Source of the DNA: Methylobacillus arboreus
GTDB taxonomy: Bacteria; Pseudomonadota; Gammaproteobacteria; Burkholderiales; Methylophilaceae
Direction of reading: 5' to 3'
Assembly: GCF_020532725.1 (NCBI RefSeq)
Contig: NZ_JAJAVC010000006.1
Location: 186,001-250,000, forward strand
DNA length: 64,000 bases
Position numbers and translations under genes: made by a program. Shown one piece after another: positions 1 through 64,000 of the stretch; the first letter of the stretch is position 1, and each line of letters opens with the position of its first letter. The notes below the pieces were generated by a model that had not been told where the DNA came from, searched no databases, and saw only the letters and a list, made by a program, of their open reading frames with translations.

Positions 1-1248
1 AGCCACACGGATCGCCCGCACCAGCGAGCGTCCATCGGCCGCAATAATTGGCGCTTCGCCTGCCGAATACACCTCTGTCAGCAACACCACATCGGCGCCA
101 GACAGCACTTTGACGAAATCCTCGAAGCAATCCCGGGTGCGGGTGTAGCGGTGCGGCTGGAAGGCGAGCACCAGCCGACGGCCGGGAAAAGCATCGCGGG
201 CGGCGGCAATCACGGCATTCATCTCAACAGGATGATGGCCATAGTCATCAATCAGGGTGAAGTGTCCTCCATTCTTGGTAGGCACCTCGCCGTACCGCTC
301 AAACCGGCGTCCGACACCCTTGAACTCGGCTAATGCCTTGATGATGGCGCTGTCAGGCACATTCAGCTCGCTCGCGACTGCAATTGCCGCCAGGGCGTTG
401 AGCACATAATGCCTGCCAGGCAGGTTGAGCGTGACGTCGAATGTCGTGGTTTCGCCATTGATACGGCTCACGGTGAAATGCATGCGCCCATTCTCGGCAC
501 GCACATTGCTGGCACGAATGCGCGCGTCGTCGGAAAATCCGTAGGGCATGACCTGCTTGGAAATCTGCGGCAGAATGGTTCGAATATTCGGGTCATCAAT
601 ACACACCACGGCCATGCCATAGAATGGCAAGCGTTGCAGGAATTCGACAAATGCGCCCTTGAGCCGCTCGAAGTCATGCCCATAGGTGTCCATATGGTCT
701 GCATCGATATTGGTCACGACCGAGATGATGGGCGTGAGGTGCAGGAAGGAAGCGTCGGACTCATCGGCTTCCGCGACGATGTATTCACCGGTTCCCAGGC
801 GTGCATTGCTGCCGGATGCTTCCAGGCGGCCGCCAATCACGAAGGTCGGGTCCATGCCCGCCTCGGCAAGAATGCTCGCAATCAGGCTGGTTGTGGTGGT
901 CTTGCCATGCGTTCCGGCAATCGCAATGCCCTGGCGGAAGCGCATCAATTCGGCCAGCATCAGGGCACGCGGCACGATAGGCACGCTACGTTCACGCGCA
1001 GCCAGGACTTCCGGGTTGTTGTCCTTCACCGCGCTGGAGATGACCACGACATCCGCAGGGCCAAGATTCTCAGCGGCATGGCCTTGATACAGCCTGGCAC
1101 CAAAGCCAGCCAGCCTGCGCGTCGTCGCATTGTCGGCAAGATCGGAACCGCTAACGCTGAACCCAAGGTTGAGCAATACCTCGGCGATGCCGCTCATTCC
1201 TGAACCGCCGATGCCGACAAAATGTACGTGTTTTACCTTGTGTTTCAT
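1..1248 (-). CDS. murC: UDP-N-acetylmuramate--L-alanine ligase MurC (C-terminal end missing)
   Basis: Adds L-alanine to UDP-MurNAc using ATP, the first amino acid step of the cytoplasmic peptidoglycan precursor pathway. The reading frame is open from an ATG at 1248 to the window edge, so 416 codons are visible and the C-terminus (the family is usually about 460-480 residues) lies outside. The N-terminus shows the Rossmann-like [14 protein letters not shown] stretch, and the ATP-binding loop GTHGKTTT sits near residues 113-120. The start overlaps the murG stop as ATGA, as expected in a translationally coupled dcw cluster. In this family the next genes are usually murB, ddl, ftsQ, ftsA and ftsZ, and these probably continue beyond base 1. 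Confidence 0.96.
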
Positions 1249-2351
1249 GGGTGATTCCCTCCCTGCACCGGCAGGGCAATACTTTCCAGTTCATGTGCAA
1301 TCGCATCGGTCGCCTTGGGCCTGCCCAGCTCCCGCGCAGCCTGGGCGATTGCCAGCAGGCGGGTGCGCGTCAATCCTTGCAGCAACCCAGCCAGCTTCTG
1401 CGGCGTCATCTCCTGCTGCGGCAAATGGATCGCAGCATTGTGTTCAGCCATCCAACGTGCGTTATCGCGCTGGTGCGACGTGGTCGATACCACCAAAGGC
1501 ACCAGGATGCTGGCGACCCCAGCCACGGCAAGCTCGCTCACCGTGATGGCACCCGCGCGGCAAACCAGCACATCGGCCCTGGCATAGGCACTGGCCATAT
1601 CGTCAATGAATGGCACGACATCAGCTTCCACACCGGCTTCGGCATATGCCTTGCGCAAGGACTCGATATGCTGGGCACCGGATTGGTGTGTGACGACGGG
1701 GCGCTGACCGGCTGGCAACAAAGCCAGTGCCTTGGGCAAGGTCGCATTCAATACCTGGGCACCCAGGCTGCCACCGACTACCAATACATTCAGCGGACCT
1801 GTGCGGTTGACAAAGCGCTGCTCCGGCGATGCAATCTCCACAATCTCGGTACGCACGGGGTTGCCCGTCACACGTGCCTTGAATGCCATCTCACCCAATG
1901 AGGCCTCGCCTCCCTCGAACCCGAACAACACACGCTTGGCATGCTTGACCAGGGCGCGATTGGACATCAGCAGCGCGGCATCGGCATTGACCAAAGCCAG
2001 GGGAACCCCTTTTGCCCTGGCCGCCCAGCCTCCTGGCACGGTGACATATCCGCCCATGCCCAGCACCACCTGCGGCTTCAACGTTCCTATCAACCGCCAG
2101 GCCGCGAAGGTCGAACCCACCAGGCGGAAGACGCCGGTGATGGTGTGTTTCCAGCCCTTGCCGCGCAAGCCGGAAAACTTGAGCTGGGTCATGGCCAGAC
2201 CCCGTGGCGGCACCAGCCGGTTTTCCATGCCATGCGATGTGCCCAGCCAATGCACATTCCACCCCCGTGCCTGCATGGTTTCGGCAATTGCCAGCCCGGG
2301 CATCACATGCCCGCCGGTGCCTGCCGCCATGATGAGTAAGGTTTTACTCAT
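1245..2351 (-). CDS. murG: UDP-GlcNAc:lipid I N-acetylglucosaminyltransferase MurG
   Basis: Transfers GlcNAc from UDP-GlcNAc to lipid I to make lipid II on the inner face of the membrane. The protein is 368 residues, normal for the family. It opens with the glycine-rich GTGGHVMPG loop near residue 10 and carries the C-terminal nucleotide-sugar site around [13 protein letters not shown] longer frame reaches 2387, but the ATG at 2351 overlaps the ftsW stop as ATGA and places the conserved [12 protein letters not shown] segment at the N-terminus, so 2351 is preferred. The gene is coupled to murC downstream by another ATGA overlap. Confidence 0.96.
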
Positions 2352-3526
2352 GCTGGCAACCCCTTTTGAAGCCGACGATTTTCCCAATCAATCCTGAGAA
2401 GAATCACCAGCGCAATGCAATTGGCCAGGATGCCGCTGCCGCCGAATGAGAGCAGTGGCAGCGTAAGCCCCTTGGTCGGCAGCACGCCCATGTTCACGCC
2501 AATATTGATAATGCTTTGCACGCCGATCCAGACACCGATGCCCTGGGCCAGCAAGGCAGAGAAATAACGCTCATTGGCCACTGCCTCCTTGCCGATACGG
2601 AAGGCACGAATCACCAGCCAGGCAAACAGGCCGACAACAACCATCACACCGATAAAGCCCAGTTCCTCGGCGATTACGGCCATGAGGAAATCGGTATGGG
2701 CTTCCGGAAGATAAAGCAGCTTTTCCACACTGGCGCCCAGGCCAACTCCCAGCCACTCGCCGCGCCCGAAGGCTATCAGCGCGTGGGAAAGCTGATAGCC
2801 CTTGCCATACGGATCCGCCCAAGGGTCCATGAAGCCGATCACACGCTGCATGCGGTATGGCGAACTCCAGATCAAGCCGACGATGGCTACTGGCAACAAG
2901 GCCAGCAGCCCGCCAAAGATGCGTGCATTAATGCCGCCCAGCCAGAGGATGGCCATGGAAATGGCAGCAATCACGCTGAATGCGCCGAAATCAGGCTCGC
3001 GCAGCAGCAGCCACCCCACCACCACCATCACTGCCACCATGGGCAGGAAACCACGTTTGATGCTGTCCATGACTTCAGATTTGCGGATGGTGTAGTCAGC
3101 CACATAAATCGCGGCAAACAACTTCATGAATTCCGATGGCTGCAGGTTGATCACAAACAACGAGAGCCAGCGCTGGCTGCCATTCACATTGCGGCCCACG
3201 CCAGGAATCAATACCAGCACAAGCAGGAACAGTCCAAGCAGGAACAGGTAGGGCGCCATCTTCTGCCACATGCGCGTGGGCACCTGGAAGATCACGAAAG
3301 CGGCGCTCAGGCTGATCACTAGGAAAATGGCATGACGGATGAGAAAATAGGTAGGCTGATGCCCCGTCATCTTGTCAGCCTCCGCCAGCGCTATCGAGGC
3401 GGAATACACCATGACCAGGCCGATGCCCAGCAGGATCAATGTCACCCAGACCAGTGCCTGGTCGTAGGTGGAGGAAGACGTCAGGCGTTCGCGGCCGCCC
3501 AGCATGTTGTACATCACGCTGCTCAT
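2348..3526 (-). CDS. ftsW: Lipid II polymerase / division protein FtsW
   Basis: SEDS-family integral membrane protein that polymerises septal glycan together with FtsI at the divisome. The 392 residues contain about ten hydrophobic segments, beginning with [21 protein letters not shown]. The family signature is seen in the [10 protein letters not shown] and [17 protein letters not shown] stretches near the middle and the C-terminus. The start at 3526 overlaps the murD stop by 4 bases (ATGA). The neighbours murD and murG confirm the divisome paralogue rather than RodA. Confidence 0.95.
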
Positions 3527-4884
3527 GCCTGCACCTCCTGCGCCTGCAGATGGCGGGTGGCTTCGACAAACACTTCCGCCCTATGCACGTAATTACGGAA
3601 CATATCCAGGCTGGCGCATGCAGGGGAGAGCAGCACCGCATCACCGCTTTCGGCCAGGTTGAATGCTTGTACTACTGCCTCTTCCAGGCTGGCGGCATGT
3701 TCCAGTTGCACGCCTGTGGTTTGCAATACATTGGCAATCAATCCTGCGTCACGCCCGATCAACACCACGGCCCTGGCATGCTCGGCCACAGGTGCCTGCA
3801 AAGGCGTGAAATCTTGCCCCTTGCCATCCCCGCCGGCGATCAACACCACTTTGCGCGAGAGCCCGTTGAGCGCCGCGCAGGTTGCGCCGACATTGGTGCC
3901 CTTGGAATCATCGTAGAACGACACGCCCTGGACATCGGCAACCCATTGCACGCGATGCGGCAGGCCGCTGAAATCACGCAAAGCCTGCACCATCACTGCC
4001 TCATCGATATCGAGGGCACTGCACAAGGCCAGGGCAGCCAATGCATTGGCCGCATTATGCAGGCCTGCAATCTTGAGTTCGGACACGGGCAGCAACTTGT
4101 GCCGGCCTCTCGCAAGCCAGTTGGCCCCTGCTTCTTGCAACAGGCCAAAATCCATGTCGCTGGCAGGAGTGCCAAGGCCAAACGTCAATTGGTCAATGCC
4201 TGCGGCAGCCATTCCACGGCTCCAGGCATCATCGGCATTCAGCACTTGTAACCTGGCATGGGCAAAGATACGCGCCTTGGCATCGGCATACGCCTGCATG
4301 CCGGCATAGCGGTCCATGTGGTCTTCGCTGATATTGAGCACGGTAGCGGCATCCGCCACCAGGCTGTAGGTGGTTTCAAGCTGGAAGCTGGAAAGCTCCA
4401 GCACATAGACATCTGCCACATCATCAAGCGCATCCAGCACCGGCAATCCGATATTGCCTGCCACCACCGTCTTGAGACCCGCTGCCTTGCAGATTTCACC
4501 GACCATGGCGGTCACGGTGCTCTTGCCGTTGGCGCCGGTAATGGCAATCAACTTGGCATTCTGTGGACGGGCCTGCGCGAACAACTCCACGTCACCCACC
4601 ACCGGCACGCCACGCTGAATCGCTGCCTGCACCTGAGACTCGGCAACCGGCACCCCCGGGCTGGCAACAATGAGCTCAGCCTCCTGGAAGGCAGGCTCGG
4701 TGAACGGGCCGAGATACACGACCAACTCAGGCAACTCTTGCTTGACCGCATCCAGCCCTGGAGGCGAGGTACGGGTATCTGCAACAGACAGGCGCGCACC
4801 CTGGCGATTAAGCCAGCGCAATGCTGAAAGGCCGGTATCTCCCAGCCCCAGCACCAGCACGTTTTTATCTTTGAGTTGCAGCAT
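3523..4884 (-). CDS. murD: UDP-N-acetylmuramoyl-L-alanine--D-glutamate ligase MurD
   Basis: Adds D-glutamate to UDP-MurNAc-L-Ala in the cytoplasm. The 453 residues have the three-domain Mur ligase layout: an N-terminal NAD-like fold with [15 protein letters not shown], the ATP loop GANGKST near residues 117-123, and a C-terminal domain containing HRVQWV and the DDSKGTN motif typical of MurD. It starts 23 bases after the mraY stop, one of the few real gaps in this cluster, and overlaps ftsW at its end. Confidence 0.96.
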
Positions 4885-4907
4885 ATGTCCGTTTATCTAA
4901 ATTACGC

Positions 4908-5993
4908 TTATCGCAGTTTCAATGTGGAAAGCCCTACTAGCACCAGCATCATGGTGATGATCCAGAATCGCACCACCACCTGCGTTTCCTTCCAGCCTTT
5001 CAATTCGTAGTGATGATGCAAGGGCGCCATGCGGAAAATTCGTTTTCCCGTCAACTTGAACGACCCCACCTGCAGCATCACGGAAATGGTTTCCATCACG
5101 AACACGCCGCCCATGATGAAAAGCACGATTTCCTGACGCACAATCACGGCGACCGTACCCAGCGCCGCACCCAGCGCCAGTGCGCCGACATCGCCCATGA
5201 ACACTTCTGCCGGATAGGCATTGAACCAAAGGAAGCCCAGGCCGGCGCCGCCGATCGCGGCACAGAACACGGCAAGCTCCCCGGCACCGGGCACATAAGG
5301 CACGCCAAGATACTTGGAGAAATACAGATGGCCGGCTACATAGGCGAACACCGCCAGGGCGCTGGCCACCATCACGGTCGGCATGATGGCCAACCCATCA
5401 AGGCCATCTGTCAGGTTGACCGCGTTGCTCGTGCCGACGATGACGAAATAGGTCAGCACCACGAAACTGACGACGCCCAGCGGCAATATCAATTGCTTGA
5501 AGAAAGGCACGATCAACTCGGTTTCAGCAGGCACGCTGGCGGTATAAAACAGGTATACGGCAACCCCAGCACCAATTAAGGACTGCCAGAAGTACTTGGC
5601 CTTGGCTGAAAGCCCCTTGGGATTGCGGTAGACCACCTTGCGCCAGTCATCAACCCAGCCAATTACGCCAAAACCCAATGTCGTGATGAGCACCACCCAG
5701 ACAAAACGGTTGGTGAGATCGGCCCAGAGCAATGTCGCAATCGCAATCGCAATCAGGATCAGCGCTCCGCCCATGGTCGGGGTGCCTGCCTTGACCAGGT
5801 GGCTTTGCGGGCCATCGTCGCGCACCGACTGGCCGACCTTGTACTCGGTCAGCTTGCGGATCAGCCCAGGCCCCACCAGGAAAGAAATGGTCAACGCCGT
5901 CAGCGTCGCCAGTACCGCACGCAAGGTGATGTAATTGAACACGTTGAAGCCGCGGATATCCTGGGCAAGCCAGCGAGCGAGTTCAAGCAACAT
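4908..5993 (-). CDS. mraY: Phospho-MurNAc-pentapeptide transferase MraY
   Basis: Makes lipid I by moving phospho-MurNAc-pentapeptide onto undecaprenyl phosphate at the inner membrane. It has 361 residues, as in most proteobacteria, with ten or so membrane segments. The conserved loops are [18 protein letters not shown] near residue 60, the [10 protein letters not shown] loop, and the [10 protein letters not shown] and C-terminal MAPLHHHYE motifs that hold catalytic aspartates and histidines. The start overlaps the end of murF by 11 bases. Confidence 0.97.
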
Positions 5994-7347
5994 GATGGTT
6001 CTCCTTTTGTTCTTGCAGCAAGTCCACGACCCGCTCCATGCGCATGAAGCGCGAGCCTTTCACCAGCACGCTGGTCCCGGCTCCTAACTCCGGCAACAAT
6101 GCAGCCGCCAGCTCCTCCACTGTGTCGTAATGGCTTGCGCCATCGCCATATGCCTCTACGGCCTTGCCTGTCAAAGTGCCGAGTGCATACAATCCATCCA
6201 AGCCTGCAGCCTTGGCATAAGTGCCCAATTCAGCATGTAGCGCGACTTCGTTTTCTCCGAGCTCGCCCATATCCCCCATAGCCAGCAGGCGCTTGCCGGG
6301 CTGGCTTGCCAGCACGTCAATCGCCGCGCGCATGGAAGCTGGGTTGGCGTTATAAGTATCGTCAATCAGCAATGCGCCCTGCTTCCCAGGCTTGCGCTGC
6401 AACCGCCCCTTGACGCCAGCGAAGCTGGCGAGGCCGTCGGCGATTGCATCCAGCGCCACGCCCATGGACAGGGCCGCTGCACTTGCGGCCAGGGCATTCT
6501 TGACGTTGTGCAGACCCGACACTGGCAAGCTCAGTGTTTTTTCACCCACCGGGGTGTTCAATTGCAAATCGCTGCCATCGGCATGCAATACATATTGCGC
6601 CGTCACATCTGTACCGGCATTGAGCCCAAAACGAACAATACGGTGCTTGGCCGCCAGGCGTTGCCACAAGCCAGCGAATGCATCATCGGCATTGATCACG
6701 GCAGTGCCATCGTCAACAAGGCCCGCAAAAATCTCGCCCTTGGCCCGCGCAACGCCCTCGACGGAACCGAGGCCGCCCAGATGGGCCGATGTGGCATTGT
6801 TGATCAGTGCCACATCAGGGCGGCCGATCTGCGTGAGATAACTGATCTCGCCGAAATGATTCATGCCCATTTCCACCACGGCGTAGCGATGCTGCTCGCG
6901 CAGGCGCAACAGGGTAAGGGGCAGGCCAATGTCATTATTGAAATTGCCTTGCGTGGCAAGCACCGCTTGCTCGGATCCCGCGGCGGCACGCAGGATGGAA
7001 GCCAGCATCTCCTTGACGCTGGTTTTGCCATTGCTGCCGGTAATCGCAGCAACAGGAATATGGAATTTGCCACGCCAGTAGGCTGCCAAACGTCCCAAGG
7101 CAAGTCGGGTATCGTCCACAAGGACTGCAGGACCGGCATCGATAGCGCGGGATACCAGGACCGCAGCAGCGCCTTGCGTTAAGACATTCTTGGCATAATC
7201 GTGGCCGTCAAACCTCTCGCCCCTGAGCGCCACGAACAATTGACCCGCCTCGAGCTTGCGGCTATCCGTACCTACTGACAGGATCAATACATCCTCACCA
7301 ATCAGGGTGCCGCCTGTGGCCTTGGCGATTTCGGACAAATACATCAT
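5983..7347 (-). CDS. murF: UDP-MurNAc-tripeptide--D-Ala-D-Ala ligase MurF
   Basis: Adds the D-Ala-D-Ala dipeptide to complete the soluble pentapeptide precursor. The protein has 454 residues. The N-terminal substrate domain shows [20 protein letters not shown], followed by the ATP loop GSNGKTS near residues 104-110 and the [11 protein letters not shown] motif characteristic of MurF. ATG at 7347 overlaps the murE stop by 4 bases. All neighbours belong to the same pathway. Confidence 0.96.
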
Positions 7348-8768
7348 GCTGCAGCTCCCAATGCATTCGCTGCGACTGCAACATCATTGAATGGATAGCG
7401 CACACCCGCGACTTCCTGATAATCCTCGTGTCCCTTGCCTGCGATTAACACTACATCGCCAGCTTGCGCCACCTTGATGGCATGAACGATTGCCTTTTCC
7501 CGGTCAGGCTCCACCTGGGAAGGACCATGCAAGCCTGCCACCACTTCGGCGATGATCACGGCCGGGTCCTCGCTGCGTGGATTGTCGGATGTGACAACGA
7601 CCTTGTCAGCCAGTCTCGATGCTACTTCTGCCATGAGTGGCCGCTTACCTTTGTCGCGGTCGCCACCACAACCAAACACGCAGACCAAGCGGCCTTTTGC
7701 CTGCTCGCGCAAGGCCAGCAGCACTTTTTCCAAGGCATCCGGGCTATGGGCGTAATCGACCACCACCAGCGGCTGGCTGTCACCGCCCAATTGCTGCATG
7801 CGCCCAGGTGCAGGCTTGATCGCAGCAAGCACGCGCACGGCATCTTGCAACACAACATCGGAGGCCAGCAGCGTGGCAAGCACGGCCAGGAGGTTGCTGG
7901 CATTGAACCTGCCAACCAGCTTGGCATGTACGGTTGCCTCGCCTTGCGGCGTATGCACTTGCATGTGCAATCCCTCGGCATCAAACCGCAATTCATGGCC
8001 GCGCACATCGCCACCGCTCAGCCCATAGCTCAACACCCGCCTGCCTTTGGCCTTGAGCTCACTCAACAATTCCTGCCCAAAAGCATCGTCATGGTTGAGG
8101 ATGGCGGCCTGCAAGCTCTCAAACTCGAACAACTTGCGCTTGGCGGCTGCATAGGCCGCCATATCGCCGTGATAATCCAGATGGTCGCGCGTCAGGTTGG
8201 TCAGCACGGCGATATTAAAGTCGAGGCCACTCACCCTGCCTTGCTCCAGCCCATGCGAGGAAACCTCCATCGCCGCTACCTCGGCACCCGCCTGCAGATA
8301 CTCACCCAGCATGGACTGCAGCCGGATAGGGTCCGGCGTGGTATTGACGGCAGCAGACAAACTGCCTGGAAAACCATTGCCCAGAGTGCCGACTACAACT
8401 GCCTTACGTTTCAATGCATTGAATGCCTGCGCCAGCCAATGGCTGCATGAAGTTTTGCCATTGGTTCCCGTCACCCCTACCATCCAGAGCTTGCGGGAAG
8501 GATGGCCGTAAAACTCTCCGGCTATCGCACTCGCTTGTTTACGCAAACCTGCAACAGGCTGATTGGAGATATTCCACGCAGGATTCCAGTCGAACCCCTC
8601 CTGTTCCCAGAGCACGCCTGCCGCACCCTGGGTGATTGCCTGCTCGATAAAACGGCGCCCATCGGCATGCTCTCCCGGATAGGCGAAAAACAGACTGCCG
8701 GTAGAGACCTGACGGCTGTCGGCCGTCAGGTTAGCAAAGTGGGCGCGGTCAAGGGTGGGCAGGCTCAT
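7344..8768 (-). CDS. murE: UDP-MurNAc-L-Ala-D-Glu--meso-diaminopimelate ligase MurE
   Basis: Adds the third amino acid of the stem peptide. The 474 residues include the ATP loop GTNGKTS (residues 101-107) and, about 75 residues before the C-terminus, DNPRSEDP. The DNPR form of this motif is the one associated with meso-diaminopimelate rather than lysine, which fits a Gram-negative wall. ATG at 8768 overlaps the ftsI stop by 4 bases. Confidence 0.96.
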   Translation of the reverse strand: MSLPTLDRAHFANLTADSRQVSTGSLFFAYPGEHADGRRFIEQAITQGAAGVLWEQEGFDWNPAWNISNQPVAGLRKQASAIAGEFYGHPSRKLWMVGVTGTNGKTSCSHWLAQAFNALKRKAVVVGTLGNGFPGSLSAAVNTTPDPIRLQSMLGEYLQAGAEVAAMEVSSHGLEQGRVSGLDFNIAVLTNLTRDHLDYHGDMAAYAAAKRKLFEFESLQAAILNHDDAFGQELLSELKAKGRRVLSYGLSGGDVRGHELRFDAEGLHMQVHTPQGEATVHAKLVGRFNASNLLAVLATLLASDVVLQDAVRVLAAIKPAPGRMQQLGGDSQPLVVVDYAHSPDALEKVLLALREQAKGRLVCVFGCGGDRDKGKRPLMAEVASRLADKVVVTSDNPRSEDPAVIIAEVVAGLHGPSQVEPDREKAIVHAIKVAQAGDVVLIAGKGHEDYQEVAGVRYPFNDVAVAANALGAAA

Positions 8769-10516
8769 ACCACCTCCTTGATTTCAGGCAGATCATCCAC
8801 GGGAATCACGATATTGTTGTTCGGCGCATCCTGCGGTATCGCCAGCATGCGCAACGCGCCCGCCATGACCTTGCTGAACACCGGTGCTGCCACTGTGCCG
8901 CCGTAATACTTGCCCGCACTAGGGTCATCGATCATCACGGCAATAATCAAGCGCGGATTCGAGGCCGGCGCAAAGCCGACAAACGAAGAGACATAATGAT
9001 TGGCCTGATAGCCGCCGACACCGGGCTTGTGCGCAGTCCCGGTCTTGCCGGCAACCCGGTAGCCCAGCACCTGCGCCCTGGGCGCAGTGCCTCCGGGCTG
9101 GATCACGGTTTCCATCATATCCTTGAGATGGTGCGCAGTTGCCGGGGTGTACACTTTATGCCCCACTGGCGGCTCCTTGAGTTTGAGCAGGGAAACCGGT
9201 AGCAATACGCCATCATTGGTGAAAACCGTGTAGGCACGCGCCAACTGCAGCAAAGTCAGGCTAAGGCCGTGACCATAAGCCATGGTTGCCTGCTCAATGG
9301 GACGCCATGTCTTGTAGTTGCGCAGCTTGCCCGAGGCCTCGCCAGGGAAACCTATGCGGGTCGGGCTGCCGAATCCCAGCTGGTTGAATACACTCCAGAG
9401 ATAATGCGGCTCAAGGCTCAGCGCCATTTTGGCAGAGCCGATGTTGGAGGATTTCTGTATGACCTGGGCCACGGTCAACAAGCCCTGCGGGTGCGCATCC
9501 CGAATCGTCGCACGCCCGATGCGCATGGCACCGGACGAAGTTTCAATCAGGGTGTCTGGCTTGTAATAGCCGCCGTCCAGCGCCGCCGCCGCAGTAAATG
9601 GCTTCAAGGTAGAGCCTGGCTCAAAAGTATCCACTATCGCCCGGTTGCGCGAACGTCCGCCGATGAGATTGACCGGGTTGTTCGGGTTATAGCTCGGCAT
9701 ATTCGCCATTGCCAACACCTCGCCGCTTTTCGCATCTAGCACGACGACAGACCCGGCCTTGGCCTTATGCTCGTCAACAGCAGCTGCAAGTTCACGATAA
9801 GCCAGATATTGCAGCTTGCGGTCGATGGAAAGCGCGAGATCGCGCCCATCCTGCGGCACCTTGACCGCTTCAAGGTCTTCGACAATACGCCCCTGCCTGT
9901 CCTTGATCACGCGCCGACTTCCCGCCTTGCCGGAAAGCCAGGACTGGGAATGCAGCTCAAATCCTTCCTGCCCGTTGTCATCGATCCCCGTAAAGCCCAC
10001 TAAGTGAGCAGTCACTTCCCCGGCAGGATAGTAACGACGGTATTCACGCTGCATAAACACACCTGGAATACCGACACTCATCACCTGAGCAGCCAGCTCC
10101 GGCGGCAAACGGCGCTTGAGATAGACAAACTCGCGCTGGGTATTGTCCAGCTTGGCTTTCACAGCTTCTGGCTTGATTTTGAGGAGGCCTGCCAGCTTTG
10201 CCAGCTGCTCAGGCATTACCTTCACATCAGGCGGGCTCGCCCATATGGATTCCACCGGGGTACTGATCGCCAGCGGTTCACCATAGCGGTCAGTAATCTT
10301 GCCCCTGTGCGCCGGCAGGCTCAGCACTCGGCTATATCGCGCATCGCCCTTTTGCTGCAAAAAGGATTTATGCACGCTTTGCAGATAGACGCTACGGCCC
10401 AGTAAAACAGCGAAGCCGCACAACACCAGCACCAACAACAAACGTCGCCGCCAAACCGGCAGCCTGACAACCACACGAGGCTTGGACCCCATTCGCATGC
10501 GTGCCGCGAGCATCAT
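8765..10516 (-). CDS. ftsI: Septal peptidoglycan transpeptidase FtsI (PBP3)
   Basis: Class B penicillin-binding protein that cross-links septal peptidoglycan with FtsW. The 583 residues have a short basic cytoplasmic tail, one membrane segment around residues 25-42, a dimerisation domain, and a transpeptidase domain with all three active-site motifs: STLK at 302-305, SSN near 356-358 and KTG at 491-493. Several in-frame methionines lie near the start. The chosen ATG at 10516 overlaps the ftsL stop as ATGA, but a start at residue 7 or 9 cannot be excluded. Confidence 0.96.
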   Translation of the reverse strand: MMLAARMRMGSKPRVVVRLPVWRRRLLLVLVLCGFAVLLGRSVYLQSVHKSFLQQKGDARYSRVLSLPAHRGKITDRYGEPLAISTPVESIWASPPDVKVMPEQLAKLAGLLKIKPEAVKAKLDNTQREFVYLKRRLPPELAAQVMSVGIPGVFMQREYRRYYPAGEVTAHLVGFTGIDDNGQEGFELHSQSWLSGKAGSRRVIKDRQGRIVEDLEAVKVPQDGRDLALSIDRKLQYLAYRELAAAVDEHKAKAGSVVVLDAKSGEVLAMANMPSYNPNNPVNLIGGRSRNRAIVDTFEPGSTLKPFTAAAALDGGYYKPDTLIETSSGAMRIGRATIRDAHPQGLLTVAQVIQKSSNIGSAKMALSLEPHYLWSVFNQLGFGSPTRIGFPGEASGKLRNYKTWRPIEQATMAYGHGLSLTLLQLARAYTVFTNDGVLLPVSLLKLKEPPVGHKVYTPATAHHLKDMMETVIQPGGTAPRAQVLGYRVAGKTGTAHKPGVGGYQANHYVSSFVGFAPASNPRLIIAVMIDDPSAGKYYGGTVAAPVFSKVMAGALRMLAIPQDAPNNNIVIPVDDLPEIKEVV

Positions 10517-10776
10517 GGTGCCACCACCTGTATGCGCTTGTTGTCAGGCACTTGCATATTCAGCCGCTTTTCAGCGATCTGCTCAATGCGGGAATGCATG
10601 GCCCAGGTACTTTGCTCTAACTGCAACTGACCCCACTCGATTTCATATTGCTTAGCCGCATCCTCTTGCTGCTGCAACTCTATATACAGCTTGCGCGCCT
10701 TGTGCTGAGACGTAATCACACCTAGCGAGGCCACTATCAATACCAGAAACAGGATGAGGTTAAGCTTGGTCATCAT
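10513..10776 (-). CDS. ftsL: Cell division protein FtsL
   Basis: Small bitopic membrane protein that forms the FtsQLB complex and passes the activation signal to FtsWI. Its 87 residues consist of a very short cytoplasmic N-terminus, one hydrophobic segment ([17 protein letters not shown]) and a periplasmic coiled-coil-like stretch rich in Q, E and L. Family sequence conservation is low, so the identification rests on size, topology and position between rsmH and ftsI. It overlaps both neighbours by 4 bases. Confidence 0.92.
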
Positions 10777-11738
10777 TGCACCGATGTTCGCTCCGCTATG
10801 CGTAATACAGCGCTACGCGAGCGCGGATTGCGCTTTATCTCGGCATCGCTCGGGCGAATGGCACGACCCACCGCCAACAAGCGGGGCTGCGGCAGGTCCT
10901 TGGCGCGCACCGGAAAATTGGCAGGCAAATCGTCCCTGTCCTGCTCGGCACGGATGAAGCGCTTCACAATCCGGTCTTCCAGCGAGTGGAAGCTGATCAC
11001 GGCTAGGCGGCCTTGCGGCGCCAACACCGACATGCACTGAGGCAGGATCAGCGACAATTCCTCAAGCTCCTGATTGATGAAAATCCGTAAAGCCTGAAAG
11101 GTGCGCGTCGCCGGGTCTTGCCCAGGCTCGACTTTGGATATCGCCCCTGCCACGATCTTGGCAAGTTGTCCGGTAGTGGTGATGACCACCCCTCCTGTGC
11201 GCTGCGCAACAATCGCCCTTGCAATCTGTTTAGCAAACCGTTCTTCACCATATTCCTTTATTACCCCCGTAAGTTCCTGTTCCGTTGCGCCAGCAATGAA
11301 CTCCGCCGCAGTCTGGCCGCGGCTTTGATCCATGCGCATATCGAGCGGACCGTCAAACCTGAAGCTGAAGCCACGCTCGCCCTCGTCGATCTGTGGAGAT
11401 GAAATCCCCAGATCGAGCAGTACACCATCTACCTGTTGAATTTGCAGACCTGCCAGGACTTCCGCCATGGCAGCAAAATGACTATGGACCATCGTGAAGC
11501 GCACATCCTGGATATCCCGTGCAGCATCAATTGCGGCGAGATCACGATCCAGTGCAATCAAGCGGCCCCGTGCTCCCAGCTTTTCCAGTATCTTGCGGCT
11601 GTGCCCGCCGCGACCAAAGGTGCCATCCACATAAATGCCGTCAGGCTTGATCGCCAGCGCTTCCACTGCCTCGTCCAACAAAACCGTTACATGCTGAGAA
11701 ACCTGGGGGGCGGGTACATGGCGGATGCCTGCACTCAC
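10773..11738 (-). CDS. rsmH: 16S rRNA m4C1402 methyltransferase RsmH (MraW)
   Basis: SAM-dependent enzyme that N4-methylates C1402 of 16S rRNA in the decoding centre. An open frame extends to 11828, but the likely start is the GTG at 11738, which overlaps the mraZ stop as GTGA. This gives 321 residues, close to the usual length. Seen motifs are [13 protein letters not shown], the SAM-binding [18 protein letters not shown] and [13 protein letters not shown]. RsmI, which 2'-O-methylates the same nucleotide, is encoded at 14042-14890 in this window. Confidence 0.95.
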
Positions 11739-12181
11739 AGCGAAAAACCCTCCAATTCGGCAGGCAGCTCCATATTCTCGGCCGCCATGACCTGTTGCAA
11801 TTGGCTGCGCCAGGCCTCCATGCCCCAAAGCTCAAAGTGGCTTCCCTGCCCCACCAGCATGACCTGCTTCTCCAGCCCGGCGAACTCCCGGAGCACGGGC
11901 GAAACCAGCAAACGCCCCGCACTATCCAGATCGACATCCTCCGCAAAACCCACCAGCAAGCGCTGTAGCGCACTGGATTGACGATCAAAACTGGAAAGCG
12001 CCATCACCTTGGACTGGATAGGCTCCCAGGCAGGCTGGGGATACAAGAGCAAGCAACGATGAGGATGGGCCGTCAGGACGAGGTGCCCCTCGCTTTGCGC
12101 GTGCAGGGCGTCACGGTGCTTGGCTGGCACAGCCAGCCTGCCTTTGGCATCCATATTCAAAGATGTCGCACCGCGAAACAT
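11735..12181 (-). CDS. mraZ: Transcriptional repressor MraZ
   Basis: AbrB-fold DNA-binding protein that represses the dcw operon in which it is the first gene. The 148 residues contain two SpoVT/AbrB-like repeats. The first begins [19 protein letters not shown], and the second includes [19 protein letters not shown]; both carry the DxxGR(L) signature. The gene lies directly downstream of a four-repeat operator at 12307-12341, consistent with autoregulation. The stop overlaps the GTG start of rsmH. Confidence 0.96.
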
Positions 12182-12306
12182 GAGGCCCCTTTACTGGACA
12201 CCGACACCATTTCGCATAGGTGCCGGCATGAACATTTTGCCGAGATCAGGAGATAAGGGGTCGCCAGCCATCCGGAGATGAGCAATCAACTTTCAGCTGA
12301 CGATTA

Positions 12307-12341
12307 CCCACAAAACTCCACTTTTCTCCACTACCACCCAC
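12307..12341 (-). promoter_or_regulatory. MraZ operator: four GTGGG/GTGGA repeats at 10-bp spacing
   Basis: Read on the minus strand, GTGGG, GTGGA, GTGGA and GTGGG occur at 12341-12337, 12331-12327, 12321-12317 and 12311-12307, each exactly 10 bp after the last. This is the known MraZ box architecture of about one repeat per helical turn. The first repeat overlaps two bases of the proposed -10 hexamer and the others lie across the transcription start, so bound MraZ would block RNA polymerase. Confidence 0.85.
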
Positions 12342-12368
12342 TATAGATAAAAAAAAACATCAGTGCAA
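12340..12368 (-). promoter_or_regulatory. Promoter of mraZ and the dcw cluster
   Basis: On the minus strand TTGCAC (12368-12363) is followed after exactly 17 bases by TATAGT (12345-12340), a good sigma-70 promoter. Transcription would start near 12333 and run through a leader of about 150 bases to the mraZ start at 12181. No internal promoter is evident in the overlapping genes down to mraY, so this one probably drives most of the cluster. Confidence 0.7.
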
Positions 12369-12590
12369 GGGCTTTTTGAGGATTTTTCCTTTACAGGACA
12401 ATGACTTAGGAGATTTTCATAAGAAAATTTTTATCCTTAATAAATAAGGGGATAGCAAACTTCTTGAAAGTGTTTTGTTAGAAACAGTTAAGAGGTGACT
12501 GAATCTTGGTGAGGGAGTTTCTAGCTGGGAATAAACTGCCTGAAAATTGACGCGTGGAGCCTGTTCATGCTCTTAGAACTTTAAGGAATT
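12369..12590. other. Intergenic stretch between rnpB and the dcw promoter, no gene seen
   Basis: An AT-rich stretch between the 3' end of RNase P RNA and the dcw promoter. With the mraZ leader it makes a gene-free span of about 400 bases (12182-12590). No open frame with a ribosome-binding site and no convincing hairpin with a T-run was seen in it. How rnpB transcription ends here is therefore unclear. Confidence 0.5.
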
Positions 12591-12891
12591 GAAGCTGGCC
12601 GATAAGCCGGGTTCTGTTCCCGCAATGCGGGTGGCAGCCATTCATCTAGGCCCGGAGTTGCCTCGGGGCTCAAGCAACCTACCCGGTAGCAGCGCGAGTC
12701 ACGCTATCGCTACCCTATTTGGTCTTGCTCCGGATGGAGGTTACCGCGTTTCACGTCCACCTTGCGGCTTACTCGTCTCTGTGGCCCTGTTCCTCGCCTC
12801 ACGGCGTACGGCCGTTAGCCGTCATCCTGCTCTATGGAGCCCGGACTTTCCTCCCCTCGCTTGCGCGAGCGGCGGCTGCCTGGCCAGCTTC
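12591..12891 (-). ncRNA. rnpB: RNase P RNA (class A)
   Basis: Catalytic RNA of ribonuclease P, which removes 5' leaders from tRNA precursors. Read on the minus strand, the 5' part contains GAGGAAAGTCCGGGCTCCAT and the 3' part contains ACAGAACCCGGCTTATC, the two most conserved segments of bacterial RNase P RNA. The ends pair as the P1 helix: GAAGCTGGCC at the 5' end (from 12891) with GGCCAGCTTC at the 3' end (to 12591). The length of about 301 bases is short but plausible for a class A RNA. A weak -10-like TACACT lies 6 bases upstream of the 5' end. Confidence 0.95.
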
Positions 12892-12948
12892 GGCGCCAGT
12901 GTATCACATGCAGCACCAAGCATTTTGGAAGACCAACCCAGCGAATAA

Positions 12949-12971
12949 CAAAAAGCCCGCATACGCGGACT
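12949..12971 (-). terminator. Rho-independent terminator after pyrC
   Basis: On the minus strand AGTCCGC and GCGGGCT form a 7-bp stem (one G-T pair) around a GTAT loop, followed by five T residues. It begins 6 bases after the pyrC stop and would end pyrC transcription before the rnpB promoter. Confidence 0.75.
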
Positions 12972-12976
12972 TGTGA

Positions 12977-14011
12977 CTATCTCAATCGCCAGGCAATCGT
13001 TTCCCCAGCTCGCAACGGCACCAGCTCGTCATCCGCAAATGGCAGGCTTGCAGGCACTTCCCATGCTGTCTTTTCGAGGGTGATCGTATCCGTATTCCGC
13101 GGCAGACGGTAAAAGTCCGGCCCATGGACGCTGGCAAACCCCTCCAGCCTGTCCAGCGCATCCACTGAGTCAAACGCCTCCGCATAAAGCTCAATCCCGG
13201 CATGCGCGGTATACATCCCCGCACATCCACAAGCTGTTTCCTTCGCTGATTTTGCATGTGGCGCACTATCGGTCCCCAGGAAGAACTTCGGACTGCCTGA
13301 AGTCGCCGCAGCCACCAGCGCCAGACGATGCTCCTCGCGCTTGAGCACAGGCAGGCAATAATGATGCGGGCGAATGCCGCCAGCAAACATGGCATTGCGG
13401 TTCATGAGCAAGTGGTGTGCAGTGATCGTGGCCGCCACGCGATCCGGCGCCTGGGTCACAAAGTCAGCCGCATCCCAGGTCGTGATGTGCTCGAACACCA
13501 CGCGCAAGCCCTGAAAGCGCTCCAGCAGCGGTACCATATTGCGCTCGATGAATACCTTCTCGCGATCAAACACGTCAATATTCACATCTGTCACCTCTGC
13601 ATGCACCAGCAAGGGGATAGCATGCTTTTCCATCGCCTCAAGCGCCTTGACACAATGTCCCAGATTGGTGACCCCCGAGTCCGAATTGGTCGTGGCACCT
13701 GCCGGATAAAGCTTGACGCCATGCACCACACCGCTTGCCTTGGCACGGATGATATCTTCCGCACTGGTATTGTCGGTCAAGTACAAGGTCATCAACGGCT
13801 CGAAGCGCGCACCATCGGGCAATGCTTGCAAGATGCGTTCGCGGTAGGCCAGGGCCAACTCAATGGTAGTCACTGGCGGACGCAGGTTGGGCATGACAAT
13901 GGCGCGCCCAAAACGCCGCACGGCATCCGGCAGGACTGCCGACAAGGCGGCACCGTCACGCAAATGCAGGTGCCAATCGTCGGGACGTGTAATCGTAATC
14001 GTCGTGGTCAT
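12977..14011 (-). CDS. pyrC: Dihydroorotase PyrC
   Basis: Zinc enzyme that closes carbamoyl aspartate to dihydroorotate in pyrimidine synthesis. The 344 residues match the short type II dihydroorotases of proteobacteria. Metal-binding residues are visible as the [10 protein letters not shown] motif near residue 11, the [11 protein letters not shown] loop whose lysine is carboxylated in this family, the PLLVHAEV histidine, the EHITT segment and [10 protein letters not shown] for the catalytic aspartate. It appears to be a single-gene unit with its own terminator. Confidence 0.97.
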
Positions 14012-14041
14012 GTAATTCTCTAAACTAAATAATCATTGATA

Positions 14042-14890
14042 CTATTCTGCTTGCTTAAGACTCAATGCCAGATCATAAAGCGCATTTTTCTTCGCACCAG
14101 TAATATCGGTTGCCAGCGTGACCGCTTGCTTCAACGGCAACTCGGCAAGCAACAGCTTCAGCACCCGCTCGGCCTCGGCATCGACGGGACCGGTTTCCTT
14201 GGGTGCGGCAGGCTCCACCAGCAGCACAAACTCGCCGCGCTGGCGGTTGGCATCTTCCTCCAGCCAAGCCCGGGCCTCTGCCAATGGCAAGCGATGTATG
14301 GTTTCAAATGTCTTGGTCAGCTCACGCGCAATCGTCAACACACGTTCGCCTCCCAGCGTGGCGGCCATATCTTCCACACTATCAAGCACACGATGCGGTG
14401 CCTCGTAAAACACCAGCGTCACAACAGACTCTGCCAGCGCTTGCAATGCGGCACGCCGCTGACTGCCGCCAGCCGGTAAAAAACCGTGAAAGCGGAAACC
14501 CGGTGTCGCGATGCCTGCTGCAGACAGCGCAGCAATCACGGCAGAAGGACCGGGCACAGGGACAACCTTGATACCAGCCGCTTGCGCCATTGCCACCACG
14601 ACAGCACCCGGATCGCTCACGCCGGGCGTACCCGCATCACTTACCAGCGCAACCGACTCTCCGGCCTGCAGCCTCAGGAGCAGCTGCTCACCCGCCTTGC
14701 GCTCATTGTGCTCATGCACCGCAAGCAATTTTTTCTGTATGGCAAAATGCGAGAGCAGGCCTGAAGTGTGACGGGTATCTTCTGCAGCCACCACATCCAC
14801 AGACTTCAGCACATCCAACGCCCGCAGGGTAATATCCTGCAGGTTTCCAATTGGCGTGGCTACCACATATAATGTCCCACTATGATTCAA
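14042..14890 (-). CDS. rsmI: 16S rRNA 2'-O-ribose C1402 methyltransferase RsmI
   Basis: Methylates the 2'-O of C1402 in 16S rRNA using SAM, complementing RsmH. The 282 residues begin GTLYVVATPIGNLQDITLRA, the family signature, followed by VAAEDTRHTSGLL and LVSDAGTPGVSDPG, which are SAM-site motifs of tetrapyrrole-methylase-like enzymes. Its first codons overlap those of the divergent lpoA gene by 9 bases, so the promoters must lie inside the opposite coding regions. The rsmI/lpoA divergent arrangement is the same as in E. coli. Confidence 0.95.
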   Translation of the reverse strand: MNHSGTLYVVATPIGNLQDITLRALDVLKSVDVVAAEDTRHTSGLLSHFAIQKKLLAVHEHNERKAGEQLLLRLQAGESVALVSDAGTPGVSDPGAVVVAMAQAAGIKVVPVPGPSAVIAALSAAGIATPGFRFHGFLPAGGSQRRAALQALAESVVTLVFYEAPHRVLDSVEDMAATLGGERVLTIARELTKTFETIHRLPLAEARAWLEEDANRQRGEFVLLVEPAAPKETGPVDAEAERVLKLLLAELPLKQAVTLATDITGAKKNALYDLALSLKQAE

Positions 14891-16525
14891 CGACTGCCAG
14901 CCCTTCTGTATCTAACATGGTTGTTACTGCCGGTTCACGCAATGGCAGCGACAGCAAACGCGAATACCGTACCGCCAGAGACGCGGCTTCATGAAGGCTT
15001 GGCGTGCCTGCAACAGCAGAATACTGATTGCGCCACACTGGCACTCAACCGCATTCCCAACCAATCCGTCTATGCCAAGATCCTGGCCGGCAGCATTGCT
15101 GCCGTCGAACAGGATTTTGATGCTGTATTCCGGCTGCTGTTGCCGTTAAAAGCCAACACATCGCTTACCGACGAAGCAGCCGCAAGTTTACACGCAAGCC
15201 TCGCCATCGCCTATGACCAGCAAGCCGACCCTTTGCGCGCACTGGAACACCGCACGACCACGGAACGTTTTCTGGACAGTGATGAACAGCGTAGCGAGAA
15301 CCACAAGAAAATCTGGAACAGCCTGAGTACATTAAGCCGGGAAGACCTTGTCAGTATGCGCGGCGAAAGCCTGAACACCAACATTCAGGGCTGGATCGAC
15401 CTGGCACTTGCAGCACAGGAACAAGGTGACGATGCCCTTAAGAGTTGGCCTGATTTCTACCCGGGGCATCCGGCGACTCATGGCTTTAGCCAGGAACTGC
15501 TGTCGCAACGCCCGGAAACCCCATCTACGGCTACCGCTGCCGCCCCTGCCGGGCATGATGGGAAAATCGGCGTCATCCTGCCATTTGCCATCGAGGCTTA
15601 CTATCCTGCAGCCGATGCGATAGAACAAGGGTTTGCTGCCGCTCAGGCCCAGGCGAATGATCAACGCGAGATCAAGCTATATGCCACCGACGGCAACCCT
15701 GCCAACATTGCCGGGATATACCGGCAAGCCGCCGACGATGGCGTACAAGCGATATTGGGGCCACTCACCCGTGATGAAGTGACACGCCTCAGCCAGCAAG
15801 CCGACCTCAACATCCCGACACTGGCGCTCAACCAGACAGATACCGCCGTCGGCAAGGCAGCCAACCTATATATCTTCGGCCTACCCCTGGAAGTGGAAAT
15901 TGCCCAGATCGTCAGAATCGCCCAGCGCCAAGGCATGCAAACTGCCACGGTGGTTGCTGGCAGCAACCACCTGGCTGAACGTATGGCACAGGCATTCAAC
16001 ACGGAATGGACCACAGCGGGAGGGCGCATCATACTGCAACTGACATTCACTGAAGACAGCAACCCTACCGACCTGCAGACCCAGATTAATGCCAACCCCG
16101 CGGACCTGATATTCCTGGCAGCCAATAATGAGGAAGCCCGGGAAATCCGTCCTTATCTAGACACCGCGACCCCGACATTCGCCACATCCCATATCTACTC
16201 TGGCATCCCGCAAGACCCAGGCAATGAGCCTCTTAATGCAGTACGCTTCCTTGACATGCCCTGGCTGCTCCAGCCGGATGCCGCGGAGTTTGCAAGCCTG
16301 CGCGCCATCGCTTCCGACCTTCCTCCGGGTGAAATGCAACGCTGGTTTGCCCTGGGTGTCGATGCCTACCGCATCCTGGACCGCCTCAGCAAAGAGGTAA
16401 CGCAAACCTATATATTGCAGGGACTCACCGGGCAAATCAGTATCTCCCCTGAGGGCGAAATCAGCCGTGAACTCGCCAGCGGTCGTTTCAGCGTAGAAGG
16501 CGTAGTGCTGGAAACCACCCCTTGA
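14882..16525 (+). CDS. lpoA: Penicillin-binding protein activator, LpoA/LppC family
   Basis: Family members stimulate a class A penicillin-binding protein from the outer membrane side. The 547 residues begin with a hydrophobic export signal (LPALLYLTWLLLPVHAMA) followed by a TPR-like region and, from about residue 225 (GKIGVILPFAIEAYYPAAD), a domain resembling periplasmic binding proteins. Unlike E. coli LpoA there is no lipobox cysteine after the signal, and a stop codon 12 bases upstream excludes a longer start. The protein may therefore be soluble in the periplasm. It heads the lpoA-yraN-diaA-dolP cluster and overlaps yraN by 4 bases. Confidence 0.85.
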   Translation: MIQRLPALLYLTWLLLPVHAMAATANANTVPPETRLHEGLACLQQQNTDCATLALNRIPNQSVYAKILAGSIAAVEQDFDAVFRLLLPLKANTSLTDEAAASLHASLAIAYDQQADPLRALEHRTTTERFLDSDEQRSENHKKIWNSLSTLSREDLVSMRGESLNTNIQGWIDLALAAQEQGDDALKSWPDFYPGHPATHGFSQELLSQRPETPSTATAAAPAGHDGKIGVILPFAIEAYYPAADAIEQGFAAAQAQANDQREIKLYATDGNPANIAGIYRQAADDGVQAILGPLTRDEVTRLSQQADLNIPTLALNQTDTAVGKAANLYIFGLPLEVEIAQIVRIAQRQGMQTATVVAGSNHLAERMAQAFNTEWTTAGGRIILQLTFTEDSNPTDLQTQINANPADLIFLAANNEEAREIRPYLDTATPTFATSHIYSGIPQDPGNEPLNAVRFLDMPWLLQPDAAEFASLRAIASDLPPGEMQRWFALGVDAYRILDRLSKEVTQTYILQGLTGQISISPEGEISRELASGRFSVEGVVLETTP

Positions 16526-16863
16526 AGCAGCGCGGGGATGATGCCGAAGCCATCGCGGCGAGTTACCTGGAAACTCAGGGCCTGACACTGATCAACCGCA
16601 ACTATCGATGCCGCTCGGGTGAGATAGACCTGATCATGAGGCAAGGCGACACCATTGTATTTGTTGAGGTACGCATGCGCAGCCACTCGGCATTCGGCGG
16701 TGCAGCAGCCAGCATCACCGCCAGCAAACAACAAAAGCTTATCCGCACAGCCGAGCATTTCCTGCAACAACATGGCAACACCGCATGCCGCTTTGATGCA
16801 ATATTGATGACCAAGCTGGATACAAACCAAATTGAGTGGATCAAGAACGCTTTTAGCGCCTGA
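16522..16863 (+). CDS. yraN: YraN family endonuclease-like protein (UPF0102)
   Basis: Small protein of the UPF0102 family, which has a restriction-endonuclease-like fold; its biological role is not established. The 113 residues contain the putative nuclease core RCRSGEIDLIMRQGDTIVFVEVR, matching the ExD...VEVK/R pattern (broken here only by the R for K). The start is a TTG that overlaps the lpoA stop (TTGA), so translation is probably coupled. Order lpoA-yraN-diaA-dolP is conserved with E. coli, supporting the name. Confidence 0.9.
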   Translation: MKQRGDDAEAIAASYLETQGLTLINRNYRCRSGEIDLIMRQGDTIVFVEVRMRSHSAFGGAAASITASKQQKLIRTAEHFLQQHGNTACRFDAILMTKLDTNQIEWIKNAFSA

Positions 16864-16893
16864 TATCCGCTCAACAACCCAATGCATTAAATC

Positions 16894-17487
16894 ATGACAG
16901 ACCTCAACACCCGCATCACCGCACACTTCGAAGAAAGCGGACGCCTCAAACTGGAACTGGCAGAACTGCTGGCCGCTCCGATTGTCCGCTCAGCCGAAGT
17001 CATTGTGCAAGCCCTGCTCAATGAAAAGAAAGTCCTGACCTGCGGCAATGGCGGCTCTGCTTCAAGCGCACAATATTTCGCATCGCGCATGCTCAGCCGC
17101 TATGTCATGGAACGCCCGGGCCTGGCCGCCATTGCCCTGCCCGCAGATATTTCCACGCTGACATCGATTGCCAACGACAACCATTTTGAGCAGGTATTTG
17201 CACGCCAGATTACGGCACTCGGCCATCAAGGCGATGTATTGCTTGCACTCAGCACCAGCGGCAACTCCAGCAATATCCTGCGCGCCATCTCAGCGGCCAA
17301 GGATGCCGGCATGCATATCATTGCCTTCAGTGGCGGTGACGGTGGGGAGCTTGTGGAACTTCTGACCGAAGAAGACATCCATATCGGAGTGCCGCACGAG
17401 CACCCTGCCAGAATTCAGGAAGTTTATATTTTAACCCTGCATTGCATTTGCGATGCTATCGATTGTCTTTTGTTAGGAGTGAATTAA
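16894..17487 (+). CDS. diaA: SIS-domain protein DiaA (DnaA initiator-associating)
   Basis: In E. coli DiaA binds DnaA and promotes timely replication initiation; the fold is that of phosphosugar isomerases such as GmhA. The 197 residues carry the SIS pattern CGNGGSASSAQYFASRM near residue 50 and ALSTSGNSSNILRAI near residue 120. The sequence also resembles sedoheptulose-7-phosphate isomerase, so the DiaA call depends on its place between yraN and dolP. It ends one base before the dolP start. Confidence 0.88.
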   Translation: MTDLNTRITAHFEESGRLKLELAELLAAPIVRSAEVIVQALLNEKKVLTCGNGGSASSAQYFASRMLSRYVMERPGLAAIALPADISTLTSIANDNHFEQVFARQITALGHQGDVLLALSTSGNSSNILRAISAAKDAGMHIIAFSGGDGGELVELLTEEDIHIGVPHEHPARIQEVYILTLHCICDAIDCLLLGVN

Positions 17488-17488
17488 T

Positions 17489-18058
17489 ATGCGCGCACTT
17501 ACCCCCTTGCTTCTGGCCCTGGTGTTATCAAGCCAACTTGCGGCCTGCGTACCTGCAGTGATTGGCGGTGCCGCGGCAGGTGGCGCCATGGCAGCCGACC
17601 GCAGAACATCCGGCATCTACATTGAAGACCAGAACATAGAACTCAAGGCAAGACACGCCGTTGCGCAGGAACTGGGCGAAAAAAACCATATCAGTGTCAC
17701 CAGCTATAACCGCAATGTATTGCTCACTGGCGAAGCCGTGGACGAGGCCAGCAAGGCAGCCGCTGAGAAAGTTGTTCGCAACGTCGACAGCGTGCGCAAC
17801 ATCACCAATGAAATTGTCATTGACACCAAAAGCACCTTTAGCGAACGTAACAACGACACTTACATCACTTCCAAGGTAAAAGCGCGCTTGGTGAAAGAAA
17901 ACCGTTTCCCTGCCAACTACGTCAAGGTAGTCACTGAGGCAACCACGGTGTTTCTGCTGGGTCTTGTCACTCGCCAGGAAGCCGAAGATGCTGTGGATAT
18001 TGCCCGCAGCACCAGCGGCGTGGGGAAAGTGGTTAAAGTGTTTGAATACATAGACTAA
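17489..18058 (+). CDS. dolP: Outer-membrane lipoprotein DolP (YraP) with two BON domains
   Basis: DolP supports outer membrane integrity and BAM function at division sites in E. coli. The 189 residues start with a lipoprotein signal whose lipobox LAAC puts the acylated cysteine at residue 20. Two BON domains follow, roughly residues 45-115 (KNHISVTSYNRNVLLTGEA) and 120-189 (ANYVKVVTEATTVFLLGLV). A ribosome-binding site TTAGGAGTG precedes the ATG. It is the last gene of the lpoA cluster. Confidence 0.92.
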   Translation: MRALTPLLLALVLSSQLAACVPAVIGGAAAGGAMAADRRTSGIYIEDQNIELKARHAVAQELGEKNHISVTSYNRNVLLTGEAVDEASKAAAEKVVRNVDSVRNITNEIVIDTKSTFSERNNDTYITSKVKARLVKENRFPANYVKVVTEATTVFLLGLVTRQEAEDAVDIARSTSGVGKVVKVFEYID

Positions 18059-18086
18059 GAGCTACTGTAAATAAACCGCAGCACTG

Positions 18087-18120
18087 GCACTCAATCAGGT
18101 TATACAAGCTGATTGAGTGC
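18087..18120. repeat. Perfect 12-bp inverted repeat after dolP
   Basis: GCACTCAATCAG (18087-18098) and CTGATTGAGTGC (18109-18120) are exact complements separated by 10 bases. No T-run follows on either strand, so it is not a classic terminator, though it may protect or end the dolP transcript. It could instead be an operator for the DUF3579 gene that begins about 28 bases later. Confidence 0.7.
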
Positions 18121-18147
18121 TAGAATGTGCCGTTGTGTGAAAGCTTA

Positions 18148-18471
18148 ATGGTTATTGGCATGAGTACCACTGAAAAATCCGGCATCAATGAAATCATCAT
18201 CCAGGGCTTGACCCGGGCAGGCAAACCTTTCCGTCCAAGCGACTGGGTAGACAGAATGTGCAGCACCTACGCAAGTTTCGGCGCTGACCGCAAGCTACGC
18301 TATTCTCCTTACCTCAAGCCACGCGTGATCGAAGGCGTGCGTTGCCTCGCAGTAGACCTCAAGCTCAGGGATACCAATCCTGAAGGTTTCAACCAGCTGA
18401 TGCACTTTGCTGAAGAAAACCAGCTTAATATCCTCGACGCTGCTGGCAACAGCATTCCCACTCCCGCATAA
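18148..18471 (+). CDS. DUF3579 family protein
   Basis: Conserved small protein of unknown function, best known from betaproteobacteria. From this start it has 107 residues with the family pattern EIIIQGLTRAGKPFRPSDWVDRM and RYSPYLKPRVIEGVRCLAVD. No catalytic motif, signal peptide or membrane segment is seen. The frame is open from a GTG at 18127. ATGs at 18148 and 18160 are both possible and no strong ribosome-binding site decides between them. It stands alone between the lpoA cluster and the PilZ-like gene. Confidence 0.8.
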   Translation: MVIGMSTTEKSGINEIIIQGLTRAGKPFRPSDWVDRMCSTYASFGADRKLRYSPYLKPRVIEGVRCLAVDLKLRDTNPEGFNQLMHFAEENQLNILDAAGNSIPTPA

Positions 18472-18605
18472 GCACAGGATGGCTCCTGCTATCCTGCACC
18501 TGCCAACTGACAAAACGCCTGTAAAGCACAACTGCCTTAAATCGAGGCAGTGACAAAACAATCAAGACTAATTACCATCCTTACTTTAAAAAGGGGAACT
18601 CGGGG

Positions 18606-20141
18606 ATGCTCTTGAATTTGAACGTGCCAGCGCTGGTGGATCATCCACTGATCGTTGCAGAAACCAGGCCATCAAAAATTACCAAGTTTCTGAATGCCCT
18701 CCCCGTTACCAATCTTCCAGAAACATCCCAGGCCCTACAAGAAGAACTGGAAATCCTGAATCGGCAGAAAGTAACGCCAGATACCCGCATCAAGGCGCTG
18801 GAGACATACCGTCCTGCCATCATTTCTGTCACAGAGTCCCTGGCAGCACATTACTGTAGCGCCCCCTTGCCATTGCCTGAGCAAGACAAACACTACGCCA
18901 CGCTAGCCAACACGCTGTGGACGGAATTGGCATATGGTTACAAAATCGCCCTGCTTGACCTTGAAGCAAAACTATTCAAATTTGGCGGCGCAAAACCTCT
19001 GGCCTTGTGCCTGCATCGTGGGCTGGATGCCCTACGCATGCAGATTGAAATTCATTATGAAACCTACCGGGCACAACCGTCCTCTCTCTGGAACGAACTG
19101 CACCAACTCTATGCCCTGGCCACTACCCGCGGGCTGGCAGAATTGGAAGTAGACGACCCGGCACGCAAGCACAAGCTCGCCATCAGCCACGTCTACAAAC
19201 AGGCATTGCTGATCAGCCTGGCTGATCCGCAACACCTCTCACAACGGGATATCAAACTTACGTGCGACTACATCGCACGCTTTGCTGGCCTGGCTCAACT
19301 ACAACGCCCCGAAACCGTTGAAAACCCAGCTGCTATTTTCCTGATTTCAGCCAACGGGGATAAACCACCACTCCCACTGGGCAAGCGCCTGCGCAAAATA
19401 GATGAGGAAAATGACCTTTTCCTGCTTACCATGGACTTGGCGCGCCAGATTCACCAGCACATCAAACAATCTCAACTGGGACCATTCCCACCAGAAGCAG
19501 GCCTGCCGGAAAGTGCAAACCAGCCTCGCTACCATGACCTGCTCACGTACCTGTTGCGCCAATGGGGAGCCTCTCCAAAGCGGATTTACAACCGCACACC
19601 CAAGAATGACGGCATAGAACTGGTTATCGGCCTGCCCGCATTGCACGCAATACTTTACGGTAAAACATTGCCGGAAACGGACGCCACACCAGGCAAGCCA
19701 CCACGCAGCTCACGCTGGCAGGCACTCAATATCAGCGCTGGAGGCCTGGCACTGCGCAAGCTGCCCGCCACAGAAGTTCATCTACATATCGGTGATCTCG
19801 TCGGCGTCAGAATCAGCCACGCTACCCATTGGGCAATTGGCGTACTACGCTGGGCCAGCCATACAGAAAATCGCCATCTGGACATCGGCATCCAAATGCT
19901 GGCGCCGGAAGCACACTCAGCCAGCACGCCCATCACGAATGATCAAACTACACCACTGCTGCTATTGCCTGAAATTCCCACGCTCAAGCAAACGCCCTCA
20001 TTAATCGGCGGTCCCGGCAGTTATAGCCCAGCTAAAATCATGGATTTGGTACAAGAAGATGGTACAAGCAAGCGCATCATGATTACCCGGCTGATCGAGC
20101 GCACCAATCAGTTTGACCACTTCCAGTTCAGTGCCCTATAA
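18606..20141 (+). CDS. PilZ-domain-like protein, possible cyclic-di-GMP effector
   Basis: A 511-residue cytoplasmic protein without export signal or membrane segment. The N-terminal 350 residues look helical and are not assigned to a known domain. The C-terminal part from about residue 365 resembles a PilZ domain: an arginine-containing SSRWQALNISAGGLAL gives the NxSxxG motif, followed by HIGDLVGVRI and RHLDIGIQML. PilZ domains bind cyclic-di-GMP through RxxxR plus (D/N)xSxxG; here the arginine motif is not complete by eye, so binding is uncertain. The gene converges on an EAL-domain gene, which makes a cyclic-di-GMP link more likely. The start at 18606 has AAAGGGG upstream. Confidence 0.65.
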   Translation: MLLNLNVPALVDHPLIVAETRPSKITKFLNALPVTNLPETSQALQEELEILNRQKVTPDTRIKALETYRPAIISVTESLAAHYCSAPLPLPEQDKHYATLANTLWTELAYGYKIALLDLEAKLFKFGGAKPLALCLHRGLDALRMQIEIHYETYRAQPSSLWNELHQLYALATTRGLAELEVDDPARKHKLAISHVYKQALLISLADPQHLSQRDIKLTCDYIARFAGLAQLQRPETVENPAAIFLISANGDKPPLPLGKRLRKIDEENDLFLLTMDLARQIHQHIKQSQLGPFPPEAGLPESANQPRYHDLLTYLLRQWGASPKRIYNRTPKNDGIELVIGLPALHAILYGKTLPETDATPGKPPRSSRWQALNISAGGLALRKLPATEVHLHIGDLVGVRISHATHWAIGVLRWASHTENRHLDIGIQMLAPEAHSASTPITNDQTTPLLLLPEIPTLKQTPSLIGGPGSYSPAKIMDLVQEDGTSKRIMITRLIERTNQFDHFQFSAL

Positions 20142-20175
20142 GCACTACAAGAGTGCATCACAGCATACTGATGCA

Positions 20176-21525
20176 CTATTTCGTGCAAAACACCTCATCA
20201 ATCCAGTTAAAATCAAAACACAGCACACTGATCTGCCCATGCAACACAATCGCCACGGACAACGTCACACAGAGTTTGCCAGTGGCAATGGAAAGATAAG
20301 GCCGGGTCATCTGCAATGAGCCAGGATTCTGCAAAGCTCGGCGCAAATAGGGCCGCCGCGACCAGACGGCGCCTCTCCCATCAGTCAAGGGCTGATAGCG
20401 CCGATCACTGACTATTTTCGTGCTCTCCGCCAGGCAACTGGCTCCCACTTGCACACCTTGCTGATCCAGCATATAGCAACGATCTGCACCTTTTAAAAGC
20501 AACAACTGCTGAAAAGCATGCTCAGGGGCAGCGCCTGCCTGCAACTGAGCCACAGCATGCATAAAAGCGCCCCGGTAATATGCCAGGCATTTCTGGCTTG
20601 AGTCCAAGGCTGAGGACTCCTGGTACTTCGCGAACAATGAGAATATCTTGTCCTGGTGTTGCGCTTCATTGAGCGTGTATGCCGGCATACCGAAATAATG
20701 CCCCTGCACCAGATCAACATCCGTCTCCATCGCCACCATGGCCTCCTCCAGCGTTTCTATCCCCTCTATCAGCACCAGGCTGCCCGCCTCATGGATTAAA
20801 GACACAATACCCGGCAACAAACGACGCGCCATCGGCTTTTGCATGGCCTGCACAATCATGGAACGATCCAGCTTGACGATATCTGGGGACAGGCGCCAGA
20901 TGCGCTCAAAATTGGATTGTCCAGCACCGAAGTCGTCAATGGCCACCAAGCAGCCCAAATCCTTGTAAAAACCAACAGACTCGGACAACTGTAGTTCATC
21001 ATCAATGGCGCCCTCCATGATCTCGACGACTACTCGCTCCGGTGGCATTTCGTTTTCTTCAAGCAACTGCCTGAAAAAGGCGCCATACTGTTTGCCCTGT
21101 ACAATCACGCGCGGATCGACATTCAGGAACAGCCACTCCACGCCTTCGCGTCCCATGCTGCAGTAATTGCGCATATGCAGCGCCCGGGATAGACGGTCAA
21201 GATACACAATGCTGGCTTCATCCCGCGCCAGGGAAAATATCTGGTAAGGCGAAATCTGCCGCCGCCCCTCAATGGCACGCAACAACCCCTCATACCCAAC
21301 GACACGACAATGCGACAAGCTGTAAATCGGCTGGAATGCGCTATGCAGATTGATGCCTTCATACGTGGCGAATACCTTGCCACGCTCCCCAGGCTCATCC
21401 AGGAATCGAAACTTCCCAGCAGTGTTGTCTGTCATATCCCAAAGCCTGTCATAGTGTAGTGAGGCATCATGTGCGGCTGCATATATTGAAAAATCCATGC
21501 AGCGCAGCAATATCCATGCCTGCAT
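20176..21525 (-). CDS. EAL-domain protein (probable cyclic-di-GMP phosphodiesterase) with C-terminal sensory domain
   Basis: EAL proteins hydrolyse cyclic-di-GMP. The 449-residue frame shows a EAL domain at roughly residues 45-295 with YEGLLRA (EGL in place of EAL), FLNVDPR, VEIMEGAID, IDDFGAGQSNF, VKLDRSMI, LIEGIET and the VQGHYFGMP end. Most metal and catalytic acidic residues appear present, so activity is plausible. Residues 305-449 form a separate domain that resembles a Cache/PAS-like sensor (WSRRPYLRRAL, GKLCVTLSVAI). Three ATGs (21525, 21498, 21435) are possible; only the last leaves the domain intact with little extra sequence, and none has a strong ribosome-binding site. Confidence 0.85.
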   Translation of the reverse strand: MQAWILLRCMDFSIYAAAHDASLHYDRLWDMTDNTAGKFRFLDEPGERGKVFATYEGINLHSAFQPIYSLSHCRVVGYEGLLRAIEGRRQISPYQIFSLARDEASIVYLDRLSRALHMRNYCSMGREGVEWLFLNVDPRVIVQGKQYGAFFRQLLEENEMPPERVVVEIMEGAIDDELQLSESVGFYKDLGCLVAIDDFGAGQSNFERIWRLSPDIVKLDRSMIVQAMQKPMARRLLPGIVSLIHEAGSLVLIEGIETLEEAMVAMETDVDLVQGHYFGMPAYTLNEAQHQDKIFSLFAKYQESSALDSSQKCLAYYRGAFMHAVAQLQAGAAPEHAFQQLLLLKGADRCYMLDQQGVQVGASCLAESTKIVSDRRYQPLTDGRGAVWSRRPYLRRALQNPGSLQMTRPYLSIATGKLCVTLSVAIVLHGQISVLCFDFNWIDEVFCTK

Positions 21526-21647
21526 TCAATACTTCACTTGCAGGATTTTTTTCGCTAGGATAGCGGAATTGCTTGGCAGTCTTGCCACTATCAAGTCGAT
21601 ACAGACACAAACAACCCAGCGTAACCAACTCATCACTAGAGGTTCAA

Positions 21648-21974
21648 ATGAGCGAACATATTACCCATATCAGCGACGATACTTTCGATCAGGAAGTCCT
21701 GCAATCCCAGGTTCCGGTTCTGGTCGATTACTGGGCAGAATGGTGTGGCCCCTGCAAGATGATCGCTCCCATCCTGGACGAGATTTCAAAAGAGTACGCT
21801 GATCGCCTGAAGATCGCCAAACTCAACATTGATGAAAACCAGAATACACCACCCAAATACGGTATTCGCGGCATTCCTACCCTGATGCTGTTCAAGAATG
21901 GCAACGTTGAAGCCACCAAGGTTGGCGCCCTTTCAAAATCTCAACTGACCGCATTTATTGACAGCAATATTTAA
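21648..21974 (+). CDS. trxA: Thioredoxin 1
   Basis: Cytoplasmic disulfide reductase that supplies electrons to ribonucleotide reductase, peroxiredoxins and others. From ATG 21648, preceded by AGAGG, the protein has 108 residues with the redox motif WCGPC at residues 32-36, the cis-proline GIPTL and the VGALSK end typical of thioredoxin 1. An upstream in-frame extension to 21573 has no support. The trxA-rho order is common in proteobacteria. Confidence 0.97.
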
Positions 21975-21986
21975 TAGCGCTACTCT

Positions 21987-22039
21987 AGCGTCAGGTTCCA
22001 TCCAAATTCAAAGCGTTACCGCCTAAGGAACCTGGCGCT
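21987..22039. other. Long hairpin in the trxA-rho spacer
   Basis: AGCGTCAGGTTCC (21987-21999) can pair with GGAACCTGGCGCT (22027-22039), 13 pairs including one G-T, around a 27-base loop. A T-run follows only 23 bases later (near 22062). It may be a trxA terminator or part of the rho leader; rho is often controlled by attenuation in its leader. Confidence 0.5.
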
Positions 22040-22100
22040 CATCCTTCAAACAATCCCCGTTTTTTTGCAGTACTTCTGATTTTCAACGAGTCCTCCCAAT

Positions 22101-23360
22101 ATGCATTTATCAGACCTGAAGCACCTCCCTGTCACTGAATTAGTCGAAATGGCCATTGCCAATGAGATTGAAGGCGCGAGCCGTATGCGCAAACAGGACT
22201 TAATCTTCGCCATATTGAAGAACAAGGCCAAAAAAGGTGACAGCATCTTTGGTGATGGGACACTGGAAGTACTGCAAGATGGTTTTGGCTTTTTGCGCTC
22301 GCCTGATACCTCTTATCTCGCGGGGCCTGACGATATCTACGTATCGCCTTCACAAATCCGCCGTTTCAACCTGCACACCGGCGACACCATCCAGGGCGAG
22401 ATTCGCACCCCCAAGGATGGCGAGCGTTACTTTGCATTGGTCAAGGTCGACAGCGTCAATGGCGAAGCGCCGGAGAACAGCAAACACAAGATTCTGTTTG
22501 AAAACCTGACCCCGCTGTTCCCTACCAAGCCGCTGGTGCTGGAGCGTGACATCCGTAGCGAAGAAAACATTACTGGCCGCGTGATCGACATGATCGCGCC
22601 AATCGGCAAAGGCCAGCGCGCATTGCTTGTCGCGCCGCCCAAGTCCGGCAAGACCGTGATGATGCAACATATCGCCCACGCCATCACCGCCAACCACCCG
22701 GACGTGGTATTGATTGTGCTGATGATCGATGAGCGTCCGGAAGAAGTCACCGAAATGACCCGCTCCGTGAAGGGCGAAGTTGTTGCCTCCACCTTCGACG
22801 AACCGGCTACCCGCCACGTACAGGTAGCCGAAATGGTGCTGGAAAAAGCCAAACGCCTGGTTGAACACAAGAAAGACGTCGTCATCCTGCTCGACTCCAT
22901 TACTCGCCTTGCACGCGCCTACAATACAGTTGTTCCTGCTTCCGGCAAGGTATTGACCGGCGGTGTCGATGCCAATGCGCTACAACGCCCGAAACGCTTC
23001 TTTGGCGCTGCCCGCAATATTGAGGAAGGCGGCTCACTCACCATAATCGGCACTGCGCTGGTCGACACCGGCTCGCGCATGGATGATGTGATCTATGAGG
23101 AATTCAAGGGCACCGGCAACTCCGAACTGCACCTTGATCGCCGCATGGCTGAAAAACGCATTTACCCTGCCATCAATGTCAATAAATCCGGCACCCGTCG
23201 TGAAGAATTACTGATTGAAAAAGATGTGCTGCAGAAAATCTGGGTATTGCGCAAACTGCTTTACCCAATGGATGACCTCGAAGCCATAGAATTCCTGCTG
23301 GACAAGCTCAAGGCCACCAAGAACAATGCGGACTTCTTCGACTCCATGCGCAGAGGCTAA
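22101..23360 (+). CDS. rho: Transcription termination factor Rho
   Basis: Hexameric RNA helicase that ends transcription. The 419 residues match E. coli Rho in length. The N-terminal helical domain ([16 protein letters not shown]), the cold-shock-like RNA-binding domain ([21 protein letters not shown]) and the ATPase domain with Walker A APPKSGKT near residue 180 and Walker B VVILLDS are all present, as are the Q- and R-loop regions ([10 protein letters not shown]). It lies downstream of trxA and upstream of rpmE2. Confidence 0.98.
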
Positions 23361-23383
23361 GCGCCTACCAGCACTGCATTTTC

Positions 23384-23412
23384 TTGCAATTTTTTGGCAG
23401 GCTTAATATAAT
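23384..23412 (+). promoter_or_regulatory. Promoter of rpmE2
   Basis: TTGCAA (23384-23389) and a perfect TATAAT (23407-23412) are separated by exactly 17 bases. Transcription would start near 23419. The leader then begins with a 7-bp hairpin at 23421-23438 (TTCCTGC / GCAGGAA) whose role is unknown. The rpmE2 ATG follows at 23486. Confidence 0.75.
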
Positions 23413-23485
23413 TCTCGTTTTTCCTGCCCCGGCAGGAAGCCTAATTGATCCGCCGCACAAACCGGCACCACAGAGGTAACAATAT

Positions 23486-23728
23486 ATGAAACCCGGCATT
23501 CACCCAGAATATCGCGAAGTTGTATTTCAGGACATCGGTGCTGACTTCAGCTTCGTAACACGCTCTACCATTACCGCCAAAGAAACCATCAAGTGGACTG
23601 ACGGTAAGGAATATCCACTGGTCAAGATTGAAGTTTCTTCACAATCCCATCCCTTCTATACTGGCAAGCAGAAGATTCTTGACACTGCTGGTCGTGTTGA
23701 AAAGTTCCGTCAAAAATACGGCATGTAA
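23486..23728 (+). CDS. rpmE2: 50S ribosomal protein L31, type B (zinc-free)
   Basis: Ribosomal large-subunit protein L31. The 80-residue sequence begins [16 protein letters not shown] and ends [18 protein letters not shown]. It contains no cysteine at all, so it is the C-minus form that does not bind zinc, which in other bacteria replaces the zinc-binding form when zinc is short. Position next to rho is also where ordinary rpmE is often found. It has its own promoter and terminator. Confidence 0.95.
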
Positions 23729-23753
23729 TCCAAGTAGGGTTATATGTGCGGCA

Positions 23754-23780
23754 AAAAGGCAGCCAGGGCTGCCTTTTTTG
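23754..23780 (+). terminator. Rho-independent terminator after rpmE2
   Basis: AAAAAGGCAGCC pairs with GGCTGCCTTTTTT, giving a strong G+C core followed by a T-run. It lies 25 bases after the rpmE2 stop. Confidence 0.85.
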
Positions 23781-23845
23781 TTTTCCATTATCCTGCCCGA
23801 TGATTAAAATGGGTAGGTATATACGAATAAGACAAAAGGACATCC

Positions 23846-25543
23846 ATGGCATTCGAGCTTGAGCATGACTGGCAGGCACACTTGGCAACACCACGCGCAC
23901 GCGTGGGCGAGCGTGCCAAGACTCACCTGCTGATACTGCTCTGTATTGCATGGATATTCCTTGGCCTTGTCGGTCATGAGCCGTGGAAACCCGACGAAGC
24001 GCAAACCATCAGCATCATCAAGAACATGAGTGAGGGTGAAAGTTTGCTGACGCCGATCGCAGCCGGCCAGCAAACCATAGAATACCCGCCACTGTATTAC
24101 TGGAGCGCTACTGGTAGCGCCAATCTGCTTTCTGCCATCCTACCTCTGCATGATGCGGCGCGAGTGGTCAACAGCCTGTGGATGACCATTACCCTGCTCA
24201 TGGTCGGTATGCTGGGGCGAGAGCTGTGGGGGGTGGGCATCGGACGCCAGATCACCTTTATTTTTATTGCATCGATTGGCTTGATCGCATCCTCTCATCT
24301 CCTGATGCCGCAAGTTGCCTCGCTGGCTGGACTATCCATGGCCCTCTATGCCCTGGCGCTCGCCAAGCGCCGCCCTTTGCGTGCATCAGCACTGTTGGGC
24401 ACGGGGATAGGGATCAGTTTCCTGGCCACAGGTCCGGCAAGCGCGCTCATCGTATTTGCCACCATGCTGTTCCTGCCTATCCTGTTCGGCCAATGGCGCA
24501 GCAAGAGCTTTGTCATCGTCTGTATTCTGAGCCTGCTGGCCGCCAGCCCATGGCTCGCTATCTGGCCATGGTTACTCATCAATAACGAGCCTGCACAATT
24601 TAGCGCCTGGTGGCAGAAGGTCATTCACGGCTCAGCCACCATCAATCACCTGTACACTTTGCGCACGGTACTCTGGTTCTCCTGGCCGGCCCTGCCCATT
24701 GCTGCCTGGGGTGCATGGCGTTACCGTGCCGTATTCCTCAACAAACCCAAGATGCAGCTGTTGTTGGTATTTTTTGCTGTCAGCTTCATTATTATCGGCT
24801 TTGCATTCGAACGCCGCGAAATCCACGCCTTGCCGCTATTGCTGCCATTGGCCGCACTGGCAGGCGGCAGCATAGAAACATTGAAACGTGGGGCAGCCGG
24901 CGCGCTCGACTGGTTTGGCCTGCTATTGTTCGGCATACTGGGTTCACTCATCTGGCTTGGATGGTTTGCCATGCTGACCGGCAAGCCTGGCAAGATTGCA
25001 GAACGCATGCAGTTCCTCGCCGCCACTCAGGAAGCACATCTCAACCTCCTGACATTGGCTGCTGCGCTCACTGTCACCATCATCTGGCTGTTTGTCGTCG
25101 CCAATAGCAAACGCTCTAACCGCGGTGCACTCACCAACTGGGCTGTCGGCATCACAATGGCATGGGGGCTGCTGATGACGCTCTGGCTGCCCTGGATAGA
25201 CAATGCGCGCAGCTACAAGCATGTCATGCTGCAGCTCAATGAAGCAATGCCAGCACACTACTCCTGCATCAATAGTTTTGGCGTTGGCGCAGCGCAAACG
25301 GCATTGCTCGACTACTACACCGGCCTTGCCATCAAGCCGCAGGGCGCGGTGCATAACAGCAACCCGAGCTGTGACCTTTACCTGGTTCAGGAGGATAGCA
25401 ATCGCCCCAGCAAAACCCCTGGAAGCAACTGGCAATTATTATGGACAGGCAACCGCGCACTGGATAGGCGCGAAAGCTTCCACCTGTTTCTGCGCAATGC
25501 CGGCGAAGCCTCCGGTGAGGATGAGGCCTCAAAGAGGCTGTAA
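23846..25543 (+). CDS. ArnT-like membrane glycosyltransferase (GT83 type)
   Basis: Polytopic inner membrane protein of 565 residues with about eleven hydrophobic segments. ArnT-family enzymes move a lipid-linked sugar onto lipid A or other envelope acceptors on the periplasmic side. The first periplasmic loop, GHEPWKPDEAQTISI near residues 43-57, contains the paired acidic residues (DE) typical of GT-C catalytic loops, followed by EYPPLYYW. The acceptor and sugar donor cannot be told from sequence, and no arn or pmr genes lie nearby. It converges on the modE-like gene and their ends overlap by 15 bases. ATG 23846 has AAAAGGA upstream. Confidence 0.78.
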   Translation: MAFELEHDWQAHLATPRARVGERAKTHLLILLCIAWIFLGLVGHEPWKPDEAQTISIIKNMSEGESLLTPIAAGQQTIEYPPLYYWSATGSANLLSAILPLHDAARVVNSLWMTITLLMVGMLGRELWGVGIGRQITFIFIASIGLIASSHLLMPQVASLAGLSMALYALALAKRRPLRASALLGTGIGISFLATGPASALIVFATMLFLPILFGQWRSKSFVIVCILSLLAASPWLAIWPWLLINNEPAQFSAWWQKVIHGSATINHLYTLRTVLWFSWPALPIAAWGAWRYRAVFLNKPKMQLLLVFFAVSFIIIGFAFERREIHALPLLLPLAALAGGSIETLKRGAAGALDWFGLLLFGILGSLIWLGWFAMLTGKPGKIAERMQFLAATQEAHLNLLTLAAALTVTIIWLFVVANSKRSNRGALTNWAVGITMAWGLLMTLWLPWIDNARSYKHVMLQLNEAMPAHYSCINSFGVGAAQTALLDYYTGLAIKPQGAVHNSNPSCDLYLVQEDSNRPSKTPGSNWQLLWTGNRALDRRESFHLFLRNAGEASGEDEASKRL

Positions 25544-25876
25544 AAGCAAGGCCAATGCTGCTGCATCCTGGGCAATGCTTTCGTTGGCCTTGACCTCCAT
25601 AGCGCGATAGCGCGTCAGCACATCTTGACCAAAAGGCGTAACCTTGGCTCCACCGCCATGACTGCCGCCAGTCGCTGTCGTGACCAGAGGCTCGCGAAAA
25701 CTTTTGTTCATCGCATCCACCAAATCCCAGGCTCGCTTATAGGACATGCCCATGGCGCGTGCGCCGGCTGAAATCGAGCCGCTACGGCCTATGGCCTCCA
25801 GCAGGTCTGCCTTGCCTGGCCCAATCGCGACCATATGCTGATATGGCAAGCGAATCTTGATACTGATTGCACTCAT
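25529..25876 (-). CDS. ModE-like molybdenum-responsive regulator (HTH domain only)
   Basis: Winged-helix protein of 115 residues resembling the N-terminal DNA-binding domain of ModE: GPGKADLLEAIGRSGSISAGARAMGMSYKRAWDLVDAMN is the LysR-like helix-turn-helix, followed by a glycine-rich GGSHGGGAKVTPFG wing. The C-terminal molbindin domain that binds molybdate in full ModE is absent. Short forms like this are common, but how they sense molybdate is not clear. It is divergent from moaA, so control of molybdenum cofactor genes is a reasonable inference. Confidence 0.85.
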   Translation of the reverse strand: MSAISIKIRLPYQHMVAIGPGKADLLEAIGRSGSISAGARAMGMSYKRAWDLVDAMNKSFREPLVTTATGGSHGGGAKVTPFGQDVLTRYRAMEVKANESIAQDAAALALLLQPL

Positions 25877-25926
25877 GCGGAATTTTCACCTCTTACTGCT
25901 GTCATATCAAAGCCTTCAAGCATATA

Positions 25927-25955
25927 TTGTTTGTATTGACTTAAGGACTTACAAT
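25927..25955 (+). promoter_or_regulatory. Possible promoter of the moaA operon
   Basis: TTGTTT (25927-25932) and TACAAT (25950-25955) are 17 bases apart, 45 bases before moaA. The surrounding CATATATTGTTTGTATTGAC is AT-rich and could hold a ModE-type site, but no clear palindrome is seen. Confidence 0.4.
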
Positions 25956-25999
25956 CCACGCATCTTATCGCATCCTTCCCAGGCCTGAATAGCTAACCA

Positions 26000-27007
26000 A
26001 TGCCTACCATCGCCCACACTCCTCAATTGATCGACCAATTTGGTCGGCGTGTGGATTATATTCGCCTGTCGATTACCGACCGCTGCGACTTCCGCTGTGT
26101 TTATTGCATGGGCGAGGACATGACCTTCCTGCCGCGCAACGAAGTATTGTCACTTGAAGAATGCGCGCGCTTGGTCAAGGCATTTGTCAGCCTGGGAGTA
26201 AGCAAAGTCCGCATCACTGGCGGAGAGCCTCTGGTGCGGAAGAATGCACTATCGCTGTTTGAGGAGGTCGGCCACCTGCCAGGGCTAAGAGAGCTGACCA
26301 TGACCACCAACGGCTCCCAGCTTGAACACTATGCCCATGACCTGAAAAAAGCCGGCCTCAACCGCATCAACATCAGCGTGGACAGCCTGAATCCCGAACG
26401 CTTCCGCAAAATTACCCGTGTAGGCGACCTTAACAAAGTATTACGCGGTATCGAAGCTGCCAAACAGGCGGGCTTTGCCAACATCAAGCTCAACACTGTA
26501 CTCATGCGCGGTTTCAATGACGACGAAGCGATACCGCTCCTCGAATTTGCGATCCGGCAGCAACTTGATGTTGCCTTTATCGAGGAAATGCCATTGGGAG
26601 AAGTGGATCACAGCCGGGAATCCACTTATATCAGCAACAAGGCCACCCTCAAGCTCTTGCAAGCGCATTTCCCGCTGATCAGCAGTGCAGAGACCACTGG
26701 CGGACCCGCGCGCTACTGGCGCGTAGCACATACCCATACCCGGGTGGGCTTGATCTCGCCACACAGCCACAATTTCTGCGAAGCCTGCAACCGTGTGCGC
26801 ATCACCTGCAAAGGTGAGCTCTACCTCTGCCTGGGACAGGAAAACAAAGTGGATCTCATGCCCTTGCTACGTGAATACCCACATGACGATACTCCGCTCA
26901 AAGAGGCCATTCTTGCTTCCATGCAAATCAAGCCCAGAGGGCATGATTTCGACCTGCGGCGCAACGCGCCTGCGGTGATTCGCTTCATGTCTCAAACCGG
27001 CGGTTAG
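26000..27007 (+). CDS. moaA: GTP 3',8-cyclase MoaA
   Basis: Radical SAM enzyme that starts molybdenum cofactor synthesis by cyclising GTP. The 335 residues include the N-terminal cluster motif CDFRCVYC near residue 30, the GGEPL SAM motif, and the C-terminal second cluster in CEACNRVRITCKGELYLCLG. The usual partner moaC is not in this window. First gene of moaA-mobA-mobB-moeA. Confidence 0.97.
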   Translation: MPTIAHTPQLIDQFGRRVDYIRLSITDRCDFRCVYCMGEDMTFLPRNEVLSLEECARLVKAFVSLGVSKVRITGGEPLVRKNALSLFEEVGHLPGLRELTMTTNGSQLEHYAHDLKKAGLNRINISVDSLNPERFRKITRVGDLNKVLRGIEAAKQAGFANIKLNTVLMRGFNDDEAIPLLEFAIRQQLDVAFIEEMPLGEVDHSRESTYISNKATLKLLQAHFPLISSAETTGGPARYWRVAHTHTRVGLISPHSHNFCEACNRVRITCKGELYLCLGQENKVDLMPLLREYPHDDTPLKEAILASMQIKPRGHDFDLRRNAPAVIRFMSQTGG

Positions 27008-27137
27008 CCAAGATATAACCACTTTCAGTCATTGCCGCGCTATAGCTATACTGAAAAATAAAGTAAAATTTTACATTCCAAATCAATCATGTTTGCTGGG
27101 GTCACACCACAGCAAACCTATATTCGGTAAGAATATT

Positions 27138-27722
27138 ATGAGTATTACAGGTATCGTGCTCGCCGGCGGCAAAGGCAAGCGCATGGGTGGTACAGACAAA
27201 GGGCTGGTTGAATTCAATGGCCAGCCTATGGTTGCGCATGTATTGCAGCGCCTTGCTCCCCAGGTGGACGAAGTGCTGATCAATGCCAATCGCGAAATAG
27301 AACGCTATGCCCAATTTGGCTATCGCGTCATCGAAGATGAAATCAGCGGCTTTGCCGGCCCTCTCGCCGGCTTGCACATCGGCATGCAGCAAGCGCAGCA
27401 CCCCTATATCCTCACAGTCCCCTGCGACTCGCCCTTGTTACCCACCAGCCTTGCCAAACGCCTGATGAACGCCCTGATCGAGCGTGATGCCGATATCGCC
27501 GTCGCCAAAACCGGCAAACAGGCTCACCCGGTATTTTGCCTGTGCCGTCGCTCACTGCTGCCCAGCCTTGAACAGTTTCTTGATCAGGGTGAACGCAAGA
27601 TGGCAGACTGGATTGCAAAACTGGACAGCGCTGAAGTCTCGTTCACCGACCAGGCCCACGCCTTCACCAACATCAATACTCCCGAAGAGCTGCTGAGGCT
27701 TAAGCTGGAACAAGCAGCGTGA
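27138..27722 (+). CDS. mobA: Molybdenum cofactor guanylyltransferase MobA
   Basis: Attaches GMP to molybdopterin to make the guanine dinucleotide cofactor used by many periplasmic oxidoreductases. From ATG 27138 the protein has 194 residues. It begins SITGIVLAGGKGKRMGGTDKG, the nucleotide-binding signature, and contains VPCDSPLLP for the metal-binding aspartate. An in-frame upstream extension to 27093 lacks conserved sequence. It overlaps mobB by 4 bases (GTGA). Its presence implies a guanine dinucleotide molybdoenzyme elsewhere in the genome. Confidence 0.96.
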   Translation: MSITGIVLAGGKGKRMGGTDKGLVEFNGQPMVAHVLQRLAPQVDEVLINANREIERYAQFGYRVIEDEISGFAGPLAGLHIGMQQAQHPYILTVPCDSPLLPTSLAKRLMNALIERDADIAVAKTGKQAHPVFCLCRRSLLPSLEQFLDQGERKMADWIAKLDSAEVSFTDQAHAFTNINTPEELLRLKLEQAA

Positions 27723-28264
27723 CCACACTTTTATTTCCGCGCCCCATACTCGGGTTTTGCGCGTATGGCAGTGGATCAGGCAAAACCACGCTGCTGACAA
27801 AACTAATCCCGGTTCTGACAGCACGCGGTCTGCGCCTATCCGTTATCAAACATGCCCACCACAAATTTGATGTCGACAAGCCAGGCAAGGATAGTTATCG
27901 TTTGCGCGAGGCAGGCGCGGTGCAAACCCTGGTGGCTTCTGATATCCGCTGGGCATTGATGACAGAGCGCGAACGCATGCCATACGGGCAAGAGCCGGTA
28001 GCACTGGCCGAGCTTTTGCCCCAGCTTGATTCCAATGCCATCGACCTGGTGCTGATAGAGGGCTTCAAGCAAGCTGATATCGGCAAAATAGAAATTCACC
28101 GCCCCAGCCTGGGCTACCCGCTGTTGTCACCGGCAGATGACAGCATTATCGCCGTTGCCACCGATGCAGCCCTCAACCAACACACAGTGCCGGTACTGGA
28201 CCTGAACAATCCAGAGTCGATTGCCGACTTCATCATGCACTGGATGAAAGACCTCGCACCATGA
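27719..28264 (+). CDS. mobB: Molybdopterin-guanine dinucleotide biosynthesis adaptor MobB
   Basis: P-loop GTPase thought to assist MobA. The 181 residues carry the Walker A motif GSGSGKTTL near residue 17, followed by the switch-like VIKHAHHKFDVDKPGKDSYR and VLIEGFK motifs that typify MobB. The start is a GTG overlapping the mobA stop, and its stop overlaps the moeA start (ATGA). Confidence 0.95.
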   Translation: MTTLLFPRPILGFCAYGSGSGKTTLLTKLIPVLTARGLRLSVIKHAHHKFDVDKPGKDSYRLREAGAVQTLVASDIRWALMTERERMPYGQEPVALAELLPQLDSNAIDLVLIEGFKQADIGKIEIHRPSLGYPLLSPADDSIIAVATDAALNQHTVPVLDLNNPESIADFIMHWMKDLAP

Positions 28265-29523
28265 CCAAGACATCGCTGCAGCAACTTGCCAGTTGCCAGG
28301 ATGACTATGACCCCAACTCCATGCCGGTCAACCAAGCCAGGAAATTTATCCGCAACTTCCTGAATCCTGTCACGGCAATCGAAACCCTGCCGCTCAAGGC
28401 TGCTCTCGGGCGCGTGCTTGCCGTCAGCGTCATCTCGCCCCTGGATGTTCCCAGCCATAACAATTCCGCGATGGACGGTTTTGCTTTCCACAGCCAGGAC
28501 ATTGGCACAGAACCACTCGAGATCATAGGTACCGCTTTTGCGGGCAAACCATTCACCGGTGCACTGAAAACCGGCGAATGCATCCGCATCATGACCGGTG
28601 CCGTGATCCCAGAAGGCGCAGATACCGTCATCATGCAAGAGCGCACGCAGGTAACGGGCGATCTTATGGCCATGACTGAGCCGCCCAGGCCCCAGACCAA
28701 CGTGCGCTACGCAGGTGAAGACCTCAAGGCCGGGCATGCCGTCCTGGAAGCCGGCCGCAAGCTACGCCCTGCCGACCTTGGACTGATCGCCTCGCTAGGC
28801 ATCGGCGAAGCGACGGTTTACCGAAAACTCAAGGTAGCATTCTTTTCTACCGGCGATGAACTGGTCAGCATAGGCCAGCCGCTGGCTACCGGACAGCTTT
28901 ACGACAGCAACCGATATACCTTGCATGGCATGCTGGAACACCTGGGCGTGGAAATCTTGGACATGGGGGTTGTGCATGACGATCCGGCCGCACTGGAGCA
29001 TGCCTTAATCCAGGCATCAAGCCAGGCTGACGTGGTGCTGACCAGCGGCGGCGTTTCCGTCGGTGAAGCCGACTTCATGAAGCAACTACTGGAAAAGCTG
29101 GGCCAGGTCGTATTCTGGAAAATTGCCATGAAGCCCGGCCGACCACTCGCTTATGGCAAAGTCGGCCAGGCGCATTATTTCGGATTGCCCGGTAATCCGG
29201 TAGCCGTCATGGTGACGTTCTACCAGTTTGTGCGTGATGCATTGCTGCACCTGATGGGACAAAACCCAGTGCCTGCCTTGCCTGTGCTCAAGGCAGTCTG
29301 CACTGAACCTATCCGCAAACTGGCAGGCCGTACGGAATTCCAGCGCGGTATTTTATTCGTTGACGCAGATCAACAATGGAAAGTACGTCCAACCGGCAAT
29401 CAGGGCTCAGGCATACTCCGCTCGATGTCGGAGGCCAATTGCTTTATCGTGCTGGATGACGAGACAGGTAACTTGCCTGCGGGAACAGAAGTTGACGTTC
29501 AAGTCATGGAAGGCATTCTGTAA
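28261..29523 (+). CDS. moeA: Molybdopterin molybdenumtransferase MoeA
   Basis: Inserts molybdate into adenylylated molybdopterin. The 420 residues show PSHNNSAMDGFAF near residue 65, the MTGAVIPEGADTVIMQE region, and the catalytic domain with FFSTGDELV, TSGGVSVGEADF and FGLPGNPVAVMVTFYQF. Last gene of the moa-mob-moe unit. Confidence 0.97.
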   Translation: MTKTSLQQLASCQDDYDPNSMPVNQARKFIRNFLNPVTAIETLPLKAALGRVLAVSVISPLDVPSHNNSAMDGFAFHSQDIGTEPLEIIGTAFAGKPFTGALKTGECIRIMTGAVIPEGADTVIMQERTQVTGDLMAMTEPPRPQTNVRYAGEDLKAGHAVLEAGRKLRPADLGLIASLGIGEATVYRKLKVAFFSTGDELVSIGQPLATGQLYDSNRYTLHGMLEHLGVEILDMGVVHDDPAALEHALIQASSQADVVLTSGGVSVGEADFMKQLLEKLGQVVFWKIAMKPGRPLAYGKVGQAHYFGLPGNPVAVMVTFYQFVRDALLHLMGQNPVPALPVLKAVCTEPIRKLAGRTEFQRGILFVDADQQWKVRPTGNQGSGILRSMSEANCFIVLDDETGNLPAGTEVDVQVMEGIL

Positions 29524-29567
29524 GCGGCCACTTTTCAAAAGCAGCCGCTTACGCATCATCATTGCAT

Positions 29568-30461
29568 TTACTTCAGTGTTTCCAGGTATTTGGTGAAATC
29601 AACCTTGACTCCTTTTGAAAGTTTTATTGTCTCAGCGCTGACTATTAAATTGCGCTGGGTCCATGCGCCTTTGGCCTTGGTCCAATAGATATAACCGCCC
29701 TGGAACCTGCTCTGGTAGCCACCACCTGTGCGCGGCCCTTGGTCTGAAATAGGATAGCCCAGCCAACTGCGCTCCCATCCCAAAGTTGCCCATTGATTGC
29801 GAATCGGCCCTTGTACCGACCACGCGCCTGTCTTAGAGGTCCAGTAGATTGATCCGCCTTCAAAATGGTTGTAGCGTCCGATGCCGTCTGGAGCACCTAG
29901 CTCATCGGTCAGTGGCCGGCCAAGAAATCCGCCTGCGCCTCCCAGCGCGGCATATTTGGCCCCAATCGCGCCTGAGACAATGAACTCGCGGCGGACGCAT
30001 TCAACGATATGGTTGAAATTCATCTGGATAACGGAGGGGAATGCTGCCCGACCACCATGCTCGCCGAGTCCGCCGATAAAATTCGACACGCTGTTCAATA
30101 TCTTGCTCGCCACATTGGCGATCGCGCCGTACTCTTGCCCGAATATACTGGCAGCCTCTGTTACCAAACCCGAGTCAAACTGGGGGTTGCCCTGGATTTG
30201 CACCTGCGTTCGCCAATTGACCAGCGTACCCTGATTATCAAAAAACATATCAAGCTGGCAATGGTCGTCCTTTGCACTGCCTCTAATATGGTCAAGCTTG
30301 GTAAATAACTGCAAACCACCACCCGGCGGGGTCGAAACCGTCGGTTTGTAAGTGCGGTAATTGCTGCCTGCCGCTTTATATTCCGCTGCCGTGCGGTTCT
30401 TGTAACGCCAGCCGCCCAACCTGCGTCCAAGTTCATTTAAATCTAATGTTATTTTTGCCAT
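29568..30461 (-). CDS. LGFP-repeat protein of unknown function
   Basis: 297 residues. The C-terminal half (about residues 165-275) contains tandem LGFP-type repeats: IGAKYAALGGAGGFLGRPLT, then an NHFEGGSIYWTSKTGAWSV unit, IRNQWATLGWERSWLGYPIS, and an RFQGGYIYWTKAKGAW unit. In actinobacteria such repeats are found in cell-wall-anchored and secreted hydrolases. The N-terminal half matches nothing recognised. There is no obvious signal peptide or membrane segment, so export by a classic route is not supported. It converges on moeA and is divergent from gntR. The start at 30461 has GGGAGG nearby. Confidence 0.7.
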   Translation of the reverse strand: MAKITLDLNELGRRLGGWRYKNRTAAEYKAAGSNYRTYKPTVSTPPGGGLQLFTKLDHIRGSAKDDHCQLDMFFDNQGTLVNWRTQVQIQGNPQFDSGLVTEAASIFGQEYGAIANVASKILNSVSNFIGGLGEHGGRAAFPSVIQMNFNHIVECVRREFIVSGAIGAKYAALGGAGGFLGRPLTDELGAPDGIGRYNHFEGGSIYWTSKTGAWSVQGPIRNQWATLGWERSWLGYPISDQGPRTGGGYQSRFQGGYIYWTKAKGAWTQRNLIVSAETIKLSKGVKVDFTKYLETLK

Positions 30462-30623
30462 GACATACCTCCCGGGGGATTGAGGGTTAAAGGAGGATCA
30501 ATATTATTATATTTTTATTTTTATAGGTATGTTTATATATTAAAACCTGTGTATGTATATTCCTGTTGAATGTCGACAAGAGAGGGCGTTAATATGCGAA
30601 TGGATTTTTTGTAGGACCTATGT
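30462..30623. promoter_or_regulatory. AT-rich divergent promoter region of the LGFP gene and gntR
   Basis: A 162-base spacer, with a strongly AT-rich core at about 30495-30545, between two outward-facing genes. It must hold both promoters, but no hexamer pair stands out above the AT background. The GntR regulator next door may bind here. Confidence 0.4.
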
Positions 30624-31400
30624 GTGCCCCCATTAAAAAACACCAAAGCGAACGTAGCGTCTATCACCAGCCTAGTAAAACTAGACAAAGATGCAGCCGA
30701 GCCACTTTACGCACAGCTTTACAAGCAGCTTGAAACATTGATTCTGCGACAGGAACTGAAGCCCGGAACGCAGCTGCCCACTGAAACGACTTTTGCAGAA
30801 GCACTGGAAGTCAGCAAGATCACCATCAAGCGCAGCTACATGGAACTGCGCAACCGCAAACTCATCACCAGCAACCGCAAGGGCGGCACCACGGTGCTCA
30901 CACCGGGCCGCCTGGATACACACATGTTCAAGCTGCGCGGCTTCACACAGGAAATGCAGGAGCTGGGCATGACCCCTTCCACGCGCATCCTGGAAAAATC
31001 CATCATCAGTGATCGCGGCATGGCCTCAATGTTCGGCCTTAATTCCAATGCATCGTTGCTCAAGCTGGAGCGCATCCGCTGCGGCGACGACAAGCCGCTT
31101 TCCCATGAAGTCGCCTGGTACAATCTGCACCACTTGCCCGAACTCGCATCCGCGGATTTGCAAGGCTCTGTCTACCAGGTCATCAACCAGCAATGCCAGC
31201 ATCATCTGGACTGGTGCGAGCAAACCGTGGAAGCGGTACTCTCGAATGAAGTGGAAAACCAGGCCTTTGGATTTACGTCCCCGCAACCCTGCCTGCTGAT
31301 CAAGCGCCGCAGCTACTCGCACGACGGTATCCTGCTTGAATATGTGGAAGGTACTTTCCGCGGCGACGCATATGCCTACCGGGTCAAGATGAAGGGCTAA
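30624..31400 (+). CDS. GntR-family transcriptional regulator with UTRA domain
   Basis: 258 residues. The N-terminal winged helix shows PLYAQLYKQLETLILRQELKPGTQLPTETTFAEALEVSKITIKRSYMEL (family pattern given in pieces; residues about 27-75). The C-terminal part is a UTRA ligand domain (FGLNSNASLLKLERIRCGDDKPL, LLIKRRSYSHDGILLEYVEGTFRGDAY), which in this HutC subfamily binds small effectors, often sugar derivatives. The start is a GTG with TAGGA 7 bases upstream. It precedes the pfkB-type kinase by 7 bases, so the kinase is probably co-transcribed or controlled by it. Confidence 0.9.
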   Translation: MPPLKNTKANVASITSLVKLDKDAAEPLYAQLYKQLETLILRQELKPGTQLPTETTFAEALEVSKITIKRSYMELRNRKLITSNRKGGTTVLTPGRLDTHMFKLRGFTQEMQELGMTPSTRILEKSIISDRGMASMFGLNSNASLLKLERIRCGDDKPLSHEVAWYNLHHLPELASADLQGSVYQVINQQCQHHLDWCEQTVEAVLSNEVENQAFGFTSPQPCLLIKRRSYSHDGILLEYVEGTFRGDAYAYRVKMKG

Positions 31401-31407
31401 AAACCTT

Positions 31408-32385
31408 ATGCTGGCAAGCTTCAAACCCACCGCTTCATCTGCTTATGTGCTTGCCAGCCTCATGATCGCGCAAATCTATTTCGTACGGCGCTTCCCAGTT
31501 GCAGGCGAATCATTGCAGGCAGATGATTTTTATTGCGAAACCGGCGGCAAGGGATTGAATGTCCTGGTTGGGCTGCACAAGCTGGGCGTGCCTGTCCGCG
31601 GCATCATTCCTTGTGGCCGCAACCACATCTCTGAGCAGCAGTGTGCGGACATAATCGCGCAATGGCAGCTCAACCATATCTCCCGGGCAGCGACAGCTGA
31701 ATACAATGGCAACGGCGTCGCATTAATTGATGCGCAAGGGCAGAACCAAATCATCGTCCACTCTGGCGCCAATGCCTTGCTTGACGCAACTCATATTCAG
31801 CAAGAGGCATCAGCGATTGCGCAGGCCGACCTGGTCTATGCCCCCTTTGAATTGCCAGATGCCGCAATTATGGCTGCTTTCTCCATCGCACGCGTCGCAG
31901 GCCGCATCACAGTGCTGAACCCATCGCCTTACCGAGAAATCAGCCCAGACCTGCTCGCACTCACCGATGTATTGATCATGAACCAGACCGAGGCACAAGC
32001 GTGGCTGCATATCCCTCAAGATAAACTCAGTACTCGTGAATCAGCACTGGCATGGCTGTATAGCATGCAGTTTAACCAACGCTTTCCAGGAAAATCACTC
32101 ATCATGACATTAGGCTGCCAGGGAGCTATTGCCATACTGGAAGATGGAAGTACCCGCCAGCAGGCAGGATTTGATACTGAAGTGATAGACAGCATCGGTG
32201 CGGGCGATGCCTTTGCCAGCGCAATGCTGGCCAGCCTGCTGCAAGGCCATTGTATTGATACCGCATTGCTACATGGCTGTGCCAGTGCCAGCCTGTTAGT
32301 CCGAGCACGAGGCCTGCTATCCAACCTGCCCACGTCGCAAACGCTGCAATACTTCCTCTCCGGGCAAGCTTCCAGCACAAATTAA
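31408..32385 (+). CDS. PfkB-family carbohydrate kinase
   Basis: 325 residues with ribokinase-fold signatures: the sugar-binding glycine pair in CETGGKGLNVLVGL near residue 50 and the C-terminal DSIGAGDAFASAMLAS near residue 255, where the GAGD aspartate is the catalytic base. LNPSPYREISPDLLALTDVLIMNQTEA also fits ribokinase-type enzymes. The substrate cannot be read from the sequence. Genomic pairing with a UTRA-type GntR regulator suggests an inducible sugar or nucleoside substrate, which is notable in an organism otherwise equipped for one-carbon growth. Confidence 0.85.
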   Translation: MLASFKPTASSAYVLASLMIAQIYFVRRFPVAGESLQADDFYCETGGKGLNVLVGLHKLGVPVRGIIPCGRNHISEQQCADIIAQWQLNHISRAATAEYNGNGVALIDAQGQNQIIVHSGANALLDATHIQQEASAIAQADLVYAPFELPDAAIMAAFSIARVAGRITVLNPSPYREISPDLLALTDVLIMNQTEAQAWLHIPQDKLSTRESALAWLYSMQFNQRFPGKSLIMTLGCQGAIAILEDGSTRQQAGFDTEVIDSIGAGDAFASAMLASLLQGHCIDTALLHGCASASLLVRARGLLSNLPTSQTLQYFLSGQASSTN

Positions 32386-32469
32386 TGATTATCTTGATGG
32401 TCAACCTCCCAGGTTTGGCCTATGCTCGGCTCCTCTAAATTAGTTAAAAAGCATTATTGGGGAGTCAAC

Positions 32470-34587
32470 ATGCATAAATCCAGGTTTCATCTCAAACTTA
32501 TCCCGCTCGCAGTATTCAGCATATGGGGCAGCAGTGCTGCACTAGCAGAAGAAGCCAGCGTAGAAACCCAGGAAGGCGTGCACGTTGTCTCCCCAATTGT
32601 CGTCACCGCAACCCGGGCAGCACAAAAAAGCTTCGACCTGCCTGTCGCCATCGACGTGGTCAGCAAGGAAAACATCCAGGATGGCTTGCCGCAAATGACC
32701 CTGTCCGAAAGCCTTATCCGCGTGCCCGGCATCACCGCTCAAAACCGCTCTCAAATGGCACAGGATCCGCAAATTTCCACCCGCGGCTTTGGCGCCCGCT
32801 CGGCCTTTGGCGTTCGCGGCATTCGCGTTTATGTTGACGGCATCCCCTTGAGCTTTCCCGATGGTAGCGGGCAACCCGGCAGCGTGGATCTCAACGTGAT
32901 GCAAGGCATTGAAGTCATGCGCGGCCCCTTCTCCGCACTCTATGGCAACTCGTCCGGTGGCGTTGTCCAATTACTGACAGAAAATGCGCCTGCAGGACAT
33001 GAACTCTCCGCAGGCGTATTGTTCGGCAGTTACGACACCCGCCGCGAAAATGTACGCGCCGCAGGGACTGCTGACGGTCTGGAATATCTGGTCAATTACA
33101 GCAACTACTCATCCGACGGCTACCGCGACCATAGCCGCAACAAGAAGGAACAGGGCACCGCCAAGTTCCGTTTTAACCTCAACGAAGACACCAAACTTAC
33201 TACACTGATCAATTGGTTCGATCAGGAAGCGGATGATCCAATTGGGCTGAGAAGAGATGAAGTTCGTGCAGACCGCAAACAAGCACCGCCTAACGCACTA
33301 CTTGCCGATACGCGCGTTTCACGTAGCCAGACTCAGGTTGGATTCAACCTTGAACACAAGATCAACGAGAATAACTCGATCAATCTGATTTCCTATGTAG
33401 GCAATCGTAAAAACGAGCAATATCTTTCAATCAATCCAACTACCGGACTTGGCCGTGCCAGTCTCATTGACCGTGAGTTCTGGGGCACCGACCTACGTTG
33501 GAGCAACAAAGGCAACCTGTTTAGCCGGCCATATAACATCAGCTTGGGAATTACTTACGGCAAGATGAGTGATGACCGTTTGGATATTGGTGCCAATAAT
33601 GGTATTAAAACCAATGCCCTGAATCGGGATGAAGAAAATATTGCTACCAACTCCGACAAATATATCCAAGCCCAATGGTCAGTGTTTGATAATCTGGATT
33701 TGCACCTAGGTGCTCGACGCACCAAGGTCAAGCTAGAGATTGACGATAACTTTATTACAGGAACAAACTCAAATGGTGACAATAGTGGCAGTGTCACCTA
33801 TGAAAAAACCACCCCTGTCATTGGGGCAGTATGGAAAATCACCCCAACCTGGAATATTTACACCAACTACGGCAAAGGCTTTGAAACTCCCACTTTCGTT
33901 GAAGCAGCTTATGCCACAACAGCACTTGCCAGCGGCCCCAATCTCGGCCTAAAACCCAGCGAGAGCCGTAATTTTGAGATCGGCACCAAAGCATTTATTG
34001 GCGACAATACTATTGCCAACCTGACTTTGTTCAAGGTTTTAACCGATGACGAAATCATTACTCAAGATAATGCCGCAGGGCGCGTCACTTACACAAATGC
34101 AAACAAAACCAAACGGGATGGTGCAGAGCTTTCAATCTCCTCCAAGTTTGCAAACAATATCTCGGTGTTTGGCTCTTATACTCTACTTAGCGCAAAATTT
34201 GACTCTACTTATACCAATGCGTTGAATACCACCATTGAGTCAGGCAATCGTCTCCCTGGCACTTACAAAACCCAGATTTATGGCGAAGTTGCCTGGAAAC
34301 ATCAGCCTAGTGGATTCAACACTGCTTTTGAAACACGCTATAACAGTAAAGTGTATGTAAATGATACCAACACAGATACAGCTGGCTCTTACACCATCTT
34401 TAATATTCGTGCTGGCTTCCAACAAAAACTGGAAAACTGGCGCTTTAGTGAATATGTGCGCGTAGAAAACATCTTTGACAAAGATTACATTGGCTCCATT
34501 CGCGTCAATGATGGCAATGCACGCTTTTTCGAACCGGCTGCTGGCCGTAACTGGCTGCTTGGCCTCAACGCAACGTATATATTCTAG
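32470..34587 (+). CDS. TonB-dependent outer-membrane receptor, similar in plug motifs to YncD/PqqU
   Basis: Outer-membrane beta-barrel transporter of 705 residues from ATG 32470 (GGGGAG upstream). A signal peptide ends near AALAEEA. The TonB box region is HVVSPIVVTATRA, followed by the plug with DPQISTRGFGARSAFGVRGI, VYVDGIPLSFPDGSGQPGSV and VMRGPFSALYGNSSGGVV. The barrel ends in the usual aromatic residue (TYIF). The plug strings, particularly RGFGARSxFGVRG and DGxGQ, recall E. coli YncD, reported as the PQQ importer PqqU. In a methylotroph with PQQ enzymes, a cofactor ligand is an attractive guess, but siderophore uptake is not excluded. Confidence 0.85.
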   Translation: MHKSRFHLKLIPLAVFSIWGSSAALAEEASVETQEGVHVVSPIVVTATRAAQKSFDLPVAIDVVSKENIQDGLPQMTLSESLIRVPGITAQNRSQMAQDPQISTRGFGARSAFGVRGIRVYVDGIPLSFPDGSGQPGSVDLNVMQGIEVMRGPFSALYGNSSGGVVQLLTENAPAGHELSAGVLFGSYDTRRENVRAAGTADGLEYLVNYSNYSSDGYRDHSRNKKEQGTAKFRFNLNEDTKLTTLINWFDQEADDPIGLRRDEVRADRKQAPPNALLADTRVSRSQTQVGFNLEHKINENNSINLISYVGNRKNEQYLSINPTTGLGRASLIDREFWGTDLRWSNKGNLFSRPYNISLGITYGKMSDDRLDIGANNGIKTNALNRDEENIATNSDKYIQAQWSVFDNLDLHLGARRTKVKLEIDDNFITGTNSNGDNSGSVTYEKTTPVIGAVWKITPTWNIYTNYGKGFETPTFVEAAYATTALASGPNLGLKPSESRNFEIGTKAFIGDNTIANLTLFKVLTDDEIITQDNAAGRVTYTNANKTKRDGAELSISSKFANNISVFGSYTLLSAKFDSTYTNALNTTIESGNRLPGTYKTQIYGEVAWKHQPSGFNTAFETRYNSKVYVNDTNTDTAGSYTIFNIRAGFQQKLENWRFSEYVRVENIFDKDYIGSIRVNDGNARFFEPAAGRNWLLGLNATYIF

Positions 34588-34621
34588 TGACAGCAACGCA
34601 ACCTGACTCTTCAATAACATA

Positions 34622-34654
34622 AGGGCTGCCGGTTGATATTGGGAGCCCTTTTCT
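34622..34654 (+). terminator. Terminator after the TonB-dependent receptor
   Basis: AAGGGCT (34622-34628) pairs with AGCCCTT (34644-34650), followed by a T-rich TTCTTT. It lies 35 bases after the receptor stop and just before the 527-bp repeat begins. Confidence 0.6.
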
Positions 34655-34677
34655 TTGTCGCCTCTCCCAACCATTCG

Positions 34678-35204
34678 ATTTTTCCGAAGTATTTATCAGT
34701 GAATATTATGTTTTTATTGTGGTGTTGGTCTAGTACGATGGGAACCATTGCAAGAGACAAAACAATTCATCAATAAATTAATTACTTGGAGATAATCATG
34801 AAAAAGACATTGTCCATCGTTACGATCGCACTGGTTGCTGCCTGGGCGCCTTTCGCACAGGCTGAGAGTAATCCTGCACTGTTTGAGCATCAGGTGCTGG
34901 CAGCGGCGACGATCAACCCAAGCCGTTTGGCCACCGATGCCCGTATTTCTGAAACAGAAGCGGTGATCAGTCACAAGGATGTGGTGCAGTCACGTAACAA
35001 TCGTCCGCACTTTAGGCATCACTTCAATGTTAACCGGATTGATACTAGTGGTGTGAGCGCTGATCGCAATGCGGGTAAGAAGTTTGTCTATGTTGCCCAT
35101 CCTAAGCATGGTTTCAAGGTGAAGCGCTACGTCGGGGTTCACTAATCCCGGTCTGAAAAGCCATGCACAGGCGGTTGCAGCTGCCTGTGGTGATTCGCCC
35201 CTGA
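34678..35204 (+). repeat. 527-bp inverted repeat, copy A
   Basis: Base for base identical, as read here, to the reverse complement of 55530-56056. Coordinates of the two copies sum to 90734 throughout, so there are no gaps. It contains 120 bases of upstream sequence, the complete small secreted protein gene, and 59 bases beyond its stop. The match stops at CCCCTGA, inside the left arm of a terminator. No transposase gene or target duplication is present. Confidence 0.95.
34798..35145 (+). CDS. Small secreted basic protein of unknown function, copy A
   Basis: 115 residues starting at ATG 34798, preceded by TTGGAGA. The first 22 residues (MKKTLSIVTIALVAAWAPFAQA) are a clear Sec signal peptide with an AQA cleavage site. 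The mature part of about 93 residues is basic and histidine-rich toward its C-terminus (NNRPHFRHHFNVNR, VAHPKHGFKVKRYVGVH) and has no cysteine. No family is recognised. An identical gene lies at 55589-55936 in the opposite direction. Histidine content suggests possible metal or polyanion binding, which is speculation. Confidence 0.75.
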   Translation: MKKTLSIVTIALVAAWAPFAQAESNPALFEHQVLAAATINPSRLATDARISETEAVISHKDVVQSRNNRPHFRHHFNVNRIDTSGVSADRNAGKKFVYVAHPKHGFKVKRYVGVH

Positions 35205-35229
35205 ATGCTTAAGCATTCAGGGGTTACTT
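35198..35229. terminator. Perfect palindromic terminator after copy A
   Basis: A 26-base perfect palindrome, 13 bases each side (CCCCTGAATGCTT with its complement), at 35198-35223, followed by a T-rich tail on the plus strand. It separates the small secreted protein gene from the convergent cytochrome b561 gene. Only the first seven bases (CCCCTGA) belong to the duplicated repeat. Confidence 0.85.
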
Positions 35230-35256
35230 TTTTGGACCACATTAACCTACGCTCGA

Positions 35257-35853
35257 TCAAAAAAATGACATGCGCTTCATGATGCCGTCCTTATCAATGA
35301 ACTGATGTTTCAATGCTGCAGCAACATGCAGCCCTATCAACACGGTCAGCACGATGGCGGATATCTCGTGAGCGGCCACAAAGAAATCGCGCAGGCCGGG
35401 TTCATCCAGCCCAGGTAACACCGGCACAGCAAACCAATGTAACCCATACTTGCTATAAAGCGTCGTCAATAATCCTGTTGCTGGCATGAGCACCATCATG
35501 AGGTACAGCAGATGATGTGTGCCGTGTGCCAGTACTTTCTCCCAGCGCTTCAAGGATTGTGACAAAGCGGGCGGTTGATGCATCAGCCGCCAATACAGCC
35601 TTAGCCCGACGAGAAGAAATACAGTGAAACCGATTGATTTATGTAAATTAAAATAAAAAGTGCGCGGAGAGGCTGCCTCTGCAAGATGCACGGTATACAA
35701 ACCAAGATCAAAGAGATCAAAGCTTGCCACCTTGTCCCCGCCTTTTGGAAGTTCGTTCATGTACCAGCCAAGAGCAAGCAAAAAGAGGATGCCTATGCCA
35801 ACCAGCCAGTGCAGCGCTATTGCGACTTTGGTATACCTGACAGGGTTATTCAT
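35257..35853 (-). CDS. Cytochrome b561-family membrane protein
   Basis: Di-heme b-type cytochrome of the bacterial CybB family, which moves electrons between quinol and other carriers in the inner membrane. The 198 residues have four main hydrophobic segments and the expected heme-ligand histidines: IALHWLVGIGILF near residue 13, FNLHKSIGFTVFLLVGLRL, HLLYLMMVLMPATG and AAHEISAIVLTVLIGLHVAAAL. It lies 75 bases after the beta-propeller gene on the same strand and is probably in the same transcript. Confidence 0.88.
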   Translation of the reverse strand: MNNPVRYTKVAIALHWLVGIGILFLLALGWYMNELPKGGDKVASFDLFDLGLYTVHLAEAASPRTFYFNLHKSIGFTVFLLVGLRLYWRLMHQPPALSQSLKRWEKVLAHGTHHLLYLMMVLMPATGLLTTLYSKYGLHWFAVPVLPGLDEPGLRDFFVAAHEISAIVLTVLIGLHVAAALKHQFIDKDGIMKRMSFF

Positions 35854-35928
35854 GATGTTTCCAACTCAAACAGCACCGTGCAAACGCGCTGCACTGCGAA
35901 TGCACGGCACCAATGTCACTAGCAGTGA

Positions 35929-36882
35929 CTAGTGTGCAAAAACACCCCATGGTGTATCGCCAACAGGAATTTCCTTCAGTGCCTTGTCATGCACGGTATC
36001 AATCACCGTCACTGAATTGGACTTGCCATTGGCGACATACAGTTTCTTGCCATCCGGCGTGATGGCCATATTCCACGGGCGCTTGCCGACGGGAATGGTT
36101 GCAGTCACCTTGTTGGTGGCGGTATCAATCACGGACAAACTGCCATCGCCACCGTTGGAAATATAGACCTTCTTGCCGTTAGGCAACACCTTGACGCCAT
36201 TGGAACGCTGCCCCACCGGAATCGTGGCGATCACCTCGTGTTTGCTGGTATCAAAGACAGAAACCGTGCCAGCCGCTTCATTGGCAACATAAGCACGCGA
36301 GCTGTCAGGCAGGAAGCCAATGCCGCGCGGACGCTCGCCGACCTCGACCAACTTGACCGAAGTACGCTTGGCGACATCAACAATATCTACATACTTGGCT
36401 TCCTCGGCACTCACATACATCCATTTGCCATCCGGGCTGAACTCGGCATGCTCTGGATTTTTGCCCTGCACCTTCACGATGTAGCTCACCTTGTGAGTAT
36501 CGGTATCAATGACAGCCACCGTGTTGTCTTCCTCGTTGGCAGCTGCAATCCATTTACCATCGTGGGAAATACCAACACCTTCTGGAGATTCATCCAGCTT
36601 GATGGTATCGGTGACACTCTTCTTTTTGAGATCAATCACCAATAAAGCATTCTGCTTCTGGTCACTGACAAAAATGTATTTTCCATCCTTGGTGATAGCA
36701 GCGCCACGAGGCTTCTGGCCTGCCTTGAAGGTATCCACGACCTTATCGGTCTGGGTATCAATCACTGAAATCGTCCCCGATTTCTCATTCGTGGAATAGG
36801 CAAAAGGCGCTGCGAGCAAAGAGCCCGAAAACGCCAGCGCAGCCGCAGCCGTAATGAGCTTTAGCTCAAGTTTGCATTGCAT
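35929..36882 (-). CDS. Periplasmic YVTN beta-propeller protein, PQQ-catabolism-associated type
   Basis: A 317-residue exported protein. The start chosen is ATG 36882, with GGAG 7 bases upstream, followed by a signal peptide ending SGSLLAAP. The mature part is built of about seven YVTN repeats, seen as recurring VIDTxTxKV and YVANxxxGTVSVFDT strings with GxxPRG turns between. Proteins of this kind are recurrent neighbours of PQQ-dependent dehydrogenases; their exact function is unknown. The divergent neighbour is a metallohydrolase of the quinoprotein relay type, the same pairing seen in other PQQ clusters. Confidence 0.85.
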   Translation of the reverse strand: MQCKLELKLITAAAALAFSGSLLAAPFAYSTNEKSGTISVIDTQTDKVVDTFKAGQKPRGAAITKDGKYIFVSDQKQNALLVIDLKKKSVTDTIKLDESPEGVGISHDGKWIAAANEEDNTVAVIDTDTHKVSYIVKVQGKNPEHAEFSPDGKWMYVSAEEAKYVDIVDVAKRTSVKLVEVGERPRGIGFLPDSSRAYVANEAAGTVSVFDTSKHEVIATIPVGQRSNGVKVLPNGKKVYISNGGDGSLSVIDTATNKVTATIPVGKRPWNMAITPDGKKLYVANGKSNSVTVIDTVHDKALKEIPVGDTPWGVFAH

Positions 36883-37027
36883 AGACATTCTCCAATAGTG
36901 TTTAAAATTTTGTTTTTGTCGTTTATAACGCATTGTTTCAGACGCCACGATACTTCTCAAGTTCAATTATGGTGTTTACAGAGTTGTATATAGGCATTTA
37001 ACATGCAGTCTTTAAAGTTCCATCCCC

Positions 37028-37969
37028 ATGATACGCCAATTGATGAGTCGCACGATTCCCCTGTTCTTCCTTGCCAGCCTGTTTTGGCTACTGCCCGCAT
37101 ACAGCCTGGCCCAGGAGCTGGGGATCCGAGAAGTAGCGCCAGGGGTTTATATGCACCAGGGTGCACACGAGGATCTGGATGATGGCTATCAGGGCGATAT
37201 CAGCAATATCGGTTTTATCATCGGTACCGAAGGAGTCGCTGTTATCGATACTGGCGGTAGCCAGCAAGTAGGGCAAGCGCTCTTGGCTTCCATCCGCAAA
37301 CTTACAAACTTGCCGGTTCTGTATGTCATCAATACTCATATCCATCCTGATCATATTTTTGGCAACGCCGCGTTTAAGCAGGAACAAGCAATTTTTATCG
37401 GCCATGCAAAACTTGCCAATGCCATGGAGTTACGCAAGGATGCCTATCTCAGGCAGGGACACGACCTCCTGGGAGAGCAATTTTCCGGTAGCGAGGTCAT
37501 CAAGCCTACCCTGATGGTGGAATCCAGTCAGGAACTAGATATTGGCGAGAGAAAACTGCTACTGACAGCCTATCCCAATGCACATACCAATACCGACCTT
37601 ACCGTGCTGGATGAAAAAACGGGCACCTTATGGACCGGTGACTTGCTATTCATTGAGCGTACACCTTCCATCGACGGCGATATCAAAGGCTGGTTATCTG
37701 CCATTGCGCAGCTTCAACAGCTCAAGGGGATCCGGCATGCCATTCCCGGGCATGGCCCGGCAACACAGGACTTGCAGGGAGCGTTGAACAACCAGGCCCG
37801 TTACCTCAATCTGCTATTAAGCGATGTACGCAATGCAATCAAACAGGGCAAAACCATGGAACAGGCAATGGATAGCGCTGCTGCAAGCGAGGCATCTCAT
37901 TGGCAGCTGTTCAATTCCGTCAACCGGCGCAACGTCAATTTAATTTATCCTGCATTGGAGTGGGAATAA
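37028..37969 (+). CDS. Secreted metallo-beta-lactamase-fold hydrolase, quinoprotein relay type
   Basis: 313 residues with a signal peptide ending near AYSLAQE. The metal site is the family HxHxDH motif in NTHIHPDHIFGN (H104, H106, D108, H109), with later ligands in YPNAHTNTDL, LWTGDLLF and IPGHGP. The sequence fits the group annotated elsewhere as quinoprotein relay system zinc metallohydrolase (SoxH-like), found with PQQ-dependent enzymes. The substrate is unknown. It is divergent from the YVTN propeller gene, with 145 bases between the two starts. Confidence 0.85.
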   Translation: MIRQLMSRTIPLFFLASLFWLLPAYSLAQELGIREVAPGVYMHQGAHEDLDDGYQGDISNIGFIIGTEGVAVIDTGGSQQVGQALLASIRKLTNLPVLYVINTHIHPDHIFGNAAFKQEQAIFIGHAKLANAMELRKDAYLRQGHDLLGEQFSGSEVIKPTLMVESSQELDIGERKLLLTAYPNAHTNTDLTVLDEKTGTLWTGDLLFIERTPSIDGDIKGWLSAIAQLQQLKGIRHAIPGHGPATQDLQGALNNQARYLNLLLSDVRNAIKQGKTMEQAMDSAAASEASHWQLFNSVNRRNVNLIYPALEWE

Positions 37970-38050
37970 ATCATGAAGCATGATGGCAATGCCCAGTCTA
38001 TAATCCCATGAATCTTTCCTTCAACGACGCACCATAGTTCATTATACATC

Positions 38051-38893
38051 TTGGCCGCTATTGCCCTCCCCGGATTATTGCCAACAAAGAATCACAGCTT
38101 GGGCTGGGCTATTCTGGCATCGTTGGCATTGCATATCATGCTGATGATGCAGCTACCCATGCTGGATTTCACCGTTCCTGAAAAAACGGAGCCGCAAGTC
38201 CTGCAAGTCGAACTGGCGCCATCCCCTAATGCAACGATGGATAGTGCAGCGATAGAGCCTGCATTGCCTAAGCCAGAAACAATCAAGCCAGCAGAACCCG
38301 TTAAACAACCTGATCCTGAACCGGCGCCAGTACCCAAGCCTGCACCCAAACCCGTGCCGCAGCCACCTAAGCCAACGCCTAAGCCCCCTGAGCCGCCAGT
38401 ACCTTCCCAACCGGCAGAAAAACCTGCGGCAGCCGAGATACCATATGCACCAGCCCCGGCAGTTGTCCCCAATGTCATGACAGCGCCACCTCGGGAAAAC
38501 CCAACGCCTGCTCCTGTTGCTCCCGCTCCTGCGCCAATGCCTGAAACCACGCCAGCCCCGCCACCACCTGGCCCCAGCCAGCAGGATCTAGACGCAGCGC
38601 GTAGCTTGTATGGCAGCATGCTCTCCCGAGCGATTGCCAAATACAAACAGTATCCGAAAATTGCCCAGATGCGTGGATGGGAAGGTGAAGTGTTGCTGGA
38701 GGTGCATTGTGATGATAAAGGCCAGGTGCTCTCAACCCAGGTGAAAAAATCCAGCGGCCACAATGTATTGGATGAACAAGCCATGACCATGGTCAAAAAA
38801 GCGTCGCCGCTACCCCAACCGCCTGAAATATTGCGTAACAACAAAAATCTGGTCATTCTGGTACCAGTACCCTTTACGCTGGAAGCGTCATGA
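38051..38893 (+). CDS. tonB: Energy transducer TonB
   Basis: Couples the proton gradient to outer-membrane receptors. The 280 residues have one N-terminal membrane segment (LGWAILASLALHIMLMM), a long proline-rich spacer of about 110 residues with PxP repeats, and a C-terminal TonB domain (YPKIAQMRGWEGEVLLEV). A stop at 38009 limits the frame, which has no ATG before the membrane segment. The start is probably TTG 38051. A short ATG frame at 38008-38037 (MNLSFNDAP) lies just upstream in another phase. No exbB or exbD is present here. The stop overlaps the histidine kinase start (ATGA). Confidence 0.85.
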   Translation: MAAIALPGLLPTKNHSLGWAILASLALHIMLMMQLPMLDFTVPEKTEPQVLQVELAPSPNATMDSAAIEPALPKPETIKPAEPVKQPDPEPAPVPKPAPKPVPQPPKPTPKPPEPPVPSQPAEKPAAAEIPYAPAPAVVPNVMTAPPRENPTPAPVAPAPAPMPETTPAPPPPGPSQQDLDAARSLYGSMLSRAIAKYKQYPKIAQMRGWEGEVLLEVHCDDKGQVLSTQVKKSSGHNVLDEQAMTMVKKASPLPQPPEILRNNKNLVILVPVPFTLEAS

Positions 38894-40359
38894 GCGATCA
38901 CCCGCAAGCAAAATCACTCAAGGATGTTTTGCTGATCCATGAGTTGACGTTTTTTCTGCTAGTGATTCTTGCGGGCACGGCCGGTGTTATTGGCATGCGT
39001 ATCTGGGATCAATCATCCCAGGAGTCACAACGTATCCACCTCATGGTGCAGGAAATCCAGCAGACCCGCGGCGATTTGTATCGGCAAATGAAAGAGTTGT
39101 TTGACCTGCATTTTCTGAAAGACCCGCATGCGCAAGAGGAATACAACGTCTACACCCTTTCTATCGACGCCCATTTCCGCAAGCTCCTGGAGTTGACGGC
39201 AGATAGCCAGGAAAAAACTGCCATCATGGAGTTGAATGCTAGCTATCAGGAACTGATTCAGGAAACCCAGCAGATCTTTGCGCTGGTAGATAATTACAAC
39301 AACGCAGAATTGGAAAAGGTGCTGAACACCCATCTGGAGTCCAGCATTTTCCACCATTACGAAATCATTTCAGCCCGTGCCGAACGGCTCCTGCTGTTAA
39401 AGCATCGGGAGCTTTCCGCCCGGCTTGAAGATGTAAAACATACTGCATTTACGCTGCTGATCATTCCGATTGGGTTGGCCTTGCTGCTGCTGGTGTTTTC
39501 GCATATTTTCCTGAAGCGGGCCATCGTGCGTCCAATTCGCAATGTGCTCCACGCAACCAGCGAAATCAGTGCCGGCAACCTGGACCACAAGGCCCCTGAG
39601 GAAGGGGTGGCCGAACTGGCCGCCTTGTCTTCTGCCATCAATACCATGGCACACGAGCTGACCCGCAGCCAGGAAGCACTGGTGCGCTCTGAAAAACAGG
39701 CTGCACTCGGCCTGCTGGTGCCTATGCTGGCCCACAATATCCGCAACCCATTAGCCAGCATCCGCGCCACAGCCCAAGTTGCCGACAGCGAGCACCTGGA
39801 TCAGGAAACTCGCGACTCGCTTACTGCGATCATCAGCACAGTAGACCGCCTGGATCGCTGGACCCGCGCACTGCTGGCATATTTGCATCCATTGAAACCG
39901 CACGCCAGCGCCACTACCTTACGCCAGGTATTGCAAGGCGCACTCATGCCATTGCAGCAGAAAATCCAGGAAAAACAACTCGCGGTGCAATTACCTGACT
40001 GGCAGGATATCAATGACCGCATGTTCACCGATGAGAACCTGCTGGAACAAGCCTTATATAACCTACTGCTGAATGCCGTGGAGGCGTCTCCGCAAACAGG
40101 CGAAATTTCAATTCATTGCAATGCTTTCAATGAAAGCCTGCATATCACAATCAGCGACCAAGGCTCAGGCATGCCTTTTACGCCGGATCCGCATGCAGTC
40201 AGCCCCGGCCCAACCACCAAGCGTTTTGGCACCGGCCTGGGCATTCCCTTTGCATTCAAGGTGATGGAGGCGCTGTCAGGCCACATCCACTTCAATAATC
40301 GGGTGAAGGGTGGGACTGTCACTGAAATCACATTGCCTCGTGATCATCAACCCCAATGA
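38890..40359 (+). CDS. Sensor histidine kinase with HAMP domain
   Basis: 489 residues: a membrane segment near residue 22-38, a periplasmic sensor of about 145 helical residues, a second membrane segment near 186-207, a HAMP domain (RPIRNVLHATSEISAGNLD), a dimerisation domain with the H-box AHNIRNPLAS (H282; asparagine replaces the usual glutamate after it), and an ATP-binding domain with NLLLNAVEA, DQGSGMP and FGTGLGIPFA. No response regulator gene lies next to it, so the partner must be elsewhere. It is translationally coupled to tonB, an uncommon pairing. Confidence 0.9.
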   Translation: MSDHPQAKSLKDVLLIHELTFFLLVILAGTAGVIGMRIWDQSSQESQRIHLMVQEIQQTRGDLYRQMKELFDLHFLKDPHAQEEYNVYTLSIDAHFRKLLELTADSQEKTAIMELNASYQELIQETQQIFALVDNYNNAELEKVLNTHLESSIFHHYEIISARAERLLLLKHRELSARLEDVKHTAFTLLIIPIGLALLLLVFSHIFLKRAIVRPIRNVLHATSEISAGNLDHKAPEEGVAELAALSSAINTMAHELTRSQEALVRSEKQAALGLLVPMLAHNIRNPLASIRATAQVADSEHLDQETRDSLTAIISTVDRLDRWTRALLAYLHPLKPHASATTLRQVLQGALMPLQQKIQEKQLAVQLPDWQDINDRMFTDENLLEQALYNLLLNAVEASPQTGEISIHCNAFNESLHITISDQGSGMPFTPDPHAVSPGPTTKRFGTGLGIPFAFKVMEALSGHIHFNNRVKGGTVTEITLPRDHQPQ

Positions 40360-40445
40360 AATTTGTGTGAGCAACATGCCAGAACCTGCTTGCCTTATCT
40401 CTGGTTTTTATCAACAATGAGAGCGTCTAGAGTTTACTATCTGCC

Positions 40446-40901
40446 ATGTTGAACCAAGCGATTCCTGATTTTGAACTACCCTCCACCAGCGGAAAAACTT
40501 TCAGGCTTTCCGACTACACTGGCAAAAAACTGATCATTTACTTCTATCCCAAGGACAACACCCCCGGCTGTACCAATCAGGGTAAGGATCTGCGTGACCT
40601 CTACCCGGCTTTCCAGGCCAGCAATACGGAAATTGTCGGGATTTCACGTGACGGTCTCAAGTCCCACGAGAATTTCAAAGCAAAATTCAGCTTCCCATTC
40701 GAACTGCTATCCGATTCCGAAGAAAAAGCCTGTACGTTATTCGACGTAATCAAGATGAAGAAGTTGTATGGTAAAGAAGTACGTGGCATAGAACGTAGCA
40801 CGTTTGTCATTGATGAAAACGGTGTTCTGGTCCGAGAGTGGCGTAAGGTCAAAGTGGACGGCCACGCCCAGCAAGTGCTCGAATTCATTCAATCCCTTTA
40901 A
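40446..40901 (+). CDS. bcp: Peroxiredoxin of the Bcp/PrxQ family
   Basis: Thiol peroxidase that reduces hydrogen peroxide and organic peroxides. The 151 residues carry the peroxidatic cysteine C42 in YPKDNTPGCTNQG. In E. coli Bcp a resolving cysteine sits five residues later; here that position is a lysine, so the enzyme is 1-Cys-like or uses another cysteine such as that in EKACTLF. It is 11 bases upstream of phoH. Confidence 0.92.
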   Translation: MLNQAIPDFELPSTSGKTFRLSDYTGKKLIIYFYPKDNTPGCTNQGKDLRDLYPAFQASNTEIVGISRDGLKSHENFKAKFSFPFELLSDSEEKACTLFDVIKMKKLYGKEVRGIERSTFVIDENGVLVREWRKVKVDGHAQQVLEFIQSL

Positions 40902-40912
40902 AAGGCAGCCAG

Positions 40913-42310
40913 ATGCTCAGAAAGCGCACCGCAAGCACCAAACTGTTTGTACTTGATACCAATGTGCTGATGCACGATCCATCAAGCCTGTTCCGCTTTG
41001 AGGAACATGACATTTACCTGCCTATGGTCACGCTGGAAGAACTCGACAACAACAAGAAGGGCATGACAGAAGTCGCCCGCAATGCACGCCAGGCGAGCCG
41101 CAACCTGGAGGAAATCGTCGGCAGCAACCTCACCGATCTGGAAAAAGGCTGCCCGCTTGCCATCAATGGCAACAAGCATGTCAGCGGCAAACTGTTTCTG
41201 CAGACAGAGGCCGTCACGACAGAGCTGCCCATGCTGGCTGGCAGCAAGGCAGACAACCAGATTCTGAGCGTGGTGCTTGGGTTGCAAAAATCCCAACCCA
41301 GCCGTGAGGTAGTATTGGTCAGCAAGGACATCAACATCCGCATCAAAGCGCGTGCTATTGGCGTTGCTGCTGAAGACTACTTCAATGACAAGGTATTGGA
41401 AGACACCGACCTGCTCTACACCGGCATGAAAGAGCTGTCCGCCGATTTCTGGGAAAAACACAGCAAGGCGCTAGAATCATGGCAGGATGCAGGACGGATG
41501 TTCTACCGCATTACCGGGCCGCTCTGTAAGAGCTTTCTCGTCAATGAATTTGTCTATTACGAACATGAGAAACCGTTCCATGCGATCGTGCGCTCAATAG
41601 AAGGCAATACAGCCGTGCTGGAAGTCGTCAAGGACTATACCCAGCCCAAGCACAGCATCTGGGGCATCACATCACGTAACCGGGAGCAGAATTTTGCACT
41701 CAACCTGCTGATGGATCCCGAGGTAGACTTTGTTACGCTGCTGGGCCAGGCAGGCACCGGAAAAACCTTGCTCACGCTTGCCTCCGCGCTGACCCAGACC
41801 CTGGACAAAAAGATTTACAGCGAAATCATCATGACACGTGTTACTGTGCCTGTGGGTGAGGATATCGGCTTCCTGCCGGGAACAGAAGAGGAAAAAATGG
41901 CGCCCTGGATGGGAGCATTGGAAGACAACCTGGATGTGCTCAACAAATCAGATGAGGATGCGGGAGAATGGGGCCGTGCCGCCACGCAGGACCTGATCCG
42001 CACCCGCATCAAGGTAAAATCATTGAACTTCATGCGCGGACGTACCTTCCTACATAAGTTCCTTATCATCGATGAAGCCCAGAATTTGACCCCGAAACAA
42101 ATGAAAACACTCATTACTCGTGCAGGACCTGGGACTAAAGTTGTTTGTTTAGGTAATATTGCGCAAATTGATACGCCCTACCTGACTGAAGGCAGTTCCG
42201 GTCTCACCTATGTGGTGGATCGCTTCAAGGGCTGGACCCATAATGGGCACGTCACATTGGTACGTGGCGAACGCTCAAGGCTGGCAGATTTTGCAGCAGA
42301 AATTTTGTAG
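40913..42310 (+). CDS. PhoH-family ATPase with N-terminal PIN domain
   Basis: 465 residues. The N-terminal PIN nuclease-like domain starts at FVLDTNVLMHDPSSLF with the conserved aspartate, followed by LEELDNNKKG. The C-terminal PhoH ATPase domain has Walker A GQAGTGKTLL near residue 283 and Walker B FLIIDEAQNLTPKQ. PIN-PhoH proteins are linked to RNA processing and some act as RNA helicase-nucleases; the role here is inferred only from family. It may be co-transcribed with bcp. Confidence 0.92.
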   Translation: MLRKRTASTKLFVLDTNVLMHDPSSLFRFEEHDIYLPMVTLEELDNNKKGMTEVARNARQASRNLEEIVGSNLTDLEKGCPLAINGNKHVSGKLFLQTEAVTTELPMLAGSKADNQILSVVLGLQKSQPSREVVLVSKDINIRIKARAIGVAAEDYFNDKVLEDTDLLYTGMKELSADFWEKHSKALESWQDAGRMFYRITGPLCKSFLVNEFVYYEHEKPFHAIVRSIEGNTAVLEVVKDYTQPKHSIWGITSRNREQNFALNLLMDPEVDFVTLLGQAGTGKTLLTLASALTQTLDKKIYSEIIMTRVTVPVGEDIGFLPGTEEEKMAPWMGALEDNLDVLNKSDEDAGEWGRAATQDLIRTRIKVKSLNFMRGRTFLHKFLIIDEAQNLTPKQMKTLITRAGPGTKVVCLGNIAQIDTPYLTEGSSGLTYVVDRFKGWTHNGHVTLVRGERSRLADFAAEIL

Positions 42311-42401
42311 TAATAATTGATCACTAAAATGATTCAATCTGGCATAGCCAGTCATAATGACAGGAAAATGCGCCCCCTTGCCGGGGTGTAACAAAGCAGC
42401 G

Positions 42402-43586
42402 ATGAACTGGGGTTTTTATATCATACTGCTGGCGCAATTCGTATCCGCGCTAGCTGACAATGCATTGCTGTTCACCGCGATTGCTCTATTGAGGGACATG
42501 GAAGCGCCAAGCTGGCACGACCCATTACTTCAATGGTTCTTTGTCATTTCGTACATCATTCTGGCCCCTTTTGTCGGGGCCTTTGCTGACGCCTTCCCCA
42601 AGGGCAGGGTGATGTTTGTCTCCAATGCCATCAAGTTCGTCGGCAGCACGGCCATGGTGTTTGGCATGCCGCCCTTGTATGCCTACGGTATTGTCGGCAT
42701 AGGCGCAGCCGCCTATTCGCCCGCCAAGTACGGCATTCTGACGGAATACCTGCCGCCTTCCATGCTGGTGAAAGCCAATGGCTGGATGGAAGGCTCCACC
42801 GTCATGGCCATTGTGCTGGGAACCGTCGTCGGCGCCATCCTGCCCAGTATCAATATCCAGATTGCCATGATTGTGATTACGGTGCTTTACCTCTCGGCAG
42901 CCATCTTCAATATCTATATCCCCAAAGTACCGGTGGATCACAAACCTCCCAAGAAAACGCCCACCTTTCTCATCAAGGACTTCTGGCATGCCACCAAGGC
43001 ATTGTGGAAGGATGCGCAGGGGCAGGTTTCGCTTGCAGTCACTACCCTATTCTGGGGAGTGGCAGCCACATTGCGCTTTGTCGTGCTGGCCTGGGCCGGC
43101 TTTGCCCTCGACTTCACCCAGGAGCAATCCACCTACCTGATGGTAGTTGTCGCCATCGGCATCGCCTTTGGTTCGATAGCCGCCGCACGCATGGTCAAGC
43201 TGGAGCATTCTGCGCGCGTATTACCCGTGGGGATTGCAGTGGGGTTATTGGTCATCGGCATGAGTTTTGTCACCAACTGGATTATTGCCTGCATCCTGCT
43301 ACTGCTGATTGGCGCCTTGAGCGGCTACCTGGTCGTACCCCTCAACGCATTGTTGCAGCATCGCGGCCACCTGTTAATTGGCGCAGGCCATTCGATTGCT
43401 GTGCAGAACTTCAATGAAAATCTTGGTATTGCCGCCCTGATTACCCTCTACACACTCATGATCAAGGCGGATATCCATATCAATTTCATCATTGTCACCT
43501 TTGGTTTGTTTGTCAGCCTGAGCATGGGCGGGATATATAAGTTATATCAGGCCAAAAATACAAATCAACTCAGCAAGAAACCTTAG
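42402..43586 (+). CDS. lplT: Lysophospholipid transporter LplT-like MFS protein
   Basis: Membrane transporter that in E. coli flips lysophospholipids into the cytoplasm for reacylation. From ATG 42402 there are 394 residues with about eleven membrane segments. Typical LplT strings are FYIILLAQFVSALADNALLF at the N-terminus and GAAAYSPAKYGILTEYLPP. An in-frame extension to 42357 is not hydrophobic and is not favoured. The acyltransferase Aas that E. coli pairs with it is not in the window. Confidence 0.9.
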   Translation: MNWGFYIILLAQFVSALADNALLFTAIALLRDMEAPSWHDPLLQWFFVISYIILAPFVGAFADAFPKGRVMFVSNAIKFVGSTAMVFGMPPLYAYGIVGIGAAAYSPAKYGILTEYLPPSMLVKANGWMEGSTVMAIVLGTVVGAILPSINIQIAMIVITVLYLSAAIFNIYIPKVPVDHKPPKKTPTFLIKDFWHATKALWKDAQGQVSLAVTTLFWGVAATLRFVVLAWAGFALDFTQEQSTYLMVVVAIGIAFGSIAAARMVKLEHSARVLPVGIAVGLLVIGMSFVTNWIIACILLLLIGALSGYLVVPLNALLQHRGHLLIGAGHSIAVQNFNENLGIAALITLYTLMIKADIHINFIIVTFGLFVSLSMGGIYKLYQAKNTNQLSKKP

Positions 43587-43605
43587 CCTTTATTCTAGAA
43601 ACAAT

Positions 43606-43635
43606 AAAAAACCCGGATGCAATTCCGGGGTTTTT
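43606..43635. terminator. Bidirectional terminator between lplT and ndh
   Basis: AAAAAACCCGGA and TTCCGGGGTTTTT form a stem with an A-run on one side and a T-run on the other, so it can end both convergent genes. Confidence 0.8.
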
Positions 43636-43659
43636 ATTTCATCCGATGGCCAATGCGGC

Positions 43660-44997
43660 TTAATGCAACTTAACCCTGGCTTCGGTCCTACGCGTAATCA
43701 GGCGTGCAAGAATTTGCAGCACAACGGCAAAGAAGCCATGAAGCGCCATCAAGTGCATCTGGTATAAAGATTGATACATCAGGCGGGCAAACAGACCTTC
43801 AATATACATACTGCCACCAGCAATCGCACCCATCAGGCTGCCCACTGTGGAGTAGCGCCCTAAGTTGACCAGTGAGCCATAGTCACGGTAGGTATATTCA
43901 GGCAGGTTATCCTTGCCAGCAACCCTGGCTTTGACGGTCTTGACCAGCATGGAGGCCTGCTGGTGTGCCGATTGCGCACGTGGCGGCACATTCTCATCAT
44001 GACCAGGCCATGGACAGGCAGCGCAATCGCCAAAAGCAAATACATTTTCATCCAGCGTCGTTTGTAGGGTGCGCTTCACTACCAGTTGATTGATGCGGTT
44101 AACTTCCAACCCATCCAAGTCGCGAAGAAAATCAGGGGCCTTGATGCCTGCAGCCCAGACGACCAATGCAGATGGAATAAAGCGGCCACTATGGGTGTAC
44201 ACACCCTTGGCGGTCACTTCAGTAACACGTTCACCAGCATAAACATGCACACGCAGCTTGCGCAGCTCAACATCCACTGCCATTGAGAGCTTGGGAGGCA
44301 AGGCTGGCAATACACGGTCGCTAGCCTCAATGATGGAAATCTTGATGTCCCTGTCAGGGTCGATCCTGTCCAGCCCATAAGAGGCGACTTCACGGGTTGT
44401 GTTATGCAGCTCTGCTGCAAGTTCAACACCAGTAGCGCCAGCCCCGACGATAACCACTTCCAATTGACCTGCCTGCACAGGCTCCGCCTGGGTCTGGGCG
44501 CGGATCAGGGCATTGGTCAGCTGCTTGTGGAAACGCTCAGCCTGGTTTTGCGTATCCAGCGCAATGGAATGCTCACGCGCGCCGGAGATGCCAAAATCAT
44601 TGGTCGTACTGCCCACGGCAATAATCAGGGTGTCATATTGGAAAGTACGACGAGGAATAACTTCTACACCTTCCTCGTCAAAATAAGGCGCGACATACAC
44701 TTCTTTCTTGCCGCGATCCAGGCCATCCATGCGCCCTAACCGGAAATAGAAATGATGCCAGTGGGCCTGGGCGATGTATTCAAGTTCATGCTTGTCCGGA
44801 TTCATGCTCCCTGCTGCAATTTCATGCAGCAATGGTTTCCAGACATGGGTTCGCGTGCAGTCAATCAGGGTGATATGGGCTTTCTTCTTGCGTCCCAAGC
44901 TCCTGCCTAGACGTGTCGCCAGTTCCAGCCCGCCTGCGCCGCCACCAACAATCACCACACGATGCAAATCTGAATTTGTTTGCGTTTCCAATTGCAT
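43660..44997 (-). CDS. ndh: Type II NADH:quinone dehydrogenase
   Basis: Single-subunit flavoprotein that oxidises NADH and reduces quinone without pumping protons. The 445 residues contain the FAD site VVIVGGGAGGLELATRLG at the N-terminus, the NADH site VVIVGAGATGVELAAEL near residue 180, ENVFAFGDCAA for FAD binding, and a C-terminal amphipathic region (SLYQMHLMALHGFFAVV) that attaches it to the membrane. It lies downstream of xoxG, but a strong terminator lies between, so it is likely a separate transcript. Confidence 0.94.
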   Translation of the reverse strand: MQLETQTNSDLHRVVIVGGGAGGLELATRLGRSLGRKKKAHITLIDCTRTHVWKPLLHEIAAGSMNPDKHELEYIAQAHWHHFYFRLGRMDGLDRGKKEVYVAPYFDEEGVEVIPRRTFQYDTLIIAVGSTTNDFGISGAREHSIALDTQNQAERFHKQLTNALIRAQTQAEPVQAGQLEVVIVGAGATGVELAAELHNTTREVASYGLDRIDPDRDIKISIIEASDRVLPALPPKLSMAVDVELRKLRVHVYAGERVTEVTAKGVYTHSGRFIPSALVVWAAGIKAPDFLRDLDGLEVNRINQLVVKRTLQTTLDENVFAFGDCAACPWPGHDENVPPRAQSAHQQASMLVKTVKARVAGKDNLPEYTYRDYGSLVNLGRYSTVGSLMGAIAGGSMYIEGLFARLMYQSLYQMHLMALHGFFAVVLQILARLITRRTEARVKLH

Positions 44998-45159
44998 AAC
45001 TTCACTTTCCAGGACTAATCAATGTAAATCAGTATACATAACGGCAAGCACAGCTTTACTGCGTGATGACAGTCACTCTTCAGTAATCATGACTTTGGCG
45101 ACAGGCTTGCACAAAAAGCATTACGCTGATTTTACCTCTAAAGCCGGGGCTTCGCGCAT

Positions 45160-45192
45160 AAAAAAAACGGCCATTGTACAAACAACGACCGT
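45160..45192 (-). terminator. Rho-independent terminator after xoxG
   Basis: On the minus strand ACGGTCGTTGT pairs with ACAATGGCCGT (11 pairs, two G-T) around a TTGT loop, followed by eight T residues. It lies 63 bases after the xoxG stop and closes the xoxJ-xoxG transcript. Confidence 0.85.
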
Positions 45193-45254
45193 CTTTACTA
45201 TACCGAGGGATACTAAACTAGACCAGCGCTAGCACCGCTCACTATTTTTAGGAT

Positions 45255-45788
45255 TTATTTCTGCGGCGCTTCATTCAGCCATGGCTTGTCGCCACCGCCT
45301 TTGTATTGGCTACGCAGGAATGCCACAATTCTCAGGATTTCATCGGTGGAAACCAAGTCCGGATTGCCAGCAACCTGCTTGTGCCAGGTAGCCATGCCGC
45401 CATTGGTACCGCCCGCGATCGTTTCAAACAAACCCTTGTCTGTGATGTGTTTGGAATATTGCCAGCGATCATCGGTAATCGAAACAGCCACTTGGCCATC
45501 GCCATTAGGGCCATGGCAGGTAGTGCAGGAATAAAGACCAAATTTCCTCTTGCCCAGCTTGGCTTTTTCCGGGTCGGCTGTGTAGATCTTTGTATAAGGA
45601 TTCACGCAGGTTTCCAGGAACTCCTTGGCTTCAGGGGTATCATCTTCGGCCACTGTAATTTTTAACGGGCTATTATCCTTGGTAGATACCAGATTGCAGG
45701 CAGCACTTGCCTGCATAGGCATCGCCAATCCTGCCAGAGCCAGCACAGAAGCTGCCAAGGTTGCTTTGATCACTCCATGATTCAACAT
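45255..45788 (-). CDS. xoxG: Cytochrome c of the XoxG type, electron acceptor of XoxF
   Basis: Periplasmic c-type cytochrome that receives electrons from the lanthanide methanol dehydrogenase. The start is ATG 45788, preceded by AAGGAGA. The 177 residues begin with a signal peptide ending MQASA. A single heme site CTTCH lies at residues 88-92, and GGTNGGMATW offers the probable axial methionine. Size and the DxPEAKEFLETCVNPY segment agree with XoxG/c-L type cytochromes. It follows xoxJ on the same strand. Confidence 0.9.
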   Translation of the reverse strand: MLNHGVIKATLAASVLALAGLAMPMQASAACNLVSTKDNSPLKITVAEDDTPEAKEFLETCVNPYTKIYTADPEKAKLGKRKFGLYSCTTCHGPNGDGQVAVSITDDRWQYSKHITDKGLFETIAGGTNGGMATWHKQVAGNPDLVSTDEILRIVAFLRSQYKGGGDKPWLNEAPQK

Positions 45789-45902
45789 ACTTTCTCCTTG
45801 CTTTATAAACATTTAAACTTCGACTGCTTTAATCAACTGAATCAGTCTGCACTTCATTTAACGAGTCAGACATGTAACAGTTGACCCAGTTCATGAATTT
45901 TT

Positions 45903-46820
45903 CTATTCGAATTTGGGAATTACATCACCCTTCTCTTTAGATTTTTTCTCAATATCATCACCCTCAACTACCGGTACATGAGGAATGCCATATTCATCGA
46001 GAATCTTGATGATGTCGTCATGGCGGCGATCAAGCACTTCCTGCAGCACGGCCATTCTTTCCTTGTCACGCTTGCGTACAGCCAGTGAAATATTCCAGTA
46101 TTCCTTGCCATGTATATTCTCCTGCTCATATTCCGGGGCAGGCACGACAACCAGCGGAATCGAAGCTTTCTTGGCGTAATACCCGGCAATCGGGCCCCAA
46201 AGAATTGCCACGTCGATCTCACCTTTGACCAAATCATCAATCACGAAACTTGGCGGTAAATTGAGATCGCGCTGAATACGGTAGGGGCGGGAATTGCCAA
46301 GCAGACCTTTATCATTCAGAGGACGGGAAGGCGGAGTCTGGCCAACCACACCGATAATGCCTTTGCGCAAGTCAGGGGAGTCCCAATCCTTGATGTCATA
46401 ACCGCTATCCTTGCGGTAGACGAATACGTAACCTGAACGGTAATAAGGCTTGGATGTCAGCATCATGTCGTTGCCCGCGACAGTGCCGATAATCACGTCG
46501 CAACGACGTGCATTTAACGTGTTTCTGATAAAACCCATACGGTCATACCAAAACTGGTAGGTCAGGGTCTTGCCGAGATCCTTGGCAATCAGCTCGGCAA
46601 TTTTGTTCTCAAAACCTTCTTGCTTGCCGTTTGAATAAGGCAAATTGTCATAGTCTGCACAGACTTTAAATTCGTTGGGGTTATCCTCACGTACCGGCAG
46701 ACCACCACGGCCTACTTCGGTATCAACCTCCAGTGTATTGGTGGCGCCTCCCGCCATGGCGAACTGGCTGACACTTGCCAACATCAGCACAAATGAAACC
46801 TTTTTCAGCGTTTTCAGCAT
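45903..46820 (-). CDS. xoxJ: Periplasmic protein XoxJ, methanol oxidation accessory
   Basis: Solute-binding-like protein encoded with XoxF in many methylotrophs; proposed to help activate the dehydrogenase, though its mechanism is not settled. The 305 residues have a signal peptide ending FAMAGG, followed by a family-3 binding-protein fold (FKVCADYDNLPYSNGKQEGFENKIAELIA, ARRCDVIIGTVAGNDMMLTS). It is separated from xoxF by a strong hairpin terminator at 46873-46904, so expression may be lower than that of xoxF. Confidence 0.9.
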   Translation of the reverse strand: MLKTLKKVSFVLMLASVSQFAMAGGATNTLEVDTEVGRGGLPVREDNPNEFKVCADYDNLPYSNGKQEGFENKIAELIAKDLGKTLTYQFWYDRMGFIRNTLNARRCDVIIGTVAGNDMMLTSKPYYRSGYVFVYRKDSGYDIKDWDSPDLRKGIIGVVGQTPPSRPLNDKGLLGNSRPYRIQRDLNLPPSFVIDDLVKGEIDVAILWGPIAGYYAKKASIPLVVVPAPEYEQENIHGKEYWNISLAVRKRDKERMAVLQEVLDRRHDDIIKILDEYGIPHVPVVEGDDIEKKSKEKGDVIPKFE

Positions 46821-46872
46821 TGCCTACTTCCTTCTGCGTTGATAAGCCATCTAACTAATTACTTATCAAAGA

Positions 46873-46904
46873 TAAAAAGCACCCTGTCCTAAGACAGGGT
46901 GCTT
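46873..46904 (-). terminator. Strong terminator between xoxF and xoxJ
   Basis: On the minus strand AAGCACCCTGTC and GACAGGGTGCTT form a perfect 12-bp stem with a four-base loop, followed by a T-run. Transcription from xoxF would mostly stop here, with read-through supplying xoxJ and xoxG, or these genes have their own promoter. Confidence 0.9.
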
Positions 46905-46956
46905 GGGAGCAACTAACCTAATGTCAGCTTTGAATCTTCTGCATCAAATCAGACGA

Positions 46957-48834
46957 TTACAGGCTGAACACGTTCAGTGCACCGCCGCCAGGAGCAGCGT
47001 TGTACTTGGTCAGTTCTTTGTAACCACCAGCAGCGCCCAGCGCATCGGTGTCGTTATCAAGGCCAAGGTTCATCGCTACGCCAGCCCAACCACCGATACC
47101 GGAGAGCACGCCAACGTATTGCTTACCCTTGTGGGTGTATGTGAAAGCATTACCAATCACACCGGAACCTACCTGGAATTTCCAGAGTTCCTTACCACTT
47201 TGTGCATCAACAGCCTTGAACCAACGGTCCAGAGTACCGTAGAACACCAGGTCAGAAGCTGTGGTCAGAACACCACCCCAAGCAGAGAACTTCTCCTTGT
47301 TGTACCACTTGCTCTTGTTGGTCAATGGGTCATAAGCAGCGAAGCCACCCATCACGCCATCAGGACCAGCGAACATGGTCAATGTAGCACCAACCCATGG
47401 CTGACCAGCGATGTACTTGGACTCAACCGGCTCATAGGTCATACAAACGTGGTTGAGTGGGGAGTACACCAGGCCAGTACGTGGGGAGTAAGCAGCAGGC
47501 TGTTGGTCCTTGGTACCCAGCGCGGCAGGGCAGATACCCTTGGCGTTGTAGTCTTGGTGAGTAGAGTACTTGCCATCCTTGTGTGGAACGCCGCTGGCTT
47601 TGTCAACATGAGTTGCCCAGTTGACGAACGGGTGTACCTTTTCTGCGGCGATAATGCTGCCGGTATGTGCATCAAAGGTGTAAGCAAAACCGTTACGGTC
47701 ATGGTGCCATGCGTATGTCTTGCCGCCCTTATCGAACAGGATCACTTCGTTAATACCGTCATAGTCCCATTCATCGTGAGGTGTCATTTGATAACCCCAC
47801 TTGGCGATACCAGTGTCGACATCACGCGCGAAGATAGTCATGGACCACTTGTTGTCACCCGGACGTACGTCCGGGTTCCAAACGGATGGGTTACCAGTGC
47901 CGTAGTAAACCAGATTGGTTCTGTGGTCATATGGCCACCAGCCCCAGGTAGATCCACCACCGTGCTGCCAACCATCCTTAACTGCTTGTGGCTTCAACCA
48001 GGTCTTAACACCCAGGTCTTTTTCAGGGAACTTCAGCTTTTCCTTAGGCAATGCCTTGAAGGAGCCGCCTTCCTTGTTACCGCCGTTGACATCTTCATAT
48101 ACGGACAAAGCGCTGTAGTGCGGGTTGTCCTTGTTGAAGTCATTGCCGATCAGCACTTCGCTGTCAGGACCTGTGCTGTATGCCTTCCATACCAGTGAAC
48201 CATCCTTCAGGCTGTAAGCAGCCAGGAAGCAACGCACACCGAATTCAGCACCAGAACAACCGGTCAGAACCTTGTCCTTGATCACATGAGGTGCATTGGT
48301 GTTGGTGGCACCAACCTTGGGATCATTAACCTTGACATCCCAAACCTTGGCACCAGTCTTGGCATCCAGTGCAACCAGTACGCCATCATTCTGTTGCAAG
48401 AAGATTTTGCCATCGCCATAACCTAAACCGCGGCTGACGTTATCGCAGCAGAGCACAGCTTGTACGGATGGGTCTTGTTTAGGGAAATATGCCCAGATGA
48501 TCTTTTGGTTATCATTCAGGTCAAGCGCGTAGACATTGTTAGGGAATGCGGTATGTACATATAACACATTGCCTACAACAACAGGAGAGCCTTCGTGTCC
48601 ACGGTTTACACCGGTAGCGAATTGCCAAGCAGCCTTCACATTCTTGACATTGCTCTTGTTGATTTGATTCAGGGTGCTATAACCCTGATTGTTATGTTGC
48701 CCACGTGGATGTACCCAGTTGTTAGGGTCCTTCAATGCAGCTTCTTGGTCAGCAGCAGCGGATGCAACCATGGGCAATGCCATAGCCATACCGAAAGCCA
48801 CACCAAGCGCCAGCTTGATTTTGCTCATCTCCAT
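46957..48834 (-). CDS. xoxF: Lanthanide-dependent PQQ methanol dehydrogenase XoxF
   Basis: Periplasmic quinoprotein that oxidises methanol to formaldehyde or formate. The 625 residues start at ATG 48834 (GGAG upstream; ATG 48828 is an alternative) with a signal peptide ending MVASAAA. Eight-bladed propeller features are visible, including W-type repeats. Active-site features: adjacent cysteines C129-C130 in VLCCDN, the metal-ligand glutamate in CSGAEFG (E197), N315 in GTGNPS, and WDYDG with D357 and the extra D359. The extra aspartate two residues after the catalytic one is diagnostic of the lanthanide type; calcium-type MxaF has alanine there. It is followed by a strong terminator, then xoxJ and xoxG. 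Confidence 0.97.
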   Translation of the reverse strand: MEMSKIKLALGVAFGMAMALPMVASAAADQEAALKDPNNWVHPRGQHNNQGYSTLNQINKSNVKNVKAAWQFATGVNRGHEGSPVVVGNVLYVHTAFPNNVYALDLNDNQKIIWAYFPKQDPSVQAVLCCDNVSRGLGYGDGKIFLQQNDGVLVALDAKTGAKVWDVKVNDPKVGATNTNAPHVIKDKVLTGCSGAEFGVRCFLAAYSLKDGSLVWKAYSTGPDSEVLIGNDFNKDNPHYSALSVYEDVNGGNKEGGSFKALPKEKLKFPEKDLGVKTWLKPQAVKDGWQHGGGSTWGWWPYDHRTNLVYYGTGNPSVWNPDVRPGDNKWSMTIFARDVDTGIAKWGYQMTPHDEWDYDGINEVILFDKGGKTYAWHHDRNGFAYTFDAHTGSIIAAEKVHPFVNWATHVDKASGVPHKDGKYSTHQDYNAKGICPAALGTKDQQPAAYSPRTGLVYSPLNHVCMTYEPVESKYIAGQPWVGATLTMFAGPDGVMGGFAAYDPLTNKSKWYNKEKFSAWGGVLTTASDLVFYGTLDRWFKAVDAQSGKELWKFQVGSGVIGNAFTYTHKGKQYVGVLSGIGGWAGVAMNLGLDNDTDALGAAGGYKELTKYNAAPGGGALNVFSL

Positions 48835-48973
48835 TTTTATAAATCTCCATAGTGATACTACTAAGGGTTTAACAAGACCCAGCCCCGCGTATACCACCTC
48901 CCATTTATAATTATGGGTTGTTGCAGCATAGTTGAGACTTTGTCTCTTACTCACTTCAAAGCGAGTAGACTGC
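48835..48973 (-). promoter_or_regulatory. xoxF leader with several small dyads
   Basis: The leader between the proposed promoter and xoxF contains GAGAC/GTCTC with a 3-base gap (48934-48946), TACTC/GAGTA with a 10-base gap (48948-48967), and TGCA repeated at 48971-48984. They may be regulator sites or RNA hairpins; none matches a motif I can name. Two candidate translation starts, ATG 48834 and 48828, lie at its end. Confidence 0.4.
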
Positions 48974-49002
48974 ATCTTAGTGCAGGAAAAAATGTTTTGC
49001 AA
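48974..49002 (-). promoter_or_regulatory. Possible xoxF promoter
   Basis: Minus-strand TTGCAA (49002-48997) and TAAGAT (48979-48974) are 17 bases apart, each matching 4 of 6 sigma-70 consensus bases. It lies about 140 bases upstream of the xoxF start. Modest score, so a transcript map is needed to be sure. Confidence 0.4.
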
Positions 49003-49106
49003 TACTCTGTTTACATTTTACTTACAATTAAATAATTCCTAAACTTGGTATGACAAATTCCCTGAAAAATAAAAATTGCCTCCCAAATTAATGAGAAAAA
49101 TCCCCC

Positions 49107-50057
49107 ATGAGTGACTCACTATTCCCGGAAATCCAGCCCTATCAACAAGACTGGCTCAGCGTTTCGCCACTTCATTCTATTTACTATGAACAGTCGGGGA
49201 GCCCGGCCGGACAGCCTGTCGTCTTTTTGCATGGCGGCCCTGGCAGCGGTTGCAATCCGGGACAGCGCCGCTATTTTGACCCGGCCCATTACCGCATCAT
49301 TCTGCTGGATCAACGCGGCTGCGGACGCAGCACACCACAAGGGGAGACGCAGGAAAACACCACCAGCCATCTGGTCGCAGACCTTGATGCCCTGCGCCAG
49401 CATTTGGGGATTGATCGCTGGCTGGTGTTCGGCGGCTCATGGGGCAGCACCCTGGCGCTTAACTACGCCCTGGCCCATCCTCAACATGTCAGCGGCCTGA
49501 TCTTGCGCGGCATTTTCCTTAGCCGTCAAAGTGAATTGGATTGGTTCTTGCGTGATGTACAGCACTTCTTCCCCGAAACCTGGGCGAAGCTGCTTTCCTA
49601 CCTGCCGCCAGAAGAGCAGCATAATCCCTTAAGCGCTTTTGCCGAGCGCGTTTTTTCAAATGATCCAGCCATCAGCGAACCCGCAGCCGTCCATTGGAAT
49701 GCCTTCGAGGCCAGTATCATGACCTTGTTGCCAACCCCGATCAATGAGCAGGCAATCAATGCCAAAATCGAACTAGCCCGCGCACGGGTGCAAATTCATT
49801 ACATCCAGAACCAGTGTTTTGTCGGCCACCACGACCTGTTGGCAGAAGCAGCTGCCCAATTAAAAGACATCCCCACCGTCATTGTGCAGGGACGTTACGA
49901 TATGGTGTGCCCTCCATTGACAGCGCATCAGCTCCATGAGGCAATACCACATGCCGAGTTCCACATGATTCCGGATGCGGGACATTCTGGCATGGAGACA
50001 GGCACAAGGAGCGCCCTAATTGCCGCAACGGAGAAATTCAAGCAGCCATTACAATAA
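49107..50057 (+). CDS. pip: Proline iminopeptidase
   Basis: Alpha/beta-hydrolase that removes N-terminal proline from peptides. The 316 residues show the oxyanion region FLHGGPGSGCNP near residue 39, DQRGCGRSTPQ, and the nucleophile elbow GGSWGSTLAL with the catalytic serine near residue 110; the acid and base lie in VQGRYDMVCPP and DAGHSG. No signal peptide is seen, so it is cytoplasmic. Divergent from xoxF. Confidence 0.95.
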   Translation: MSDSLFPEIQPYQQDWLSVSPLHSIYYEQSGSPAGQPVVFLHGGPGSGCNPGQRRYFDPAHYRIILLDQRGCGRSTPQGETQENTTSHLVADLDALRQHLGIDRWLVFGGSWGSTLALNYALAHPQHVSGLILRGIFLSRQSELDWFLRDVQHFFPETWAKLLSYLPPEEQHNPLSAFAERVFSNDPAISEPAAVHWNAFEASIMTLLPTPINEQAINAKIELARARVQIHYIQNQCFVGHHDLLAEAAAQLKDIPTVIVQGRYDMVCPPLTAHQLHEAIPHAEFHMIPDAGHSGMETGTRSALIAATEKFKQPLQ

Positions 50058-50085
50058 TCAGCTTAATCAATCGCAGGAGCAACAT

Positions 50086-51372
50086 TTGGCACTCAACCTA
50101 TCCAGGGTCAAACATTTGGGCAGCCATCCGGCGTTGCACAAGTCGCGCCGCGCCTATGCCCGGCATCGCTACAGCACGCCGTTCTTTGTACTGCGCGAAA
50201 CATTGAGCAGCTTCCAGGTACACAATGGCTTTGGCATCTCGGCATCGCTGTCCTTTTATGCCATGTTTGCCCTGATTCCACTCATCGTGCTCATGTTCTT
50301 CCTGCTGAGCCACCTGGTGGTTTCCTCCAATTACGCCACAGTCAAACTGGCTATTCTGGTCAGCAACTTGGTGCCCAATCTCAGTAGCCGCATCATGGTT
50401 GAAGTCTATAACGCATCGCAGCACAAGGCTGCCTGGGGGGTCTTTGGCTTCATCGCCATGTTCTGGCTGGCTGTCCCTTTAGCAGGCGCATTACGCTCGG
50501 CCTTTTACACCATTGCCAGCGTGAAGGAAGCGCCATCTTTCATGCGGCGGCAGGTAAAGGATATTCTTGGTGTTCTCGGTATATTGCTGATGTTTTTCCT
50601 GTTTACCATCCTGGGTCTGGGTATAGAAAAAGTCGTTGAAGTCCTTGAGCCCCATGTCAGCTATTCCAGACACCTCAACTCAGCTACCTCTATCATCCTT
50701 ACCACCTTGCTGATGGCGGTTTTCTACCGGGTTTATTTCCCAGTGCGTCTCCGGTTTGCGCATATATTGATTGGCGCTACTGTCACTGCCTTGCTGTGGC
50801 TTGCCATGCGTCCCGCATTCAGCCTGTTCCTGTCTGTGAACCCCGCTTATGGGGCCGTGTTTGGCGGCATGAAAAACCTGTTCATCTCTATCGCCTGGCT
50901 TTACTACACCTTTGTGGTGTTCATGCTCGGAACAACATTGATTTCCACTTTACGTAAAAAAGACGTCTTGCTGCTGCGTGGCTTGTTCGACCAAATGCCG
51001 GAAGACCAAACCACCTACCTGGAAGAATTGATGGAGCGTTACGGCAAAACCTTCCGCAAGGGAGACTATATTTTCAAGATTGATGACAGCTGTCACGACC
51101 TGTATTACCTTGTATCAGGCCGCATCAAACTGATGCTGGGCGAAAGAGTGCTGCGAGAGCTCAACAGCGGGGATTATTTTGGGGAAATGGCATTCCTGAC
51201 CCAGACCCCCAGGGTGGCAGATGCCATCGTGGTCTCCAACGAAGCCAGGGTTGTGGTGGTCAACGCAGAGAGTATTGAAACACTGCTGCTAGGCGAGCCG
51301 CACATTACCATGAGTTTCCTGCGGCAAATGGCAACCCGCCTACAGCACAATCACATACAAGGCGCAGCCTAG
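50086..51372 (+). CDS. YihY/BrkB-type membrane protein fused to a cyclic-nucleotide-binding domain
   Basis: 428 residues from a TTG start (50086, CAGGAG 5-6 bases upstream); an in-frame extension back to 50020 overlaps pip and is not favoured. Residues about 50-290 are a YihY/BrkB domain with six hydrophobic segments (SASLSFYAMFALIPLIVLMF, NPAYGAVFGGMKNLFISIAWL). Residues about 310-425 form a CRP-like cNMP-binding domain: FRKGDYIFKIDDSCHDLYYLVSGRIKLML, LNSGDYFGEMAFL and TPRVADAIVVSNEARVVVV. The domain has GE in GDYFGEMA and R in TPRVADA, positions that bind phosphate in CRP. So a nucleotide-controlled membrane protein is likely; function unknown. Confidence 0.82.
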   Translation: MALNLSRVKHLGSHPALHKSRRAYARHRYSTPFFVLRETLSSFQVHNGFGISASLSFYAMFALIPLIVLMFFLLSHLVVSSNYATVKLAILVSNLVPNLSSRIMVEVYNASQHKAAWGVFGFIAMFWLAVPLAGALRSAFYTIASVKEAPSFMRRQVKDILGVLGILLMFFLFTILGLGIEKVVEVLEPHVSYSRHLNSATSIILTTLLMAVFYRVYFPVRLRFAHILIGATVTALLWLAMRPAFSLFLSVNPAYGAVFGGMKNLFISIAWLYYTFVVFMLGTTLISTLRKKDVLLLRGLFDQMPEDQTTYLEELMERYGKTFRKGDYIFKIDDSCHDLYYLVSGRIKLMLGERVLRELNSGDYFGEMAFLTQTPRVADAIVVSNEARVVVVNAESIETLLLGEPHITMSFLRQMATRLQHNHIQGAA

Positions 51373-51373
51373 A

Positions 51374-52057
51374 TTAACTGTCTGCCCACATGCGCAATAG
51401 ATTGTGATAAACGCCCGTCAGACGAATCACCTCCGGATCCTTGCCGCCACGCTCAGCGCCCACGGCCTGGATACTGTTATCTAGCTGAAACAGCAGCGTG
51501 CGCTGCGCGTCATCCCGCACCATGCTCTGCATCCAAAAGAACGATGAAACCCGCGCCCCGCGCGTGACAGAGGTGACATGGTGCAAACTGCTGGAAGGGT
51601 AAAGCACCATATGCCCAGCAGGCAGCTTCACCTCCTGTTTGCCAAACGTATCCTCAATCGTCAGCACACCACCGTCATAATCCTCCGGCTCGGAGAAAAA
51701 CAAGGTAGCAGACAAATCGCTACGAATACGGAAGCTGGTACCACGCAACTGGCGGATAGCATTATCCACATGCATGCCGAATGCCTGCCCGCCTTCATAA
51801 CGGTTGAATAATGGTGGAAATACCTTGAGCGGCAAAGCGGCGGAAATGAATAGTGGACTCTGCCCAAGCGCATCCTGGATCAAGTCGCCTATTTGGCGCG
51901 CCACTGGTGAGCCTTCCGGCAACTGCATATTGTTTTTGGCCAGCGCAGATTGACTGCCTGAGGTTACATTGCCATCTACCCATTCCGCTGCATCCATCAA
52001 CTGCCTGCACTGGGCAACTTGCTCCTTGGTTAGCACTTCTGGAATTTCAATCAGCAT
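51374..52057 (-). CDS. PKHD-type Fe(II)/2-oxoglutarate hydroxylase (PiuC/YbiX family)
   Basis: 227 residues from ATG 52057, preceded by AGGATGAAGAAA; the longer frame to 52108 is not supported. Fe ligands of the double-stranded beta-helix are seen as HVD at residues 96-98 and a histidine in [12 protein letters not shown] near residue 160, with the 2-oxoglutarate arginine probably in TRGAR. In E. coli and Pseudomonas the gene pairs with a catecholate siderophore receptor, as here with the upstream gene. It may modify siderophores or receptor-related substrates; the true substrate is not known. Confidence 0.9.
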
Positions 52058-52078
52058 TTTCTTCATCCTGCCATAAGC

Positions 52079-52114
52079 AAAAAACCCTATAGAGGTTAAC
52101 ACCTCCATAGGGTT
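52079..52114 (-). terminator. Terminator between the siderophore receptor and PKHD hydroxylase
   Basis: On the minus strand AACCCTATGGAGGT pairs with ACCTCTATAGGGTT (14 pairs, one G-T) around GTTA, followed by six T residues. It lies just 22 bases upstream of the hydroxylase start, so that gene depends on read-through or its own promoter. Confidence 0.85.
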
Positions 52115-52148
52115 AGAACATGAGATATATCGAACTAAAACTAGATAC

Positions 52149-54314
52149 TTAGAACTTGAAGTTCAGAGAAACAAATGCCAAGCGGCCTGGAGCCACGGTG
52201 GCAAAGTGACGTGTATAGGTCTGGTTAAAGTAACGTTTGTCGGTCAAATTTTGTAGGTTGAGCTGCAGGCTGATACGATCGTCAATCTTGTAATTCGCCA
52301 TAGCATCCCAACGAACATAGGAAGGTACATACAGGGAGTTACCTGGATCTGCATGAACCCTGTCTACATAAAATGCCCCACCACCTAAGGTCAGATCTGG
52401 TAGCACGCTGTAAGTTGTCCAAACGCTAGCACTGTTTTTGGCAATTCCTGGCAATTCTTTGCCCTTATTAGCAGCGCTACCAAGGTTAGTTGAGCCCCCT
52501 AAGAAATCACCCGTTTTGGATTGCTCAGTATCCAAATAAGTGTATCCTGCGAATACATTCCATTTAGCAGTAATCTTGCCTGCCGCACTAAGCTCAATAC
52601 CTTTGACATCGACTTCACCAGCATTAGCAAACACATCCGCTTCAGTTAAGACACGGGCATCATATTTTTGAGTATAAAAAGCCGCAGCGGTAAGTGCCAA
52701 TCCATCTAGCACTTCCCATTTGGTACCAACCTCAAAGCTCTTGGTGCGCTCTGGCCTCAAATTTGCTGTATTCGCTACGAGATTATTACCGTTTTCCTGG
52801 TTACCATCGCCGTTATTTAAGCCTACCGGGGTGCTGGAAGTCGCATATGAAACATAGACATTACCTTGGGAATTGATTTTATATACTGCCCCCAATTGAT
52901 AATTCCAGAAGGTATGCTCAGCATCTGCTACGTTATTCTTTACGTAGAACTTGTCATAACGCAATCCAGCATTTAACAGCCACTTATCATTCAACTCGAT
53001 ACTATCGAACGCGTAAAGAGATCTGTTCCTACTGGTCGTTGTTGAGGAAGGGGTCCCACTCCAGCTAACATCTAAACCTGAAGAGCGATTTGGATCAGGA
53101 TCATACATATTTACAGGACTATTTAATGTACCCGATGTTATAGCGGCAAATTGATCTGTCTCAGCTTTCGACCATTCAAAACCGATATTCACATTGTGGT
53201 TAATATCGCCAGTAGCAAATGCAATAGATAAATCCGTCAGATTGCTAATTGTCTCGGTCTTGGTATACCTGGCTTGGTTATTAAGGTTAAGCAAACCAGA
53301 GGCAGCTCCAGGCGCCTGCACTAAGGCACGAGTCGTGACATATTTATTCTTGGTCACACCATAGCGAGCAGTATTTCGCAATACGAGATCATCAGAAAAA
53401 GCATGCTTAAATTCTAATGTACCAATATCACTACCGGTCTTCTGGTAGTCTTTGTCTTTGAAACCATAGAAGGTATCTTTACTTACATGTAGCGGGCGAT
53501 GATAAAGAGTGCCAGAATTATCTGTATAAGGCAGACCACGATCGGACATGTCATCAGTTTCAAAGTGATACCAATTTGCCGACAAGGAAGTTGGTCCATT
53601 AAGTCCAAGCGTGATAGAAGGCATGAAACCCCAACGCTTCACGTCCACGGAATCACGTCCAGGAACATCCGCGTCATGCACCAATCCTACCAGGCGAATA
53701 GCTGCATCCTCACCAATCATGTAATTGCCGTCAAAAGTTGCACGACGATAGCGGTCAGTCCCTAGACCAATAGAACCGGAAGTAAAGTTATCCGCTTTAG
53801 CACGCTTCGTTACAATATTGATGCTGCCGCCAGCAGAGCCACGGCCATCAAAAGCACCGCTTGGCCCCTTTAGTACTTCCATTTGTTCTATTGCAAACAC
53901 TTCGCGTGTCTGAGCGCCAATATCACGTAAACCATCAACAAAGATTGCGCTTTGTGAGTCGAAACCACGGATAAATGGGCGATCGGTCAATGCAGAGCCA
54001 CCGCCTTCGCCAGAGCCAAATGTGATCCCAGGCGTAGTACGCAAGGCATCCTGGAAAGTATTCGAGCCGGTATCTCGGATCAAATCTTCAGTAATTACTG
54101 TCACCGATTTAGGCGTATCTTTCAAAGGAGCAGTAAATTTCTGATTAGCAGACTTCTGAACCGCATAAGGATTATCTTTTTTGGATTGAACCTGGAGCTC
54201 AGGTAACACTCCCGCCTCTTCAGCGGAGAAAGCTGATCCAGCAAACAATAGCGCAACCGCAGCAGCAGCAGGCTTCAATGCACTATCGTATTTTTGTGTA
54301 GTCGTTTTTTGCAC
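52149..54314 (-). CDS. TonB-dependent catecholate siderophore receptor (Fiu/PiuA type)
   Basis: Outer-membrane receptor of 721 residues. The likely start is GTG 54314 with AAAGGGA upstream, giving a signal peptide [16 protein letters not shown]; the longer frame to 54407 is not signal-like. Plug motifs are [40 protein letters not shown] and [12 protein letters not shown], and the barrel ends with VSLNFKF. The neighbouring PKHD hydroxylase points to the Fiu/PiuA group that takes up Fe-catecholates. A Fur-box-like site lies at 54362-54380. Confidence 0.9.
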
Positions 54315-54361
54315 AATTTTCCCTTTACAACTATTTACAGTTATTAAGAGGCTGGAATATA

Positions 54362-54380
54362 AATAATAAACGTTCTCGTT
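54362..54380 (-). promoter_or_regulatory. Fur-box-like site upstream of the siderophore receptor
   Basis: Minus strand AACGAGAACGTTTATTATT resembles the Fur consensus (about 13 of 19 positions by eye). It lies about 50 bases upstream of the receptor start, a fitting place for iron repression. Confidence 0.45.
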
Positions 54381-54551
54381 ACAAGTAAAATTCGTGATAC
54401 GTTGCAAATAAACAACACAATAACCATATGAAATTTATGGAAATTTCATTAAAATGTTGCCCCTTGATAACGTTATACTCATCAACAGGTTTTATTTAAC
54501 CCATTAAATCGCTTACGTTTTATTCAACCACACCATCGCGAGAGTTTTGCC

Positions 54552-55523
54552 GTGTCCTATATTGTCGTTGCTGCTTTATACAAATTTGCCAGCCTCCCTG
54601 ATTATCAGGAGCTTCAGCCAAGCTTGCTTGCTTTATGTAATGCCGAAGGCATCAAAGGTACGTTGCTACTGGCTGAAGAAGGCATTAATGGCACAGTAGC
54701 CGGTAGCCGCAAGGCGATTGATGCCTTATTGGCCTATCTGCGCCAGGATGCCCGGCTGGCAGATATTGAGCATAAGGAATCGCTCTCGGAGGAAATGCCG
54801 TTCTACAGGATGAAGGTACGGCTGAAAAAGGAAATCGTAACACTGGGTGTGCCAGGAATTGATCCGAATAAAAAAGTAGGCACCTACGTCAAGCCAGAAG
54901 ATTGGAACGCCCTGATTTCAGACCCGGATGTGATTTTGATCGACACCCGCAACGACTATGAGTATGGCATTGGCACATTCAAGGGGGCAATGGACCCTGA
55001 AACCACGACCTTCCGCCAATTCCCGGATTATGTACGCAACAATCTGGACCCGGCCAAAAACAAGAAGGTAGCCATGTTCTGCACTGGCGGCATCCGCTGC
55101 GAGAAAGCCAGCTCATATATGCTGGAACAAGGTTTTGAAGAGGTTTACCACCTGCAAGGCGGTATTCTGAAATATCTGGAAACAGTGCCTGAAGAAGAAA
55201 GCTTATGGGAAGGCGAATGCTTTGTCTTTGACCAGCGTGTTGCAGTCAAACATGGGCTGGAGATTGGAGATTACGACCAGTGCTTCGCTTGCCGTCACCC
55301 TGTATCGGCAGAAGATATGGCATCACCCAAATATGTTAAGGGCATCTCTTGCCCGCGGTGCTATGACAAACTTTCCCCAGAAAAGCGCGCCAGCATTGAA
55401 GAAAGGCAAAAACAAATTGAGCTTGCACGCCTGCGTGGAGAAGAACATATTGGTGACAATGCACGTAAGTATTCCACTATCCACAAACAGGCCAAAATAA
55501 AAAAAACGCCCCGCGAGGCATAA
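54552..55523 (+). CDS. trhO: tRNA uridine(34) hydroxylase TrhO (rhodanese family)
   Basis: Forms 5-hydroxyuridine at the wobble position of tRNAs using oxygen. The 323 residues (GTG start) have an N-terminal domain of about 95 residues ([10 protein letters not shown]), a rhodanese domain with [19 protein letters not shown] and the active loop [15 protein letters not shown], and a C-terminal zinc-ribbon-like part with [10 protein letters not shown] and [10 protein letters not shown]. The last codons form part of the terminator that follows. Confidence 0.93.
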
Positions 55524-55538
55524 GTATCCTCAGGGGCG
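55500..55538. terminator. Terminator shared by trhO and secreted protein copy B
   Basis: CGCCCC...CCTC and its complement GAGG...GGGGCG form a two-part stem with an internal loop (minus strand), ending in a T-run on the minus strand. The right half is made of trhO coding bases, while the left half belongs to the 527-bp repeat. Confidence 0.7.
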
Positions 55539-56056
55539 AATCACCACAGGCAGCTGCAACCGCCTGTGCATGGCTTTTCAGACCGGGATTAGTGAACCCC
55601 GACGTAGCGCTTCACCTTGAAACCATGCTTAGGATGGGCAACATAGACAAACTTCTTACCCGCATTGCGATCAGCGCTCACACCACTAGTATCAATCCGG
55701 TTAACATTGAAGTGATGCCTAAAGTGCGGACGATTGTTACGTGACTGCACCACATCCTTGTGACTGATCACCGCTTCTGTTTCAGAAATACGGGCATCGG
55801 TGGCCAAACGGCTTGGGTTGATCGTCGCCGCTGCCAGCACCTGATGCTCAAACAGTGCAGGATTACTCTCAGCCTGTGCGAAAGGCGCCCAGGCAGCAAC
55901 CAGTGCGATCGTAACGATGGACAATGTCTTTTTCATGATTATCTCCAAGTAATTAATTTATTGATGAATTGTTTTGTCTCTTGCAATGGTTCCCATCGTA
56001 CTAGACCAACACCACAATAAAAACATAATATTCACTGATAAATACTTCGGAAAAAT
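55530..56056 (-). repeat. 527-bp inverted repeat, copy B
   Basis: Exact reverse complement of 34678-35204. Carries the second copy of the small secreted protein gene with its full upstream region. The junction on the trhO side falls inside a terminator stem. The other side ends 34 bases before the LysR-type gene. Confidence 0.95.
55589..55936 (-). CDS. Small secreted basic protein of unknown function, copy B
   Basis: 115 residues, identical in DNA and protein to the gene at 34798-35145: Sec signal peptide of 22 residues, then a basic, histidine-rich mature part ending KRYVGVH without cysteines. Complete identity, including silent sites, means recent duplication or continuing gene conversion. 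The upstream regions are also identical, so both copies should be controlled alike. Confidence 0.75.
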   Translation of the reverse strand: MKKTLSIVTIALVAAWAPFAQAESNPALFEHQVLAAATINPSRLATDARISETEAVISHKDVVQSRNNRPHFRHHFNVNRIDTSGVSADRNAGKKFVYVAHPKHGFKVKRYVGVH

Positions 56057-56090
56057 AGAATTGTTAAAGTAGGAAGCCAAGGAGCGCTCT

Positions 56091-57026
56091 ATGAACTATA
56101 AGCAACTTAGCTATTTCTGGGCTGTGGCTAAGGCAGGGAGTTTGGTAAAAGCCAGTGAGCAATTGGGTGTCACACCGCAAACGCTGAGCGGCCAAATATC
56201 CCTGTTGGAAGCAGACCTGAATGTCACCCTATTTAAACGGGCTGGGCGTGGCTTGGAACTTACTGACGCAGGCCGCCTAGCCCTACCTTATGCTGAACGC
56301 ATTTTTGAAACTGGCAGCATGCTGGAAGAAACGCTGCATCACCAGCCGAAAAAGCGCCCCAGAGTGTTCAATGTGGGTATTGCAGAATTTGTGCCAAAAT
56401 CCATTGCATATCACCTGCTTTCCGCCGCCTTGGCACTTGAGGATCCCATCCGGATTGTCTGCCGTGAAGATAACTTTGAAGCCCTGCTAGCCCAACTTTC
56501 CATCCACAAACTTGATCTTGTACTGGCAGACCGCCCCATGCCGAGTGAAATCAACATCACCGGCATCAGCCACAAACTTGGTGAAAGCGGCACTACTTTT
56601 TTTGCTACCACTGAACTGGCACTGAAATATCCAGGCCAATTCCCTGAACGTCTCCACCGCGCACCCATGTTGGTCATGGGGGAAGACAGCTTGCTTCAGG
56701 GACAAATCATGCGCTGGCTCAACGAACAGCACATTACGCCTAATATAGTAGGTGAATTCGACGATAGCGCCCTGATGAAGGCTTTTGGCACGGCCGGCAT
56801 AGGCTTCTTCACTGTATCATCCGTTATCGCTCATGAGATTGAACAAGAGTACGACGTCATCAAAATCGCCGAAACTGATGAATTCACCCAGCACTTCTAC
56901 GCCATCTCCGTTCCCAAGCGCGCAGAACACCCAGCTGTCGTTGCGGTTAATGAATCTGCAGATAAACTTTTCCTGTTTAATCAGTCCCAAACGCTTGGCA
57001 AAAATGACACTCAAGATAATGTTTAA
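56091..57026 (+). CDS. LysR-family regulator, NhaR-like
   Basis: 311 residues. The N-terminal helix-turn-helix is MNYKQLSYFWAVAKAGSLVKASEQLGVTPQTLSGQISLLE (shown in parts, residues 1-40), followed by a substrate-binding domain from about residue 90 (VFNVGIAEFVPKSIAYHLLS). The opening LNYxxLxYFWxVAxxGSxxxA pattern is characteristic of NhaR, which controls sodium/proton antiport and, in E. coli, osmotic and biofilm genes. No antiporter gene is in view. The upstream end of the repeat copy B is only 34 bases away. Confidence 0.85.
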   Translation: MNYKQLSYFWAVAKAGSLVKASEQLGVTPQTLSGQISLLEADLNVTLFKRAGRGLELTDAGRLALPYAERIFETGSMLEETLHHQPKKRPRVFNVGIAEFVPKSIAYHLLSAALALEDPIRIVCREDNFEALLAQLSIHKLDLVLADRPMPSEINITGISHKLGESGTTFFATTELALKYPGQFPERLHRAPMLVMGEDSLLQGQIMRWLNEQHITPNIVGEFDDSALMKAFGTAGIGFFTVSSVIAHEIEQEYDVIKIAETDEFTQHFYAISVPKRAEHPAVVAVNESADKLFLFNQSQTLGKNDTQDNV

Positions 57027-57188
57027 AAGCCAACAGTCTGTTGGATTTCCATTAAAAAGTGGCTTTTATTGAACACCCAACTCAAACACTGCCATATAAA
57101 AAACCTATAAAAACATTTAATTAGATTCTCTTTTCCATTTGGCATATCAATTGCAACTTCAAGGCTTTTGATAAAAGAGGATCCAACC

Positions 57189-57674
57189 ATGACCAATATT
57201 CTCCGCTCGGCTATCGCAGCTGCAATTTTTGCCTCTTACTCCAGCTTTGGCCTGGCTGCCGACATCATTGGCTATGGCGCCCCCATTACCAGCGAGCAAG
57301 CTAAAAAAGCAGCCACGGCTGCCATTGCAGACGCAAAGAAAAATAACTTGGCAGTAGTAGTCGCAGTAGTAGATAGTAGCGGCAGCCTATCCTATTTTGA
57401 GAAAATTGACGGCACTCAGATTTCCAGCGTGGAAACCGCCATCGGCAAAGCTCGTACCGCTAACAATTTCAAACGTCCAACCAAAGCACTGGAGGATGTA
57501 GTAGCCGGTGGTCGCGTAGCTCTACTCAACCTGCCCAATGTTCTGCCATTGCAAGGTGGTTTGCCCATTATCCTTGACGGAAAAATCGTTGGCGCCATCG
57601 GCGTAAGCGGTGCCACTTCCCAACAAGACGAACAAGCAGCGGCAGCTGGCCTAGCAGCTATAGGCGCAAAATAA
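57189..57674 (+). CDS. Secreted GlcG/HbpS-family (DUF336) protein
   Basis: 161 residues from ATG 57189 (AAGAGGA upstream). A signal peptide ends near SSFGLAADI. The mature part fits the HbpS/GlcG fold: ITSEQAKKAATAAIADAKKNN, VVVAVVDSSGSLSYFEKIDG, and PLQGGLPIILDGKIVGAIGVSGA at the end. Secreted HbpS proteins bind heme or iron and act in oxidative stress sensing in Streptomyces; here the function is unknown. Confidence 0.82.
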   Translation: MTNILRSAIAAAIFASYSSFGLAADIIGYGAPITSEQAKKAATAAIADAKKNNLAVVVAVVDSSGSLSYFEKIDGTQISSVETAIGKARTANNFKRPTKALEDVVAGGRVALLNLPNVLPLQGGLPIILDGKIVGAIGVSGATSQQDEQAAAAGLAAIGAK

Positions 57675-57776
57675 TTATTCCAAAAATAAGCATAAAACAC
57701 TTGCAGGAGTAGTCTATCTACACACCTACTCCTGCTTGCGATCTTTGAAGGGGAGAGGCATTACGCCAACAACAAT

Positions 57777-59765
57777 ATGGTATCTATCAAACATTACCTA
57801 TTGGCAGCAAGCAGTCTTTTATTAACTCTTAACGCAACAATCTCAACAGCAAATAACTCTCTCCTTGCTACTCCAGCTCCTGCAGAAATTTACGGTGCAA
57901 TTCCTGAAACCGCAAATGCCAGACTTTCCCCTGACGGACAAAAACTAGCAGTAATACTCTCCGTTAAAGGTAAACGAAGTCTAGTAATATGGTATCTTGA
58001 TGGAAAAACCAAGCCAATTTACCTCCCCACTTCCCAGATGGAACCTGACTGGTTTTTCTGGAAATCCAACAGTCGTCTAATTGCATCCTTACGTTTCTTT
58101 TCATTACGCGACCCCTTCCACCCTTCAGTCGATACTAGATTGCTCGCAATCGATGCCGATGGAAAAAACCCTCTCAATCTAATCAATCCAGAAAAATTTC
58201 AATATTACATCCCACAAATTCAGAACAATATTGTCAGCCTGTTACCCAATGATCCGGATAATATTTTGATCTCCCTCCCTTCCGGATCTCGAAACGCGGA
58301 CCGTATTAATGTAACTAGCAGCAGAGCAAATATAGGCATCACAGAAAATCAACTCAAATATCCCGAGGTAGTAAGAGTAAATATTAACACCGGTCGTCTG
58401 ACTACAACTCATCAAGCTCGAAGTAATATCATTGACTGGAAAGCTGACTCTAAAGGCAACATTCGCGCAGGTAGATCACTAAACGAGAAAACTTACTCGT
58501 ATTTAGTCAAGCGCCTACCTGATGATAATTGGAACGAAATCCAACCATATGAAGTTAATTCAGGAAGATTCCTAGATCTTGTAGCATTTAGCGAAACTGA
58601 CCCGAATATAATTTATGTAGCTTCCAATCACATGGGAGGCACTGGTCTATATGAGTTAGATTACATAAAAAACAAATATGTTAAAACCTTGGCTTACTCT
58701 GAGAATAGTGACCTCTCTTTTGCTATTTATAAAGAGAGACTAGTAAGCTATACAAATAAAAACTCTAATATCTATTTTGATAATATTTTTGCAAAAGAAA
58801 TCAAATTAATCAATCAAGCGATGCCTGGATCAATCAATGAAATCGTAGATATTAGTGATGATGGAAAACGCGTGCTATTCACCGTAGAGAAGGGTAATGA
58901 GCCATTGTCTTACTGGCTCTTAGATAGAAATACAGAAAAAATCATTATTAGTCCAATCGCAGAAACATACTCTAAGCTAGACCCTTCTCAAATCGCCAGT
59001 AGTACGCGAATAACTTATCAAGCTAGAGATGGATTGACCATCCCCGCCCTACTTACCTTGCCCCCGGGCCATACTAACCAAAATACCCCAATCCCTTTTG
59101 TAGTATTGCCCCATGGAGGCCCAACCGCTCACGACGAAGAAGGCTTTGACTACATGGTTCAGTTCATTGCTAGTCGCGGATATGGTGTACTACAACCTCA
59201 ATTTCGTGGCTCAACAGGATTTGGCGCAGCATTTGAAGTCGCAGGCCTGCAACAATGGGGACTAGCAATGCAAAATGATGTAACAGACGGTACCCATTGG
59301 CTCATTGAGAAAAATCTAACCACACCGGACCAAATTGCTCTGGTTGGGGCAAGTTATGGGGGATATTCTGCGCTGATGGGACTTGTGAAAGAACCTAACC
59401 TTTACCGTTGTGCAGTTGCTATTGCCCCAGTTACAGACTTACATTTACTTAATGATGATAACTGGCATTATTTATTCTCTGACATTAATCGCCCTCGCAT
59501 AGGCACAAATCCTCAGATTTTTAATCAAACCTCCCCAGTTCTTAATGCCGATAAAATTAACTCCCCAATCTTACTTATTCATGGGCATAAAGATTACACC
59601 GTACCAATTGAACATTCAGAAAGAATGAAAAAGGCATTAAGTAAACTCAAAAAACCTCACAAAACCATGTTTTTGAAAGAAGCTGATCACTGCCTAAGTA
59701 GAAGTGACGATAGAATTGCTACTCTTAAAAAAATTGAAGAATTTTTAAAAGAAAATTTGAACTAA
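57777..59765 (+). CDS. Prolyl oligopeptidase family (S9) peptidase, exported
   Basis: 662 residues with a signal peptide ending near ISTANNS. The first 390 residues resemble a beta-propeller, and the C-terminal 260 are an alpha/beta-hydrolase: nucleophile serine in GASYGGYSALMG, acid in HGHKDYTVP, and histidine in EADHCLSR. It is the most AT-rich large gene here, with many AAT, ATT and TTA codons, unlike its neighbours, which suggests acquisition from elsewhere. A terminator at 59793 follows it. The start ATG 57777 lacks a clear ribosome-binding site. Confidence 0.82.
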   Translation: MVSIKHYLLAASSLLLTLNATISTANNSLLATPAPAEIYGAIPETANARLSPDGQKLAVILSVKGKRSLVIWYLDGKTKPIYLPTSQMEPDWFFWKSNSRLIASLRFFSLRDPFHPSVDTRLLAIDADGKNPLNLINPEKFQYYIPQIQNNIVSLLPNDPDNILISLPSGSRNADRINVTSSRANIGITENQLKYPEVVRVNINTGRLTTTHQARSNIIDWKADSKGNIRAGRSLNEKTYSYLVKRLPDDNWNEIQPYEVNSGRFLDLVAFSETDPNIIYVASNHMGGTGLYELDYIKNKYVKTLAYSENSDLSFAIYKERLVSYTNKNSNIYFDNIFAKEIKLINQAMPGSINEIVDISDDGKRVLFTVEKGNEPLSYWLLDRNTEKIIISPIAETYSKLDPSQIASSTRITYQARDGLTIPALLTLPPGHTNQNTPIPFVVLPHGGPTAHDEEGFDYMVQFIASRGYGVLQPQFRGSTGFGAAFEVAGLQQWGLAMQNDVTDGTHWLIEKNLTTPDQIALVGASYGGYSALMGLVKEPNLYRCAVAIAPVTDLHLLNDDNWHYLFSDINRPRIGTNPQIFNQTSPVLNADKINSPILLIHGHKDYTVPIEHSERMKKALSKLKKPHKTMFLKEADHCLSRSDDRIATLKKIEEFLKENLN

Positions 59766-59792
59766 ATATCATTTTTTATCGTAGGAATAACA

Positions 59793-59820
59793 AAGGGGTT
59801 ACGAATTAACGTAACCCCTT
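59793..59820. terminator. Bidirectional terminator between the S9 peptidase and tRNA-Ile
   Basis: AAGGGGTTACG and CGTAACCCCTT form an 11-bp perfect stem with a 6-base loop. T-rich flanks are weak. It sits between convergent units. Confidence 0.65.
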
Positions 59821-59827
59821 GATTCTA

Positions 59828-59906
<79 letters not shown>

Positions 59907-59920
59907 TTAAAGCTTTTCGC

Positions 59921-61843
59921 TTAGTCGTTGCCAGTTTCCAGGAAACTGCGCAGACGTTCAGAGCGAGTTGGGTGGCGCAGTTTACGCAACGCCTTGGCCT
60001 CAATTTGACGAATACGCTCACGCGTTACATCGAATTGCTTACCTACTTCTTCCAGCGTATGGTCAGTATTCATTTCAATACCGAAGCGCATACGTAGCAC
60101 CTTGGCTTCCCTTGCGGTCAGCGATTCTAACACTTCTTTGGTTGCATCACGCAAGCTTGCGTATACAGCAGCATCCACAGGCGCCAGAGTCGCCACATCT
60201 TCGATGAAGTCGCCCAGATGGGAGTCATCGTCGTCGCCAATCGGGGTTTCCATGGAGATAGGCTCCTTGGAAATCTTGAGGATTTTGCGGATTTTGTCTT
60301 CCGGCATTTCCATCTTTTCCGCAAGGGTCGCTGGATCTGGTTCCAGACCGGTTTCCTGCAGAATCTGACGGCTGATACGGTTCATCTTGTTGATGGTCTC
60401 GATCATGTGCACAGGGATACGGATAGTACGTGCCTGGTCCGCGATCGAACGCGTAATAGCCTGGCGAATCCACCATGTCGCATAAGTTGAGAACTTGTAG
60501 CCGCGACGGTATTCGAATTTGTCCACGGCCTTCATCAAGCCGATATTGCCTTCTTGGATCAGGTCCAGGAATTGCAGGCCGCGATTGGTGTATTTCTTGG
60601 CAATCGAAATCACGAGACGCAAGTTGGCCTCAATCATTTCACGCTTGGCGCGACGTGCACGCGCTTCGCCAGTGGACATCTGCTTGTTGATTTCCTTGAG
60701 TTCCTTGATTGGAATACCAACCCGCTCTTGGATATCAAGCAACTGTTGTTGCTGATCATCAATGGAATGCCTGAAGCGCTCCAGACGCTCAACATAAGGC
60801 TTGTTGACTGCAAGCTCGGCACTCAGCCATTCCAGATTGCCTTCGTTGCCTGGGAAGCTCTTGATGAAATGTGTCCTCGGCATACCAGCTTTTTCGACAC
60901 AAAAATCCATGATCTTGCGCTCATGGCGACGAATTTCATCCACCATGCTACGTACGCGATCACAGAGAGCCTCAACCTGTTTGGCGGAGAAGCGGAATGC
61001 CATCAATTCATCAATGATGATAGCCTGCAGCTTGAGGTATTCCTTGTCCTGGGAACCTTTGCCGGTCAGGATGACAGACATTTTCTCGTGGGCACTGCGA
61101 ATGACAGCAAACCGAGTGAGCACTTCTTCACGCAGCTTGGCAAGCGCCTCTGCTGAAATGGCAGCGGCCTTGGCGCCATCATCGTCTTCCTCGTCCTCGC
61201 CAGCCTCTTCATCAGCCTCTTCGTCGGCAACGCTGGCTTCTTCTGCTACGATTTCCGCTTGCAGGCCATCATCAGTATCAATGAGGCCATCTACCAGGTC
61301 GTCAACGCTCAACTCATCCTTTTCAACCAGATCCACCATGGCCAATAGTTCGGCAATGGTGCTTGGACAGGCTGCAATTGCCTGTACCATGTGCTTGAGT
61401 CCATCTTCGATACGCTTGGCGATTTCAATTTCGCCTTCACGTGTCAGCAGGTCCACAGTGCCCATTTCACGCATGTACATACGGACAGGATCGGTGGTAC
61501 GGCCAAATTCGGAATCGACAGTGGACAGTGCCTGCTCAGCCTCTTCCACAGCATCTTCATCCGCAACCGGCGCAGGCGCATCGGACATCAGCAGAGCTTC
61601 AGCATCCGGCGCTTCTTCATACACCTGGATGCCCATGTCGTTGATCATGCCAATGATGCCGTCTATCTGCTCGGAATCCTGGACATCATCAGGCAAGTGA
61701 TCGTTAATTTCGGCGTAAGTAAGGTAGCCGCGCTCCTTACCCAGCACAATAAGTGATTTCAACCGTGTGCGACGTATATCCGCGTCATTCAGCGTAATAT
61801 CAGCTTTGTCGTTTACGTTTTCGTTCTGTTGCTCTTTAGCCAT
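59921..61843 (-). CDS. rpoD: RNA polymerase primary sigma factor RpoD (sigma-70)
   Basis: 640 residues from ATG 61843 (GAGGT 6 bases upstream); the frame continues to 61855 without support. Region 1.1 is at the N-terminus ([23 protein letters not shown]), region 1.2 has [11 protein letters not shown], then an acidic non-conserved insert ([20 protein letters not shown]). Region 2 shows [19 protein letters not shown] and [17 protein letters not shown], and region 4 ends with [27 protein letters not shown] hexamer at 61891-61886 (minus) could serve as its own -10. Follows dnaG by 100 bases. Confidence 0.98.
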
Positions 61844-61943
61844 GCTTGACCTCATCGACCCGCGGTTGATTACGGAAAACCCTAGATTATACCTTAAAAA
61901 TATCTACAATTTTTAGCAGTTTTTTCAGTCTGCCACTGTTAAT

Positions 61944-63674
61944 TCAGCGAGTACCAATTGATTTCAGTAGCTCCCGCTCTTCCTCTGTAAGCTGACTCAA
62001 ACTTTTCTCCTTGAGCCTGTCCACGGCAGAAGTTTTCTGCTTTTGCAGATAGGCATCTTTCAATTGCTTGCGCACGCCCTCAAACTCCAGGGCAAGATCC
62101 AGGCTTTCATCCAGCAAGTGCAATTCGCGTTGCAAATCATGCAGCAATCGGACATCAATCAAAGATTCAAGCGTATGCAATATTGCCGCCGGCTTGGCAG
62201 TTGGGCCGGATAAAGCCAGCCTCACCACTTGCCGCACCATTTCATCTTCAGCACTGTTATCCGTCAGCCATGATTGATCCTGCTCCTGCACCAAATGCGG
62301 CTGCATGATCGCCATGATTGCAAACCTGCGCTGCAAAGACATCGTAGTGCGTGCCTGCTTGGGAGCAGACCGCGACTTGGCGCGATTAGTTTCCGGCAGC
62401 TTAATCATGCGGCGCATTTCATCGCCAGAAATATCCGCCAGCTCCGCAATACGTTTACGCAAAAGCAATGCAAGCCTGGGCGCCTGAATCTGCTTCAGGA
62501 TCGGTTCCGCCTCATTCAGGAACTGCACCTTGTCTTCCTGCGACTGCAAGCGGTTATTGGCACTCAACTCCTGCACCAGGTATTGCGACAAAGGCAAGGC
62601 TTGCGTCATCAAACCCTCAAAAGCCTCCTTGCCAAACTCACGCACATAACTGTCCGGGTCGTGCTCGGTGGGCAGAAACAAGAAGCTGAGCCGCAAGCCA
62701 TCCTTAAGCGCGGGCAATGCGTTCATTGCCGCACGCCAGGCTGCGCCCCGCCCGGCATTATCCCCATCAAAGCAAAATACAATATCCTCGGTCTGGCGCA
62801 TCAGCTTGGTGATATGCGAAGGCGTTGTTGCAGTACCCAGCGCCGCCACGGCATATTCAATGCCGTACTGCGCCAACGCCACCACATCCATGTAGCCTTC
62901 AACTACCAATGCCCTTCCCGCTTCGCGAATAGCCCGCCGCGCGAGGAACAGGCCATACAGCTCATGGCCTTTCTGAAATAAGGGCGTTTCCGGCGAATTC
63001 AAGTATTTGGCGCCAACATCAGCACTTTCCAGCACCCGGCCACCAAAGCCGATCACCTGGCCCTTCTGGTCATGAATCGGGAACATAATGCGGTCGCGGA
63101 AGCGGTCATAACGCCGCCCTTGCTCATTATCAATCACCAACCCCGCCGTTTGCAGCACTTCATGGCGATAATCCGCGAACACCGCCTCCAGGTTCTGCCA
63201 GCCAGGCGGCGCATAGCCAACCTGAAAGCGGGCAGCAACCTGGCCGCTCAGTCCACGCCCCTTGAGATAATCAATCGCGCGCGGCGACTTCTTCAACTCT
63301 GCCTTATAGTAATTTGCCGCCTGCTGCATGACTTCCTGCAAGCCCGGAATCACCTTGGCCCTGACCGCATCTTCCGGCCGGGTTTCCTGCGGCACAATCA
63401 TGCCAACCGATTTGGCCAGCTCATGTACCGCTTCCACAAAGCTGATGCCTTGATATTCCATGATAAAGCCCAACGCAGAACCATGCGCGCCACAACCAAA
63501 GCAATGGTAGAACTGCTTGGTCGGGCTCACGGTAAAGGAGGGTGATTTCTCGTTATGGAACGGGCAACAGGCAGAATAATTGGCTCCTGCTTTCTTCAAG
63601 GGAACGCTGCGGTCAATCACATCGACGATGTCGACGCGGTTAAGCAGCTCTTGAATGAAAGAATCAGGGATCAT
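61944..63674 (-). CDS. dnaG: DNA primase DnaG
   Basis: Makes RNA primers at the replication fork. The 576 residues have an N-terminal zinc ribbon (CPFHNEKSPSF and YHCFGCGAHG), the TOPRIM domain with LVVEGYMDVVAL and FCFDGDNAGRGAAWRA, and a C-terminal DnaB-binding domain. Second gene of the yqeY-dnaG-rpoD cluster, preceded by a terminator at 63702 that lies after yqeY. Confidence 0.97.
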   Translation of the reverse strand: MIPDSFIQELLNRVDIVDVIDRSVPLKKAGANYSACCPFHNEKSPSFTVSPTKQFYHCFGCGAHGSALGFIMEYQGISFVEAVHELAKSVGMIVPQETRPEDAVRAKVIPGLQEVMQQAANYYKAELKKSPRAIDYLKGRGLSGQVAARFQVGYAPPGWQNLEAVFADYRHEVLQTAGLVIDNEQGRRYDRFRDRIMFPIHDQKGQVIGFGGRVLESADVGAKYLNSPETPLFQKGHELYGLFLARRAIREAGRALVVEGYMDVVALAQYGIEYAVAALGTATTPSHITKLMRQTEDIVFCFDGDNAGRGAAWRAAMNALPALKDGLRLSFLFLPTEHDPDSYVREFGKEAFEGLMTQALPLSQYLVQELSANNRLQSQEDKVQFLNEAEPILKQIQAPRLALLLRKRIAELADISGDEMRRMIKLPETNRAKSRSAPKQARTTMSLQRRFAIMAIMQPHLVQEQDQSWLTDNSAEDEMVRQVVRLALSGPTAKPAAILHTLESLIDVRLLHDLQRELHLLDESLDLALEFEGVRKQLKDAYLQKQKTSAVDRLKEKSLSQLTEEERELLKSIGTR

Positions 63675-63701
63675 GAGTGAAAATAATAGCTGAAAAAAGC
63701 A

Positions 63702-63726
63702 AAAAAGGAGCCTGAAGCTCCTTTTT
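63702..63726 (-). terminator. Rho-independent terminator between yqeY and dnaG
   Basis: AAAAAGGAGC and GCTCCTTTTT pair around a 5-base loop, followed on the minus strand by a T-run. It would limit read-through into dnaG and rpoD, like the terminators in macromolecular synthesis operons. Confidence 0.8.
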
Positions 63727-63749
63727 CAACATCAATCGAGCAATTCACC

Positions 63750-64000
63750 TCAAGCGGCAAGCCTGGATTTGATCAATCCCGAAATCTTGCCCATGTCGGC
63801 ACGCCCCACCACTTTCGGCTTGACTGCCGCCATTACCTTGCTCATATCCTTGATGCTGGCTGCCCCAGTCTCGGCAATCACGCTGTCAAGGATGGCACTT
63901 ACTTCATCTTCAGTTAATGCAGCAGGCAGGTAAGTTTGCAATACCGTGACTTCAAACTTCTCCACATCGGCAAGATCTTGGCGATTAGCCGCTTCATATT
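63750..64000 (-). CDS. GatB/YqeY domain protein (N-terminal part missing)
   Basis: The C-terminal 82 residues are visible and the frame stays open to the window edge, with YEAANRQDLADVEKFEV just before an internal methionine. YqeY proteins resemble the tail domain of GatB amidotransferase and are common between rpsU and dnaG in betaproteobacteria. Their function is not firmly known. The motif LPAALTEDEVSAILDSVI and the KPKVVGRADMGKIS segment are typical of the family. Confidence 0.9.
   Translation of the reverse strand, partial: YEAANRQDLADVEKFEVTVLQTYLPAALTEDEVSAILDSVIAETGAASIKDMSKVMAAVKPKVVGRADMGKISGLIKSRLAA

Follow-up and report, generated by a model that had tools for sequence, protein, structure and literature searches.

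The long inverted repeat in the window, the 64,000-nucleotide stretch of Methylobacillus arboreus DNA that was analysed, is best explained as a duplicated gene pair under concerted evolution, with an old duplication homogenised by gene conversion. We give this reading a probability of roughly 0.8. In what follows, G000 denotes the window genome (3.05 Mb in 17 contigs) and G001 to G005 denote five Methylobacillus congeners; together they form a sample of six genomes from six species. The window lies on the 839,744-bp contig C14 of G000. G004 consists of a single contig of 2,971,517 bp.

The original prediction described two inverted copies of 527 bp, without a single differing base, spaced by 20.3 kb. 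A repeat search confirmed this description. In G000, segment 34678-35204 is the reverse complement of segment 55530-56056 at all 527 positions, and 20,325 bp separate the two. When mismatches were tolerated, the repeat extended to 536 bp (34669-35204 and 55530-56065). The sole other exact repeat of at least 25 bp in the 64-kb window, direct or inverted, is a 26-bp terminator palindrome (35198-35223), which excludes a chance origin of the 527-bp repeat. Each arm contains 120 bp 5′ of a start codon, an intact open reading frame of 115 amino acids and 59 bp 3′ of the stop codon. The features of the locus are as follows.

34678-35204, plus strand: arm A, exact 527-bp copy with the upstream region, the gene and the 5′ arm of the terminator hairpin
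55530-56056, minus strand: arm B, exact 527-bp copy, inverted, at the site adjoining nhaR
35205-55529, no strand assigned: intervening block of 20,325 bp, with the same order and orientation in all six genus genomes
34674-34689, plus strand: dyad resembling an operator (TTCG-N7-CGAA), located on the outer edge of arm A and matching the E. coli NhaR consensus at 11 of 13 positions
56045-56060, minus strand: arm-B counterpart of this dyad, differing at a single base (56057, just beyond the exact repeat) and with 10 of 13 positions matching
34798-35145, plus strand: copy A of the 115-aa gene, with a signal-peptide-like N-terminus as judged by eye
55589-55936, minus strand: copy B of the 115-aa gene, divergent from nhaR
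35198-35223, plus strand: terminator-like hairpin of copy A, a 26-bp palindrome followed by a T run
55507-55538, minus strand: terminator-like hairpin following copy B; its 3′ arm is unlike that of copy A, and it overlaps the end of the UPF0176 gene
32422-34587, plus strand: TonB-dependent receptor, outer neighbour of arm A; its best NCBIfam match, PqqU, lies below the cut-off (584.2 versus 1200)
35257-35853, minus strand: cytochrome b561 gene, inner neighbour of arm A and pointing at it
54552-55523, plus strand: UPF0176/rhodanese gene, inner neighbour of arm B and pointing at it
56091-57026, plus strand: LysR-family regulator scoring 238.2 bits as an NhaR equivalog (cut-off 219) and transcribed divergently from copy B

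The inner boundary of the repeat (35204) falls within the terminator-like hairpin of copy A, and the four sequences flanking the two arms are all different from one another. At the family level, the block between the arms encodes a PQQ alcohol dehydrogenase, a MoxJ-type protein, a cytochrome c and a pyridine nucleotide-disulphide oxidoreductase, together with TonB, a histidine kinase and a siderophore-type TonB-dependent receptor. The names xoxF, xoxG and ndh proposed earlier are supported to family level, xoxF corresponding to the PQQ alcohol dehydrogenase and ndh to the pyridine nucleotide-disulphide oxidoreductase.

Signs of mobility were sought in and around the repeat. Among the 20 main proteins chosen from 32422-57026, shorter open frames being left out, none had a Pfam match to a transposase, integrase or recombinase; for the beta-propeller protein this negative covers the 25 that were listed of its 35 matches. 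The earlier remark that no transposase lies near the arms was thus borne out. Six further neighbouring proteins did not include a recombinase either. Against a composite transposon or a pair of insertion sequences, the open frame inside the arms had no Pfam or NCBIfam match. As a check for a mobile origin, the 115-aa gene was searched for among 72,556 plasmid records and gave no match.

Comparison across the genus distinguishes the two sites. Site B, with the UPF0176 gene on one side and the NhaR-type regulator on the other, carries a copy in all six genomes. Site A, located between the PqqU-like receptor and cytochrome b561, carries a second copy, in opposite orientation, only in G000 and G004. 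The pairs of these two genomes occupy the same two sites in the same orientation, with arms 20,325 and 20,526 bp apart, respectively. In the four single-copy relatives (G001, G002, G003 and G005), site A has instead a different open frame, 269-307 codons long. In G002 this frame encodes a SoxYZ-like carrier of the quinoprotein dehydrogenase-associated type (TIGR04557, 242.5 bits against a cut-off of 140), and the proteins of G001, G003 and G005 are 75-84% identical to that of G002. The best SoxYZ-like matches in G000 and G004 lie elsewhere in the genome and are 49% and 51% identical to the G002 protein, respectively; G000 has one further weak and partial match (33% over 73 residues). Because a copy is present at site B in six genomes of six and the SoxYZ-like gene is present at site A in all four single-copy relatives, sequence comparison identifies site B as the old site and site A as the derived one.

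The copies were then compared within and between the two species that carry the pair. At fourfold sites, they differ at 0 of 57 positions within G000 and at 1 of 59 within G004. Between G000 and G004, fourfold differences amount to 23 of 40 in the 115-aa gene and to 941 of 1,617 in 12 flanking genes. Over the aligned coding sequence, there are 0 differences within G000, 1 within G004 and 84 between the species. The same holds upstream of the gene, counting from the dyad: copies A and B differ at 1 of 124 positions in G000 and at 0 of 121 in G004, as against 28 of 121 (A with A) and 29 of 121 (B with B) between species. When two topologies were compared, the one grouping like-named copies of the two species (A with A, B with B) was rejected (delta logL 219.9, AU p 8e-32). 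Paralogs within a genome are therefore more alike than orthologs between species, and synonymous and non-coding positions are homogenised too. This argues for conversion and not for selection on the protein. The related species G004 carries the pair as well, which makes gene conversion the probable reason why the copies stay identical. With regard to the age of the duplication relative to the species split, the site, the orientation and the outer edge are common to the two sisters, and only these two genomes have the pair. The hairpins favour neither direction for the last conversion event: that of copy A is a perfect palindrome, and the shared 5′ arm pairs well also with the 3′ arm proper to copy B.

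Identity between the copies could also arise if each lineage had recently and independently copied the nhaR-side gene into site A, with no need for long-term conversion. The main point in favour of such independent events is that the inner ends of the repeat differ, at 59 bp beyond the stop codon in G000 and 6 bp in G004; differing inner ends could equally come from different conversion tracts. Nor does the tree of the 345-bp gene trace the two pairs to one ancestor: it fails to recover G000 and G004 as sisters and places A4 and B4 with B3 (support 0.145). In addition, the G000 copies are identical. However, both insertions would have had to reach one target site in one orientation and to share their outer edge to within some 10 bp; in each genome that edge lies at most 10 bp from where the conserved dyad starts. 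The same SoxYZ-like gene would also have had to be lost in two species that are sisters on the concatenated tree of 12 flanking genes (support 1.000). That two duplications should have hit one place independently is conceivable but less probable than one ancestral duplication, and on the whole we regard this course of events as unlikely. The most economical account is one duplication in the common ancestor, with conversion then acting separately in the two lineages.

The fragmented state of the G000 assembly (17 contigs) and the identity of its copies to the base raise the question of an artefact, in which one repeat was assigned to two places or two dissimilar copies were collapsed into one sequence. 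This is scarcely credible given that the four flanks are mutually different, that G004, a single contig, shows the pair too and resolves one difference between its copies, and that the relatives confirm both flanking contexts. Should G000 have been assembled from short reads, a small number of differences between its copies might have been lost in the process.

The original prediction further proposed that recombination between the arms would flip the intervening block. Identical inverted arms of 527 bp are indeed a substrate for homologous recombination, which is physically expected from this anatomy, and by layout a flip would break no gene since each arm has its own upstream region and gene. 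In Salmonella, where recombination between inverted cassettes has been measured, an inversion was reported in 5 of 59 selected recombinants (PMC8262849). An actively inverting block, however, is supported neither by gene order nor by GC skew nor by layout. Gene order and orientation do not vary among the six genus genomes, and no second orientation was seen. Only two of the six have both arms and are able to flip; both show the parental order, a result that free flipping would produce in a quarter of cases.

GC skew was calculated in the two genomes that have both copies and in three of the four that have one (G001 being left out). In G000 the skew is -0.068 in the block and -0.093 and -0.109 in the flanks; in G004 the corresponding values are -0.085, -0.089 and -0.097. 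In the single-copy genomes G002, G003 and G005, the block gives -0.081, -0.101 and -0.076, respectively, its limits in G003 and G005 being set roughly and excluding cytochrome b561. In both two-copy genomes the skew of the block thus agrees in sign, and approximately in magnitude, with that of the flanks, showing that it has not been averaged out. The G000 value is the lowest, yet it is not near the zero expected after long residence half and half in the two orientations. This is moderate evidence, because gene strand contributes to skew.

A flip would moreover re-pair no promoter with a different gene, as judged by layout, because the upstream region and the gene lie inside each arm and both inner neighbours point towards the arms. 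No dedicated recombinase was seen among the 20 main proteins or the six further neighbours. Nothing seen suggests that the block is an inverting switch, and regular flipping with both orientations in the population is in our opinion highly improbable. Rare inversion as a by-product may nevertheless occur, as would be expected from Salmonella, where recombination between inverted copies sometimes inverts the interval.

The dyad at the outer edge of the repeat was compared with the NhaR consensus. The consensus used for scoring is that published for E. coli (PMC6307784). Scored in this way, the dyad is the best match in seven of eight upstream regions from the six species and joint best in the eighth (B1). 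Among 500 shuffles of each region, the observed score was reached 7 times for A0, 60 for B0, 87 for A4, 65 for B4, 322 for B2, 50 for B3, 263 for B1 and 6 for B5. The scores are therefore modest and several are not significant alone, and the argument for an operator lies in the conserved position of the dyad and not in its score. A stricter dyad pattern occurred only at these loci, in four of the six genomes. The position of the dyad suggests that the copies of the 115-aa gene may be controlled by NhaR. Because the control region was copied together with the gene, copy A may obey the same regulator as copy B.

The protein itself had no Pfam, NCBIfam or PDB sequence match. Its best-conserved part, as judged by eye, is the C-terminal half, which is rich in histidine and basic residues. 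An AlphaFold2 model, computed from the window protein and those of three of the five relatives, was poor (mean pLDDT 51.2). In a set of 150 genomes from the bacterial family, a profile of the protein was matched (E up to 0.001) by all six Methylobacillus genomes and by none of the other 144. In a separate search of 100 genomes, the window genome included, matches were found in 6 of 6 genus genomes, 0 of 54 other family members and 1 of 40 other members of the order; this lone order-level match is weak (49 residues, E 0.004) and was taken as chance. A search across the genus gave the same six genomes. Of six weaker matches that were read, three were set aside, one because it is poor (35% over 46 residues) and two because they had been read on the wrong strand.

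From the positions of the open frames, distant and older paralogs of the 115-aa gene sit after an RND efflux operon in G000, G004 and G005. The permease was matched in these three genomes, and the adaptor and the outer-membrane protein were matched only for G005. In G003, only a similar end of the gene preceding the paralog was noted, by eye. The N-terminal sequence suggests that the 115-aa protein is exported. A role in the envelope would be a guess, prompted by the paralogs located after the RND efflux operon and by the signal-like N-terminus.

We propose the following course of events. The original gene would be the one adjoining nhaR, in arm B. In the common ancestor of G000 and G004, a copy extending from the NhaR-like operator to about the terminator would have landed 20 kb away, in inverted orientation, where the relatives have the SoxYZ-like carrier gene. 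Homologous recombination, presumably RecA-dependent, would thereafter have repeatedly copied one arm onto the other. The outcome would be identity within each genome and large divergence between species. Inversion of the block could accompany such recombination, as a by-product and not as a function. Dosage or chance may be the reason why two copies were kept. A more elaborate version supposes that the second copy displaced the SoxYZ-like carrier at site A in the PQQ/quinoprotein locus, and that a double dose under NhaR control (sodium or alkaline stress) is retained because the secreted, genus-specific protein serves the periplasmic quinoprotein or envelope system. Conversion would then be selected as maintenance of dosage and sequence, and the lanthanide-methanol block would, as a side effect, occasionally be inverted in the population. 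We consider this version quite doubtful.

Gene conversion of duplicates is an ordinary and well-established mechanism; what is new here is a small, genus-restricted example. Among the titles listed in searches of the open-access literature, none describes this gene pair. The nearest likeness is to tufA/tufB of Salmonella and other Proteobacteria, in which two dispersed copies are homogenised by recombination within their own contexts (PMC8262849, PMC6053082). In Salmonella these copies are also inversely oriented and their recombination can invert the interval (PMC8262849, PMC6053082), inversion being reported in up to a quarter of recombination events (PMC8262849). However, tuf encodes elongation factor Tu and its copies are hundreds of kb apart (PMC8262849), whereas the present gene is small and genus-restricted, its copies are 20 kb apart and its upstream region is homogenised too. 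Both tuf and amo/hao appear among 26 recurrent prokaryotic cases of concerted evolution listed in PMC6053082. The amo/hao genes of Nitrosomonadales ammonia oxidisers are betaproteobacterial genes with recurrent concerted evolution (PMC6053082), but those duplicates comprise several genes for central enzymes while the pair described here is a single-gene unit. The locus also resembles the invertible DNA elements of phase variation in having inverted repeats around a block. It departs from them in that no recombinase was found, the block spans 20 kb with many metabolic genes, no promoter is re-wired and no second orientation was seen.

Overall, the pair offers a clean and small bacterial case of concerted evolution, involving one short transcription unit at two inverted sites only 20 kb apart, and the single-copy relatives display the likely state before duplication. 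These properties make the link between conversion and inversion testable in a natural pair. The pair also draws attention to a genus-specific, exported-looking protein, possibly controlled by NhaR, which occupies the place of a quinoprotein-associated carrier gene beside the lanthanide-methanol genes.

At site A (window 34588-35256), where one copy of the repeated gene lies, the gene for a SoxYZ-like quinoprotein-associated carrier is absent in the window species and in its sister species G004, and it is present in the four other relatives (L034-L037). The neighbours of the absent carrier gene are retained in both species, among them:
37028-37969, quinoprotein relay zinc metallohydrolase 2.

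Two further parts of the window were compared with the relatives:
51374-54407, PKHD-type hydroxylase adjoining a Fiu-like siderophore receptor
57168-59765, HbpS-like protein gene and S9 peptidase gene, flanked by nhaR and a sigma-70 (rpoD-like) gene.
The G004 receptor at the hydroxylase site is strongly diverged (39.6% identical), and two relatives, G002 and G003, have a second receptor at this site. In G004, the aligned parts of nhaR and of the sigma-70 gene are just ~450 bp apart.

The G001 assembly (L025-L027) has several split genes (xoxF, the histidine kinase and sigma-70), perhaps reflecting sequencing errors of this draft. The window also carries two ordinary RNA genes:
12587-12891, RNase P RNA
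59828-59906, tRNA-Met.

Finally, the repeated gene has a distant paralog, which lies after an RND efflux operon at three loci, L054 (G000:C3:53000-65000), L055 and L056. The permease of this operon is 1059 aa long in all three, and the paralog is present as a shorter version in the window genome.
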